Part shown: one piece after another, positions 1 through 42,709 of the stretch
Layout of the letters: every line of letters starts with the position of its first letter
Numbering within the stretch: the first letter of the stretch is position 1
DNA from: Lachnospiraceae bacterium
Lineage (GTDB): Bacteria; Bacillota; Clostridia; Lachnospirales; Lachnospiraceae
Assembly: GCA_017617395.1 (NCBI GenBank)
Contig: JAFZWG010000035.1
Span: 1 to 42,709, forward strand
Direction of reading: 5' to 3'
Length of the DNA stretch: 42,709 nt
Notes under the pieces: generated by a model
Seen by the model: only the letters and a program-made list of their open reading frames with translations
What the model was told of the DNA's origin: nothing
The model's database searches: none
Translations under genes and position numbers: made by a program

Positions 1-1724
1 TGCTTCTCAAGAAGCTTCTTCTTACGCGTGAGATCACCGCCGTAGCATTTGGCGAGGACATCCTTGCGCATCGCTCGAACCGTCTCGCGCGCGATGATCT
101 TGCTGCCGACAGCAGCCTGAATCGGGATTTCGAAGAGTTGTCTCGGAATCTCCTCCTTGAGCTTCTCGCACATGCGGCGTCCGCGCTCGTACGAAGTTGC
201 CTCGTGCACGATAAATGAAAGCGCGTCGACCTCCTCGTGGTTGACGAGAATGTCAAGCTTCACAAGCTTCGAAGGCACATACTCCTTGAAGTCGTAATCA
301 AACGATGCGTAACCCTTCGAGCGGGACTTAAGCGCATCGAAGAAATCGTAGATGATCTCGTTAAGCGGCAGCTCGTACTTAAGAAGCGCTCTCGTCTGCT
401 CTAAGTACTCCATGCCAAGATACACGCCGCGACGGTCCTGGCAGAGCTTCATGATCGAACCCACATACTCGGTCGTCACCATGATCTCGGCACTTACAAA
501 CGGCTCCTCCATGTGCTCAATCTCCGAAGGATCCGGCAGGTTCGCCGGGTTCGAGATGTCAAGCACCGTGCCGTCCGTCTTGTACACTTTGTAAATAACG
601 CTCGGCGCGGTCGTCACGAGGTCGAGATTGTACTCTCGCTCCAGACGCTCCTGAATGATCTCAAGGTGAAGAAGTCCCAAGAATCCGCACCGGAAACCGA
701 AACCGAGCGCGATCGACGTCTCCGGCTCAAACTGAAGAGATGCGTCGTTAAGCTGAAGCTTCTCCAAAGCGTCGCGAAGATCCGGATACTTGGCGCCGTC
801 CGCAGGGTACATACCGCAGTACACCATCGGATTGACCTTCTTGTAGCCCGGAAGCGCGCTCGCCGCGGGACGGTTTGCGTCCGTCACGGTGTCGCCCACG
901 CGCGTGTCTTTGACGTTTTTAAGGCTCGCGGTGATATAGCCGACCATGCCGGCGGAAAGTTCGTCGCAGGGGATGAATTTGCCGGGACCGAGCGTACCGA
1001 TCTCAACCACATCCGCCTCAGCGCCGGTCGCCATCATGCGGATGCGCGACTGCTTGTTGATGCTTCCCTCTTTGATTCTGCAGAAAATGATAACGCCCTT
1101 GTAGGAGTCGTACACCGAGTCGAAAATCAGCGCCTGCAGCGGTGCCTCGGGGTCTCCTCCGGGAGCGGGAATCTTCGTTGTGATCTGTTCGAGGACCTCC
1201 TCGATGTTGATGCCCATCTTCGCGGAAATCAGCGGCGCGTCCGACGCCTCCAGACCGATCACGTCCTCAATCTCGTGGATGACACGGTCGGGCTCGGCGC
1301 TCGGAAGATCAATCTTGTTGATGACCGGCATGATCTCAAGATCATGGTCAAGCGCGAGGTAGACATTCGCAAGCGTCTGCGCCTCGATGCCCTGTGCGGC
1401 GTCAACAACAAGAATCGCGCCCTCGCATGCGGCCAGCGAACGCGACACCTCGTAGTTGAAGTCCACGTGGCCGGGCGTGTCGATCAGGTTGAAAATGTAT
1501 TCCTTGCCGTCCTTCGCCTTGTACACGGTGCGGATCGTCTGTGCCTTGATGGTGATTCCGCGCTCGCGCTCAAGGTCCATATTGTCCAAAACCTGCTCCT
1601 GCATCTCGCGCGACGTGAGCAACCCGGTCTTTTCGATAATCCGGTCCGCAAGGGTGGATTTGCCGTGGTCGATGTGCGCAATGATACAGAAATTGCGGAT
1701 TCTGCTTTGTTCTTCCTTCGTCAT
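1..1724 (-). CDS. lepA: Elongation factor 4 (LepA), 3' end beyond window
   Basis: This is a ribosome-associated translational GTPase that back-translocates or remodels stalled elongating ribosomes. Translating the minus strand from the ATG at 1724 gives [20 protein letters not shown], then the P-loop GKSTLADRI, the switch region RERGITIK, the DTPGHVDF G3 motif and the NKID G4 motif. Domain II and the EF-G-like domains follow, with the LepA-typical stretch [13 protein letters not shown]. About 574 codons lie in the window. It ends inside the conserved KKKLLEK stretch, so roughly the last 25-30 residues of a 600-residue family are off the left edge. AAAGGA about 10 nt upstream of the ATG is the ribosome binding site. 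It is divergent from the tRNA-Ser gene. Identification is secure. Confidence 0.97.
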
Positions 1725-1769
1725 GATCGCTATCCTTTTTCAATAATTTCCGTCGGTCGGAGTTTCTTT

Positions 1770-1799
1770 GATTTGGCGAAAGATAGGTATTGCCAAATC
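1770..1799. repeat. Perfect 8-bp inverted repeat between lepA and tRNA-Ser
   Basis: GATTTGGC (1770-1777) and GCCAAATC (1792-1799) are exact inverted copies separated by 14 bp. The right arm overlaps the -35 hexamer of the tRNA-Ser promoter. On the other strand the repeat lies in the presumed lepA leader or promoter zone. It could be a protein-binding site or an RNA hairpin; nothing in the sequence decides which. Confidence 0.5.
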
Positions 1800-1818
1800 C
1801 CGACATCTATAGTATAAT
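1790..1818 (+). promoter_or_regulatory. Sigma-A promoter of tRNA-Ser
   Basis: The -35 is TTGCCA (1790-1795), the spacer is 17 bp, and the -10 is TATAAT (1813-1818). The predicted start near 1825 lies just before the mature tRNA 5' end at 1833, as expected for a single tRNA gene. Confidence 0.8.
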
Positions 1819-1832
1819 GCAGACGTTGCTTT

Positions 1833-1921
1833 GCAGGAGTACCCAAGAGGCTGAAGGGTCTGGCTTCGAACACCAGTAGGTCGGTAACACCGGCGCAAGG
1901 GTTCAAATCCCTTCTCCTGCG
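1833..1921 (+). tRNA. tRNA-Ser (anticodon CGA)
   Basis: This is a class II tRNA of about 89 nt. The acceptor stem GCAGGAG (1833-1839) pairs fully with CTCCTGC (1914-1920), and the discriminator is G, as in serine tRNAs. The D-arm has a CCC/GGG stem. The anticodon loop TTCGAAC gives anticodon CGA, reading UCG. The long variable arm contains a CGGT/ACCG helix, and the T-arm is AAGGG-TTCAAAT-CCCTT. The base pair closing the anticodon loop is a C-A mismatch. The 3' CCA is not encoded. The gene stands alone between divergent lepA and convergent rpsT, with its own promoter and terminator. Confidence 0.93.
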
Positions 1922-1926
1922 CATCG

Positions 1927-1953
1927 CGCCCCGGATTCGTCCGAGGCGTTTTT
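1927..1953 (+). terminator. Rho-independent terminator of tRNA-Ser
   Basis: CGCCCCGGA and TCCGAGGCG form a 9-bp stem with one C-A mismatch around a TTCG tetraloop. A run of five T follows. It lies 6 nt after the tRNA. Confidence 0.85.
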
Positions 1954-1983
1954 GTTATGTAAAAACGCCTGCGGCAAAAGCAA

Positions 1984-2015
1984 GAAAAAAAGCGGGCCAG
2001 ATTGCTCTGTCCCGC
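1984..2015 (-). terminator. Rho-independent terminator of rpsT
   Basis: On the minus strand, GCGGG-A-CAGA, a GCAA loop and TCTG-G-CCCGC form a stem with one internal A-G mismatch. Seven T follow. It is 14 nt after the rpsT stop. Confidence 0.85.
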
Positions 2016-2029
2016 CGTTCATACGAACA

Positions 2030-2293
2030 TTAAGCCATTTTATTGACCGCACGCTGAAGTCTGGAAACTTTTCTTGCGGCATTATTCTTATGGAAAATGC
2101 CCTTAGCGGCAGCCTTGTCGATCGCAACGATCGCGGTCGTAAGATTGCTCTGAGCCAGAGTCTTGTCGCCGGCAGCCACGGCAGCGTCAACCTTCTTGGT
2201 CAGGGTCTTAATCTTCGACTTGATAATCTTGTTGCGCAAAGTCTTCGTCTCAATAACAAGAATTCTCTTCTTCGCAGATTTGATGTTTGCCAT
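2030..2293 (-). CDS. rpsT: 30S ribosomal protein S20
   Basis: This is a primary-binding small-subunit ribosomal protein that contacts 16S rRNA. The 87-residue product starts MANIKSAKKRILVIETKT, the classic S20 N-terminus. It is lysine-rich and helical throughout, ending in RLQRAVNKMA, and its length matches the family. The start at 2293 is chosen because AGGAGG lies about 7 nt upstream. A longer in-frame reading of 12 extra residues has no binding site. It has its own promoter (2377-2405) and terminator, so it is probably monocistronic although holA reads toward it. A GGAAAATGC word lies inside the gene (2092-2100). Confidence 0.97.
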   Translation of the reverse strand: MANIKSAKKRILVIETKTLRNKIIKSKIKTLTKKVDAAVAAGDKTLAQSNLTTAIVAIDKAAAKGIFHKNNAARKVSRLQRAVNKMA

Positions 2294-2376
2294 CTTCACA
2301 CCTCCTGTACGTAGTCTGGTTCTTCGCATGAATTGTGCACAGATCCGGACACGGACGCTCTGAACACACCGTGAGC

Positions 2377-2405
2377 ATTCTATTATACTTTTCTACGTCT
2401 GTCAA
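2377..2405 (-). promoter_or_regulatory. Sigma-A promoter of rpsT
   Basis: On the minus strand the -35 is TTGACA (2405-2400), the spacer is 17 bp and the -10 is TAGAAT (2382-2377). A TATAAT also occurs inside the spacer but at a non-canonical distance. The predicted leader is about 75 nt, long enough for S20 feedback control, which I infer only from general knowledge of ribosomal-protein genes. Confidence 0.8.
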
Positions 2406-2423
2406 TAGAAAAATTCAAAAAAG

Positions 2424-3404
2424 TCAACCATTCCCGCACTGTTTCATCAAAAACAGCTCCACAGCCATTCGATCGGGCATCGAACCGTTCTTCACCTTCG
2501 CCTCAAGCTCCGCTCCGAACGCTACCGCAGCGGTCACCGCATCGATGGACGCGGCCTTGCTGACCTTGAGGTATTTGCCGACCACATACGAGCTCATCTT
2601 GAGCTGCGAGCCGATGTCGACCGAGGACAAACCCTTTCGCTGCATCCGAAGGACAAGCGAGAATTGGTAAAAGCTGTTCGTAAGATTGTAAAGGATCAAC
2701 GCCGGCGGCGTCTGCGCCGTGAGAAGCTCCCGATATAACGACACCGCGGACTTGCGGTTCTTCGCAACGATCGCATCGATCATCTTAAACATCTGGCCCT
2801 GCGTGATCGCTGTCGTGAGCGTTAAGATATCCTCTCTTCTCACTTCGTCGCGCCCGTAGCAATACGCAGAGAGCTTGTCGACCTCGTTCGTGATCGCTGT
2901 GAGGTCACCGCCGGTGATGTCAACCAAAAGCCTTGCATCGGCGTCCGTAATATTGAGCTGCGCTCTCTTTAAAAGCGTCGCGGCAAATGTCACCGCATCG
3001 GTCTCGCGAAGCGGCTCAAACGTCGCAATATGACCATTTTCCTCGATGTATTTGTATAGGCGATTCCGCTTGTCGCACTCCTTCTCGGAGAAGATGAAAT
3101 ATGTCGTATCCGGAATCTCCTCGAGATGGTCCGCGAGCGCACACGAAGTCTTTAACCATCCGGTATCGCGGAGTATGATCACTCTTCGCTCCGCAAGAAA
3201 CGGCAGCGTCACCGCCGTCTCCAGAACCTCCATCGGGTCCGCCTTCGCACCCTCGAAGACAACGCGATTCATCGTGTCGTCCTCCGGCAGCAGAGCCTTC
3301 GAAATTCGGCTTAAGTAGACACGCCGAAGGTAGTCCTCCGTTCCGGTCAGAACGTAGAACCTTCGAAGATTCCCCGATTTGAGGTCATCCCGGATCGTGT
3401 TCAT
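2424..3404 (-). CDS. holA: DNA polymerase III delta subunit (clamp loader)
   Basis: The delta subunit opens the beta sliding clamp during clamp loading at the replication fork. The 326-residue product is the usual HolA size. Recognisable parts are an N-terminal FYVLTGTEDYLRRVYLSRI segment, a central ITGGDLTAITNEVDKLSAYC, typical of the AAA+-like region, and a helical C-terminal domain ending FLMKQCGNG. It starts only 4 nt after psd ends, so it is the last gene of the comEA-to-holA run. No terminator is visible before the rpsT promoter. holA directly upstream of rpsT is a common Firmicute arrangement. Confidence 0.93.
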   Translation of the reverse strand: MNTIRDDLKSGNLRRFYVLTGTEDYLRRVYLSRISKALLPEDDTMNRVVFEGAKADPMEVLETAVTLPFLAERRVIILRDTGWLKTSCALADHLEEIPDTTYFIFSEKECDKRNRLYKYIEENGHIATFEPLRETDAVTFAATLLKRAQLNITDADARLLVDITGGDLTAITNEVDKLSAYCYGRDEVRREDILTLTTAITQGQMFKMIDAIVAKNRKSAVSLYRELLTAQTPPALILYNLTNSFYQFSLVLRMQRKGLSSVDIGSQLKMSSYVVGKYLKVSKAASIDAVTAAVAFGAELEAKVKNGSMPDRMAVELFLMKQCGNG

Positions 3405-3408
3405 ACAC

Positions 3409-4359
3409 TTACTCCATGATAATATCGTCGCCCTCGACCGTAAACTGTGCTCTGCAGTCAGCGGGAAGCGTACCGATGCGCTGTCCCATCTTGACTACGG
3501 TCTCGTAACCGGCCTTCGTGTTCGCCAGAAGATCCGCACTCGGAACATAGCTTCCGCCGGGCACGAGTACAAGGATCGTCGAACCGCCGAACTCAAAATG
3601 GCCCTGCTCCTGTCCCTGCACAACATCCGCGGGACCGGGCTGATCGTTGACGATCTTGCCGACGCCGAGCGCTCCAACCTGCATCACACCGACATACTGC
3701 TTCGTGTTCTGATTGAAAATGAGGCAATAGCGGCGGGCATTTTCCCGATAGACGGCCGCATACTTGTGGATCATCGGATGCACCGTCATCAGCTTCCCGG
3801 GAATCACGCGATCCTCGGTCTTACCGCCTGTGATCGGATACATGTAATGATGGTAATCGTCGAGACTCAAGCGGAGCAAAAACAGGTAACCGCCGTTGAA
3901 GAAGCGGCTCTCGTCGGGGTCCGTCAACAGCTCACCGACCGTGTACGGAACGCCCTTGATGGCAAAGCTGTAATCCTCGGAAATCCGGTACACGCTCGCC
4001 TTGCAGTCGCACGGCGAAAGCAGGGCATCCTCCGAGACCGTGAACGGCCGGCTTTCCGGCTTGATCTCACGGCAGAAGAAATCCTGAAACGACGTGTACT
4101 TCTTCTTTTTGTACTCCGAGAGGCGGATTCCGTTCTTGCGAACAAAATGCGTGACGGAAAATGCAGAGAAGAACGACTTTAAAACAAGTCGCTCCAAGTT
4201 CGCAAACCACGCCGCGGAGACAAACTTCATAATCGCTCTTGTCGGAAGGTGCGCAAACATCTTCTCAATAAGCCGATTATTGGAAATCGGGATGGGCACT
4301 TCCCGGCCATCCCGATCTAAATAACAATACGATTCTGTGTAATAGTAATTGCGTGTCAT
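3409..4359 (-). CDS. psd: Phosphatidylserine decarboxylase proenzyme
   Basis: This pyruvoyl-dependent membrane enzyme converts phosphatidylserine to phosphatidylethanolamine. The product from ATG 4359 is 316 residues. The self-cleavage motif FGGST is at residues 257-261, so the pyruvoyl group should form on Ser260. A catalytic histidine lies in DYHHYMYP (about 168-175), and an Asp lies in the SPCDC segment near 118. I chose 4359 because its ATG overlaps the pssA stop (ATGA, 4 bp), implying translational coupling; 12 further upstream codons are open but lack a binding site. With pssA it forms a complete serine-to-PE branch from CDP-diacylglycerol. Two GGAAAATGC words lie in this gene (3737-3745, 4156-4164). 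Confidence 0.95.
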   Translation of the reverse strand: MTRNYYYTESYCYLDRDGREVPIPISNNRLIEKMFAHLPTRAIMKFVSAAWFANLERLVLKSFFSAFSVTHFVRKNGIRLSEYKKKKYTSFQDFFCREIKPESRPFTVSEDALLSPCDCKASVYRISEDYSFAIKGVPYTVGELLTDPDESRFFNGGYLFLLRLSLDDYHHYMYPITGGKTEDRVIPGKLMTVHPMIHKYAAVYRENARRYCLIFNQNTKQYVGVMQVGALGVGKIVNDQPGPADVVQGQEQGHFEFGGSTILVLVPGGSYVPSADLLANTKAGYETVVKMGQRIGTLPADCRAQFTVEGDDIIME

Positions 4360-5021
4360 ACAATCAAAACTCCTGCAAACAATGCGAGACTGCACACAAT
4401 CATGATGATCATGCCCTTCTTGTGCGGCTTGCGCACAGGGAAGTTGAAAATATACAAAAATGCCACGAACAGCATAAATGCGCTGAAGAACACCGGCAAT
4501 ACCGACGTAACACCGAAGATCAACCCGAGGATGCGGCCCGCAATGTACGCAACCGGAACACCGATTGCAGATGCCGTGATAGGCATTCCCTGATAGTACT
4601 CTCTGCGCTCATTTGTCTCCGCCTGGCGCTCCTCCTCGGTCACATTGAAGTACGCAAGACGAATCACGCCGCAGATGGTGAGAACAAGGCCCGCGATCAG
4701 ACCGAGAAAACGCATCTCCGATCCAAAATACAACATGTACGCAATCGTTGCGGGCGTAACGCCGAAACAAACGATGTCGCACAGCGAATCCAGCTGAATA
4801 CCGAACTTCTTCTCCTGCTCCGTACGCTTCACAAGCCGCGCCACCGTGCCGTCAAACATATCGCACAGACCCGCGATCATCAAAAAGAAGATGCTCCACC
4901 GAAAATCGGTCTGCTCCGTCGCATTCCACGCCAGAAACATGCTGACAAATGCAAATGTAACTCCGGTATACGTAAGAATCACGGAAGGATTATAAAAGCC
5001 GACAAAACGTTTTTCTTTCAT
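4356..5021 (-). CDS. pssA: CDP-diacylglycerol-serine O-phosphatidyltransferase
   Basis: This integral membrane enzyme makes phosphatidylserine from CDP-diacylglycerol and L-serine. The 221-residue product carries the CDP-alcohol phosphotransferase signature: DMFDGTVAR, then FG, then LDSLCD at about residues 55-85. The stretch between AR and G is 11 residues, a known spacing variant of this subfamily. Several hydrophobic segments follow (for example IAGLVLTICGVIRLAYF and FFSAFMLFVAFLYIF). The ribosome binding site AAGGGTG lies upstream of the ATG. It overlaps psd by 4 bp and lies 68 nt after comEC. A possible promoter of its own lies in that gap. Confidence 0.95.
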   Translation of the reverse strand: MKEKRFVGFYNPSVILTYTGVTFAFVSMFLAWNATEQTDFRWSIFFLMIAGLCDMFDGTVARLVKRTEQEKKFGIQLDSLCDIVCFGVTPATIAYMLYFGSEMRFLGLIAGLVLTICGVIRLAYFNVTEEERQAETNERREYYQGMPITASAIGVPVAYIAGRILGLIFGVTSVLPVFFSAFMLFVAFLYIFNFPVRKPHKKGMIIMIVCSLALFAGVLIV

Positions 5022-5057
5022 GAAACAACACCCTTAAACAGTAAAATTTCAAGAAGT

Positions 5058-5086
5058 ATCTTATCATCATTTGTCGCAAAAATCAA
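5058..5086 (-). promoter_or_regulatory. Possible promoter for pssA-psd-holA
   Basis: On the minus strand, TTGATT (5086-5081) and TAAGAT (5063-5058) are 17 bp apart in the A/T-rich comEC-pssA gap. Each hexamer matches consensus at four of six positions, so this is a modest candidate. Confidence 0.35.
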
Positions 5087-5089
5087 ACC

Positions 5090-7396
5090 CTATTTCCCCC
5101 TACTGTCAAAAAAGCAGGACACATTTACAGCACTTTTGCCAAGCTCGGTCGTCACCTGCCCGTCCTCAAGTGTCACGTACACCTCCGCGCCGGAACCCGC
5201 AAGTCCGGCCAGAACCTTCTCGGACGGATGCCCGTAGTTGTTCTTCCCGACCGACACGACCGCCACCTCGGGCGCCACACTCACGAAAAATTCATCCGAC
5301 AACGAATACACCGACCCGTGATGCGCAACTTTTAAATACTCGCACGCGCGAAGCAGCGCCGGGTACCGCTTCATGGTCTCCTCAAGAGTCGCCGCATCCG
5401 CGTCCGCAGCAAACACAGCCTCACCGTAGCGGTCCTCCATGTGAAGGATCAGATTCGTTTCGTTTCGGTCCTCCTCAAGGATTCCGTTCGCAGGCCACAA
5501 CACATCAAACCGCAGTTCGCCAGAGAAAAACCCGCACGGAACCGTAAGCGCCTCTCCCGCTCTCACTGTCCGCAGAGGCTCTCTGCCCGCCTCCTCCAGT
5601 TTCATTGCGAACTCACTGTCCGCTTCGTACGGCGATATGTATACAATTGTTTTCTTCCACTCCTTCGTCAAAAGCTCCGCAATTCCGATGCAATGGTCGG
5701 CATCCGTGTGCGTCACAAACACGACATCCGGTGCATTGTACCCATGGTATGTTAGAAAAGGCTTCAGCACCTTCTCCCCGACATCCTTGCGGGACGTGCT
5801 CCCGCAATCGATCACGATGCAGCACTCGCCCTTCAGGATCACGCAGCAATCCCCCTGACCGACCGAGAGATTGACAATGCGGCACTCTGTCGAATGAATC
5901 GGAAGAAAGCATAAAAAGCCAAGCGCCATCAACGCATACGCAGCCTTGCTCCTTCGATACGCCAGATGCGCTGTCGCCACCGCAACCACTATATAGAATC
6001 CGAACCGAAGCATTGTCGGCTTACCGAGCACCAGTACTGTACCGGGCAGTTTTTGACACCATTCAGTCAACCGATTGATAAATGAAAGGCCGAAATGCGC
6101 CGGTCCCGCTGCGAAACGCCCGACCCGGCAGCTCACGGCGGCAAACGAAACCCCTGCAACAATCGAGAGAAAGATGATCGTAATCAGCGGCACGATAATC
6201 GCGTTGATGATAAACCCGACCGTCGTAATCCGATAAAAAATGCTGACTTGAACCGGCAGCAAAAGAAATTGAAGCATCAACGAAAACCGAAGCATCTCGG
6301 CAAGGAAGTTTTCTTTCGCTGCCTTCCCGACCACCTTTTTCTTCGGATCTTTTGCTAACCGACATAATAGCCGGTTAAAATCCTCTCTTCCCTCCGCAAT
6401 CACCAGAATTGCGAACGCGCACGCGAAGGACAACACAAAGCCGGTCTGAAATACGACCGAAGGACTGTTTAGCATCACAAGTGCCATCAAGAAAGCAACC
6501 GAGGTTCGTCGGTCCGAAGTCCTTCGAAAACATAGTCCGAGACTAACGAACAAAAAGTATAAAACAGCGCGGACACACGACACCGGAAATCCTGCAATCA
6601 CGCCGTACAGCAAAAGCAAAACCGATGCCGCCAGGCGCGCATATGCCTTTCGAAGAAACCGTCCGAACAACCAGACGGCCGCTCCGCCAAGAGCAGCAAC
6701 GTGCATTCCGCTTACGGCGAGCACATGCGCCACCCCGAGGTCCCGATACCTGACATACACATCGTCGTCGATCTCATCGCGGACACCGCACAGAATTCCT
6801 GCAGCGATACCGCTTGTCTCCTCAGGAAATACCTTTCCCAGTGTGTCAACCATTTTTCGCCGCAGTTTCGCTATTGCAGTTTTGATTCCTCCACGATACT
6901 CGCCCGTATGCTCGTAACTTTCCGCAGAGAGCAACACACCAATTCCCCGGTAATATGCGCTCGCGTCCCACTCGCCTTCATTTGAAGGGCCTTCAATCTC
7001 CGTAAAAGGACCTTTCAGTTTAACATACTCGCCATATTCCGGCGGAGCTTCCTTGCAATACACAAGCACCGCAAAGTCTGAGGCCTCGTCAACAGGTTTG
7101 GCGGCGAACCATTTTTCGCGCACTTCGGTGACAACCGCTGAAACCACGGCTTCACTCGTGATGCGGGCTTTCCATTCATTTTCGCGTACCAAAAACAGAC
7201 GACCGTACATTACGCCCGTTACAAAGCAAAACAAGATGATGAAACTTTTCTTTGGGAGTCGTCGCAGGACAGCCGAAACGGCAAGAAGTAACATGATAAT
7301 AAAGCCGATGACCATCGCCGCTACGGGCGACGTCGTCATCGCACAGATGATGCCTGCGACAACACAGAGGGACGCCCAAAACAGCGGGCGTTTCAC
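5090..7396 (-). CDS. comEC: ComEC/Rec2 competence DNA channel
   Basis: ComEC forms the inner-membrane channel that takes up single-stranded DNA in naturally competent bacteria. The 768-residue product has an N-terminal hydrophobic block and a soluble OB-like region (about 60-170). The ComEC competence core with multiple membrane helices includes LAVSGMHVAALGG. The C-terminal metallo-beta-lactamase domain begins at LSVGQGDCCVIL and has the metal motif HTDADH near residue 563 and VAHHGS. The start is GTG, preceded by AAAGGA. The full three-domain architecture suggests a functional protein. It follows the GerMN lipoprotein by 22 nt and shares a strand with comEA, with a two-component system between them. 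In some Clostridia com genes persist without shown transformability. Confidence 0.95.
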   Translation of the reverse strand: MKRPLFWASLCVVAGIICAMTTSPVAAMVIGFIIMLLLAVSAVLRRLPKKSFIILFCFVTGVMYGRLFLVRENEWKARITSEAVVSAVVTEVREKWFAAKPVDEASDFAVLVYCKEAPPEYGEYVKLKGPFTEIEGPSNEGEWDASAYYRGIGVLLSAESYEHTGEYRGGIKTAIAKLRRKMVDTLGKVFPEETSGIAAGILCGVRDEIDDDVYVRYRDLGVAHVLAVSGMHVAALGGAAVWLFGRFLRKAYARLAASVLLLLYGVIAGFPVSCVRAVLYFLFVSLGLCFRRTSDRRTSVAFLMALVMLNSPSVVFQTGFVLSFACAFAILVIAEGREDFNRLLCRLAKDPKKKVVGKAAKENFLAEMLRFSLMLQFLLLPVQVSIFYRITTVGFIINAIIVPLITIIFLSIVAGVSFAAVSCRVGRFAAGPAHFGLSFINRLTEWCQKLPGTVLVLGKPTMLRFGFYIVVAVATAHLAYRRSKAAYALMALGFLCFLPIHSTECRIVNLSVGQGDCCVILKGECCIVIDCGSTSRKDVGEKVLKPFLTYHGYNAPDVVFVTHTDADHCIGIAELLTKEWKKTIVYISPYEADSEFAMKLEEAGREPLRTVRAGEALTVPCGFFSGELRFDVLWPANGILEEDRNETNLILHMEDRYGEAVFAADADAATLEETMKRYPALLRACEYLKVAHHGSVYSLSDEFFVSVAPEVAVVSVGKNNYGHPSEKVLAGLAGSGAEVYVTLEDGQVTTELGKSAVNVSCFFDSRGK

Positions 7397-7418
7397 TCAG
7401 GATATCCTTTCTTTTTGA

Positions 7419-8309
7419 CTACGGTTCGTTCTCCTGCCTTCGCAGAATCCCCGGCACTTCGTATGTGCCGTAGGTTGTAAGACGCTTCCCGTCTACAGAG
7501 ATTACGACTCCGTCAATATAGTCGAGATTTACGATCAACGTATCGGCAATCGATTGAATAACAAGATTGGCAGGAACGTTCTTCTTATCACTGACAAACT
7601 CTTTAGAAAGATTCACACTGCAGATTCCGTCTCTGGTGTTGACCGAGAGAATCTTCGTCTTCGCAGGGATACACGAAATAGCGCCTTCCTCGGACGCTAT
7701 CGGGCCGGCAATCAGAATCTCCAAAAGGTATTGTTCCCGACGCTTTATATCATCCAGAACAACAGGGCGCTCCGCCTCAACAAGCTCCGTTCCGCTTTCG
7801 CTTAAGAAGTAAAGCTTCAAAAGAAACGGCTCCGACGGTGTGTCGAGCGTCGTCACGAACTGCTCTTTGCGCATAACCTCCTCCGTCGGGGGAAGATCTG
7901 CACCTTCCACGCGGAACACTACGCCGTCCACGGCTTCGGGTCCACAAAGTGTCCGAACGATGGCCGCACGAATCAATACCTCGCGAAGCACATCATCCAC
8001 GCGGTACGACTGGAAGGTAACGGTCACGATACCGTCGGCAAATGTCATATCCTTATACATAACAGAGTCCGAAATCGGCGCAATGCGGTCGCTTCCGGAG
8101 ACCTGAAGTTGTCCAATCAGCTCGCGGATCAATGAATCGGTCGTCACGGCAGACGGCGAATAGCCGACTTCCGTAAGACCTTTGCCGTTCGTACTCAGAT
8201 AATAGACGGTAAACGGATGCTCCTCCGACGGTTTGCTGGTCCGGCTGCAGGCACACAAACCAAGGCTCGTCAGCAAGAGGATTCCGATGATGATCACATA
8301 CTTTCTCAT
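7419..8309 (-). CDS. GerMN-domain lipoprotein
   Basis: This is a predicted cell-surface lipoprotein. The 296-residue product has a signal peptide with lipobox LCAC (Cys21). Two GerMN-type repeats follow, as in Bacillus GerM: one at about 32-140 (FTVYYLSTNG ... VDGVVFRVEG) and one at about 165-280 (LLKLYFLSES ... IDGVVISVDG). GerMN domains occur in sporulation/germination proteins and in actinobacterial LpqB. Its ATG overlaps the kinase stop by 4 bp (ATGA), so kinase and lipoprotein are translationally coupled. That context favours a sensory or envelope-stress partner over a germination role. At 296 residues it lacks room for the beta-propeller of LpqB. Confidence 0.85.
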   Translation of the reverse strand: MRKYVIIIGILLLTSLGLCACSRTSKPSEEHPFTVYYLSTNGKGLTEVGYSPSAVTTDSLIRELIGQLQVSGSDRIAPISDSVMYKDMTFADGIVTVTFQSYRVDDVLREVLIRAAIVRTLCGPEAVDGVVFRVEGADLPPTEEVMRKEQFVTTLDTPSEPFLLKLYFLSESGTELVEAERPVVLDDIKRREQYLLEILIAGPIASEEGAISCIPAKTKILSVNTRDGICSVNLSKEFVSDKKNVPANLVIQSIADTLIVNLDYIDGVVISVDGKRLTTYGTYEVPGILRRQENEP

Positions 8310-9739
8310 GCCTTCCTCCCGCTCTTCGGAGCTCTCGTAAGAGGGATGCGGACGCTGATGGTCGTTCCCTCATTTTCCTTGCTGTACGCCTTGATCTGAC
8401 CGCCGTGCGCGACGACGATTTCCTTCGTGATGGCAAGTCCCAGTCCGGTTCCGCCGGTCTCTCTTGAGCGGTCCTTGTCAACGCGGTAAAATCGCTCGAA
8501 GATATGGGCGATGTCCGCCTCCGCGATACCGAAGCCGGTGTCCTGAACCGTCACAAAGAAATGGCTCATGTTTGCATTTAACGTAACGTACACGCTGCCC
8601 TGCGGACGGTTGTACAAAATGGCGTTCTCCACGATGTTCGTAAGCGCCGTGACGATCTTCGGACCGTCAACTTCCGCAACCACATCACGGTAACTCTCGT
8701 AGACGACCTCAACCTCATGATCCTGCGCAAGCGGACGGACGCGCTTTAAAATGACATCAAGAAGCTCGTTGACGCGCGTGCGCTCGATGCGGAGCGTATC
8801 GGTCTTCTTATCCATTCTGGCGAGCGCGAGAAGGTCGGAAATAATATGATTCTCGCGGTCGATCTCGGTGTTGATGTCCGTCAGGAATTCGCGGACAGTC
8901 TGCGGCAGATTGTCGCCCGAGAGCAACAAAGCCTCGGAGAGAACCTTCATCGAAGTCATCGGCGTCTTCAACTCATGCGAAACGTCGGAGACGAAGTTTC
9001 GTCTGGTCTCCTCGGTCTCTCTCGCACGCTCCAGAAGCGTGTTGACGGAATTCGAAATTCCCGAGGCCTCCATATTGTTGTGTACGTCCAATCGGTCATC
9101 GACATTGCCCTCGTTGATGCGGTTGAGCTCACTCCGGATCACGTGAAGCGGACGGACCAGGAAATACGCTCTCGCCACAGCGATTGCGAAAATGATGATG
9201 CCGGCGCACAGGCACAGCAAAAGAAGCATACGTCTGGACGTATGATATCTGGCAACCTCCTCATTGATCGGATACACCATCAGAAACGCACCTGCGGCGC
9301 CCTCTTTCGAGCGCTTATTGATCGGCAAAATGACGGTTGCCGAGCGCGTCTCAAAATCCGCACGGAAGATCTCCTCCCCGCCGAGGCACTCGACCATGCC
9401 GGGCAGGATCAGTTTGACATTGTTCTTTGTCTGATAGGAATCGTAGACGACAGACAGATTCGAATTGACCAGAAAGACACGGCCGCCGTAGGTCTGCGCC
9501 AGAACTTCGAGCTCCGTCTTTGTATAGTCCGTAAGCTCTAAGACGTTGCCGTTTATTTCGACCGCCTCCGACAACTCGGAAACATAGGCGGTAATCCGGT
9601 TGCGGCTGTTGTCGAACGCATGGCGATGGTTATAACGAATGATTACAACAGAAATCAGAACACACGAAGCAATCCCGCACATAAAGATGGCGAGAAACGC
9701 AGAGAAAGACATGCTCATTTTGCTTCTAAGTTTATTCAT
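8306..9739 (-). CDS. Sensor histidine kinase
   Basis: This is a membrane sensor kinase partnering the adjacent OmpR-family regulator. The 477-residue product has TM1 (about 14-36), an extracytoplasmic domain of about 130 residues, TM2 (about 171-195) and a HAMP linker starting RPLHVIRSEL. The DHp domain carries phospho-acceptor His255 in SDVSHELKTPMTS. The ATPase domain shows the N-box (TNIVENAILYN), DTGFGIAEADI, and GGTGLGLAI. No PAS domain is obvious, unlike WalK. It overlaps the regulator by 8 bp upstream and the lipoprotein by 4 bp downstream. The signal it senses cannot be read from the sequence. Confidence 0.95.
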   Translation of the reverse strand: MNKLRSKMSMSFSAFLAIFMCGIASCVLISVVIIRYNHRHAFDNSRNRITAYVSELSEAVEINGNVLELTDYTKTELEVLAQTYGGRVFLVNSNLSVVYDSYQTKNNVKLILPGMVECLGGEEIFRADFETRSATVILPINKRSKEGAAGAFLMVYPINEEVARYHTSRRMLLLLCLCAGIIIFAIAVARAYFLVRPLHVIRSELNRINEGNVDDRLDVHNNMEASGISNSVNTLLERARETEETRRNFVSDVSHELKTPMTSMKVLSEALLLSGDNLPQTVREFLTDINTEIDRENHIISDLLALARMDKKTDTLRIERTRVNELLDVILKRVRPLAQDHEVEVVYESYRDVVAEVDGPKIVTALTNIVENAILYNRPQGSVYVTLNANMSHFFVTVQDTGFGIAEADIAHIFERFYRVDKDRSRETGGTGLGLAITKEIVVAHGGQIKAYSKENEGTTISVRIPLTRAPKSGRKA

Positions 9740-10424
9740 GATCGGAAAAATAGTACCCTACTCCCCACTTGGTATGAACAAACACCGGCTCGCTGGCATC
9801 GGGCTCGATCTTCTCGCGAAGACGACGAACATGAACGTCTACGGTACGCGCATCCTTTAAGTAGTCGTAACCCCAGACAATGTTCATCAGGTTCTCGCGG
9901 GAATAAATTTTGTTCGGGTGCGTGAGCAACAGCTCCAACACATCATATTCTTTCACGGTCAGGCGGATTTCGTTTCCGTCTACAAAGACCTGGCGGCTCT
10001 CCGGAAGAAGGCGAAGACCCTTGAAGCGGATTTCCTTCGAGGAAACCGGCTCGCCGGTCATGTCGCTTCGGCGGAAAATGGCCTTCATGCGGGCCTTGAC
10101 CTCCAGAATATTGAACGGTTTGGTAATGTAGTCGTCGGCGCCGTATTCCAGGCCGAGAATCTTGTCGGAATCATCGCCCTTCGCCGTGAGCATGATGATC
10201 GGGACCTGCGACTTCTCGCGGATCTTGCGGCACACTTCGTAACCGCTCAACTTCGGAAGCATGACATCCAGAAGGATCAGGTCGTACGACCCGCTGTTCA
10301 CCTTCTCGACCGCCTCTTCTCCGTCATATGCGCAGTCCACCACCATGGAATCGGACTCCAGGCTGAATTTGATTCCCTTTGCGATCAATTTCTCGTCGTC
10401 AACGACAAGCACACGTTTACCCAT
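9732..10424 (-). CDS. OmpR/PhoB-family response regulator
   Basis: This DNA-binding regulator is phosphorylated by the adjacent kinase. The 230-residue product has a receiver domain with VVDDE (acidic pocket), phospho-acceptor Asp53 in LILLDVMLP, and conserved Thr and Lys in MLTAKG and TKPF. A winged-helix effector domain follows, including YLKDARTVDVHVRRLREKI and ending GVGYYF. It resembles WalR/MtrA-type regulators. GGGGGG upstream of the ATG acts as the binding site. It lies 52 nt after comEA and overlaps the kinase by 8 bp. No YycH/YycI homologues follow, so I do not call it walR. Confidence 0.95.
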   Translation of the reverse strand: MGKRVLVVDDEKLIAKGIKFSLESDSMVVDCAYDGEEAVEKVNSGSYDLILLDVMLPKLSGYEVCRKIREKSQVPIIMLTAKGDDSDKILGLEYGADDYITKPFNILEVKARMKAIFRRSDMTGEPVSSKEIRFKGLRLLPESRQVFVDGNEIRLTVKEYDVLELLLTHPNKIYSRENLMNIVWGYDYLKDARTVDVHVRRLREKIEPDASEPVFVHTKWGVGYYFSDHE

Positions 10425-10476
10425 AGTACCCCCCGATATTGTCGGACCGAAGGGTATTTCCGATCACGACATGGTT

Positions 10477-11130
10477 TTATTTGACACAGATGTCCCCGCG
10501 GATCTTCTCGTATAATGCGGTCTTGATTCCGGGAACGTTCATGATGTCTTCCGCAGTTTGAAACAGGCCGTTCTCCTTCCGGTACGCGACAATGTCCTCG
10601 GCTTTGCGCTCACCGATTCCGCTGAGCGTCATAAGCGATGCGACATCCGCGGTGTTGATATTCACGGGCCCCGACGTCTCCGTCACCGGTTCCGTGTACA
10701 TCACAGCGGTAACAACCTCGTCCTCACGCGGGACATAGATCTTCATCCCGTCCGTCACAGGCAGCGCAAGGTTTAAGTACCGCGTCGCAGCCTCGTCGGT
10801 AAATCCGCCCGCAGCCGCAACGGCATCCGCAACGCGCGAGCCGCGCGCTAGGAAGAAGACTCCTTCTTCGACAACTTGTCCACACACGTGGACACAAAGG
10901 GCAGGATCTTCAGAATCCACAGAAACGCCCGAAACGCCAGCTTGATCAACCGATACAGCACCTTCCCCAGATACATGGGAATCGACCAGACTGTCTTTTG
11001 CTTCGATTGTTTCGCTTCGGATCGCACGTCCCTCTCCCCTTCCGTACAACATCAGATAAAGGCTTCCCGCCAGCACGACTGCCGCAACCGGCACTGCCAC
11101 ACGAAGCCATTTAAACGTAAGATGCGTCAT
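10477..11130 (-). CDS. comEA: ComEA-type DNA receptor
   Basis: ComEA is a membrane-anchored receptor that binds incoming double-stranded DNA and hands it to ComEC. The 217-residue product has an N-terminal TM anchor (about 8-26) and an SLBB-type domain (about 77-130, CVHVCGQVVEEGVF ... YVPREDE). The C-terminal helix-hairpin-helix pair (about 155-217) includes VNINTADVASLMTLSGIGER and then NVPGI. The start at 11130 is preferred because GGGAG lies 6 nt upstream; a GTG seven codons earlier has no binding site. A promoter with TTGTAA/TATAAT drives it. It is the first gene of the run that includes the two-component system and comEC. Confidence 0.93.
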   Translation of the reverse strand: MTHLTFKWLRVAVPVAAVVLAGSLYLMLYGRGEGRAIRSETIEAKDSLVDSHVSGEGAVSVDQAGVSGVSVDSEDPALCVHVCGQVVEEGVFFLARGSRVADAVAAAGGFTDEAATRYLNLALPVTDGMKIYVPREDEVVTAVMYTEPVTETSGPVNINTADVASLMTLSGIGERKAEDIVAYRKENGLFQTAEDIMNVPGIKTALYEKIRGDICVK

Positions 11131-11169
11131 ACCGTCTCCCTTCCGACGCACCCTTCACACAGTACTGTA

Positions 11170-11198
11170 ATTATATCCGAAAATCCCCGAAGTTACAA
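11170..11198 (-). promoter_or_regulatory. Sigma-A promoter of comEA and following genes
   Basis: On the minus strand, TTGTAA (11198-11193), a 17-bp spacer and TATAAT (11175-11170). It begins one base after the argD terminator, giving a compact terminator-promoter junction. The predicted leader is about 33 nt. Confidence 0.8.
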
Positions 11199-11233
11199 CA
11201 AAAAAAAGCGCGGAATCATGCCAAATTCCGCGC
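11199..11233 (-). terminator. Rho-independent terminator of argJBD
   Basis: GCGCGGAAT and ATTCCGCGC form a perfect 9-bp stem with an 8-nt loop, followed on the minus strand by eight or more T. It closes the arginine operon before the comEA promoter. Confidence 0.92.
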
Positions 11234-11287
11234 CTTGTTTTTGTACAGTTTTGAAAACTTTCGGAGCATTTTCCGAAGCGACAGATG

Positions 11288-12484
11288 TCAGCCGACAACC
11301 TCGCGGATTGCCTTGCGAAGTGCAGTCGCCATCTCGTCGACGTGCTCCTTCGTAACGACGAGCGGAGGAATGAAACGGATGACATCCGCTCCCGCCGCGA
11401 TCAGAATGCAGCCGTTCGCCATCGTCTTCTTCACGATCTCACCGATTGGAACGGAGAACTGCAGTCCCTGCATGAAGCCGATTCCGCGGTGGTTCACTAC
11501 AACCGGGAACTCCGCCTTGATCGCCTCGAGCGTCTCCCAAAGATACGGTGCAACCTTCGCGACGTTGCCGAGAACATCGAGTCTCTCGAACTCGGCAAAC
11601 ACCGTCTCTACCGCTTTGCACACGAACGGATTTCCGCCGTAAGTGGAACCGTGGTCACCGGGCACCAGCGCCTCCGCAGCCTCGCCTCTCGCGGCAAATG
11701 CCCCCACGGGAACGCCGCATCCGAGCGCCTTCGCCATCGTCACGACATCGGGCTTCACGCCGTACTGCTCATATGCAAACATCGTGCCGGTACGTCCCAT
11801 GCCGCACTGAATCTCATCGAGGATCAACAGCGCTCCGCGCTCATCGCAGAGCTTGCGGACGCCTTTCAGAAACTCAGGGTCAGCCGGATGAATACCGCCC
11901 TCGCCCTGTACGGTCTCCATGATCACTGCCGCGGTCGTGTCGTCGAACAACGCTTCAACGCTCGCAAGGTCGTTGTAGGTGGCGAATTTTACGCCGCCGA
12001 TCAACGGCTCAAACGGCTCGCGATAAGCAGCCTTGCCGGTCACGGAAACAGCTCCGAGCGTTCTACCGTGGAAGGAATGGTCCATCGCGATGATCGTACT
12101 GTTCGCAACGCCGTGCTTTTTGTAGTACCATTTTCTGGCGACTTTGATCGCGCCCTCAACGGCCTCGGCACCGCTGTTCGTAAAGAACACGCGGTCCATG
12201 CCGGACGACTTGCAGACGCACGTTGCGGCAGCAAGACCGGGCTCGTTATAGTAATAGTTTGAGGTGTGAAGAAGCTTGTCAATCTGATCTTTCAACGCCT
12301 GCTTGTAAACATCATCGCTGTAGCCGAGCGCGAACACCGCGATTCCGGCCGCAAAGTCAAGATATTTCGTCCCGTCCGTCTCGTAGAGGTACACGTCCTC
12401 GCCGTGGTCGAGAACCAGAGGATATCTTCCGTATGTATGCATGAGAACGCTTTCTGCGTTCTGAATCACCTTTGTCTTCTCCAT
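11288..12484 (-). CDS. argD: Acetylornithine aminotransferase
   Basis: This PLP enzyme transfers the amino group from glutamate to N-acetylglutamate semialdehyde in arginine synthesis. The 398-residue product starts MEKTKVIQNAESVLMHTYGR. It shows class-III aminotransferase features: LILDEIQCGMGRTG (the Asp that contacts the pyridine nitrogen), MAKALGCGVPVGAF with the Schiff-base Lys, and HGSTYGGNP. The start at 12484 is supported by AAGGAG about 6 nt upstream; ten further in-frame codons lack a site. It is third in argJ-argB-argD, 53 nt after argB, and ends before a strong terminator. A GGAAAATGC word lies in the gap after the stop (11266-11274). Confidence 0.96.
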   Translation of the reverse strand: MEKTKVIQNAESVLMHTYGRYPLVLDHGEDVYLYETDGTKYLDFAAGIAVFALGYSDDVYKQALKDQIDKLLHTSNYYYNEPGLAAATCVCKSSGMDRVFFTNSGAEAVEGAIKVARKWYYKKHGVANSTIIAMDHSFHGRTLGAVSVTGKAAYREPFEPLIGGVKFATYNDLASVEALFDDTTAAVIMETVQGEGGIHPADPEFLKGVRKLCDERGALLILDEIQCGMGRTGTMFAYEQYGVKPDVVTMAKALGCGVPVGAFAARGEAAEALVPGDHGSTYGGNPFVCKAVETVFAEFERLDVLGNVAKVAPYLWETLEAIKAEFPVVVNHRGIGFMQGLQFSVPIGEIVKKTMANGCILIAAGADVIRFIPPLVVTKEHVDEMATALRKAIREVVG

Positions 12485-12537
12485 GGTAACTCCTTCATTT
12501 TCCGAATACAACACCGCTTATGCGAAGCGAACGGGCG

Positions 12538-13443
12538 TCACTCCAGCTCGCTGCTCTGCCAGCCCTCTCGCACATCGTCGATGATGGCGGTTCCGATACC
12601 CTTCTCGGTGAAAAATTCAAGAAGCAGACAGTGAGGCAGGCGTCCGTCCAGAATATGTACGCGGGACACGCCGCAGTTTACGGCGTCGATGCAGTTCTTG
12701 AGCTTCGGAAGCATTCCGCCGCCGATGTAGCCGTCCGCGATCAGTTTCTCCGCATCCGAGAGCGTGAGCACCGAAAGAAGCGTCGACGGGTCCTTCGGAT
12801 CCTTGTATACGCCCTCGATATCGGTCAGGAACGCCAGCTTCTCGGCACCGAGTGCCTGTGCGATCGCGCAAGCCGCGTCGTCCGCGTTGATGTTGTAAGT
12901 CTGGAAATCATCGTCCATACCGATCGGTGCGATGACCGGCACATAACCGTTTTTGATCAGCGTGTTGATGAGGTTTGCATTGACGCTCTTCACCTCGCCG
13001 ACGAAGCCGATGTCCTGTCCGTCCACCGTCTTGCGGCGAACCGTGAGCATGTTGCCGTCCTTGCCGCTGATACCGGCTGCGCGGACACCGTTCGACTCCA
13101 AAAGCTGCACAAGGCTCTTGTTCACCTTGTTGAGAACCATCTCGGCTACTTCCATCGTGTCCGAATCGGTCACGCGGAGGCCGCTCACGAACTGCGGCTC
13201 CTTGCCCATCAAACCGACCCATTTGCTGATCTCCTTGCCGCCGCCGTGAACGATTACGGGGTGCATACCGACCAGCTTCAGAAGGGCGATATCCTGGCTC
13301 ACCTTCTTCTTGAGCTCCTCATCGAGCATCGCGCTGCCGCCGTATTTGACAACGACAGTCTTGTTGCTGAAATCGCGGATATACGGCAAAGCCTCGATCA
13401 GGGTCTGGGCCTTGTCCATCATAGAATCAATCTTGTCAACCAT
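12538..13443 (-). CDS. argB: Acetylglutamate kinase
   Basis: It phosphorylates N-acetylglutamate with ATP, the second step of arginine synthesis. The 301-residue product has the amino-acid-kinase pattern: VVKYGGSAM near residue 30, [11 protein letters not shown] near 65, SGKDGN, and a C-terminal nucleotide-binding stretch ([12 protein letters not shown] and GGGMLPKL). In this family the N-terminal helical extension (here [20 protein letters not shown]) is linked to arginine feedback inhibition. GGAGG lies upstream of the ATG, and only 13 nt separate it from argJ. Confidence 0.97.
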
Positions 13444-13456
13444 ATTGCCTCCAGTA

Positions 13457-14683
13457 TTATGAACGGTAATCTCCGTTAATCTTCACATAATCGTACGTCA
13501 GGTCGCAGCCCCACGCCGTCGCCTTCTCGTAGCCGTCGTTGCAGTTGATGCGGAACGTCATCATCTTCTTCGAGAGAAGCTCGGTCGCCTTCTCCTCGGA
13601 GTAGTTGATCGCCATGCCGTTCTTCACGAGCAAATAGCGGTCGTCGCCGTCCTGCAGGTAGATGTCAACCTTGTCCGGGTCGAACTCACCGCCGGAGTAG
13701 CCCATCGCGCAAAGCACGCGGCCCCAGTTCGCATCGCTGCCGTAAAATGCAGCCTTCACCAGGTTCGAGGAGATGACCGCCTTCGCGATCTTTACAGCGT
13801 CCTCATGCGTGCGTGCGTGGCGAACCTTGACCTCGAGGAGCTTCGTAGCGCCCTCGCCGTCGCCTGCCATCTTCATCGCAAGATCCTTGCAGACGATGAA
13901 CAATGCAAGCACGAAATCATCGTAGACTTTATTCTTCTTCGTCACCTTCTCGTTTCCGGCAAGACCGTTTGCGAGAACGATGAACGTGTCGTTCGTGGAA
14001 GTGTCGCGGTCGACGGAGATCATGTTGAAGGTGTCCGCCACAACAGTGGAAACCGCCTCCTGCAAAAGCTCCTCGTCGATGTTGATGTCGGTCGTCACAA
14101 CCGAGAGCATCGTCGCCATGTTCGGATGGATCATGCCCGAGCCCTTGCTCATGCCGCCGAGCGTTACCTCGATGTCGTCCTCCGCCGTAAACTGGCAGGC
14201 AACCGTCTTCGATATTGTGTCGGTCGTCATGATCGCCTCTGCTGCGGACTGTCCGTCGCTCTCGTCGGTGCCGAGCTGCTTCGCAGCATTCTCAATGCCG
14301 GGCACGATCACGCCCATCGGCATCGGCTGTCCGATGACACCCGTGGAGGCCGTGAACACCTGCTCCGGCTTACACGAAACCGCCAGCGCCGTCGCTGCAG
14401 CCATCTCGTAGTTGTCCTCAACGCCCTGCGTGCCCATGCATGCGTTCGCGATTCCGGAGTTCAGCACAACGGCGTGCTTCGGCTTTCCGTTTTTCAAAAT
14501 CTGCATATCCCATACAACCGGAGCTGCCTTGACCTTGTTGGTCGTAAACGTGGCACCCGCCACGCACGGCGTCTCGCTGTAAACAAGTGCTATGTCCTTC
14601 TTATTCTTCTTGCGGATTCCCGCCATCACGCCCGCCGCGGCAAATCCCTTCGGTGTCGTAACATTTCCCTTAAACTTTCTCAT
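13457..14683 (-). CDS. argJ: Bifunctional ornithine acetyltransferase / N-acetylglutamate synthase
   Basis: It recycles the acetyl group from N-acetylornithine to glutamate (cyclic pathway). It may also make N-acetylglutamate from acetyl-CoA. The 408-residue proenzyme contains the self-cleavage region [20 protein letters not shown], where the Thr of MATML becomes the nucleophile of the beta chain. It ends with the family motif NGDYRS. It is first in argJ-argB-argD; argC is not in this window, although it often leads this operon. The promoter at 14770-14798 overlaps the end of maf. Confidence 0.97.
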
Positions 14684-14740
14684 CTTGCTGTCCTCTGCTG
14701 TCGAATTATCGATTTTGTATCATATTGCGTCATTTTGCGA

Positions 14741-14758
14741 AGAATCCGTTCAGATTCT
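14741..14758. repeat. Perfect palindrome in the argJ leader
   Basis: AGAATC (14741-14746) and GATTCT (14753-14758) are exact inverted copies separated by 6 bp, just downstream of the argJ -10 hexamer. The position would suit an operator. It does not clearly match the ArgR box as I know it from Bacillus or E. coli, so the binding protein is unknown. Confidence 0.4.
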
Positions 14759-14769
14759 GCCGAGTCCTT

Positions 14770-14798
14770 ATTATACTCCGCCGCGCCGCAACTTTCAA
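14770..14798 (-). promoter_or_regulatory. Sigma-A promoter of argJBD
   Basis: On the minus strand, TTGAAA (14798-14793), a 17-bp spacer and TATAAT (14775-14770). The -35 overlaps the last codon of maf, so maf and the arginine operon are contiguous. The leader is about 80 nt and contains the AGAATC palindrome. Confidence 0.75.
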
Positions 14799-15400
14799 CT
14801 GCGCGTTTCCGCCAAAAGAACGCCGATTTTGCGTAACTTTTCGTATAAAGCGTTCATCGGAAGGCCCATCACCGTATAATAGTCGCCGTTGATGCCCCGG
14901 ATGAACCGTCCTCCCAGGCCCTGCACCGCGTAGGCGCCCGCCTTGTCCATCGGCTCGCCCGTGCCCGCGTACCATCGGACTTCCTCGTCGCTCATCGGTG
15001 CGAATTCGACGTCCGCCGCGCAGTGAAACCGCTCCTTGACGACCGTGTTTCCTTTACGCAGAAAAATGCATACTCCTGTATAAACGGTGTTTATTCCGCC
15101 TGAGAGCTCCGTAAGCATCCGCTCCGCGTCGGCCCGGTCTACAGGCTTTCCGAGCACCTTGCCGTCCTTCCACACGATCGTGTCGCTGCCGATGACTGCG
15201 ACATCTCCTTTATTAATACGCGTGAATACGGCCTCCGCCTTGCGCTCCGCCAGCGTTTCCACGATGCTGCCCGGCTCCGTCTCCTCGACGGTCTCGTCGA
15301 CGTCGGAAACCTCCACAGTGAAGTCAATTCCAAGCATAGAGAGGATTTCCCGTCGCCTCGGTGAGGCACTTGCCAGATAAACCGGCACCGTTTGTCTCAT
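14795..15400 (-). CDS. maf: Maf-family nucleoside triphosphate pyrophosphatase
   Basis: Maf proteins hydrolyse non-canonical or modified nucleoside triphosphates (dTTP/UTP or 7-methyl-GTP type) to monophosphates. They are linked to septum inhibition. The 201-residue product starts MRQTVPVYLASASPRRREIL, containing the SASPRR signature, and has GSDTIV with the catalytic Asp and GGINTVYTG. Start 15400 is chosen because GAGGGGGG lies just upstream; 43 further in-frame codons run through the promoter and are not translated. Its own promoter is at 15434-15462. Expression may continue into argJ, since no terminator separates them. Confidence 0.95.
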   Translation of the reverse strand: MRQTVPVYLASASPRRREILSMLGIDFTVEVSDVDETVEETEPGSIVETLAERKAEAVFTRINKGDVAVIGSDTIVWKDGKVLGKPVDRADAERMLTELSGGINTVYTGVCIFLRKGNTVVKERFHCAADVEFAPMSDEEVRWYAGTGEPMDKAGAYAVQGLGGRFIRGINGDYYTVMGLPMNALYEKLRKIGVLLAETRS

Positions 15401-15433
15401 GCCAATCCCCCCTCTTTCGTGAATGATGTTGCC

Positions 15434-15462
15434 ATAATACACCCTGTTCATGAATTTTGCAA
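15434..15462 (-). promoter_or_regulatory. Sigma-A promoter of maf
   Basis: On the minus strand, TTGCAA (15462-15457), a 17-bp spacer and TATTAT (15439-15434). The predicted leader to the maf ATG at 15400 is about 27 nt. This fixes the short maf start. Confidence 0.7.
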
Positions 15463-15529
15463 CGTATTTTTCGATTTTTTCTGAAATTTTATGCAAATTG
15501 ACGGTTTTTCGAAAAATCTCAAAAAACAC

Positions 15530-15558
15530 TTGCTTTTATTGCTTCCCTGATGTACCTT
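15530..15558 (+). promoter_or_regulatory. Possible argG promoter
   Basis: TTGCTT (15530-15535), 17 bp, TACCTT (15553-15558). The -10 is weak. The preceding 60 bp are very A/T-rich and contain the palindrome TTTTTCGAAAAA, which could act as an UP element or operator. The leader of about 70 nt shows no riboswitch that I recognise. Confidence 0.3.
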
Positions 15559-15637
15559 TATGTTCAGTGGCGGGGCACCGCGAGCATCGCAACAATATGC
15601 ACCGCCGAAATCCGATTTTATCAGGAGGTTTACCGAT

Positions 15638-16855
15638 ATGAAAGAAAAAGTCATTCTTGCGTATTCCGGCGGTCTGGATACCACCGCGATCATCCCGTGG
15701 CTGAAGGAGAATTACGATTACGAAGTCATCTGCTGCTGCATCGACTGCGGTCAGGAGAGCGAGCTCGACGGCCTTGAGGAGCGCGCAAAGTATTGTGGCG
15801 CCGAGAAGCTTTACATCCTCGATGTCAATGATGAATTTGCCGAGGATTACATCGTTCCCTGCGTGCAGGCGAACACCGTATATGAGAACAAGTACCTGCT
15901 CGGTACCTCGATGGCTCGTCCGCTGATCGCGAAGAAGCTCGTCGAGATCGCCCGCAAGGAAGGCGCTACCGCAATCTGCCACGGCGCAACCGGCAAGGGC
16001 AACGACCAGGTTCGTTTCGAGCTTGGCATCAAGGCTCTGGCTCCTGATCTTAAGATCATCGCTGCATGGAGAAGCCCTTACTGGACCATGAACTCCCGCG
16101 AGGAAGAGATTGAGTACTGCAAGCAGCACGGCATCGATCTTCCGTTCAGCGCAGACAACTCCTACTCCCGCGACCGCAACCTGTGGCACATCAGCCACGA
16201 GGGTCTCGAGCTCGAGGATCCGGCCAATGCACCGAACTACGATCATCTTTTGGTTCTCGGCGTTTCTCCCGAGAAGGCTCCCGATGAGGGCGAGGTTGTT
16301 TCCCTCTCCTTCGAGAAGGGCGTTCCGGTTGCCATCAACGGCGAGAAGAAGAAAGTTGCCGATATCATCCGCGACCTCAACAAGCTCGGCGGCAAGCATG
16401 GCGTCGGCATCATCGATATCGTTGAGAACCGTGTTGTCGGCATGAAGTCCCGCGGTGTTTATGAGACGCCCGGCGGAACCATCCTCATGGAGGCACATCA
16501 GCAGCTCGAGGAGCTCATCGCCGACCGCGATATGATGGCTTTCAAGAAGAACATCTCCAACCGCTTCGCAGATCTCGTATACGAAGGAAAATGGTTCACT
16601 CCTCTCCGCGAGTGCCTGCAGGCATTCATCGAGAAGTCCCAGGAGTTCGTCACCGGCGAGGTGAAGCTCAAGCTCTACAAGGGCAACATCATCAAGCAGG
16701 GCACGACGTCTCCGTACAGCCTCTACAACGAGAGCATCGCTTCCTTCACGACCGGCGACCTCTACAACCACAAGGATGCCGAGGGCTTCATCAACCTCTT
16801 CGGTCTCTCCCTCAAGGTTCGCGCCATGAAGCAGGCTGAGCTCAACAAGAAATGA
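15638..16855 (+). CDS. argG: Argininosuccinate synthase
   Basis: It condenses citrulline and aspartate using ATP, the penultimate step of arginine synthesis. The 405-residue product starts MKEKVILAYSGGLDTTAIIP, where SGGLDT is the ATP-pyrophosphatase P-loop. It contains CHGATGKGNDQVRFE, typical of ArgG. The start at 15638 has AGGAGG about 10 nt upstream; upstream in-frame codons lie in the leader. Codon use (many GTT, GCT, CTC) differs from neighbouring minus-strand genes and suggests high expression. It is divergent from maf/argJBD and followed by a terminator and REP-like palindromes. Confidence 0.98.
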   Translation: MKEKVILAYSGGLDTTAIIPWLKENYDYEVICCCIDCGQESELDGLEERAKYCGAEKLYILDVNDEFAEDYIVPCVQANTVYENKYLLGTSMARPLIAKKLVEIARKEGATAICHGATGKGNDQVRFELGIKALAPDLKIIAAWRSPYWTMNSREEEIEYCKQHGIDLPFSADNSYSRDRNLWHISHEGLELEDPANAPNYDHLLVLGVSPEKAPDEGEVVSLSFEKGVPVAINGEKKKVADIIRDLNKLGGKHGVGIIDIVENRVVGMKSRGVYETPGGTILMEAHQQLEELIADRDMMAFKKNISNRFADLVYEGKWFTPLRECLQAFIEKSQEFVTGEVKLKLYKGNIIKQGTTSPYSLYNESIASFTTGDLYNHKDAEGFINLFGLSLKVRAMKQAELNKK

Positions 16856-16884
16856 TGACAACCGGGGACGGTTCTCAATTGTCA
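16856..16884. repeat. REP-like palindrome, degenerate copy 1
   Basis: TGACAA at the left and TTGTCA at the right flank a GGGGA...TTCTC core that pairs with G-U wobble. It abuts the argG stop codon and shares the ends of the two better-preserved copies at 16939-17006. Confidence 0.6.
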
Positions 16885-16904
16885 CCAACCTAAAAAGAAA
16901 ACAC

Positions 16905-16937
16905 AAAAGCCCTGGAGCACATGCCCCGGGGCTTTTT
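16905..16937 (+). terminator. Rho-independent terminator of argG
   Basis: AAAAGCCC pairs with GGGCTTTT. The stem continues through TGG-A-GC / GC-C-CCG (one mismatch, one G-U) around an ACAT loop and ends in five T. It sits between REP-like copies 1 and 2. Confidence 0.88.
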
Positions 16938-16938
16938 G

Positions 16939-17006
16939 ATGACAAGGGGACAGTCCCCAATTGTCATTTTCCGCATGATGACAACTGGGGACTGTCCCCT
17001 TGTCAT
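16939..17006. repeat. Pair of inverted REP-like palindromes
   Basis: Copy 2 (16939-16967) and copy 3 (16978-17006) are each 29 bp. Both begin ATGACAA and end TTGTCAT, with a GGGGAC-(A/T)-GTCCCC core. Copy 3 is the reverse complement of copy 2 except at one position, and 10 bp separate them. Each can fold as a stem-loop, and the two together can form a larger cruciform. Such paired palindromes are typical of REP/BIME elements mobilised by RAYT (Y1 transposase-like) proteins. No such transposase gene is in the window. Copy 3 ends at the base before the stop codon of the downstream minus-strand gene. Confidence 0.8.
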
Positions 17007-17231
17007 CTATTTGTTGTCTTTATACCGTTTCCAGCCGATCACCATGAGCACGACTCCGACGATGATGAGAATAAATCCGTAATCGTAGAAAAACGAGATC
17101 ATGCGGATCTTAAACGGAACTCTCCCGGAAAATGCAGCCACAATAATGTCCTGCCAATCCAGCGTTGTTGTCCTCGCCCAGATGGTTCCGATCACACCGA
17201 CCAAAGTTACGATAAAACCGATAGCAAACAT
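17007..17231 (-). CDS. Small two-helix membrane protein, unknown
   Basis: I do not recognise this protein. The 74-residue product has a first hydrophobic helix (about 1-19, MFAIGFIVTLVGVIGTIWA), a polar loop with WQDIIVAAFSGRVPFKIR, and a second helix (about 50-66, GFILIIVGVVLMVIGW), ending in basic RYKDNK. GGGAGG lies 7 nt before the ATG, which supports it being real. It is last in the iorA-led minus-strand run, 60 nt after the PPTase gene. Its stop abuts a REP-like palindrome. A GGAAAATGC word lies inside it (17127-17135). Confidence 0.7.
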   Translation of the reverse strand: MFAIGFIVTLVGVIGTIWARTTTLDWQDIIVAAFSGRVPFKIRMISFFYDYGFILIIVGVVLMVIGWKRYKDNK

Positions 17232-17291
17232 CTCACGCCTCCCTTTTTCTTTCGTTTATTATTTTGCTGGCAAACCGCCATCAATTTTCAC

Positions 17292-17870
17292 TTACTTGCG
17301 ATACCTCGCCACGCTGATGGCGTATTCCGTACCGTCAACGACATGCACTACTGTATTCATATCATAATCCGCGGCCCGAAGCAACCGGAAATCGGCGCTA
17401 AGTCCCTTCCCCAGAAGCTTTGCGATGCTCTCCTTCTCGCTCCAGCGGACCGTAAGATACTGTTTTGACTTCTCCGCATCCCCGCAGAGTGATTTATACT
17501 CCGCATACTCCTCGTCGGAAAGAATGCGTTTCGCAACCCTCGATGAAATCGCGCGAACCGCCTGGACATCCGCACCGACCGGCTTGTCACAAACCGCGCA
17601 CACGACCAGTTCGCCGCTGTGGGAAAGGCTGAAGCAAGGCGCCCCGGCGATGAACGGTTTTCCATTTTCCGCATAATCAACATCAAGCGGACCATCGGGA
17701 ACCGCGTACCCGTACTCAGCCAGCGCCTCCCGCAAAAGTATGCCTGCCGCGATGCACTCAAGCCGCGCGTGCTCTTTTTGAATCCGCGCCAGCTTCTTCC
17801 GCCGTTCCGGCTCCAGCAACCCAGGGTCGGCGTCCGCATAGTCGCGAATTAAACGAATAAAAAGTCTCAT
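17292..17870 (-). CDS. 4'-phosphopantetheinyl transferase (Sfp type)
   Basis: It transfers the phosphopantetheine arm of CoA to carrier proteins (ACP or PCP). The 192-residue product is short for a Sfp-type enzyme but has the family motifs: FSLSHSGELVVCAV, the magnesium-site strand PVGADVQ, and the helix WSEKESIAKLLGKGL with the catalytic Glu and Lys. The second acidic metal ligand (usually Asp-x-Glu) is Asp-x-Gln here. The start at 17870 follows GGAGG closely; a 21-codon upstream extension overlaps that site and is rejected. No carrier protein or NRPS/PKS is in the window, so the target may be the primary ACP. Confidence 0.85.
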   Translation of the reverse strand: MRLFIRLIRDYADADPGLLEPERRKKLARIQKEHARLECIAAGILLREALAEYGYAVPDGPLDVDYAENGKPFIAGAPCFSLSHSGELVVCAVCDKPVGADVQAVRAISSRVAKRILSDEEYAEYKSLCGDAEKSKQYLTVRWSEKESIAKLLGKGLSADFRLLRAADYDMNTVVHVVDGTEYAISVARYRK

Positions 17871-17905
17871 GGCCACCTCCGACTGCTCAAACAAGCCCGA
17901 AAATG

Positions 17906-18805
17906 CTACCTGTTCCCGACCACCGCTTTCCACAATTCGGGGTTGAACACGCCCGCGCGAAGCATCGCGATCTCCTCGCGGTACGGCGCAAACGTGCGGT
18001 CCTTACCGCCCTCGACCTCGCTTAGATACGGCGTCTCCAGGATGATCGGCGTGTCCGCAAACTCCTTCATCTTCGTGATCGCACACAGCCGGTCAAAACC
18101 GATGGTGCCGAAACCGATATTCTCGTGGCGATCCTTCGCAGCGCCCTGCTCATTTTTCGAGTCGTTTAAGTGGATGCATGCGACCTGATTGAGCGGAAAA
18201 TACCGCTCCATCTCCGCAAGGACTCCCTCAAAATCGTTCTTTACGTCGTATCCCGCATCGTTTAAATGGCACGTGTCGAGGCACAGACGTAGCTTGTTGT
18301 TATGCAAAACGCCGTCGTAGATGCGCGAAAGCTGCGCAAACGTCGAACCGACCTCGCTGCCCTTTCCGGCCATCGTCTCCAGCGCAATGTGCACCTTCGT
18401 GTCCGCCTCCAGAACCAGGTTGATGCCCTTGATGATCTGCATGATGCCTGCGTCCTCGCCCTCGCCGACGTGAGAGCCGGGATGAAGCACGACCGTGCGG
18501 CTGCCCATCACCTCCGCGCGGTGCAGCTCCTCGCGCAGAAATTCAACAGCAAAATCAAAGCTCTCGGGCTTCACGGAGTTTCCGAGGTTGACAATGTACG
18601 GCGCATGCACGACAAACTCGCGAATGCCGCTCTTTTGCATCAGCTCCTGCGCCTCGGGGATACGCATCTCCGAGAGGTCCTTTCGGCGCGTATTTTGCGG
18701 CGCGCCCGTGTATACCATAAATGTGTCCGCACCGTAGGAAAGAGCCTCCTTCACGGACCCCAAAAACTGTTCCTTGCCGCCCAAACCGACGTGAGAACCA
18801 AGCAT
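17906..18805 (-). CDS. nfo: Endonuclease IV (AP endonuclease)
   Basis: This zinc-dependent enzyme cuts DNA 5' of abasic sites in base-excision repair. The 299-residue product starts MLGSHVGLGGKEQFLGSVKE. It carries the AP-endonuclease-2 motifs: VVLHPGSHVG, IALETMAGKGSE, CLDTCHLNDAGYD, IHLNDSKNEQG and KDRHENIGFG, ending with ILETPYL. These supply the His, Asp and Glu zinc ligands. Start 18805 follows AAAGGA; 14 upstream in-frame codons lack a site. It lies 43 nt after the methyltransferase gene. Confidence 0.96.
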   Translation of the reverse strand: MLGSHVGLGGKEQFLGSVKEALSYGADTFMVYTGAPQNTRRKDLSEMRIPEAQELMQKSGIREFVVHAPYIVNLGNSVKPESFDFAVEFLREELHRAEVMGSRTVVLHPGSHVGEGEDAGIMQIIKGINLVLEADTKVHIALETMAGKGSEVGSTFAQLSRIYDGVLHNNKLRLCLDTCHLNDAGYDVKNDFEGVLAEMERYFPLNQVACIHLNDSKNEQGAAKDRHENIGFGTIGFDRLCAITKMKEFADTPIILETPYLSEVEGGKDRTFAPYREEIAMLRAGVFNPELWKAVVGNR

Positions 18806-18848
18806 AAAAATCCTTTCCGCGACGAAACCGCCGCTTCGAAAATGCAAC

Positions 18849-20330
18849 CTACGCCAACCCGCGGAACCGAATCACAAATGCGGCAATCTCACCGCGCTCG
18901 CGCATCGGAATGCGTCGTTCGATCACCATGTCCGCGGGCACCGAAGCCTCAGCAAGCTTCGGATCGTGAGACACCATCACAAGTGTCCCGCTCTCGCGGA
19001 GATGCTCGGGGAGTCTTCTAAAGAACCGGCGGTACAGCGTTGCAATCTCCTCGGTACCGCCCTCCTCGCGGAACGGCATGTTCGTGATGATCTCGTCAAA
19101 CTTGTGATCCTGGCGATAGTCAAAGAAATCGCGGTGCACGAACCATACATTTTCCGCTTTAACATTGATGCGCGCCTTGTCGATCGCCGGGCCGTACGAG
19201 TCGACGCCGAACGCCGAGCGGATCCTGCCGGTCTTGCGTCTTTCGGCGATCATCGTACCGGCGCCGCAGAACGGGTCAAGCACCTGCGCATCGTCCGTAA
19301 GAAACGGTTTCGCCGCCGCAATCACGTAAGCTGCATCGGTCGGATGAATGCTGCCCGCTACCGTCTCCTTGCGGTATGTAAAGCGGTCGTCTCGAAGCCC
19401 TGCGAACAGAATTCCTAAGCGCAGCACATCGCCGACGGACTCCGAGAGGCGGAACGTAACCTCGTAATCGCCCGGGGAATTCATCAACTTCCCGCCCGAC
19501 AGACGGTCCGTCTCCTGCGCAACACGTTTCACAAAACGATTCTTCGCAGCTTCGTCTCGGCAACGGAAGTCAATTCGGTACCGAAGCGCACCCTCGCCCG
19601 AGAGACGTGCTGACAAATACGCGCCGACTGCTTCGCCGGCGAGCACGGACGCCGCCTCGTACGGGTCGTTTGCAACCGTCAAAACCTCGGGAACACGGAA
19701 CACCGCCTCGCGCCAGATGCGGTTTGGCAAAATCTCCGTGAGTTTCGTTGTCCGTACGACAACGCCGCCGCTCACGACCTTCTTGCGCATGCCGCCTAGG
19801 GCGTCCGAGAACATCTCGCGGTAACACGGGTTGACAACGAAAAGAATCGCGTTGTCGGCGCCGTACCCCGTAAAACGATGCGACGAGCTCTCTGAAGCGG
19901 AAACGCCCGGCAGCTTCATAAGAGACGCAACTTCCTCGTTGATGTGCTTACGGTTTTCCTCCGTGACCTCCGAAGCGCGAAGCTCCGAAAGGCGCTCGCG
20001 AAGATGCTCAACATGCGCATCAAGATTGCGCCCGGCCAATGCCTCAAGGTATGCGCTCCTGACGAACAACGTGGTCTCCGCATCGTACGCGGCAACCAAC
20101 CGGTCCGTCGTCTCCGCGTCATCGCCGCCGACAAGACCGATCAGCTTTGCCGCATTCTTGCGGACCTTCGGATCCTCCGCGGAAAGCGATCCGCGCGCGC
20201 AAATCAAAAGAGCCTCCGTGTCTTCGGCAGAAAGTTTTTTTCCTTCCGAAGAGCGCAGAAGCCCGCAAAGGGCGGCGAGGCTCTCACGAACCTCGCGCCC
20301 GTCTCTTATATTTTCCAGATACTGCTTCAT
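18849..20330 (-). CDS. HEAT-repeat/RNA guanine-N2 methyltransferase fusion (UPF0020/Trm14-like)
   Basis: This is a predicted SAM-dependent RNA methyltransferase of 493 residues. About 1-115 is helical with HEAT-like repeats (DPKVRKNAAKLIGLVG, then LFVRSAYLEALAG). About 150-330 is a mixed region in the THUMP-like position, ending RDDRFTYRKETV and then HPTDAA. The C-terminal UPF0020 catalytic domain has motif I LDPFCGAGTM (351-360), an FGVD motif II and the catalytic NMPF (417-420). Canonical enzymes have NPPY, DPPY or N/DLPF; the NMPF form is nearest to Trm14/THUMPD3-like tRNA m2G enzymes. The substrate is inferred. The HEAT fusion is unusual for this family. GGGAG precedes the ATG. Confidence 0.8.
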   Translation of the reverse strand: MKQYLENIRDGREVRESLAALCGLLRSSEGKKLSAEDTEALLICARGSLSAEDPKVRKNAAKLIGLVGGDDAETTDRLVAAYDAETTLFVRSAYLEALAGRNLDAHVEHLRERLSELRASEVTEENRKHINEEVASLMKLPGVSASESSSHRFTGYGADNAILFVVNPCYREMFSDALGGMRKKVVSGGVVVRTTKLTEILPNRIWREAVFRVPEVLTVANDPYEAASVLAGEAVGAYLSARLSGEGALRYRIDFRCRDEAAKNRFVKRVAQETDRLSGGKLMNSPGDYEVTFRLSESVGDVLRLGILFAGLRDDRFTYRKETVAGSIHPTDAAYVIAAAKPFLTDDAQVLDPFCGAGTMIAERRKTGRIRSAFGVDSYGPAIDKARINVKAENVWFVHRDFFDYRQDHKFDEIITNMPFREEGGTEEIATLYRRFFRRLPEHLRESGTLVMVSHDPKLAEASVPADMVIERRIPMRERGEIAAFVIRFRGLA

Positions 20331-20376
20331 ACTCTGCTCCCGACGTTGCTGTCTATCCTTTGCCGCACGCGACAAC

Positions 20377-21174
20377 CTAGCGGCCCTCGCGCAGTTTCGC
20401 TGCGGCGGCGTCGGCAAATGCCTTCATCTCCGCCTTCTGCTTTTCGATTTTCGCGAAATAGTCCGCTCCCGGAGGTCCGCCGGGCGCCTTGTCGGGCCGG
20501 TGAATCTCAATCAGTTCATAGTCCTCGCGGTTGCGGATCATGTTAATGTAATCCTCGATGGTCCGGATCGGATGCGGTGACAAAATGCCGCCGCCCACAT
20601 TGCTGATGCCGTGGATGTCCGAGCCCGCCGTCATCGGCTTGTCGAACTGCTTTGCGTACCAGACTGCGCGATCGTTCATCGCCTTGGTCTGTGCCGCGTT
20701 GATGCCCTCGACAGCGTCCGTGAACATCGGATACAAACCGAATCCGAAGAGATACGAAGCTTCCCGGAACGGGTGCGCCTGTACCATGTAGCCGCCGTCG
20801 CCGTGCACGTGCTCGTACTCCTGCCAGGGTGTCCACTCGCGCATGCCGGGATTTTTCTTAAGCCAGTCCTTGTCGAGGCCGTAGATCAAAAACTCCGAGC
20901 CCTGATAGTTGTCCTCAAGACCGAACAGAACCGTCAGACCGATCTCGTCGCCGCGCTCTTTCGCGTGCTCATAGCCCGAGCAGAACTGCTCGACATACTC
21001 CTCCCAGGGGAGGCTACGCTCCGGTCTCGTGTTGCCGCGGAAGAAGTGGTCCGTCACAATGATCGTGCTGTACCCCTCCATAAACCGTGCTTCCGCCTGT
21101 TCACATCCGGTCGCCCAGCCGCATTTGCTGCCTTCCGCGGTGTGCAGGTGAGTTTCAATCTTGTACTGCGCCAT
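20377..21174 (-). CDS. PHP-domain metal-dependent phosphoesterase
   Basis: This is a PHP-family hydrolase of 265 residues. The full metal-site set is visible: THLH (His9, His11), TDHF (Asp42, His43), GLED (Glu87), AHPF (His134) and GSDIHG (Asp186, His188), so it should be active. Characterised relatives act on histidinol phosphate, nucleotide or small phosphate esters, or RNA/DNA ends. Nothing here settles the substrate. The C-terminus (KIEKQKAEMKAFADAAAAK) is a charged helix. AAGGAG precedes the ATG, and it lies 14 nt after iorB in the same run. Confidence 0.85.
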   Translation of the reverse strand: MAQYKIETHLHTAEGSKCGWATGCEQAEARFMEGYSTIIVTDHFFRGNTRPERSLPWEEYVEQFCSGYEHAKERGDEIGLTVLFGLEDNYQGSEFLIYGLDKDWLKKNPGMREWTPWQEYEHVHGDGGYMVQAHPFREASYLFGFGLYPMFTDAVEGINAAQTKAMNDRAVWYAKQFDKPMTAGSDIHGISNVGGGILSPHPIRTIEDYINMIRNREDYELIEIHRPDKAPGGPPGADYFAKIEKQKAEMKAFADAAAAKLREGR

Positions 21175-21188
21175 ATGGCCAATGCTCC

Positions 21189-21770
21189 TTAGAAGCGAAT
21201 TTTCAACTCATAGCCGACGAGGAACGCCTTCGTGTTCAGCTCGATCGTCTTCGGCGGAACGGTCTTCTCGATAACCTTGAGCCACATCTCCTTCGGAAAA
21301 TCCATATGCTTTGCAGCCATTCCGAGAACGATCGTGTTAAATGCTCTCGCATTGCCGAGCTTCTTCGCCTCGCTCATCGCGTCGATCTTGAGAACCTTGT
21401 AGGTCTTCTCAAGATTCTCGAGGATGTTCTCCGGATACTCCGCAGCGCCGATCACGACAGGCATCGGATCGATGCGCTGGTCGTTCGCGATCAACACGCC
21501 GTCCTTCTTGAGGAAATGCGCGTAGCGAAGAGCCTCAAGACGCTCGAACGCGATCAAAACATCCGCGCAGCCCTCCTCAACGATGGGCTCCGCAACGCTC
21601 TCGCCGTAGCGGACGAACGTAACCACGCTGCCGCCTCGCTGTGCCATTCCGTGCACCTCGGAGAGCTTGACATCATATCCCGCCTCGCGGGCAATACCGC
21701 CGAGAATACGGGACGTAAGCAATGTACCCTGACCGCCGACACCGACGATCATAATATTCTTCGTTTCCAT
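21189..21770 (-). CDS. iorB: Indolepyruvate:ferredoxin oxidoreductase, beta subunit
   Basis: It pairs with IorA to oxidatively decarboxylate aryl pyruvates from aromatic amino acids to aryl-acetyl-CoA, reducing ferredoxin. The 193-residue product starts METKNIMIVGVGGQGTLLTS, with the GVGGQG motif of the gamma domain of 2-oxoacid oxidoreductases, and has SEVHGMAQRGGSV. Size and order (iorA then iorB, 2 nt apart) are standard. The binding site lies in the end of iorA. Confidence 0.95.
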   Translation of the reverse strand: METKNIMIVGVGGQGTLLTSRILGGIAREAGYDVKLSEVHGMAQRGGSVVTFVRYGESVAEPIVEEGCADVLIAFERLEALRYAHFLKKDGVLIANDQRIDPMPVVIGAAEYPENILENLEKTYKVLKIDAMSEAKKLGNARAFNTIVLGMAAKHMDFPKEMWLKVIEKTVPPKTIELNTKAFLVGYELKIRF

Positions 21771-21772
21771 CC

Positions 21773-23512
21773 TTACACCTCGACTTTCTCAATGGCACCG
21801 AACGGGCAGAGCTGAGCGCACAGACCGCAACCGTTGCACATCGTATCGTTGATCACTACCTTGCCGCCCTCGCCTCTGGTCATTGCAGGGCATCCGGGCT
21901 TCATGCAGGAACCGCATGCGCGGCAGGTGTCGGGATTCACCTTGTACTGCGTCGTAATCTTCGCCTTGTTGAGAAGTGCGCAAGGTGCCTTCACGATGAT
22001 GACGGAAAGCTCATCCTTCGCAACCTCCTCCTTGATCGCCGCCGTCAAAGCCTTCACATCGAACGCGTTGACCGTGCGAACATTCGGAACACCGATGGCC
22101 TGGCAAAGCTTCGTGACGTCGATCGCGTTCACGATGTCGCCCTTCAAGGTCTTGCCGGTGCCGGCGTGGTCCTGATGACCGGTCATACCGGTGGTCGAGT
22201 TGTCAAGGATCAAAACCGTGCCGGTCGCCTGGTTGTAAACCATATTCATGAGGGAGTTGACACCGGTGTGCATAAACGTCGAATCACCGATGGTCGCTAC
22301 CCAGTTCTTCACATATTCCTTGCCGCGCGCCTTCTCCATACCGTGCAGCGTGCTGATGCTCGAGCCCATGCAGACGGTCGTGTCAACAACCGAAAGCGGA
22401 GCCACAGCACCGAGCGTGTAGCATCCGATGTCACCTGCCGCGTGCAGACCGAGGCGCTGCAGCGTGTAGAACGTCGAGCGGTGCGGACAGCCCGGGCACA
22501 GGATTGGAGGTCTCTGCGGAGCCTGAGCGGGAGTTGCAAGATCAAGCGTCTGACCGAGCAACTTCTCGCGAAGCATGTTCGCGCTGTACTCGCCCTGAAC
22601 GGTCAAAAGCTCCTTACCCTTGCAGGCAACGCCCCAGGACTTCACCTGCTCCTCGATAATCGGATCGAGCTCCTCCACGATATAAAGAGTCTCAACCTTC
22701 TTCGCAAAATCCAGGATCAACTGCTTCGGAAGCGGATTCACAAGACCGAGCTTGAGAACCGACGCATCCGGCATTGCCTCTCTAACATACTGATACGGGA
22801 TACCCGAGGTGATCACGCCGACCTTCGTGTCGCGCATCTCCACGCGGTTAATCGGAAAATCACATCCGTCCTCGGCCATCTTCTTCTCGCGCTCTTCCAC
22901 GTGCAGATGACGGAACTTGGCGTTTCCGGGCATCATGACGTTCTTGCGGAAGTTCTTCTCGTAAGGCTTCGGCTCATACGCAATGCGGTCCTCGAGATTC
23001 ACAAGTCCCTGCGAGTGCGACAGTCTCGTCGTGGTGCGAAGCATCACGGGCGTGTCGTATTTTTCGCTTAAATCATATGCAAACTTGATAAATTCCTTCG
23101 CTTCGCTGCTGTCCGAGGGCTCCAGAACCGGAACCTTCGAAGCTCTTGCAACGGCGCGGCTGTCCTGCTCGTTCTGACTCGAGTACAGACCCGGGTCATC
23201 CGCAGCGACAAGCACAAGGCCGCCGTTGACGCCGATGTAGGATACCGTGTAAAGAGGATCGGACGCCACGTTGACGCCGACATGCTTCATGGACGCAAGC
23301 GCTCTCGCTCCGGCCATCGAGGCTCCGATGGCAACTTCCATCGCTACCTTCTCGTTCGGAGACCACTCCGCATACACTTCCTCGTATTTGACGATTGACT
23401 CACTGATCTCGGTACTCGGTGTTCCCGGGTACGCAGCGCTCACCGTAACGCCGGCTTCCCACGCACCGCGCGCGATTGCCTCGTTACCGAGCATGATTTT
23501 CTTCTCTGCCAT
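21773..23512 (-). CDS. iorA: Indolepyruvate:ferredoxin oxidoreductase, alpha subunit
   Basis: This is the large, thiamine-diphosphate and iron-sulfur subunit of an oxygen-sensitive anaerobic enzyme. The 579-residue product has the pyruvate-binding N-terminal domain (AAYPGTPSTEISE), and a TPP domain (CPGCPHRSTFY, IGDSTFMHTGVNSL, LDNSTTGMTGHQDH). Two C-terminal 4Fe-4S motifs follow: CRACGSCMKPGCP and CNGCGLCAQLCPFGA. GGAGG precedes the ATG. It is first in an apparent seven-gene minus-strand run, driven by a consensus promoter about 140 nt upstream. The leader holds a strong GC-rich hairpin. Confidence 0.97.
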   Translation of the reverse strand: MAEKKIMLGNEAIARGAWEAGVTVSAAYPGTPSTEISESIVKYEEVYAEWSPNEKVAMEVAIGASMAGARALASMKHVGVNVASDPLYTVSYIGVNGGLVLVAADDPGLYSSQNEQDSRAVARASKVPVLEPSDSSEAKEFIKFAYDLSEKYDTPVMLRTTTRLSHSQGLVNLEDRIAYEPKPYEKNFRKNVMMPGNAKFRHLHVEEREKKMAEDGCDFPINRVEMRDTKVGVITSGIPYQYVREAMPDASVLKLGLVNPLPKQLILDFAKKVETLYIVEELDPIIEEQVKSWGVACKGKELLTVQGEYSANMLREKLLGQTLDLATPAQAPQRPPILCPGCPHRSTFYTLQRLGLHAAGDIGCYTLGAVAPLSVVDTTVCMGSSISTLHGMEKARGKEYVKNWVATIGDSTFMHTGVNSLMNMVYNQATGTVLILDNSTTGMTGHQDHAGTGKTLKGDIVNAIDVTKLCQAIGVPNVRTVNAFDVKALTAAIKEEVAKDELSVIIVKAPCALLNKAKITTQYKVNPDTCRACGSCMKPGCPAMTRGEGGKVVINDTMCNGCGLCAQLCPFGAIEKVEV

Positions 23513-23607
23513 TAGATCCTCCGTTACCTGTTGCGGTACTCCGCAAATTCTTTTTTACCCATCCTGCGCTTCGGCCCACTTTCCTGCCGAACCGCGTTAA
23601 CGAGAAA

Positions 23608-23630
23608 CCGCCGCGCAAGGTGCGCGGCGG
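23608..23630 (-). terminator. GC-rich hairpin in the iorA leader (terminator or attenuator)
   Basis: CCGCCGCGC and GCGCGGCGG form a perfect 9-bp stem with a 5-nt loop. On the minus strand only TTTCTCGTT follows, so the T tract is poor. It is downstream of the consensus promoter at 23651-23679 and upstream of iorA. It could end readthrough from the 434-residue gene or act as a leader element. Confidence 0.5.
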
Positions 23631-23650
23631 TCTGCCGTCACTAATCTTAG

Positions 23651-23679
23651 ATTATAGGACAACTTTTATTGGTTGTCAA
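23651..23679 (-). promoter_or_regulatory. Perfect consensus promoter of the iorA run, with internal dyad
   Basis: On the minus strand, TTGACA (23679-23674), exactly 17 bp, TATAAT (23656-23651). The spacer region carries an inverted repeat, GACAAC-8-GTTGTC, starting inside the -35. That is a natural operator position. The predicted start near 23644 gives a leader of about 130 nt. Confidence 0.85.
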
Positions 23680-23684
23680 TTTAT

Positions 23685-24989
23685 TCATTCGGCCAAAGGC
23701 AGTTTCGCCTTCAGTTTTTCAAGTACTTCCTGCTGCGAAGGCAGCATCTTCTCAACACTGACATTCGGCGGAACCAATTCACCCTTGATGCCGAGTGACG
23801 AGAACTTCTCCACAAGATCCCATGCAAAGTCGCTGCAGTTGTCATACTCCTCCGCCCACTTATCGGTCGCATAGGCAAAGCCGAAGCTGATATCGAACCT
23901 TCGGTCGATCTCATCGCCGGGATCCAAGTCCCAACAAAATTGTGTCGGACGATACCAAAACAGCGGGAACGTCTGGAAATCATACCACTCGAACTGCATC
24001 GTCGTACCGTCCTTTAAGACAAAATCAAAACCGATGCCGGGATATTCGAATTGTGCATTTCCCGCAAGGAAAACCCGATAGGAAGCGACATCCTTCGCAA
24101 AATCGATCTCGGTCCCGCAGAAATCGAAAAATCCTTCGTTCACATACAGCCGGTCCTCCGAAAGCGTCACATAGTTGCGAAGCTTAAGCGGAGAGATCAT
24201 GACCAGAAGAAGAACCAGATACAGGACAACGCCGATGCATTGAATTTTCTTTGCGAAGTATAAAACCGCGGCAAGAATCATAAGGACCCACGCGATCCAC
24301 TTAAGATCCGAGACAGTCCAGTCGAAGTTTGACTCCAGGGCAATCACCGACTTCTCACGGACGTTGATCCAGCCGATCGCCTCGCGCAGATTGGTGGAGA
24401 CCTCCCAGTCGGAAGCACGGAACGCCATGACGGACAGCATCACAATCGACCCGCACCGCGAGATAACCCTGGATGCAAGCTCAGGGAAGCTTCTTCCACT
24501 TCTGCCGCTCTTCAGGCTCGTCGAAACGCTGAGCGCATACAGCAAAAGCGCAACGACCGGAATCACATCGAACGCGGCGATAGAGAGAATGATCATCTTC
24601 CACGGCAGAAGGATGCGCCATGCAACCGCACCGTAGAGAACCATGCAAAGTAAGATTGCCGGAATCATGCCGACATAAACTCGCCAAAAATACTCCGTCA
24701 CAGAGAACTTCGTATCGCGCACGGACTCGCCGAACGACGCCGAGATTCGCAGCTTTTTATACCAATCGCCGAAGAACTCCAATCCGTTCTCCTTCGTGTA
24801 CATCTTGGGAGACGGACCGCTCGCATACGCCTTTGCACGCTCGATCGCGGCAAAACAGATCGCCAGAGCTCCGGCAACAAACGGCCACACGCCGCCCTCG
24901 ATCAGCCAGACCAGGGCACAGAAAAACAGCAGCACCCATCCGAAGCGAAAACGGTTTTCCCTGCGTTTCGCAGCATACAACTCCTTCAT
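23685..24989 (-). CDS. Unrecognised multi-pass membrane protein
   Basis: I do not recognise this 434-residue protein. Hydrophobic segments lie at about 16-48 (FGWVLLFFCALVWLIEGG and PFVAGALAICFAAIE), about 105-160 (several helices) and about 233-275. A soluble C-terminal part of about 150 residues follows, rich in aromatic and acidic residues (for example FEWYDFQTFPLFWYRPTQF and WDLDPGDEIDRRF), which looks like a beta-type domain. It ends in a helical VEKMLPSQQEVLEKLKAKLP. GGGGG precedes the ATG. It lies 45 nt after the ArsR gene with no visible promoter, so it may be co-transcribed with the metal operon. No metal motif is evident. Confidence 0.75.
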   Translation of the reverse strand: MKELYAAKRRENRFRFGWVLLFFCALVWLIEGGVWPFVAGALAICFAAIERAKAYASGPSPKMYTKENGLEFFGDWYKKLRISASFGESVRDTKFSVTEYFWRVYVGMIPAILLCMVLYGAVAWRILLPWKMIILSIAAFDVIPVVALLLYALSVSTSLKSGRSGRSFPELASRVISRCGSIVMLSVMAFRASDWEVSTNLREAIGWINVREKSVIALESNFDWTVSDLKWIAWVLMILAAVLYFAKKIQCIGVVLYLVLLLVMISPLKLRNYVTLSEDRLYVNEGFFDFCGTEIDFAKDVASYRVFLAGNAQFEYPGIGFDFVLKDGTTMQFEWYDFQTFPLFWYRPTQFCWDLDPGDEIDRRFDISFGFAYATDKWAEEYDNCSDFAWDLVEKFSSLGIKGELVPPNVSVEKMLPSQQEVLEKLKAKLPLAE

Positions 24990-25034
24990 TTTGCAACCCC
25001 CGTAAGTAAATTGTGAAATGAGGAGCCCGACTGA

Positions 25035-25436
25035 TTACATCTCTTCGATGTGCTCGCGGCCCTCCGCGATGATGGAGCGCACATGATCGTCCGCCAGCGA
25101 GTAAAAGATGTGCTTACCCTCGCGGCGCCCCTTGATCAGGCGGCTTTGTTTCAGAATCTTGAGCTGGTGCGAGATTGCCGACTGCGTCATGTTGAGCGCT
25201 TCCGCGAGATCGTACACGCACACCTCGGCCTCGAACAAAACGAACAGAATGCGGATTCGCGTGGAGTCGCCGAACACCTTGAAAAGCTCGGCCAGATCGT
25301 AGAGCTCCGTCTCCGGCGGCATCGTCCTTTCGACAAATTCCACCAGGTTCTCATGCACGTCCGCGCAATCGCAAATATCGTCGCTGCTTTGCTCTCTGCC
25401 GGCTGGATTCTTCTTCATTTCATCATCAAACGACAT
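25035..25436 (-). CDS. ArsR/CadC-family metal-sensing repressor
   Basis: This is a predicted homodimeric winged-helix repressor released by metal. The 133-residue product has N-terminal cysteines in ICDCADVH (near 22-29) and ELFKVFGDSTRIRILFVL. Next is the CadC/SmtB-like alpha-3 motif EVCVYDL, followed by the recognition helix MTQSAISHQLKIL. A C-terminal alpha-5 site follows: DDHVRSIIAEGREHIEE, with the Asp-x-His...His-x-x-Glu pattern of zinc sensors. Both the cysteine site and the alpha-5 site thus seem present, as in CadC. Start 25436 is supported by GGAGG. It is third in the HMA-ATPase-repressor operon and likely autoregulates through the palindrome at 27792-27809. Confidence 0.92.
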   Translation of the reverse strand: MSFDDEMKKNPAGREQSSDDICDCADVHENLVEFVERTMPPETELYDLAELFKVFGDSTRIRILFVLFEAEVCVYDLAEALNMTQSAISHQLKILKQSRLIKGRREGKHIFYSLADDHVRSIIAEGREHIEEM

Positions 25437-25463
25437 TATACACCTCCGACTCGCCATTGTCAA
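25435..25463 (-). promoter_or_regulatory. Consensus promoter overlapping the arsR start codon (uncertain)
   Basis: On the minus strand, TTGACA (25463-25458), 17 bp, TATAAT (25440-25435). The -10 shares two bases with the arsR ATG (25436-25434) and the spacer contains its ribosome binding site. Transcription from here would start inside the gene. It may be coincidence or serve a shorter product. Confidence 0.3.
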
Positions 25464-25499
25464 TATAATTTACTATTTCGTAACATTAAACTACTCTTC

Positions 25500-27494
25500 T
25501 CATTTGTTGTTGAACAGCGCTCGGATCGCGTTCAACACTGCGATCACCATCACGCCGACATCGGCAAATATCGCCATCCACATATTAGCGAATCCGAACG
25601 CTCCGAGAACGAGGCACAACAACTTGATACCGATCGCAAAATAAATGTTCTCGTAGACGATGCGCATGCATTTGCGGGCGATGCGGATCGCCTTCGAAAT
25701 CTTACGCGGATCGTCGTCCATCAACACAACATCGGCCGCCTCGATCGCGGCATCCGCTCCGAGAGCGCCCATCGCGACACCGATGTCCGCACGGGACAAT
25801 ACCGGCGCATCGTTGATTCCGTCGCCGACGAACACAAGCACATCCTTGCCGGTCTTCTCCGCCAGAAGCTCTTCCACCGCGGTCACCTTGTCCGCAGGCA
25901 AAAGTTCCGAGCGAACCTCCGTGATTCCGAGGTCCTTTGCGACCGCTTCGGCAACATGTTTCGAATCACCGGTCAGAATGACCGTCTTAGAGACACCGGC
26001 CTCGCGCATTCCGCGAACCGCCTCAAGCGCCGTGGGCTTCACAACGTCGGAGATCAGAATGTGGCCGACATACACGCCGTCGATTGCGACATGCACGACC
26101 GTCTCCACGTGATGGCAATGCGAATGCTCGATGCCCAGGCGGTCCATCAGCTTGTCATTGCCGACCGCAACGCTCTTGTCGTCAACCTTCGCAAGAATAC
26201 CGTTTCCGCCGATTTCCTCGACGCTGCCGACACGGTCTCTGTTAATCTTTCGCTGCGCCCGGTCCTCGGCCTCACGCTGCACGGGAACCGCCGCTCCCGT
26301 CGCCTCGTCGAAGCTCCACAAAAGGCCGCTTACATACGCTTTCTGAATGCTCTTCGCAATCGGATGCGACGAGTAGATTTCCGCATGTGCGGCATACTCC
26401 AGTATCTTCTCCCCGTCGATAGTTCCGTGGTGGATTCCGCTTACCTCGAACACGCCCTTCGTCATGGTTCCGGTCTTGTCCATCGCCACAATCTTCGTGT
26501 GCGCAAGCGACTCGAGATACGTCGAGCCCTTCACAAGAATTCCGGCCCGGCTCGCGCCGCCGATGCCCGCAAAGAACGTGAGCGGAATGCTGATGACAAG
26601 CGCGCACGGACAACTGATGACAAGGAACGTCAAAGCGCGGTAAATCCAGCTGCCCCACGCGGTACTCATTCCGAAGATGATCCGAATCAATGGAGGCAGA
26701 ACCGCGAGCGCCAGCGCGCCGATGCACACCGCCGGGGTGTAATACTTCGCAAATTTCGTGATAAAATTCTCCGAGCGCGACTTTTTCGCGGAAGAATTTT
26801 CCACGAGTTCGAGAATCTTCGAAACCGTCGACTCGCCGAACTCCTTCGTCGTGCGGACGCGGATCACGCCGGTCATGTTGATGCAGCCGCTGATGACCTC
26901 GTCGCCCTCGGACGCCTCGCGCGGCAGGCTCTCGCCCGTGAGTGCCGCAGTATTTAACGTCGTGCTGCCGGACTCGACGATACCGTCGATCGGCACCTTC
27001 TCGCCGGGCTTGATCAACAGAATGCTTCCGATTTCAACCTCGTCCGGGTCGCACATGACAACCTCGCCGTCCCGTTCGACATTCGCGTAGTCGGGGCGAA
27101 TGTCCATGAGAGCCGAGATGTTCTTGCGGCTCTTACCGACCGCATAGCTTTGGAACAGCTCGCCGATCTGGTAGAATAACATAACCGCGATCGCTTCGAT
27201 GTAATCGCCGTTCTTCTCGACCAAAGCGATGGCAATGGCACCGACGGTCGCGACCGCCATCAGGAAGTTTTCGTCGAACACCTGCCGGTTTTTGATGCCC
27301 TTGAGGGCCTTCCGCAGGATGTCATAGCCGATAACCATGTACGGGATCATGTACAGAATAAACCACCACGGCTCCTTTACGTGCACGCTCCCGTCCGCCT
27401 CCGGACCGATCATGGAATACGCGGCGCGCAGCACGATCATCAACGCCGCCGCGATCAAAATCCGGAATAACATTTTCTTCTGCTTTTTGTTCAT
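25500..27494 (-). CDS. cadA: P1B-type heavy-metal ATPase (Zn/Cd/Pb exporter) without fused HMA domain
   Basis: This is a membrane ATPase that exports soft divalent metals. The 664-residue product has TM helices near 10-60 and 77-113, and actuator motif TGES (near 186-189). The ion-binding CPC is at 295-297, the phosphorylation motif DKTGT starts at Asp339, and SSHPIAKS carries the P1B His-Pro signature. The hinge is GDGINDAPVL. The last TM pair includes ADVGV with the Asp typical of Zn/Cd pumps. The usual N-terminal metal-binding domain is missing; the protein begins directly at the first membrane region. A free HMA protein is encoded 44 nt upstream. A short His-containing loop (IEHSHCHH) near the nucleotide domain may bind metal. 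Confidence 0.95.
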   Translation of the reverse strand: MNKKQKKMLFRILIAAALMIVLRAAYSMIGPEADGSVHVKEPWWFILYMIPYMVIGYDILRKALKGIKNRQVFDENFLMAVATVGAIAIALVEKNGDYIEAIAVMLFYQIGELFQSYAVGKSRKNISALMDIRPDYANVERDGEVVMCDPDEVEIGSILLIKPGEKVPIDGIVESGSTTLNTAALTGESLPREASEGDEVISGCINMTGVIRVRTTKEFGESTVSKILELVENSSAKKSRSENFITKFAKYYTPAVCIGALALAVLPPLIRIIFGMSTAWGSWIYRALTFLVISCPCALVISIPLTFFAGIGGASRAGILVKGSTYLESLAHTKIVAMDKTGTMTKGVFEVSGIHHGTIDGEKILEYAAHAEIYSSHPIAKSIQKAYVSGLLWSFDEATGAAVPVQREAEDRAQRKINRDRVGSVEEIGGNGILAKVDDKSVAVGNDKLMDRLGIEHSHCHHVETVVHVAIDGVYVGHILISDVVKPTALEAVRGMREAGVSKTVILTGDSKHVAEAVAKDLGITEVRSELLPADKVTAVEELLAEKTGKDVLVFVGDGINDAPVLSRADIGVAMGALGADAAIEAADVVLMDDDPRKISKAIRIARKCMRIVYENIYFAIGIKLLCLVLGAFGFANMWMAIFADVGVMVIAVLNAIRALFNNK

Positions 27495-27538
27495 ACCATT
27501 CCCGGTCCTTTAGCTGATATTATCTCGTCGAAAAACGC

Positions 27539-27757
27539 TTACAGGAAGATCTCGCAGTCGTCCTCGACCTTCTTGCAGTTCTTGAGTACGTTCTTCATGA
27601 CAGCCGCAACATCCGCGCCGTCCTCAAACTCCACATTCATTTTCAATGCCATAAAGTTGACAACGCAGTCCTTCACACCCGCGGTCTTCTTTGCGGCCTC
27701 TTCCATCTTGTTCGCGCAGTTCGCGCAATCGACTTCGATCTTGTACGACTTCTTCAT
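27539..27757 (-). CDS. Free-standing HMA-type metal-binding protein
   Basis: This is a 72-residue cytosolic metallochaperone-like protein. It starts MKKSYKIEVDCANCANKMEE, with the CxxC of the HMA fold (residues 11 and 14). It continues with VKDCVVNF and the ferredoxin-like second half, and ends CKKVEDDCEIFL, adding more cysteines and acids. It corresponds to the N-terminal domain missing from the downstream ATPase and probably delivers metal to it or senses it. GAGGG lies before the ATG at 27757. A longer in-frame reading (17 codons) runs back through the leader and is rejected. It is the first gene of the metal operon. Confidence 0.92.
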   Translation of the reverse strand: MKKSYKIEVDCANCANKMEEAAKKTAGVKDCVVNFMALKMNVEFEDGADVAAVMKNVLKNCKKVEDDCEIFL

Positions 27758-27791
27758 TTTCAAACCCTCACTTTGTCTTTCATGTGTTTCG

Positions 27792-27809
27792 TATGAGCAA
27801 TTGTTCATA
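27792..27809. promoter_or_regulatory. ArsR-family operator
   Basis: An 18-bp near-perfect palindrome, TATGAGCAATTGTTCATA, with one mismatched pair. The (A)TATGA(G/A)CA half-site resembles operators of SmtB/CadC/ZiaR-type repressors. It lies just downstream of the -10 at 27820-27825, around the predicted transcription start, so bound repressor would block initiation. Confidence 0.85.
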
Positions 27810-27819
27810 TGTTGATTTG

Positions 27820-27847
27820 ATTATACCGCATTCCTGCACATTGTCAA
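27820..27847 (-). promoter_or_regulatory. Promoter of the metal-efflux operon
   Basis: On the minus strand, TTGACA (27847-27842), 16 bp, TATAAT (27825-27820). Both hexamers are perfect. The operator at 27792-27809 covers the start region. Confidence 0.88.
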
Positions 27848-27916
27848 GTGTCAAATTGCAAAAATCGTTCGCTAAGCAGCATTTTCCCATAAATATACCG
27901 TAAACGCAAGAATCAT

Positions 27917-27945
27917 TTGACGAAATCGGGGTTACATGGTACATT
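27917..27945 (+). promoter_or_regulatory. Promoter of argH
   Basis: TTGACG (27917-27922), 17 bp, TACATT (27940-27945), with TGG directly before the -10 as an extended element. The leader is about 50 nt. Confidence 0.65.
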
Positions 27946-27967
27946 CTATAGAGAAATTTTCGACGAA

Positions 27968-27984
27968 CCGTGCCCACGGCACGG
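27968..27984 (+). promoter_or_regulatory. Hairpin just upstream of the argH ribosome binding site
   Basis: CCGTGCC and GGCACGG form a perfect 7-bp stem with a CAC loop, ending 4 nt before the GGGAGG binding site (27989-27994). It could modulate translation initiation or mRNA stability. No T tract follows, so it is not a terminator. Confidence 0.45.
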
Positions 27985-28000
27985 ACTTGGGAGGTTGTTC

Positions 28001-29395
28001 ATGAAACTCTGGGGAGGACGCTTTACCAAAGAGGAAAATGCATTGGTGAACGAATTTAACGCTTCGCTTCGCTTCGACCGCCGATTCTTCCGTCAGGACA
28101 TCCGCGGCAGCATCGCGCACGCAACGATGCTCGGCCGTCAGGGAATCCTCACGAAGGACGAGAGCGAACGCATTATCGCGGAGCTTAAGAAGATCAACAA
28201 GGAGCTCGAGCAGGGCAAGCTCGTCTTCGACGAGGAGGCCGAGGATATCCACAGCTTCATCGAGGCGACTCTCACGGAGCGCATCGGGGACGCCGGCAAG
28301 AAGCTTCACACCGGCCGCTCCAGAAACGACCAGGTGGCTCTCGACATGAAGCTCTACGTCCGCGACGAGATCGACGAGACGATGCTTCGCGTCACCGCTC
28401 TTCTCAAGGTGATTCATCGCCTGATGAAGGAGCACAAGGACACGATCATGCCCGGCTTTACGCATCTGCAGAAGGCGCAGCCGGTCACTCTGGCGCACCA
28501 TCTCGGCGCCTATATGGAGATGTTTAAGCGTGACTACACGCGCCTTGACGACGTCCGCAAGCGCATGAACTACTGCCCTCTCGGAGCTGGCGCTCTGGCC
28601 GGAACGACGTATGATCTCGACCGTGCATTTACCGCGAAATACCTGAAGTTTGACGGTCCGACCGCGAACAGCATGGACTCCGTTTCCGACCGCGACTACG
28701 TGATCGAGTACCTTGATGCGTGCGCGATCATCATGATGCACTTAAGCCGCTTCTGCGAGGAGTACATCGTGTGGAACACCGACGAGTACCGCTTCATCGC
28801 GGTTGATGACGCGTACTCGACCGGCAGCTCGATCATGCCGCAGAAGAAAAATCCCGACATCGCCGAGCTTGTCCGAGGCAAGACCGGACGGATCTACGGG
28901 GACCTCACCGCCATCCTGACCGCGTTGAAGGGGATCCCACTGGCCTACAACAAGGACATGCAGGAGGACAAGGAGCTCACGTTCGACGCGATTGACACCG
29001 TCAAGGGCTGCCTTACTCTCTTTACCGACATGCTCTCCACGACCCGCTTTAAGAAGGAAACGATGGAGCGCAGCGCCGCCGGCGGTTTCACGAATGCTAC
29101 CGACGCAGCCGACTACCTCGTAAAGCACGGCGTTCCGTTCCGCGATGCACACGGCATCATCGGTCGTCTCGTGCTCGCCTGTGAGGAGCGAAAATGCGCG
29201 CTCGACACGCTTCCGCTCGACGCATACAAGGAGATCTGCCCTGTCTTCGAGGAGGACATCTATGAGGCCATCAGCCTTGCGACGTGCATCTCCAAACGAA
29301 ACACGACAGGCGCTCCCGGCCCCGATGCGATGGCCGCGGAGATCGCTGCGGATGCCGCGTTCTTAAAGAAGATCCACGCGGATGTCGAATACTAA
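28001..29395 (+). CDS. argH: Argininosuccinate lyase
   Basis: It cleaves argininosuccinate to arginine and fumarate, the last step of arginine synthesis. The 464-residue product starts MKLWGGRFTKEENALVNEFN. It has the substrate-binding TGRSRNDQVALD and the fumarase-superfamily signature GSSIMPQKKNPD with the catalytic Ser loop. The start at 28001 follows GGGAGG; 28 upstream in-frame codons run through the hairpin and promoter and are rejected. argG lies 12 kb away, so arginine genes form three separate units in this window. A GGAAAATGC word occurs near the start (28033-28041). Confidence 0.98.
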   Translation: MKLWGGRFTKEENALVNEFNASLRFDRRFFRQDIRGSIAHATMLGRQGILTKDESERIIAELKKINKELEQGKLVFDEEAEDIHSFIEATLTERIGDAGKKLHTGRSRNDQVALDMKLYVRDEIDETMLRVTALLKVIHRLMKEHKDTIMPGFTHLQKAQPVTLAHHLGAYMEMFKRDYTRLDDVRKRMNYCPLGAGALAGTTYDLDRAFTAKYLKFDGPTANSMDSVSDRDYVIEYLDACAIIMMHLSRFCEEYIVWNTDEYRFIAVDDAYSTGSSIMPQKKNPDIAELVRGKTGRIYGDLTAILTALKGIPLAYNKDMQEDKELTFDAIDTVKGCLTLFTDMLSTTRFKKETMERSAAGGFTNATDAADYLVKHGVPFRDAHGIIGRLVLACEERKCALDTLPLDAYKEICPVFEEDIYEAISLATCISKRNTTGAPGPDAMAAEIAADAAFLKKIHADVEY

Positions 29396-29414
29396 ACCTA
29401 CAGCAAACAAATAC

Positions 29415-29453
29415 GGCGGTGAACACAATCTCGTGCTCACCGCCTTTTCTTTT
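29415..29453 (+). terminator. Rho-independent terminator of argH
   Basis: GGCGGTGA and TCACCGCC form an 8-bp stem extended by CAC/GTG after one mismatch, followed by TTTTCTTTT. It also faces the convergent queA, whose strand has only a weak T tract after it. Confidence 0.88.
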
Positions 29454-29470
29454 GCATTTTTCGTTTGTAT

Positions 29471-30541
29471 TTAGATGAACAGGCACGCATCGCCGAAACT
29501 GAAGAAGCGGTACCGCTCCTTTACGGCCTCCTCGTAGGCGTTCATCACATGCTCCTTGCCGGCAAATGCGGACACCAGCATGATCAGCGTCGACTCCGGC
29601 AGATGGAAGTTCGTGATCAGACCATCCATGCATTTGAAGTGATATCCCGGGTAGATGAAGATGCTCGTGTCACCCTCGCACGCCCGCATCGTTCCGTCCT
29701 CCGCCGCGACCGTCTCGACCGTGCGGCAGCTCGTCGTCCCGACGCAGATCACGCGGTGCCCGGTCCGGTGCGCCTCATTGATCTTCTCTGCGTCAGCCGG
29801 CAAAATGCGGTACGACTCCGTGTGCATCTTGTGCTCGAGGATGTTTTCCTCCTTGACCGGCCGGAATGTTCCGAGGCCCACATGCAGCGTCACATGCGCG
29901 ATTGCAATGCCCTTCGCCTCGATCTCCGCGAGCAGCTCATTCGTAAAATGCAGCCCCGCCGTAGGTGCGGCCGCCGACCCCTCGTACTTTGCGTACACCG
30001 TCTGGTAGCGGTTCTTATCCTGCAATTTGTGCGTGATATACGGCGGCAGAGGCATCTGTCCGAGTCGGTCAAGAATCTCCTCAAAGATGCCGTCGAAATC
30101 GAACCGCACGATGCGGTTTCCGTCGTCCTTTACTTCCGTGATCGTCGCCAACAGCGCACCGTCTCCGAACGAGATCCGGTCACCCTCCTTCGCGCGTTTG
30201 CCGGGCTTGGCCAACGTCTCCCACGTGCGGTCCCCGAGGCGCTTTAACAACAAAAGCTCCATGTGCGCACGCGGCTGGTCCGCAGGCTTCATCCCTTCCA
30301 CTTCGCGCGGAATGCGCTCGCCGATGAGTCTCGCGGGGATGACCTTCGTGTCGTTGATGACCAGGCAGTCGCCGGGCTCCAGATACTTCGGAATCTCAGA
30401 AAATACCGTGTGCGTGATCTCTCCCGTCGCCTTGTTCATCACCAAAAGGCGCGACGAGGAGCGGTCCGCAAGCGGATCCTGCGCGATCAGTTCCTTCGGA
30501 AGATCGTAGTAAAAATCACTTGTCTTCATGCTTTCGCTCAT
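29471..30541 (-). CDS. queA: tRNA preQ1(34) S-adenosylmethionine ribosyltransferase-isomerase
   Basis: QueA builds epoxyqueuosine on tRNA by adding a ribosyl unit from SAM to preQ1 at the wobble base. The 356-residue product shows family motifs: [55 protein letters not shown] and [20 protein letters not shown]. The start is either ATG 30541 or the ATG four codons later; neither has a strong binding site. It follows pyrE by 17 nt, suggesting readthrough from the pyrimidine operon. No tgt or other queuosine gene is in the window. Confidence 0.96.
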
Positions 30542-30558
30542 GATACCGACATCCCGCC

Positions 30559-31233
30559 TTACCGAATTCCGTACTCCGCATAGTATGCGTCAAGCTTTGC
30601 GCGCATCTCGTCGTCGATGAAGACCTTGCCGTTGACTTCACGACCTGCGAGGTACTCGATGACCTCTTCCATCGACACGATCGCCGCCGTCTCCATGCCG
30701 TAGAGCTCGCGGATCTCCTCCAGAGCACCCTTGTCGCCCTTGCCGCGCTCGCAGCGGTTTAAGGAAACCATCAAACCGACAAGCTTGACATCAGCCGCAG
30801 CCTTGACGATCGGAATCGTCTCCTCCATGGATTTGCCGGAGGTCGTCACATCCTCGACAACAACTACGCGGTCGCCGTCGACGAGCTTACTGCCGAGCAA
30901 AATGCCGACATCGCCGTGGTCCTTGATCTCCTTGCGGTTCGAGCAATAGCGCACTTCCTTGCCGTAGAGCTTCGCGTACGCAACCGCCGTCACGACCGAG
31001 ATCGGAATACCCTTGTATGCAGGTCCGAACACAACGTCGAAATCATCGCCGTAGCGGTCATGAATCGCCTTCGCATAGTACTCGCCGAGGCGCATCAGCT
31101 GCGTTCCGGTGACATATGCGCCCGCGTTCATGAAGAACGGGGATTTGCGGCCGCTCTTCAGTGTAAAATCGCCGAACTTCAACACGCCGCACGACAACAT
31201 AAACTCGATAAATTCCTTCTTGTAAGCTTCCAT
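30559..31233 (-). CDS. pyrE: Orotate phosphoribosyltransferase
   Basis: It adds PRPP to orotate to form orotidine monophosphate. The 224-residue product has the type I PRTase loop [13 protein letters not shown] with the paired acids, GPAYKGIPI, and the N-terminal [19 protein letters not shown], where the Lys-Ser-Gly-Arg motif is typical of PyrE. GGAGG precedes the ATG. It is 13 nt after pyrD in pyrK-pyrD-pyrE. pyrF is not adjacent. Confidence 0.97.
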
Positions 31234-31246
31234 GGATGCCTCCGTA

Positions 31247-32149
31247 TTATTTTACGCAGCCGATCAACGAATTGATGTCGTCGACAGCGTGATTTTTCAT
31301 AAACGTCTCAATTCCCGCAACGATCTCCTCGGTCACGCGCGGGTTGTGGAAGTTCGCCGTTCCCACGCTCACGGCCGTCGCGCCGGCCATCAAAAACTCG
31401 ATCGCGTCCTCCGCGCAGGCGATGCCGCCCATGCCGAGGATCGGGATGGACACCTTCTGTGCCACCTGGTACACCATTCGAACCGCTACCGGCTTGATCG
31501 CGGGGCCGGACAGGCCGCCCGTCTTGTTCGCAAGCGCGAACGTCCGGCGGTTGATATCGATCTTCATGCCCGTGATGGTGTTGATCAGGCTGACCGCGTC
31601 CGCGCCGCCATTTTGCGCCGCAAGCGCCATCTCCGTGATGTCCGTAACGTTCGGGCTTAATTTCATAATGATCGGCTGTCTCGCCACGCGCTTTACCGCT
31701 CTCGTGATCTCCTCGATCTTCGCGGCGTTCGTGCCGAAGGCGATGCCGCCCTCTTTCACATTCGGGCAGCTGATGTTGATCTCCAGAAGGTCCGCGCACG
31801 AATCCGCAAGGCGCGAAACCGCTTCGACATACTCCTCCTCGGAGTGGCCACACACGTTGACGACGATCTTCGTGTCAAACTTCTGTAAAAAAGGCAGGTC
31901 ACGACTCATAAACACGTCTAGGCCCGGATTCTGCAGGCCGATCGCGTTGAGCATACCTCCCGTCGTCTCCGCGACGCGAGGCGTGGGATTGCCCTCCCAC
32001 GGCGTCACCGCAACGCCCTTCGTGACCACACCGCCCAGGCGGTTTAAGTCGACAAATTCACTGTATTCCATGCCGGACCCGAACGTTCCCGATGCCGTGA
32101 GCACGGGATTTTTCAAGGTCACGCCGGCAAAAATCACACTGGTATTCAT
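31247..32149 (-). CDS. pyrD: Dihydroorotate dehydrogenase B (NAD+), catalytic subunit
   Basis: This class 1B FMN enzyme oxidises dihydroorotate to orotate. It depends on PyrK to pass electrons to NAD+. The 300-residue product has FMN/substrate motifs: LTASGTFGSGMEY, GLQNPGLD, INISCPNVKEGG with the class 1B catalytic Cys, and the C-terminal PILGMGGIACAEDAIEFLMAGA. GAGGG precedes the ATG. The gene lies 30 nt after pyrK, as expected for the B-type heterotetramer. Confidence 0.97.
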   Translation of the reverse strand: MNTSVIFAGVTLKNPVLTASGTFGSGMEYSEFVDLNRLGGVVTKGVAVTPWEGNPTPRVAETTGGMLNAIGLQNPGLDVFMSRDLPFLQKFDTKIVVNVCGHSEEEYVEAVSRLADSCADLLEINISCPNVKEGGIAFGTNAAKIEEITRAVKRVARQPIIMKLSPNVTDITEMALAAQNGGADAVSLINTITGMKIDINRRTFALANKTGGLSGPAIKPVAVRMVYQVAQKVSIPILGMGGIACAEDAIEFLMAGATAVSVGTANFHNPRVTEEIVAGIETFMKNHAVDDINSLIGCVK

Positions 32150-32179
32150 AGTTTTCCCTCAGACTGTTTCGGAAAATGT

Positions 32180-32986
32180 TTACATGCAAAGCTCGGTGAC
32201 CGCAAACACCGGTCCTTCCGTGCAGATTCTCTTGTTATGAACATGTGAGTGTCCGTCCACCTCGCGGCTCTTCACGATGCACCCTAGGCACGCTCCGACA
32301 CCGCAGGCCATGCGCTCCTCCAAGGAGATGTACGCCGGGATGTTACGCTCGGTCGCAAGCTTTGCGATACCGCGAAGCATCGGCATCGGGCCGCACGCCG
32401 CAAGCAGCGTCCGATCTTCGGCTCCCGCGGGGACCAACCCTTCCGCATTCAAAGCATCGAGAACCGTTCCGTGGGTTCCGACGCTGCCGTCGTCCGTTGC
32501 GATATGGCACGTCGCATACCCCTCGAAGTCCTTGATCAGGAAGAGATCATCGGTGCGGTAGCCAAGCACCGCATGCACCTCGTAGCCGGCCTTGCTCCAC
32601 TCTTTTGCAAGCAACAGCATCGGAGGAATTCCGATTCCGCCGCCGAAGAGAATGCGAACCGGCCGCTCCGTCCCTTCCGCGACCTTCTCATATCCGGTTC
32701 CGATCGGTCCCAAAAGCCGCACCGTTGCGCCCTCGCCCTTGCCGGCGAGCTCGTCGGTACCGAAGCCGACCACCCGGTAAACCAGGCGAAGAAGCCCCTT
32801 CGCTGCATCGATGTCGCAGATGCTGATCGGTCTGGGCAGCAGGTGTGCCTTGTCGTCACAGTAGACACAGACAAACTGGCCCGGCAGAGCCGTCTTCACG
32901 ATCTCGGGCGAATGTAATACTGTGGAATAAATTCCGTCCGCGAGCCGCTCTTTCGTTACGACGGTCGCGATTTCCTGTACTTTCAT
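32180..32986 (-). CDS. pyrK: Dihydroorotate dehydrogenase electron-transfer subunit
   Basis: This FAD and [2Fe-2S] protein links PyrD to NAD+. The 268-residue product has the ferredoxin-reductase layout: FAD-binding RPISICDID, NAD-binding FGGGIGIPPMLLLAKEW, and a C-terminal 2Fe-2S cluster with CGVGACLGC and a fourth Cys in RICTEGPVF. GGAGG precedes the ATG. It is first in pyrK-pyrD-pyrE-queA. I see no PyrR binding loop in its roughly 65-nt leader. Confidence 0.96.
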   Translation of the reverse strand: MKVQEIATVVTKERLADGIYSTVLHSPEIVKTALPGQFVCVYCDDKAHLLPRPISICDIDAAKGLLRLVYRVVGFGTDELAGKGEGATVRLLGPIGTGYEKVAEGTERPVRILFGGGIGIPPMLLLAKEWSKAGYEVHAVLGYRTDDLFLIKDFEGYATCHIATDDGSVGTHGTVLDALNAEGLVPAGAEDRTLLAACGPMPMLRGIAKLATERNIPAYISLEERMACGVGACLGCIVKSREVDGHSHVHNKRICTEGPVFAVTELCM

Positions 32987-33058
32987 AGTAGCCTCCGCAG
33001 TCGCACCGGCGGGATTTCGGGGTGCATTTTCCGCACCGCTTCCGCCTCGTGCCGATTC

Positions 33059-33087
33059 ATTCTAACATAGGCGGGCGGCTTGCGCAA
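33059..33087 (-). promoter_or_regulatory. Promoter of pyrK-pyrD-pyrE-queA
   Basis: On the minus strand, TTGCGC (33087-33082), 17 bp, TAGAAT (33064-33059). The -10 is good and the -35 moderate. A GGAAAATGC word lies in the leader (33024-33032). Confidence 0.55.
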
Positions 33088-33100
33088 GCACAAATAACTG

Positions 33101-33129
33101 TTGCCATTTACCGCAAGATGCAGTATACT
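33101..33129 (+). promoter_or_regulatory. Promoter of the activase gene
   Basis: TTGCCA (33101-33106), 17 bp, TATACT (33124-33129). The leader to the ATG at 33247 is about 110 nt and contains two small hairpins. Confidence 0.7.
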
Positions 33130-33169
33130 GTTTTCGTATGTGCGTATACCGTTGACATGATATCGAAAA

Positions 33170-33212
33170 CCGTGTCACACGGCTTTTCATGCGACGCAAA
33201 TGTGGGGCGTCG
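33170..33212 (+). promoter_or_regulatory. Two hairpins in the activase leader
   Basis: CCGTG-TCA-CACGG (33170-33182) is flanked by AAAA and CTTTT, a miniature terminator-like fold. CGACGC (33192-33197) pairs with GCGTCG (33207-33212). They lie between the promoter and the ribosome binding site GAAGAGG. No riboswitch class is recognised. Confidence 0.35.
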
Positions 33213-33246
33213 AGGCAGTGATGAATAAGACGAGAAGAGGTATCCT

Positions 33247-36200
33247 ATGGCAGAATTGTTGAGCATGGGTGTGGATATCGGTTCCACCACCGTAAAGATT
33301 GCGATACGGGACAGTCAGGGCGAAGTGCTTTTTGCCGACTACGAGCGGCATTTTGCGAACATCCAGCAGACGCTGGCGCTTCTGATTGGCCGTGCGATGG
33401 AGAAGCTCGGCGACCGCGAGGTTTGCCCGATGATCACCGGTTCCGGCGGATTGACGATCTCCAAGCACCTTGATGTTCCCTTTATCCAGGAGGTCGTTGC
33501 GGTCTCCAACGCTCTGGAGTACTACTCTCCCAAGACCGACGTTGCCATCGAGCTCGGCGGCGAGGACGCGAAGATCATTTATTTCACCAACGGCATCGAC
33601 CAGCGCATGAACGGTATCTGCGCGGGCGGTACTGGCTCTTTCATCGACCAGATGGCGAGCCTTTTAAAGACCGATGCGTCCGGTCTCAACGAATACGCAA
33701 AATCCTATCAGGCCATCTATCCGATCGCGGCGCGCTGCGGCGTGTTTGCGAAGACGGACATCCAGCCCCTCATCAACGAGGGCGCTACCAAGCCCGACCT
33801 GGCGGCATCCATTTTCCAGGCGGTAGTCAATCAGACCATCAGCGGTCTCGCCTGCGGCAAGCCAATCCGCGGCAACGTCGCATTCCTCGGCGGCCCGCTT
33901 CACTTCTTAACCGAGCTTCGCGCGGCGTTCATCCGCACCTTGAAGCTCACCGACGAGCAGGTATATGCTCCCGACCACTCGCATCTGTTTGCGGCAATCG
34001 GCTCCGCAATGTCCTCGAAGATGGACAACCCGGTGCTTCTCTCGTCGTTGCACGATCGCCTCGAAAAGGGCATCGCGATGGCGTTTGAGGTCAACCGCAT
34101 GGAGCCCCTCTTCGCCTCGCAGGAGGAATATGACGCGTTCGTTGCGCGCCACAGCGTCCACACCGTAGGCAAGGGCGATCTCGCGAGCTACGAGGGCGAC
34201 TGCTTCCTCGGTATCGACGCCGGCTCGACAACGACCAAGCTTGCGCTTGTCGGCGAGGACGGCTCTCTTCTGTATTCCTTCTACAGCAACAATAACGGCA
34301 GCCTCTTAAAGACGACCATCAAGGCACTTAAAGAGGTTTATTCGCTGTTGCCGGATTCCGCGCGCATCGTTCGCACCTGCTCGACAGGGTACGGCGAACT
34401 TCTGGTCAAGGCCGCTCTCATGCTCGACGAGGGCGAGGTTGAGACGGTTGCGCACTATCATGCAGCTGCATTTTTCAATCCCGACGTCGACTGCATTCTC
34501 GACATCGGCGGCCAGGACATGAAATGCATCCAGATCAAAAACGGTACGGTCGACAAGGTTCAGCTCAACGAGGCGTGCTCCTCGGGCTGCGGTTCCTTCA
34601 TCGAGACGTTCGCCAAGAGCCTCGACTACGAGGTGGCGGACTTCGCGAAAATCGCTCTCTTTGCGGAAAATCCCATCGACCTCGGCTCCCGCTGTACCGT
34701 CTTCATGAACTCGAAAGTAAAGCAGGCGCAGAAGGAAGGCGCGACCGTAGCGGACATCTCCGCGGGTCTTGCGTACTCCGTCATCAAGAACGCCCTGTAT
34801 AAGGTTATCAAGGTTACGTCCGCCAAGGAGCTCGGCTCCAAGATCGTTGTTCAGGGCGGTACGTTCTATAACGACGCGGTTCTTCGCAGCCTCGAGCGCA
34901 TCGCCGACTGCGAGGTCATCCGCCCCGACATCGCCGGCATCATGGGCGCGTTCGGTGCCGCTTTGATCGCACGCGATCACTATGAGGGAACCGCGACATC
35001 GATGATCTCCCGCGAGGATCTCAACGACCTCAAGTTCGAGACGTCCATGGCGCGCTGCAAGGGCTGCACGAACGCCTGCCTTCTCACGATCAACCGCTTC
35101 TCCGGCGGCCGTCAGTTCATCTCCGGCAACCGTTGCGAGCGCGGTATCGGCAAGGAAAAGAACAAGGAGGGCATCCCGAACCTCTTCGAATACAAATTAA
35201 AGCGCACGTTCGACTACGAGCCGCTCACCGTCACTCAGGCGCCGCGCGGCATCGTGGGAATTCCGCGTGTGCTCAACATGTACGAGAACTACCCCTTCTG
35301 GTTCACATTCTTTACAAAGCTCGGCTACCGCGTTGTCGTGTCGCCCGCTTCGAACCGCCGTATCTATGAGCTCGGCATCGAGTCGATCCCGAGTGAGTCC
35401 GAATGCTACCCGGCGAAGCTTGCGCACGGCCACATCAGCTGGCTGATCAACCAGAAGGTGCCGTATATCTTCTATCCGTGCATCCCGTATGAGCACAAGG
35501 AGGACGAGGCTGCGGGCAACCACTACAACTGCCCGATTGTCACCTCCTACGGCGAGAACATCAAGAACAACGTGGACGAGCTCAAGACGACCGATATCGT
35601 CTACGAGAATCCGTTCCTCTCCTTCGAAAATGAGTCGATCATCACCGACGGACTCGTGCGGCATTTTACGGCGAAGGGCATCTCCAAGCAGGAGATCCGC
35701 GAAGCCGCTCACGCCGCATGGGCCGAGCAGATGGCCGTGAAGGCGGACATCCGCAAGAAGGGTGAAGAGACGCTTGAGTACTTAAAGGAAACCGGCCGCA
35801 TGGGTATCGTTCTGGCCGGCCGTCCGTACCATATCGATCCGGAGATCCATCACGGTATTCCGGACATGATCTGCTCCTACGGTGTTGCCGTTCTGACAGA
35901 GGACTCCGTGTCGCACCTCGGCTGTGTCGACCGACCGATGATCGTCGTCGACCAGTGGATGTACCACACAAGACTGTATAATTCGGCTGCATTTGTCCGC
36001 ACGCAGGACAACCTTGAGCTCATCCAGCTCAACTCCTTCGGCTGTGGTCTCGACGCCGTCACAACCGACGGCGTGAGCGACATCTTAACAAGCGCCGGCA
36101 AGATTTATACGGTACTTAAGATTGATGAAGTCAACAACCTGGGAGCCGCACGCATCCGCGTTCGTTCGCTCCTCTCCGCCGTCCGCGAGCGTGCCCGCAA

Positions 36201-37488
36201 GCACGTCACCGCGTCGGTGCATTCGTCGGCGCACAACCGCGTCATTTTCACCGAGGAGATGCGCAAAAACTACACGCTCCTCGCTCCGCAGATGTCACCG
36301 ATCCATTTCCGCGTGCTCGAGCCAGCGCTGCGCGCACACGGCTATCAGATTGAGGTTCTCGACTCGCAGGACAACCGCGACGCCATCGATGTCGGTCTTC
36401 AGTACGTCAACAACGACGCCTGCTACCCTTCGCTGATCGTTGTCGGCCAGATCATGAGTGCCCTGCAGTCCGGCCGCTACGACTTAAACCGTGTCGCCGT
36501 CATGATCTCTCAGACCGGCGGCGGATGCCGTGCGACCAACTATATCGGTTTCATCCGCCGCGCACTGCAGAAGGCCGGCATGGGCCATATTCCGGTCGTC
36601 TCCTTAAGCACCAGCGGAATCGAGAAGAACCCCGGTCTTGAATACACACCGAGACTGATCATGAGCGCCCTCGAGGCTCTCATCTACGGCGATATCTTCA
36701 TGCGCGTATTGTACCGCACGCGCCCGTACGAGAAGGTTCCGGGCTCCGCGAATGCCCTGTACGAAAAATGGAACGCCATCGTCTCGAAGGACGTTGAGAA
36801 AGGCCGCCTTCACAAATTCAAGAAGAACTGCCGCGACATCATCCGCGAGTTCGACGAGCTGCCATTGATCGAAGGTCTCGTAAAGCCCCGCGTCGGCGTC
36901 GTCGGCGAGATCCTGGTCAAGTTCCTTCCGACCGCCAACAACCACCTTGTGGAACTGCTGGAGCAGGAAGGCGCCGAGGCGGTATGTCCGGATCTTCTGG
37001 ACTTCTTCCTCTACTGCTGCTACGACTGCAACTTCAAGGCCGATTTCCTCGGCAAGAGCAAGAAGGACGCCCGCTATAACAACCTGGCGATCCGCCTCAT
37101 CGAGTGGTTCCGAAAGCCCGCGAAGAAAGCATTCCGCGCAAGCAAGCGCTTCGATGCACCCTCGACGATCCGCGAGCTCGCCGAGAAGGCCGCTCAGATT
37201 GTTTCGGTCGGCAATATGACCGGTGAGGGATGGTTCTTAACGGCGGAGATGCTCGAGCTCATTGAGGAAAATGCACCCAACATCGTGTGCACGCAGCCGT
37301 TCGCCTGCCTTCCGAACCATATCGTCGGCAAGGGCGTCATCAAGGAGCTTCGGCTCCGTCATCCGGAGTCCAACATTGTCGCCGTCGACTACGATCCCGG
37401 CGCAAGCGAAGTAAATCAGTTAAACCGTATCAAGCTCATGCTTTCCACCGCGCAGAAGCGTCTCGCGGCCAAAGAGCAGAAACAATAA
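33247..37488 (+). CDS. Giant CoA-dehydratase-type activase with two ASKHA ATPase domains and DUF2229-like region
   Basis: The 1413-residue product belongs to the 2-hydroxyacyl-CoA dehydratase activator (HgdC/BadF-BadG) superfamily, ATP-driven reductases with a [4Fe-4S] cluster at the dimer interface. ATPase domain 1 (about 5-255) has [12 protein letters not shown], and Cys125 and Cys164 in the positions of the HgdC cluster ligands. Domain 2 (about 319-575) has [12 protein letters not shown], and Cys444 and Cys483. A linker motif CKGCTNAC (604-611) plus Cys630 looks like a further Fe-S site. The rest is DUF2229-like and HgdB-related, rich in conserved cysteines (for example [12 protein letters not shown] and [11 protein letters not shown]). 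Such single-chain proteins are common in Clostridia; their substrate is not established. No acyl-CoA dehydratase subunits lie nearby. Confidence 0.9.
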
Positions 37489-37509
37489 TGATGTAACGGG
37501 GGTGTTACG

Positions 37510-38958
37510 ATGAAATCATTGCGTGCGATACTTATTCTCATTCTCATGACGGTCTTCGCGACCGCATCGGCAAGCGCCGATGACGCCGCGCCCGTGGAAA
37601 TCCGGACGCCGGAGGAGCTCATCGCGATTGCCGACAATCCGGAAGGAAACTACGTGTTGATGAACGACCTCGACCTCACGGGTTACGACTGGCCTTCGTT
37701 CACCTTCAAGGGAACGTTCGACGGCAACGGTCACACGATCATCAACATTCACTGGACGAAGGTGTCCGACGAGACGCAGGTCACGTACGACGGAAACCGC
37801 AAGACGTACGATACGCATTTTGCGGGTTTCTTTGCAATCCTCGACCACGCGACCGTGAAAAATGTCCGTCTCCCAGGCGTGGATCTCTTTGTTGAAAACT
37901 ACGAGGGCGACTGCTTCCTCGGCGGTATCGCAGGCTACGCCACCGAGAGCACGATCGAGAACTGCGAAGTCTCCGGAACGATCCGCCTCGATGTCACCGG
38001 CAAGATGTTCGGTGTCGGCGGAATCATCGGCTACGGAAACGGAGTCATTAAGAACTGCAAAGCTGAGGTCACTCTCGTAAACATCGACCTGGATGCAAAG
38101 AACCGCGACGAAGAATTCCTCGGCGGTGTCTGCGCCGCGGGCTACCCCGACATCGACGGCTGCGAGATTCAGATCTCCGGCTTCCTCTCCGATCACGGCT
38201 ATGTGCACAGCGGCGGTCTCGTCGGAATGTACATCGTCTACCCGAAGGCGTTCAAGCGTGACGGCTACATCAAGAACAACAAGCTCACGGGCTTCATCAC
38301 ATTTTTCGAAGACAACACGAATCGCCGCGCCTACTGCAAGGAAAGCTACGGCGAGGTCATGGACTGGTATTTTACGACCGCCGGTGACAGCAACAAGTAT
38401 TCCTTCAAACGCGACGAGCGCAAGAAGTACGATGTCAATCTCCTGCCCCACGGCGAATGCAAGAACCCTGATTTTGAGGAAACCAAGGTTGAAGCGACCT
38501 GCCAGGATCCCGGTTACACGCTTCATACCTGCAAGACCTGCGGCTACACCGAGAAGGACAACTATGTGCTGTCCGCGCATCATTTTCCGGAAACCTACGA
38601 GACGATCACCGAATCTACGTTGACGACGCAGGGTGTCGGCGAATACACGTGCTCCGAGTGCGGCGCGAAGATCCGCAAGGCTCTTCCGACCCTGACGCCT
38701 GTTCCGACCGCAACACCGGTTCCGACGACCGAGCCGACCGAGGCTCCGAGCAAGGCGACCACGGATACCATCAACGAGTCCAAATCCGGCTCCGGCGTGT
38801 GGCCGTATCTTCTCATTTTTTTCATCGGTATTCCGCTGGGTGTCATTGCCGCTCTTTTGTACAGAAGACATCGCATCAAAAAGCTTAAGCGCCTTCGCAA
38901 GGCCCGCCGCGCACAGGCCGCAAGAGCTGCCAGGCTGCACAAGGAAAGCGACGATTGA
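37510..38958 (+). CDS. Secreted, membrane-anchored GLUG-like surface protein
   Basis: I recognise the architecture but not a named protein. The 482-residue product has a signal peptide (about 1-24, cut near ASA-DD). A beta-helix region follows (about 30-290): PEELIAIADNPEGNYVLMND, FKGTFDGNGHTI, and GGIAGYATESTIENCEVSG, in the style of GLUG/adhesin repeats. Next are two cysteine-pair motifs, CKTCGYTE and CSECGAK (about 337-395), as in many Lachnospiraceae surface proteins. A Thr/Pro-rich spacer (LTPVPTATPVPTTEPTEAP), a TM helix (about 434-455) and a very basic tail of about 30 residues complete it. There is no LPXTG or NPQTN motif, and the long tail argues against sortase anchoring. It starts 21 nt after the activase stop and may share its transcript. 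Confidence 0.8.
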   Translation: MKSLRAILILILMTVFATASASADDAAPVEIRTPEELIAIADNPEGNYVLMNDLDLTGYDWPSFTFKGTFDGNGHTIINIHWTKVSDETQVTYDGNRKTYDTHFAGFFAILDHATVKNVRLPGVDLFVENYEGDCFLGGIAGYATESTIENCEVSGTIRLDVTGKMFGVGGIIGYGNGVIKNCKAEVTLVNIDLDAKNRDEEFLGGVCAAGYPDIDGCEIQISGFLSDHGYVHSGGLVGMYIVYPKAFKRDGYIKNNKLTGFITFFEDNTNRRAYCKESYGEVMDWYFTTAGDSNKYSFKRDERKKYDVNLLPHGECKNPDFEETKVEATCQDPGYTLHTCKTCGYTEKDNYVLSAHHFPETYETITESTLTTQGVGEYTCSECGAKIRKALPTLTPVPTATPVPTTEPTEAPSKATTDTINESKSGSGVWPYLLIFFIGIPLGVIAALLYRRHRIKKLKRLRKARRAQAARAARLHKESDD

Positions 38959-38978
38959 TCACTAAAACTTCCGAATAC

Positions 38979-39017
38979 AAAAAGCCATGCAGGAGCAATC
39001 CCGCATGGCTTTGTTTC
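38979..39017 (+). terminator. Terminator after the surface-protein gene
   Basis: AAAGCCATGC pairs with GCATGGCTTT around a loop of about 12 nt, followed by GTTTC. It closes the activase/surface-protein unit before the convergent phosphatase-like gene. Confidence 0.8.
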
Positions 39018-39033
39018 ATTTTCGAACAAATCA

Positions 39034-40113
39034 TTATTGCAGCAGTCCGTAGTACCAACCCGTCACACCGTCCCGCTTGACGATCGCGCCTCGCGACGTC
39101 TCCAACACGACGGAAACCTCATCGCCGTACGTCACCTTGAGCTGGTAGTCGGTGAAATCCTCCGTATAGCAGCTTCCGTCCGCGCGTCTGCTTAAGAACA
39201 CCTTCGGAATCCAGAAGTTCTGCTCCGTCCTCTCCTGGCGGCAATAGCACATATCGCCTGAGGTCTTCAGGACCTTCACACGGTTGTCCGGCTCCTGGAT
39301 CAGGTGCCGCTCAAGTCCCGCATTCTGGCTGTTCTGCGCAATCCGCTTCGGAAAATTATCCACGCTCACAAACGAAAAATCCTCGGACCCGCCGGCAGGA
39401 ATGATCAACGCGTTCAGCTGACCGTCCCGCAGAGCTGTCATACCGCCGTCCACGCTGATGATCTTGCGGTTTTTCAGGATGATCGGGTTCGCGTTTCGCT
39501 TGTACTCCGGGTAACGCTGGTTCGGATAATGCCCGACGACAACGTAGCGGTCAAACGAGAAGCCCTTGCTTAAGAACCCCTCCGCCTTCACGACATCCGC
39601 GGGCGTCATCTCCTCGAGCTCGCCCGGGAGGATCTGCGCATGCGCAAAGAGATACTTCGGTGTTTCGATGACATGCGGAAGGTCCCACATAAAGCCGATC
39701 TCTTCCTGGTAGCACTCGCGAAGCGCCAGCTTGATCGGGTGCATATTCGTATCCGGCGTGAGCGGAATTCCCTGCTCCACGCACATATCGCGCACGAGCG
39801 AAGGATTTCGCAAAACGTACGCCAACAACTCTTCGTTTCGATCCGGCCGGTAGATCTCCCGGCACACCGGATCGCGGTCACCGGTGACAAAGAAGACGCG
39901 CCGGCTCCGGCTTAGCTCCATCACATAGCGGAGCGTCCGAAGACTCTCCGGCCCGCGCTCCACGAGGTTTCCAAGGATAATCAGATAGTCCTCGTGCGTA
40001 TATGCGGCCTTCTCCAGCAATCTGCGCAGAGCGTCGTAATTGCCGAATATGTCACTGACCACGAGAATCCTTCGATTCTCGTCAAGATTCGGTCTGAAAA
40101 TTCTGATCGCCAT
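39034..40113 (-). CDS. PPP/calcineurin-like phosphatase homologue with degenerate metal site
   Basis: The 359-residue product has the frame of a PPP/bis-tetraphosphatase-type metallophosphoesterase: VVSDIFGNYDALRRLL for motif GDxHGN, ILGNLVERGPES for GDxVDRGPxS, VTGDRD for GNH(E/D), FAHAQ (His158), VVGHYP (His195) and ISVDGG. Several catalytic or metal positions are changed: His to Phe23, Asp to Asn49, Asp to Glu52, Asn to Asp79 and His to Arg80. It may be inactive or use other chemistry, acting as a binding or scaffold protein. The reading frame is intact and the rest of the fold conserved, so this is not simple decay. It begins 2 nt after the sortase gene stop and is probably co-translated with it. 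Confidence 0.8.
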   Translation of the reverse strand: MAIRIFRPNLDENRRILVVSDIFGNYDALRRLLEKAAYTHEDYLIILGNLVERGPESLRTLRYVMELSRSRRVFFVTGDRDPVCREIYRPDRNEELLAYVLRNPSLVRDMCVEQGIPLTPDTNMHPIKLALRECYQEEIGFMWDLPHVIETPKYLFAHAQILPGELEEMTPADVVKAEGFLSKGFSFDRYVVVGHYPNQRYPEYKRNANPIILKNRKIISVDGGMTALRDGQLNALIIPAGGSEDFSFVSVDNFPKRIAQNSQNAGLERHLIQEPDNRVKVLKTSGDMCYCRQERTEQNFWIPKVFLSRRADGSCYTEDFTDYQLKVTYGDEVSVVLETSRGAIVKRDGVTGWYYGLLQ

Positions 40114-40115
40114 AA

Positions 40116-41129
40116 TTATTTAATCCGTTTCGCAACGACAATCAAGCGTCCGTCATCGTCGTACGACATGTGGTAACACGTCGATAACGTGATCAGCTCG
40201 TCGCCCCACTCCGCAGTTGCATCGGTGGCGTAGCGCGACATTCTCTTGATCTGCTTCACGTAGTACTCAAATTCCGACTTCTCTAAAATTCCGCCGTAGA
40301 CATGATAGCGGAACACGTTCTCCGAAGCCGGGTAGATGGCCGTTAAGCAGACCGCGATGATCTCGTAGACACCCTCGCTGACAGCCGTGTTAAAATAAAT
40401 GTATTTGTGTTGCTCGTAATATTCCTTTTTGAGGTAATTCGGCAGAGTTCCGAACGCACTTCCGTCATACATGTTGTGCGCGTAAATGATATAATTTCTG
40501 CTCTCGCCGAGGCGCGTCTGGCTGTCCATAAACGGCGTTCCGCGCGTCTCATAGCTTCCGCTGAAATTGCGGTAGAGATAGTAGTCGTACTCCTCCGGCG
40601 TAAACATGACGGGGAGGCTTACTTTCGTATCCGGAATCTGAATATAGCCGAAGCAGTCGGGGTTGACGCTCGTCAGATACCGGTATTGTTCCTTCCAGCG
40701 GTCCGAAACCGAGGTGCGGTAACGGTTTTTGTTCGCCTCGATCGTGTACTCTCCCTCGTCGGGAAAGATCACTTCGGGATCGCGCTCGACGACTTCCTCC
40801 ACCGGGTCATCGAGACCGACAACGGCGATACCGCCCTCCATCATTCGAGAAATCTCTTCCTGCGACTTCGTGTACTGATATCCCTTGTAGTAGTACCAGC
40901 CGATCTCCAGCACACAGACAACGAGCACTGCGGAGGAAATCAGCAAAATGAGATTCATGATACCGTTTGAACTCTTGCGCGACACCGTGTTGCGGCGGGA
41001 CTTCTCCTCCGACTCCAAAAGAACCGCCGCCCGCTTCGCATCGCGCTCCGCGATCCGCGCTTTTCTGGCGTCGGCTTTATTCTTTCTTCGCTCAGACAGG
41101 CGTGTCAATAAACCGCCGGACTCACTCAT
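40116..41129 (-). CDS. srtB: Class B sortase
   Basis: This is a membrane-anchored cysteine transpeptidase that attaches surface proteins to the cell wall. The 337-residue product has a highly charged cytoplasmic N-terminus (1-55, many Arg/Lys/Glu), one TM helix (about 57-78) and the extracellular catalytic domain. The catalytic residues are visible: His218 in YAHNMYDGSAFG, Cys318 in TLSTCYH, and Arg328 in DGRLIVVAKR. The YAHNM...FG pattern and helical insert suit class B. Start 41129 follows GAGGGAG; 22 upstream in-frame codons lie in the leader. No substrate with a sorting signal is in the window. It is followed by the phosphatase-like gene. Confidence 0.93.
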   Translation of the reverse strand: MSESGGLLTRLSERRKNKADARKARIAERDAKRAAVLLESEEKSRRNTVSRKSSNGIMNLILLISSAVLVVCVLEIGWYYYKGYQYTKSQEEISRMMEGGIAVVGLDDPVEEVVERDPEVIFPDEGEYTIEANKNRYRTSVSDRWKEQYRYLTSVNPDCFGYIQIPDTKVSLPVMFTPEEYDYYLYRNFSGSYETRGTPFMDSQTRLGESRNYIIYAHNMYDGSAFGTLPNYLKKEYYEQHKYIYFNTAVSEGVYEIIAVCLTAIYPASENVFRYHVYGGILEKSEFEYYVKQIKRMSRYATDATAEWGDELITLSTCYHMSYDDDGRLIVVAKRIK

Positions 41130-41200
41130 AAACTCTCCCTCAACAATCTGCGCACGGGCAAAGGCAACACTTCCCCCGCGGCACTTTTTCAACATTCCCT

Positions 41201-41209
41201 ATGATACCA
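41201..41209 (-). promoter_or_regulatory. Extended -10 promoter of the sortase operon
   Basis: On the minus strand, TGG-TATCAT (41209-41201) is an extended -10. The -35 region is poor. The predicted start is near 41194, giving a leader of about 65 nt. Confidence 0.45.
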
Positions 41210-41301
41210 CAGAAACGTCGTGATATCCATACACATTTGCATTTTTCACGCAAAAATCACCGCTTTTGGGAAATTTTTGTATAGTATTTTCACTGTCTGT
41301 A

Positions 41302-41310
41302 TGCTACAAT
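41302..41310 (+). promoter_or_regulatory. Extended -10 promoter of the IscU-like/GGGtGRT pair
   Basis: TGC-TACAAT (41302-41310) is an extended -10 in an A/T-rich stretch, with no clear -35 at 17 bp. The leader to the ATG at 41357 is about 40 nt and has AAAGGAG. Confidence 0.5.
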
Positions 41311-41356
41311 ACGGTAGGTGTGATTTGCACAACAAATGAAAGGAGTTTTTCATCGT

Positions 41357-42067
41357 ATGATTTATTCTCATGAAGTAGAAAACATGTGCACCGTTGCACA
41401 GGGTGTACACCACGGTTGCGCTCCGATCCCGGAAGAAGCAAAGTGGGTTCAGGCGAAGGAAGTTAAGGATATCTCCGGCTTCACCCACGGTGTAGGCTGG
41501 TGTGCTCCTCAGCAGGGCGCTTGCAAGCTTTCCCTCAACATCAAGGAAGGTATCATTCAGGAAGCATTGGTTGAGACGATCGGCTGCTCCGGTATGACGC
41601 ACTCCGCAGCTATGGCATCCGAGATTCTTCCCGGTCTGACCGTACTCGAGGCTCTCAATACCGACCTCGTTTGCGACGCCATCAACACCGCTATGCGCGA
41701 GCTGTTCCTGCAGATCGTATACGGACGTTCCCAGAGTGCATTTTCCGAGGACGGTCTCCCGGTAGGCGCAGGTCTTGAGGACCTCGGCAAGGGTCTCCGC
41801 TCCCAGGTTGGTACGATGTACGGTACCCTCAAGAAGGGTCCTCGCTATCTTGAGATGGCTGAGGGTTATGTTACCGGTATCGCTCTCGACGCTGACAACC
41901 AGATCATCGGCTACAAGTTCGTTTCCCTCGGCAAGATGACCGACTTCATCAAGAAGGGTGACGATCCCAACACCGCTTACGCAAAGGCTTGCGGTCAGTA
42001 CGGCCGTGTTGCGGATGCTGTGAAGATCATCGATCCGAGAACCGACAAAGAGTTAGAGTTGAACTAG
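41357..42067 (+). CDS. IscU/NifU-like iron-sulfur scaffold-type protein
   Basis: The 236-residue product is an atypical IscU/NifU-like protein. Cysteines are at 11, 21, 49, 56, 77, 106 and 212. The stretch ETIGCSGMTHSAAMASEIL, then GLTVLEAL, matches the IscU segment around its second ligand Cys. GWCAPQQGAC takes the first-ligand position. It is longer than IscU (about 130 residues) and carries a family-specific C-terminal half with GYVTGIALDADNQIIGYKFV. I start it at 41357 (11 nt after AAAGGAG); an ATG seven codons earlier contains that site. Codon use is biased to GCT, GGT and GTT, which suggests high expression. It is 12 nt before a GGGtGRT-family gene. No iscS is nearby, so a role in general Fe-S assembly is uncertain. 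Confidence 0.8.
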   Translation: MIYSHEVENMCTVAQGVHHGCAPIPEEAKWVQAKEVKDISGFTHGVGWCAPQQGACKLSLNIKEGIIQEALVETIGCSGMTHSAAMASEILPGLTVLEALNTDLVCDAINTAMRELFLQIVYGRSQSAFSEDGLPVGAGLEDLGKGLRSQVGTMYGTLKKGPRYLEMAEGYVTGIALDADNQIIGYKFVSLGKMTDFIKKGDDPNTAYAKACGQYGRVADAVKIIDPRTDKELELN

Positions 42068-42079
42068 GAGGAAACGACA

Positions 42080-42709
42080 ATGGCACTTTTTGAATCATAT
42101 GAGAGAAGAATTGACAAGATCAATTCCGTTTTGAACAGCTATGGCATCTCCTCCATCGAAGAGGCGGAGAAGATCACCAAGGATGCCGGCCTGAACGTTT
42201 ACGATCAGGTTAAGAAGATTCAGCCCATCTGCTTCGAGAATGCTTGCTGGGCTTACACCGTAGGCGCTGCAATCGCAATCAAGAAGGGCTGCCGCAAGGC
42301 CGCTGATGCTGCTGCAGCAATCGGTGAGGGTCTTCAGGCTTTCTGTATTCCCGGTTCCGTTGCCGACACCCGTAAGGTTGGTCTCGGCCATGGCAATCTC
42401 GGCAAGATGCTCCTCGAGGAGGAGACGGACTGCTTCGCATTCCTCGCAGGTCACGAGTCCTTCGCAGCTGCTGAGGGTGCTATCGGTATCGCAGAGAAGG
42501 CGAACAAGGTTCGCAAGAAGCCGCTCCGCGTTATCCTCAACGGTCTCGGCAAGGATGCCGCTAAGATCATCAGCCGTATCAACGGTTTCACGCATGTAGA
42601 AACCGAGTACGATCCTTACACCAACACGGTTAAGGAAATCAGCCGCCACTCCTACTCCGACGGTCTTCGCGCTAAGGTTAACTGCTACGGCGCTGACTCC
42701 GTTCCGGAA
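42080..42709 (+). CDS. GGGtGRT-family protein (5' part, cut by window edge)
   Basis: 210 codons are in the window; the family is about 330 residues, so the C-terminus with its GGGTGRT-type signature is missing. The start MALFESYERRIDKINSVLNS, the CFENACWAYTVGAAIAIKKG segment, FCIPGSVADTRKVGLGHGNL and LAGHESFAAAEGAIGIAEKA match my recollection of this conserved but functionally uncharacterised clostridial/anaerobe family, which typically follows an IscU-like gene. AGGAGG precedes the ATG at 42080. Codon bias again suggests strong expression. Cysteines near residues 51, 56 and 71 could bind a cluster. Function unknown. Confidence 0.85.
   Translation, partial: MALFESYERRIDKINSVLNSYGISSIEEAEKITKDAGLNVYDQVKKIQPICFENACWAYTVGAAIAIKKGCRKAADAAAAIGEGLQAFCIPGSVADTRKVGLGHGNLGKMLLEEETDCFAFLAGHESFAAAEGAIGIAEKANKVRKKPLRVILNGLGKDAAKIISRINGFTHVETEYDPYTNTVKEISRHSYSDGLRAKVNCYGADSVPE

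Follow-up and report, generated by a model that had tools for sequence, protein, structure and literature searches.

The most closely comparable systems are the uptake words of two bacterial families, the DUS of the Neisseriaceae and the USS of the Pasteurellaceae, which occur in hundreds to thousands of copies, form dialects, lack an orientation bias and are in excess in non-coding DNA. The word analyzed here, which contains GGAAAATGC, resembles the DUS in its hundreds to thousands of copies, its short, continuous and non-palindromic form, its dialects that follow phylogeny around a conserved inner part, and its placement at permissive sites of the core genome. It differs from the DUS in the word itself, in a host that resembles a member of the Lachnospiraceae and is Gram-positive by family, in the greater degeneracy of some positions, in the lack of a clear enrichment of inverted terminator pairs, and in its receptor, which is ComP in Neisseria and for which we can name candidates only. 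With the USS it shares the proportion of copies within genes (65% of copies in ORFs in H. influenzae versus 64 of 99 here), the absence of orientation bias, an excess in non-coding DNA, and a roughly even distribution, whereas the word is unrelated, no AT-rich flanking tracts were seen, and close-pair terminators are not clearly enriched.

Chi sites, read by AddAB/RecBCD, are likewise frequent, non-palindromic and variable between species, and addB is present here; unlike Chi, however, our word has no strand polarity, is longer and degenerate, and has been lost in genomes that keep addB. HIP1 of cyanobacteria is an octameric palindrome that is highly iterated in coding and non-coding DNA. High iteration is common to both, but the matrix of the present word is not palindromic, and a HIP1-type palindrome or restriction site was rejected on this basis.

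Excess and shape of the word

The window, i.e., the whole stretch of 42,709 nt that was analyzed, contains 10 exact copies of GGAAAATGC, five per strand, versus a mean of 0.55 and a maximum of 3 in 100 dinucleotide shuffles; the recount agrees with the original prediction in number, strand split, positions and over-representation. The three copies that had been placed between genes are indeed intergenic: all are on the minus strand, at 11266..11274 (between comEA and a class-III aminotransferase gene), 27879..27887 (5' of the argininosuccinate lyase gene) and 33024..33032 (between the DHODB Fe-S protein gene and the BcrAD/DUF2229 gene). Sense copies lie at 3737..3745 (minus strand) within the phosphatidylserine decarboxylase gene (3409-4395, minus), at 28033..28041 (plus) close to the 5' end of the argininosuccinate lyase gene, and at 37266..37274 (plus) close to the 3' end of the BcrAD/DUF2229 gene, while antisense copies lie at 2092..2100 (plus) within a predicted gene (2030-2299, minus), at 4156..4164 (plus) within the same phosphatidylserine decarboxylase gene, and at 41738..41746 (minus) within a predicted gene (41384-42067, plus). 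The copy at 17127..17135 (plus) falls in a weak 225-nt ORF call (17007-17231) and is possibly intergenic. For AAAATGC, the earlier count of ~27 was nearly right (28 copies), but the expectation of ~3 given with it was too low (7.2). The flanks of GGAAAATGC are mostly variable, as had been stated, except for a C at -1 (67%) and an A at +1 (49%), and copies of a mobile repeat were ruled out by these differences among flanks.

Across the whole assembly (2,341,923 bases), GGAAAATGC occurred 593 times (277 + 316) and the reversed word 7 times, a ratio that is flattering because the reversed word, with its TAA, is rare in coding DNA. Codon shuffles were therefore preferred to reversed-word controls, and the fairer controls were applied to the window plus 20 stretches (392,333 bases, 16.8% of the assembly). 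In this sample 99 copies were seen versus 20.2 expected under an order-4 Markov model, and 317 home-made gene calls held 64 copies versus 7.7 in synonymous-codon shuffles, an 8-fold excess; thus, neither codon use nor amino-acid content accounts for GGAAAATGC. All six reading frames were above the shuffle mean, and antisense frame 2, with 5 copies versus a shuffle mean of 2.7 and a maximum of 6, was the sole frame inside the shuffle range. The excess survives the ordinary explanations named alongside the original prediction, namely a Markov expectation, a codon-preserving expectation, and amino-acid pairs.

The full word is degenerate and non-palindromic, approximately tCG[GA][AC]AAATgCa, and 10-13 bp long, with GGAAAATGC as its tip or core (13.1-bit matrix); the 9-mer singled out at the outset was real, but the actual word is longer and more degenerate. 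Matrix sites of at least 10 bits numbered 900 in 392 kb, or 2.29/kb, versus 0.24/kb for column-permuted matrices. CGNMAAATG was present 266 times in the source genome versus 40.0 in codon shuffles, with three control words at 0.6-0.8, and the word was in excess within high-GC genes too. Information in the flanks of GGAAAATGC was near zero, and AT-rich tracts were not seen there. Fitting of matrices at 20-22 bp yielded A/T-rich noise in several genomes (individual relatives are denoted by G numbers), and fitting at 15 bp was poor for G014 and recovered no word for G253, G006 or G017.

Placement, dialects and loss

Between genes we found 35 of the 99 GGAAAATGC copies in the 392,333 bases, of which genes cover 90.7%, and the word was also in excess directly 3' of stop codons. 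A transcription signal was ruled out by the occurrence of the word in both orientations and both before and after genes. Replication-strand polarity was absent: exact copies divided 57 versus 42, and 1,137 of 2,420 matrix sites in 8 genomes (0.470) were on the G-rich strand, which we equate by inference with the leading strand. A polar translocase signal of the KOPS/SRS type is ruled out by this absence; the original prediction had argued against a KOPS-like signal from the even strand split, and the 2,420 matrix sites bear it out. Convergent pairs at 4-30 bp numbered 22 versus 18.3 expected, so that inverted terminator-like pairs were not clearly enriched and terminator hairpins were discarded as an explanation.

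Spacing in the source genome was more even than random, with a variance/mean of 0.45 versus 1.26-2.36 in six matched controls. Clear evenness was limited to this genome; G002 (1.11) and G014 (1.02) were not even, and G019 was the only other genome to reach p < 0.05 for even spacing. Among neighboring sites 20-400 bp apart in 8 genomes, same-strand pairs (725 of 1,640) were rarer than opposite-strand pairs, with same-strand sites avoiding one another and opposite-strand sites near random expectation. The avoidance may result from selection against short direct repeats, which are prone to deletion.

Relatives spell the word differently, and related species form dialects around a shared inner part. 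Whole-genome copies of AAATGYSAC relative to its reversed control were 543/68 in G001, 502/69 in G012, 340/46 in G021 and 112/84 in the source genome; those of CGGAAAATGA were 405 in G019, 320 in G014, 245 in the source genome, 64 in G007 and 5 in G006; and CGGKCAATGY was present 450 times in G118 versus 11-61 times in 25 other genomes. In codon shuffles, the excess held for CGGCAAATGC in G007 (22 seen, 1.1 expected), for AAATGYSAC in G001 (25 and 3.8), for CGGNCAATG, the spelling of another genus, in G118 (49 and 5.4), and for the word carried by G253 (31 and 4.4). CGGAAAATGC, the only spelling concerned, was not in excess in G165 (23 copies) or G161 (28 copies). G233 was rejected as motif-bearing, since 66 versus 2 copies by the reversed control became 3 seen and 3.0 expected by codon shuffle (35 kb), and G134 and G074 were not counted because their excess is known from reversed-word counts only. 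G036, with 40 kb of usable DNA, was dropped from the comparison. An apparent different word, GAAGAACTG, was observed in G052. One sister pair, G006 and G017, has lost the word. Site positions are partly conserved: 96 of 217 sites were retained among clade-A relatives versus 37 of 159 control sites, counts that are pooled and not independent.

An uptake-type reading and its alternatives

Candidate uptake machinery is encoded within the window itself, on the minus strand, by a comEC-type DNA-uptake channel gene (5090..7396; Competence PF03772, Lactamase_B and DUF4131) and a comEA-type DNA-binding protein gene (10477..11151; SLBB and HHH_3). comEC, which diverges fast among congeners, was found in 20 of 22 genomes of the genus and in 32 of 35 of all genomes searched, and addB in 28 of 28, the motif-lost pair included. 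The type IV pilus PilT was found in 18 of 22 congeners, and a pilus operon with prepilins in most of them. Neither motif-lost genome had a second, stand-alone PilT, which was present in 19 of the remaining 20 congeners; the closest second PilTs outside the genus, in a search of 299 family genomes, were those of G165 and G161, and G244 and G225 also carry one. In the source assembly (85% complete) we found the second PilT and Tad-type genes only, with no type IV pilus PilT, strong PilC or pilus operon, and motif-bearing G253 (98% complete) gave no PilT or PilB match, its T2SSF matches being weak and Tad-like. G006 and G017 retain comEC, comEA and pilus; therefore, the word can disappear while the apparatus stays. 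None of comEC, T2SSF and addB separates bearers from non-bearers within the genus.

By analogy with DUS and USS, we favor, at a probability of roughly 0.5, a word of the uptake type that has spread through molecular drive powered by transformation. Of the candidates listed in the original prediction, which included a methyltransferase site, a DNA-uptake word fits best in number, degeneracy, lack of polarity, intergenic excess, evenness in the source genome, and dialects. GGAAAATGC would then be the core of a genome-wide recognition word acting like those of the Neisseriaceae and Pasteurellaceae: in presumably competent cells, a putative DNA receptor on the cell surface, part of the competence apparatus and perhaps a type IV minor pilin or ComEA, would bind word-bearing DNA, and the fragments bound would be preferentially imported via ComEC and then recombined. 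Over time such an import bias could fill tolerant places in the genome with the word, and drifting receptor specificity could give rise to species dialects. Counting against uptake are the word in G253, which lacks PilT/PilB matches, the apparatus kept in G006 and G017, the pilus operon not found in the source assembly, and the lack of CGGAAAATGC excess in G165 and G161; moreover, rarer same-strand neighbors are not predicted by a fragment-uptake model, and there is no clear enrichment of inverted terminator-like pairs, a frequent feature of DUS and USS. To our knowledge, DNA uptake by Gram-positives is not known to be sequence-specific. Our literature search, outside of which subscription journals mostly fell, returned no uptake word for the Lachnospiraceae and no bacterial GGAAAATGC among the matches listed.

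A site for a chromosome-organizing, nucleoid-associated or other DNA-binding protein, maintained by selection so that the chromosome is covered at regular intervals, would function without a pilus and hence would be compatible with G253, and it would suit a degenerate, transcription-factor-like word at ~1 site per 430 bp, evenly spaced in the source genome, partly conserved in position, and present on both strands without polarity. For a housekeeping site, however, it would be unusual to differ among close species and to be absent in a sister pair, and we consider this nucleoid-protein candidate of the original prediction unlikely and a poorer fit than an uptake word, although it leads the alternatives. 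Ranking behind it, and improbable as well, is another drive or reader, linked to recombination or mobile elements, that makes or favors the word; the dialects and the one clean loss resemble changing specificity, but nothing points specifically towards it.

Lower again we place a Chi-like word for AddAB, serving double-strand break repair or the recombination of incoming linear DNA. The universal addB, the variation of Chi between species and the same-strand avoidance with near-random opposite-strand spacing, which a one-directional reader predicts, all agree with it. This candidate was nevertheless weakened because polarity is absent, in exact copies and matrix sites alike, and addB is present in both motif-lost relatives, while the avoidance may be mere selection against short direct repeats. 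Known Chi words, at 5-8 nt and little degenerate, also count against it. Least probable by far is that the word arises as a side effect of codon use, of amino-acid composition or of context-dependent mutation: raw counts are raised by A-rich intergenic DNA, and G233 illustrates how an apparent enrichment can vanish in codon shuffles, but those same shuffles, the column-permuted matrices, the excess in high-GC genes, the absence of the word in G006 and G017, and the even spacing in the source genome, which mutational bias should not yield, largely refute it.

The combination of thousands of sites with dialects has until now been known only for the uptake words of two other bacterial families. 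We put forward tentatively, at somewhat less than even odds, that Lachnospiraceae-type bacteria have independently evolved a third code for recognizing self-DNA, which would be the first from a Gram-positive family. They would import DNA marked with a 10-13-bp word, shifts in spelling between close species would set barriers to gene exchange, and a link to the stand-alone PilT retraction motor may exist. Even with another protein as its reader, a genus-specific word that forms dialects and recurs at even spacing throughout the genome is unusual. If the uptake reading is true, it would constitute a third uptake-word case, in a dominant gut family and with several dialects and one loss within one genus, and a new system for how self-DNA codes arise and shift; hard-to-transform gut bacteria might perhaps become transformable if the DNA carries the right word, and the species that exchange genes could be guessed from sequence.

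Abundance and form of the word

All ten window copies of GGAAAATGC listed in the original prediction, five per strand, were confirmed in position, against an expectation of 0.55 from dinucleotide shuffles, and the whole assembly (2,341,923 bases in 97 contigs; 85.2% complete) holds 593. The predicted excess persisted in a sample of 392,333 bases from this genome (the window plus 20 further stretches), where 99 copies were seen versus 20.2 expected under an order-4 Markov model. Codon use was ruled out as its cause with synonymous-codon shuffles confined to single genes (317 home-made gene calls), so that proteins and codon counts are preserved: 64 copies lay in genes versus 7.7 after shuffling, CGNMAAATG occurred 266 times versus 40.0, and three control words fell at 0.6-0.8 of expectation in this genome. 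Intergenic DNA held 35 of the 99 copies in a sample of which 90.7% is genes, and density peaked within 25 bp 3' of stop codons (33 CGNMAAAT sites in 4,392 bp).

Flank logos, one-mismatch counts and a fitted matrix delineated a fuller word, approximately tCG[GA][AC]AAATgCa, in which G and AAAT are almost invariant, while the intervening two positions and the final bases are loose; information in the flanks was ~0 except in the adjoining bases. Variants at loose positions were enriched in genes, and one-base variants at fixed positions were not (48 vs 65.9 expected). At a cut-off of 10 bits, the matrix found 900 sites in 392 kb (2.29/kb), compared with 0.24/kb for column-permuted matrices.

Dialects and distribution among relatives

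Among the 22 genus genomes (compared genomes carry G numbers), CGNMAAATGC was most frequent in G007 (1,161 copies; 1,070 in this genome) and stood at about the control level in G006 (117 vs 118) and G017 (130 vs 122), in which codon shuffling also indicated absence of the word (29 seen vs 22.5 expected and 4 vs 6.1, respectively). Since G006 and G017 are sisters (support 0.999), the word was lost once. Stretches sampled from these two genomes (L030-L039, L138-L142) contain repeated longer words instead, e.g. around GAGGCAATGG in G006, which mostly vanish once repeats are masked. In 299 genomes of the sampled family, which comprises >300 genera, exact CGGAAAATGC was strongly raised in few apart from this genus, with 188 copies in G118, 112 in G253, 103 in G194 (5.7 Mb; reversed control 17) and 102 in G134. 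GAAGAACTG was raised in G052, of another family (L060-L069; 26 vs 6.1), and may be codon-driven there.

The spelling varied between species. In whole genomes, AAATGYSAC far outnumbered its reversed control in G001 (543/68), its sister G012 (502/69; support 0.974) and G021 (340/46), was weaker in G008 (218/76), G016 (229/105) and G018 (198/99), and was close to control in this genome (112/84). CGGAAAATGA numbered 405 in G019, 320 in G014, 319 in G010, 245 in this genome, 64 in G007 and 5 in G006; CGGKCAATGY numbered 450 in G118 and 11-61 in the other 25 genomes; and G007, nested next to this genome in the tree, favours CGGCAAATGC (22 vs 1.1 by codon shuffle). Thus, spelling counts and tree positions together indicate that the dialects mostly follow phylogeny, with G..AAT(G) common to all. 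Alignment of genes near comEC showed that clade-A relatives retain 96 of 217 of this genome's sites versus 37 of 159 control sites (pooled, non-independent counts); the sites are therefore conserved but turn over.

Competence and pilus genes

The window carries comEC (5090-7396) and comEA (10477-11151). Of the 22 genus genomes, 20 have comEC (of all 35 searched, 32 do). The gene diverges far faster than its neighbours, with 28-75% identity to this genome's copy within the genus compared with 72-99% for argB and argJ. Its codon use is atypical in this genome, and the comEC matches in G016 (G016:C57:53707-54488) and G015 (G015:C63) are each split in two pieces, with in-frame stops in G016.

In congeners we identified a type IV pilus operon comprising PilB, PilT, PilC, two prepilins, PilD, PilM, a PilN-like gene and more prepilin-like genes, the names being assigned from gene order and resemblance. 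Its PilT was found in 18 of 22 genus genomes, and the four lacking a match, this genome included, are 79-85% complete. A large pilus-operon protein (~600-690 aa; stretch L149, 15885-17717, and counterparts) shows 25-42% identity between congeners whose PilB is at least 79% identical, and G011:C126:28839-31091 holds two adjoining PilT-like genes beside PilB, which share 72% and 96% identity with the PilT of G002.

A second PilT-like ATPase gene (stretch L168, 4236-5294; G000:C97), ~50% identical to the pilus PilT, lies on other contigs and stands alone in six of six loci examined; it is conserved in the genus, with neighbours that differ between clades. It was present in 19 of 20 word-bearing congeners (the exception, G015, is 80% complete) and was not found in G006 or G017. 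Because the loss is one event and matches of this type at 1e-70 occur in 177 of 299 family genomes, pilus PilTs included, the association with the word is a lead, not proof.

Genomic layout and candidate functions

The G-rich (leading-like) strand was not preferred, either by exact copies (57 vs 42) or by matrix sites in eight genomes (1,137 of 2,420). Site counts per 5 kb in this genome varied far less than at random (variance/mean 0.45, lower-tail p 1.2e-5; 1.26-2.36 for six matched control matrices); the ratio was 0.52-0.70 in five of seven other genomes, with p < 0.05 in one of these five, and sites were not even in G002 (1.11) or G014 (1.02). Pairs 20-400 bp apart were less often on the same strand (725) than on opposite strands (915; eight genomes), a deficit that we attribute either to a reader working in one direction or to short direct repeats being selected against. 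CGNMAAATG density in genes was 1.02 per kb in the highest-GC sixth and 0.40 in the lowest, with unsteady intermediate sixths, and matrix-site density versus GC across 5-kb windows was slightly negative (-0.17); depletion in foreign-looking DNA is, on these trends, only hinted at.

The word is real, strong and dialect-forming, and neither codon-explained nor polar. Published uptake words reach hundreds or thousands of copies with dialects tracking phylogeny (PMC3630211 for DUS counts), have 65% of their H. influenzae copies in ORFs, show a non-coding excess and no orientation bias, and have been attributed to uptake-driven molecular drive; a Veillonella parvula screen gave no word of at least 10 bp with 100 copies (PMC5397411). 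Our word is like them in its dialects, which mostly track phylogeny, intergenic excess and lack of polarity. Counting against uptake, G253 bears the word (31 vs 4.4 by codon shuffle) and yielded no PilT or PilB, G006 and G017 retain comEC, comEA and the pilus, and inverted pairs showed no clear enrichment.

A Chi-like site read by AddAB would be compatible with addB in all 28 genomes searched, a ubiquity that prevents gene content from deciding the matter, and the lack of strand polarity speaks against it. Against the Gram-positive family model, AddB scored ~465-559 bits in this genome's clade (complete matches), clearly below the ~666-735 bits of the sister clade. We rank this reading, a site for a chromosome-organising protein and an unknown drive all behind an uptake-type word. 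In the traits tested, the word behaves like an uptake sequence and is a candidate member of that class. The best reading, to which we give about an even chance (~0.5), would be that a Gram-positive family carries a word of the uptake type.
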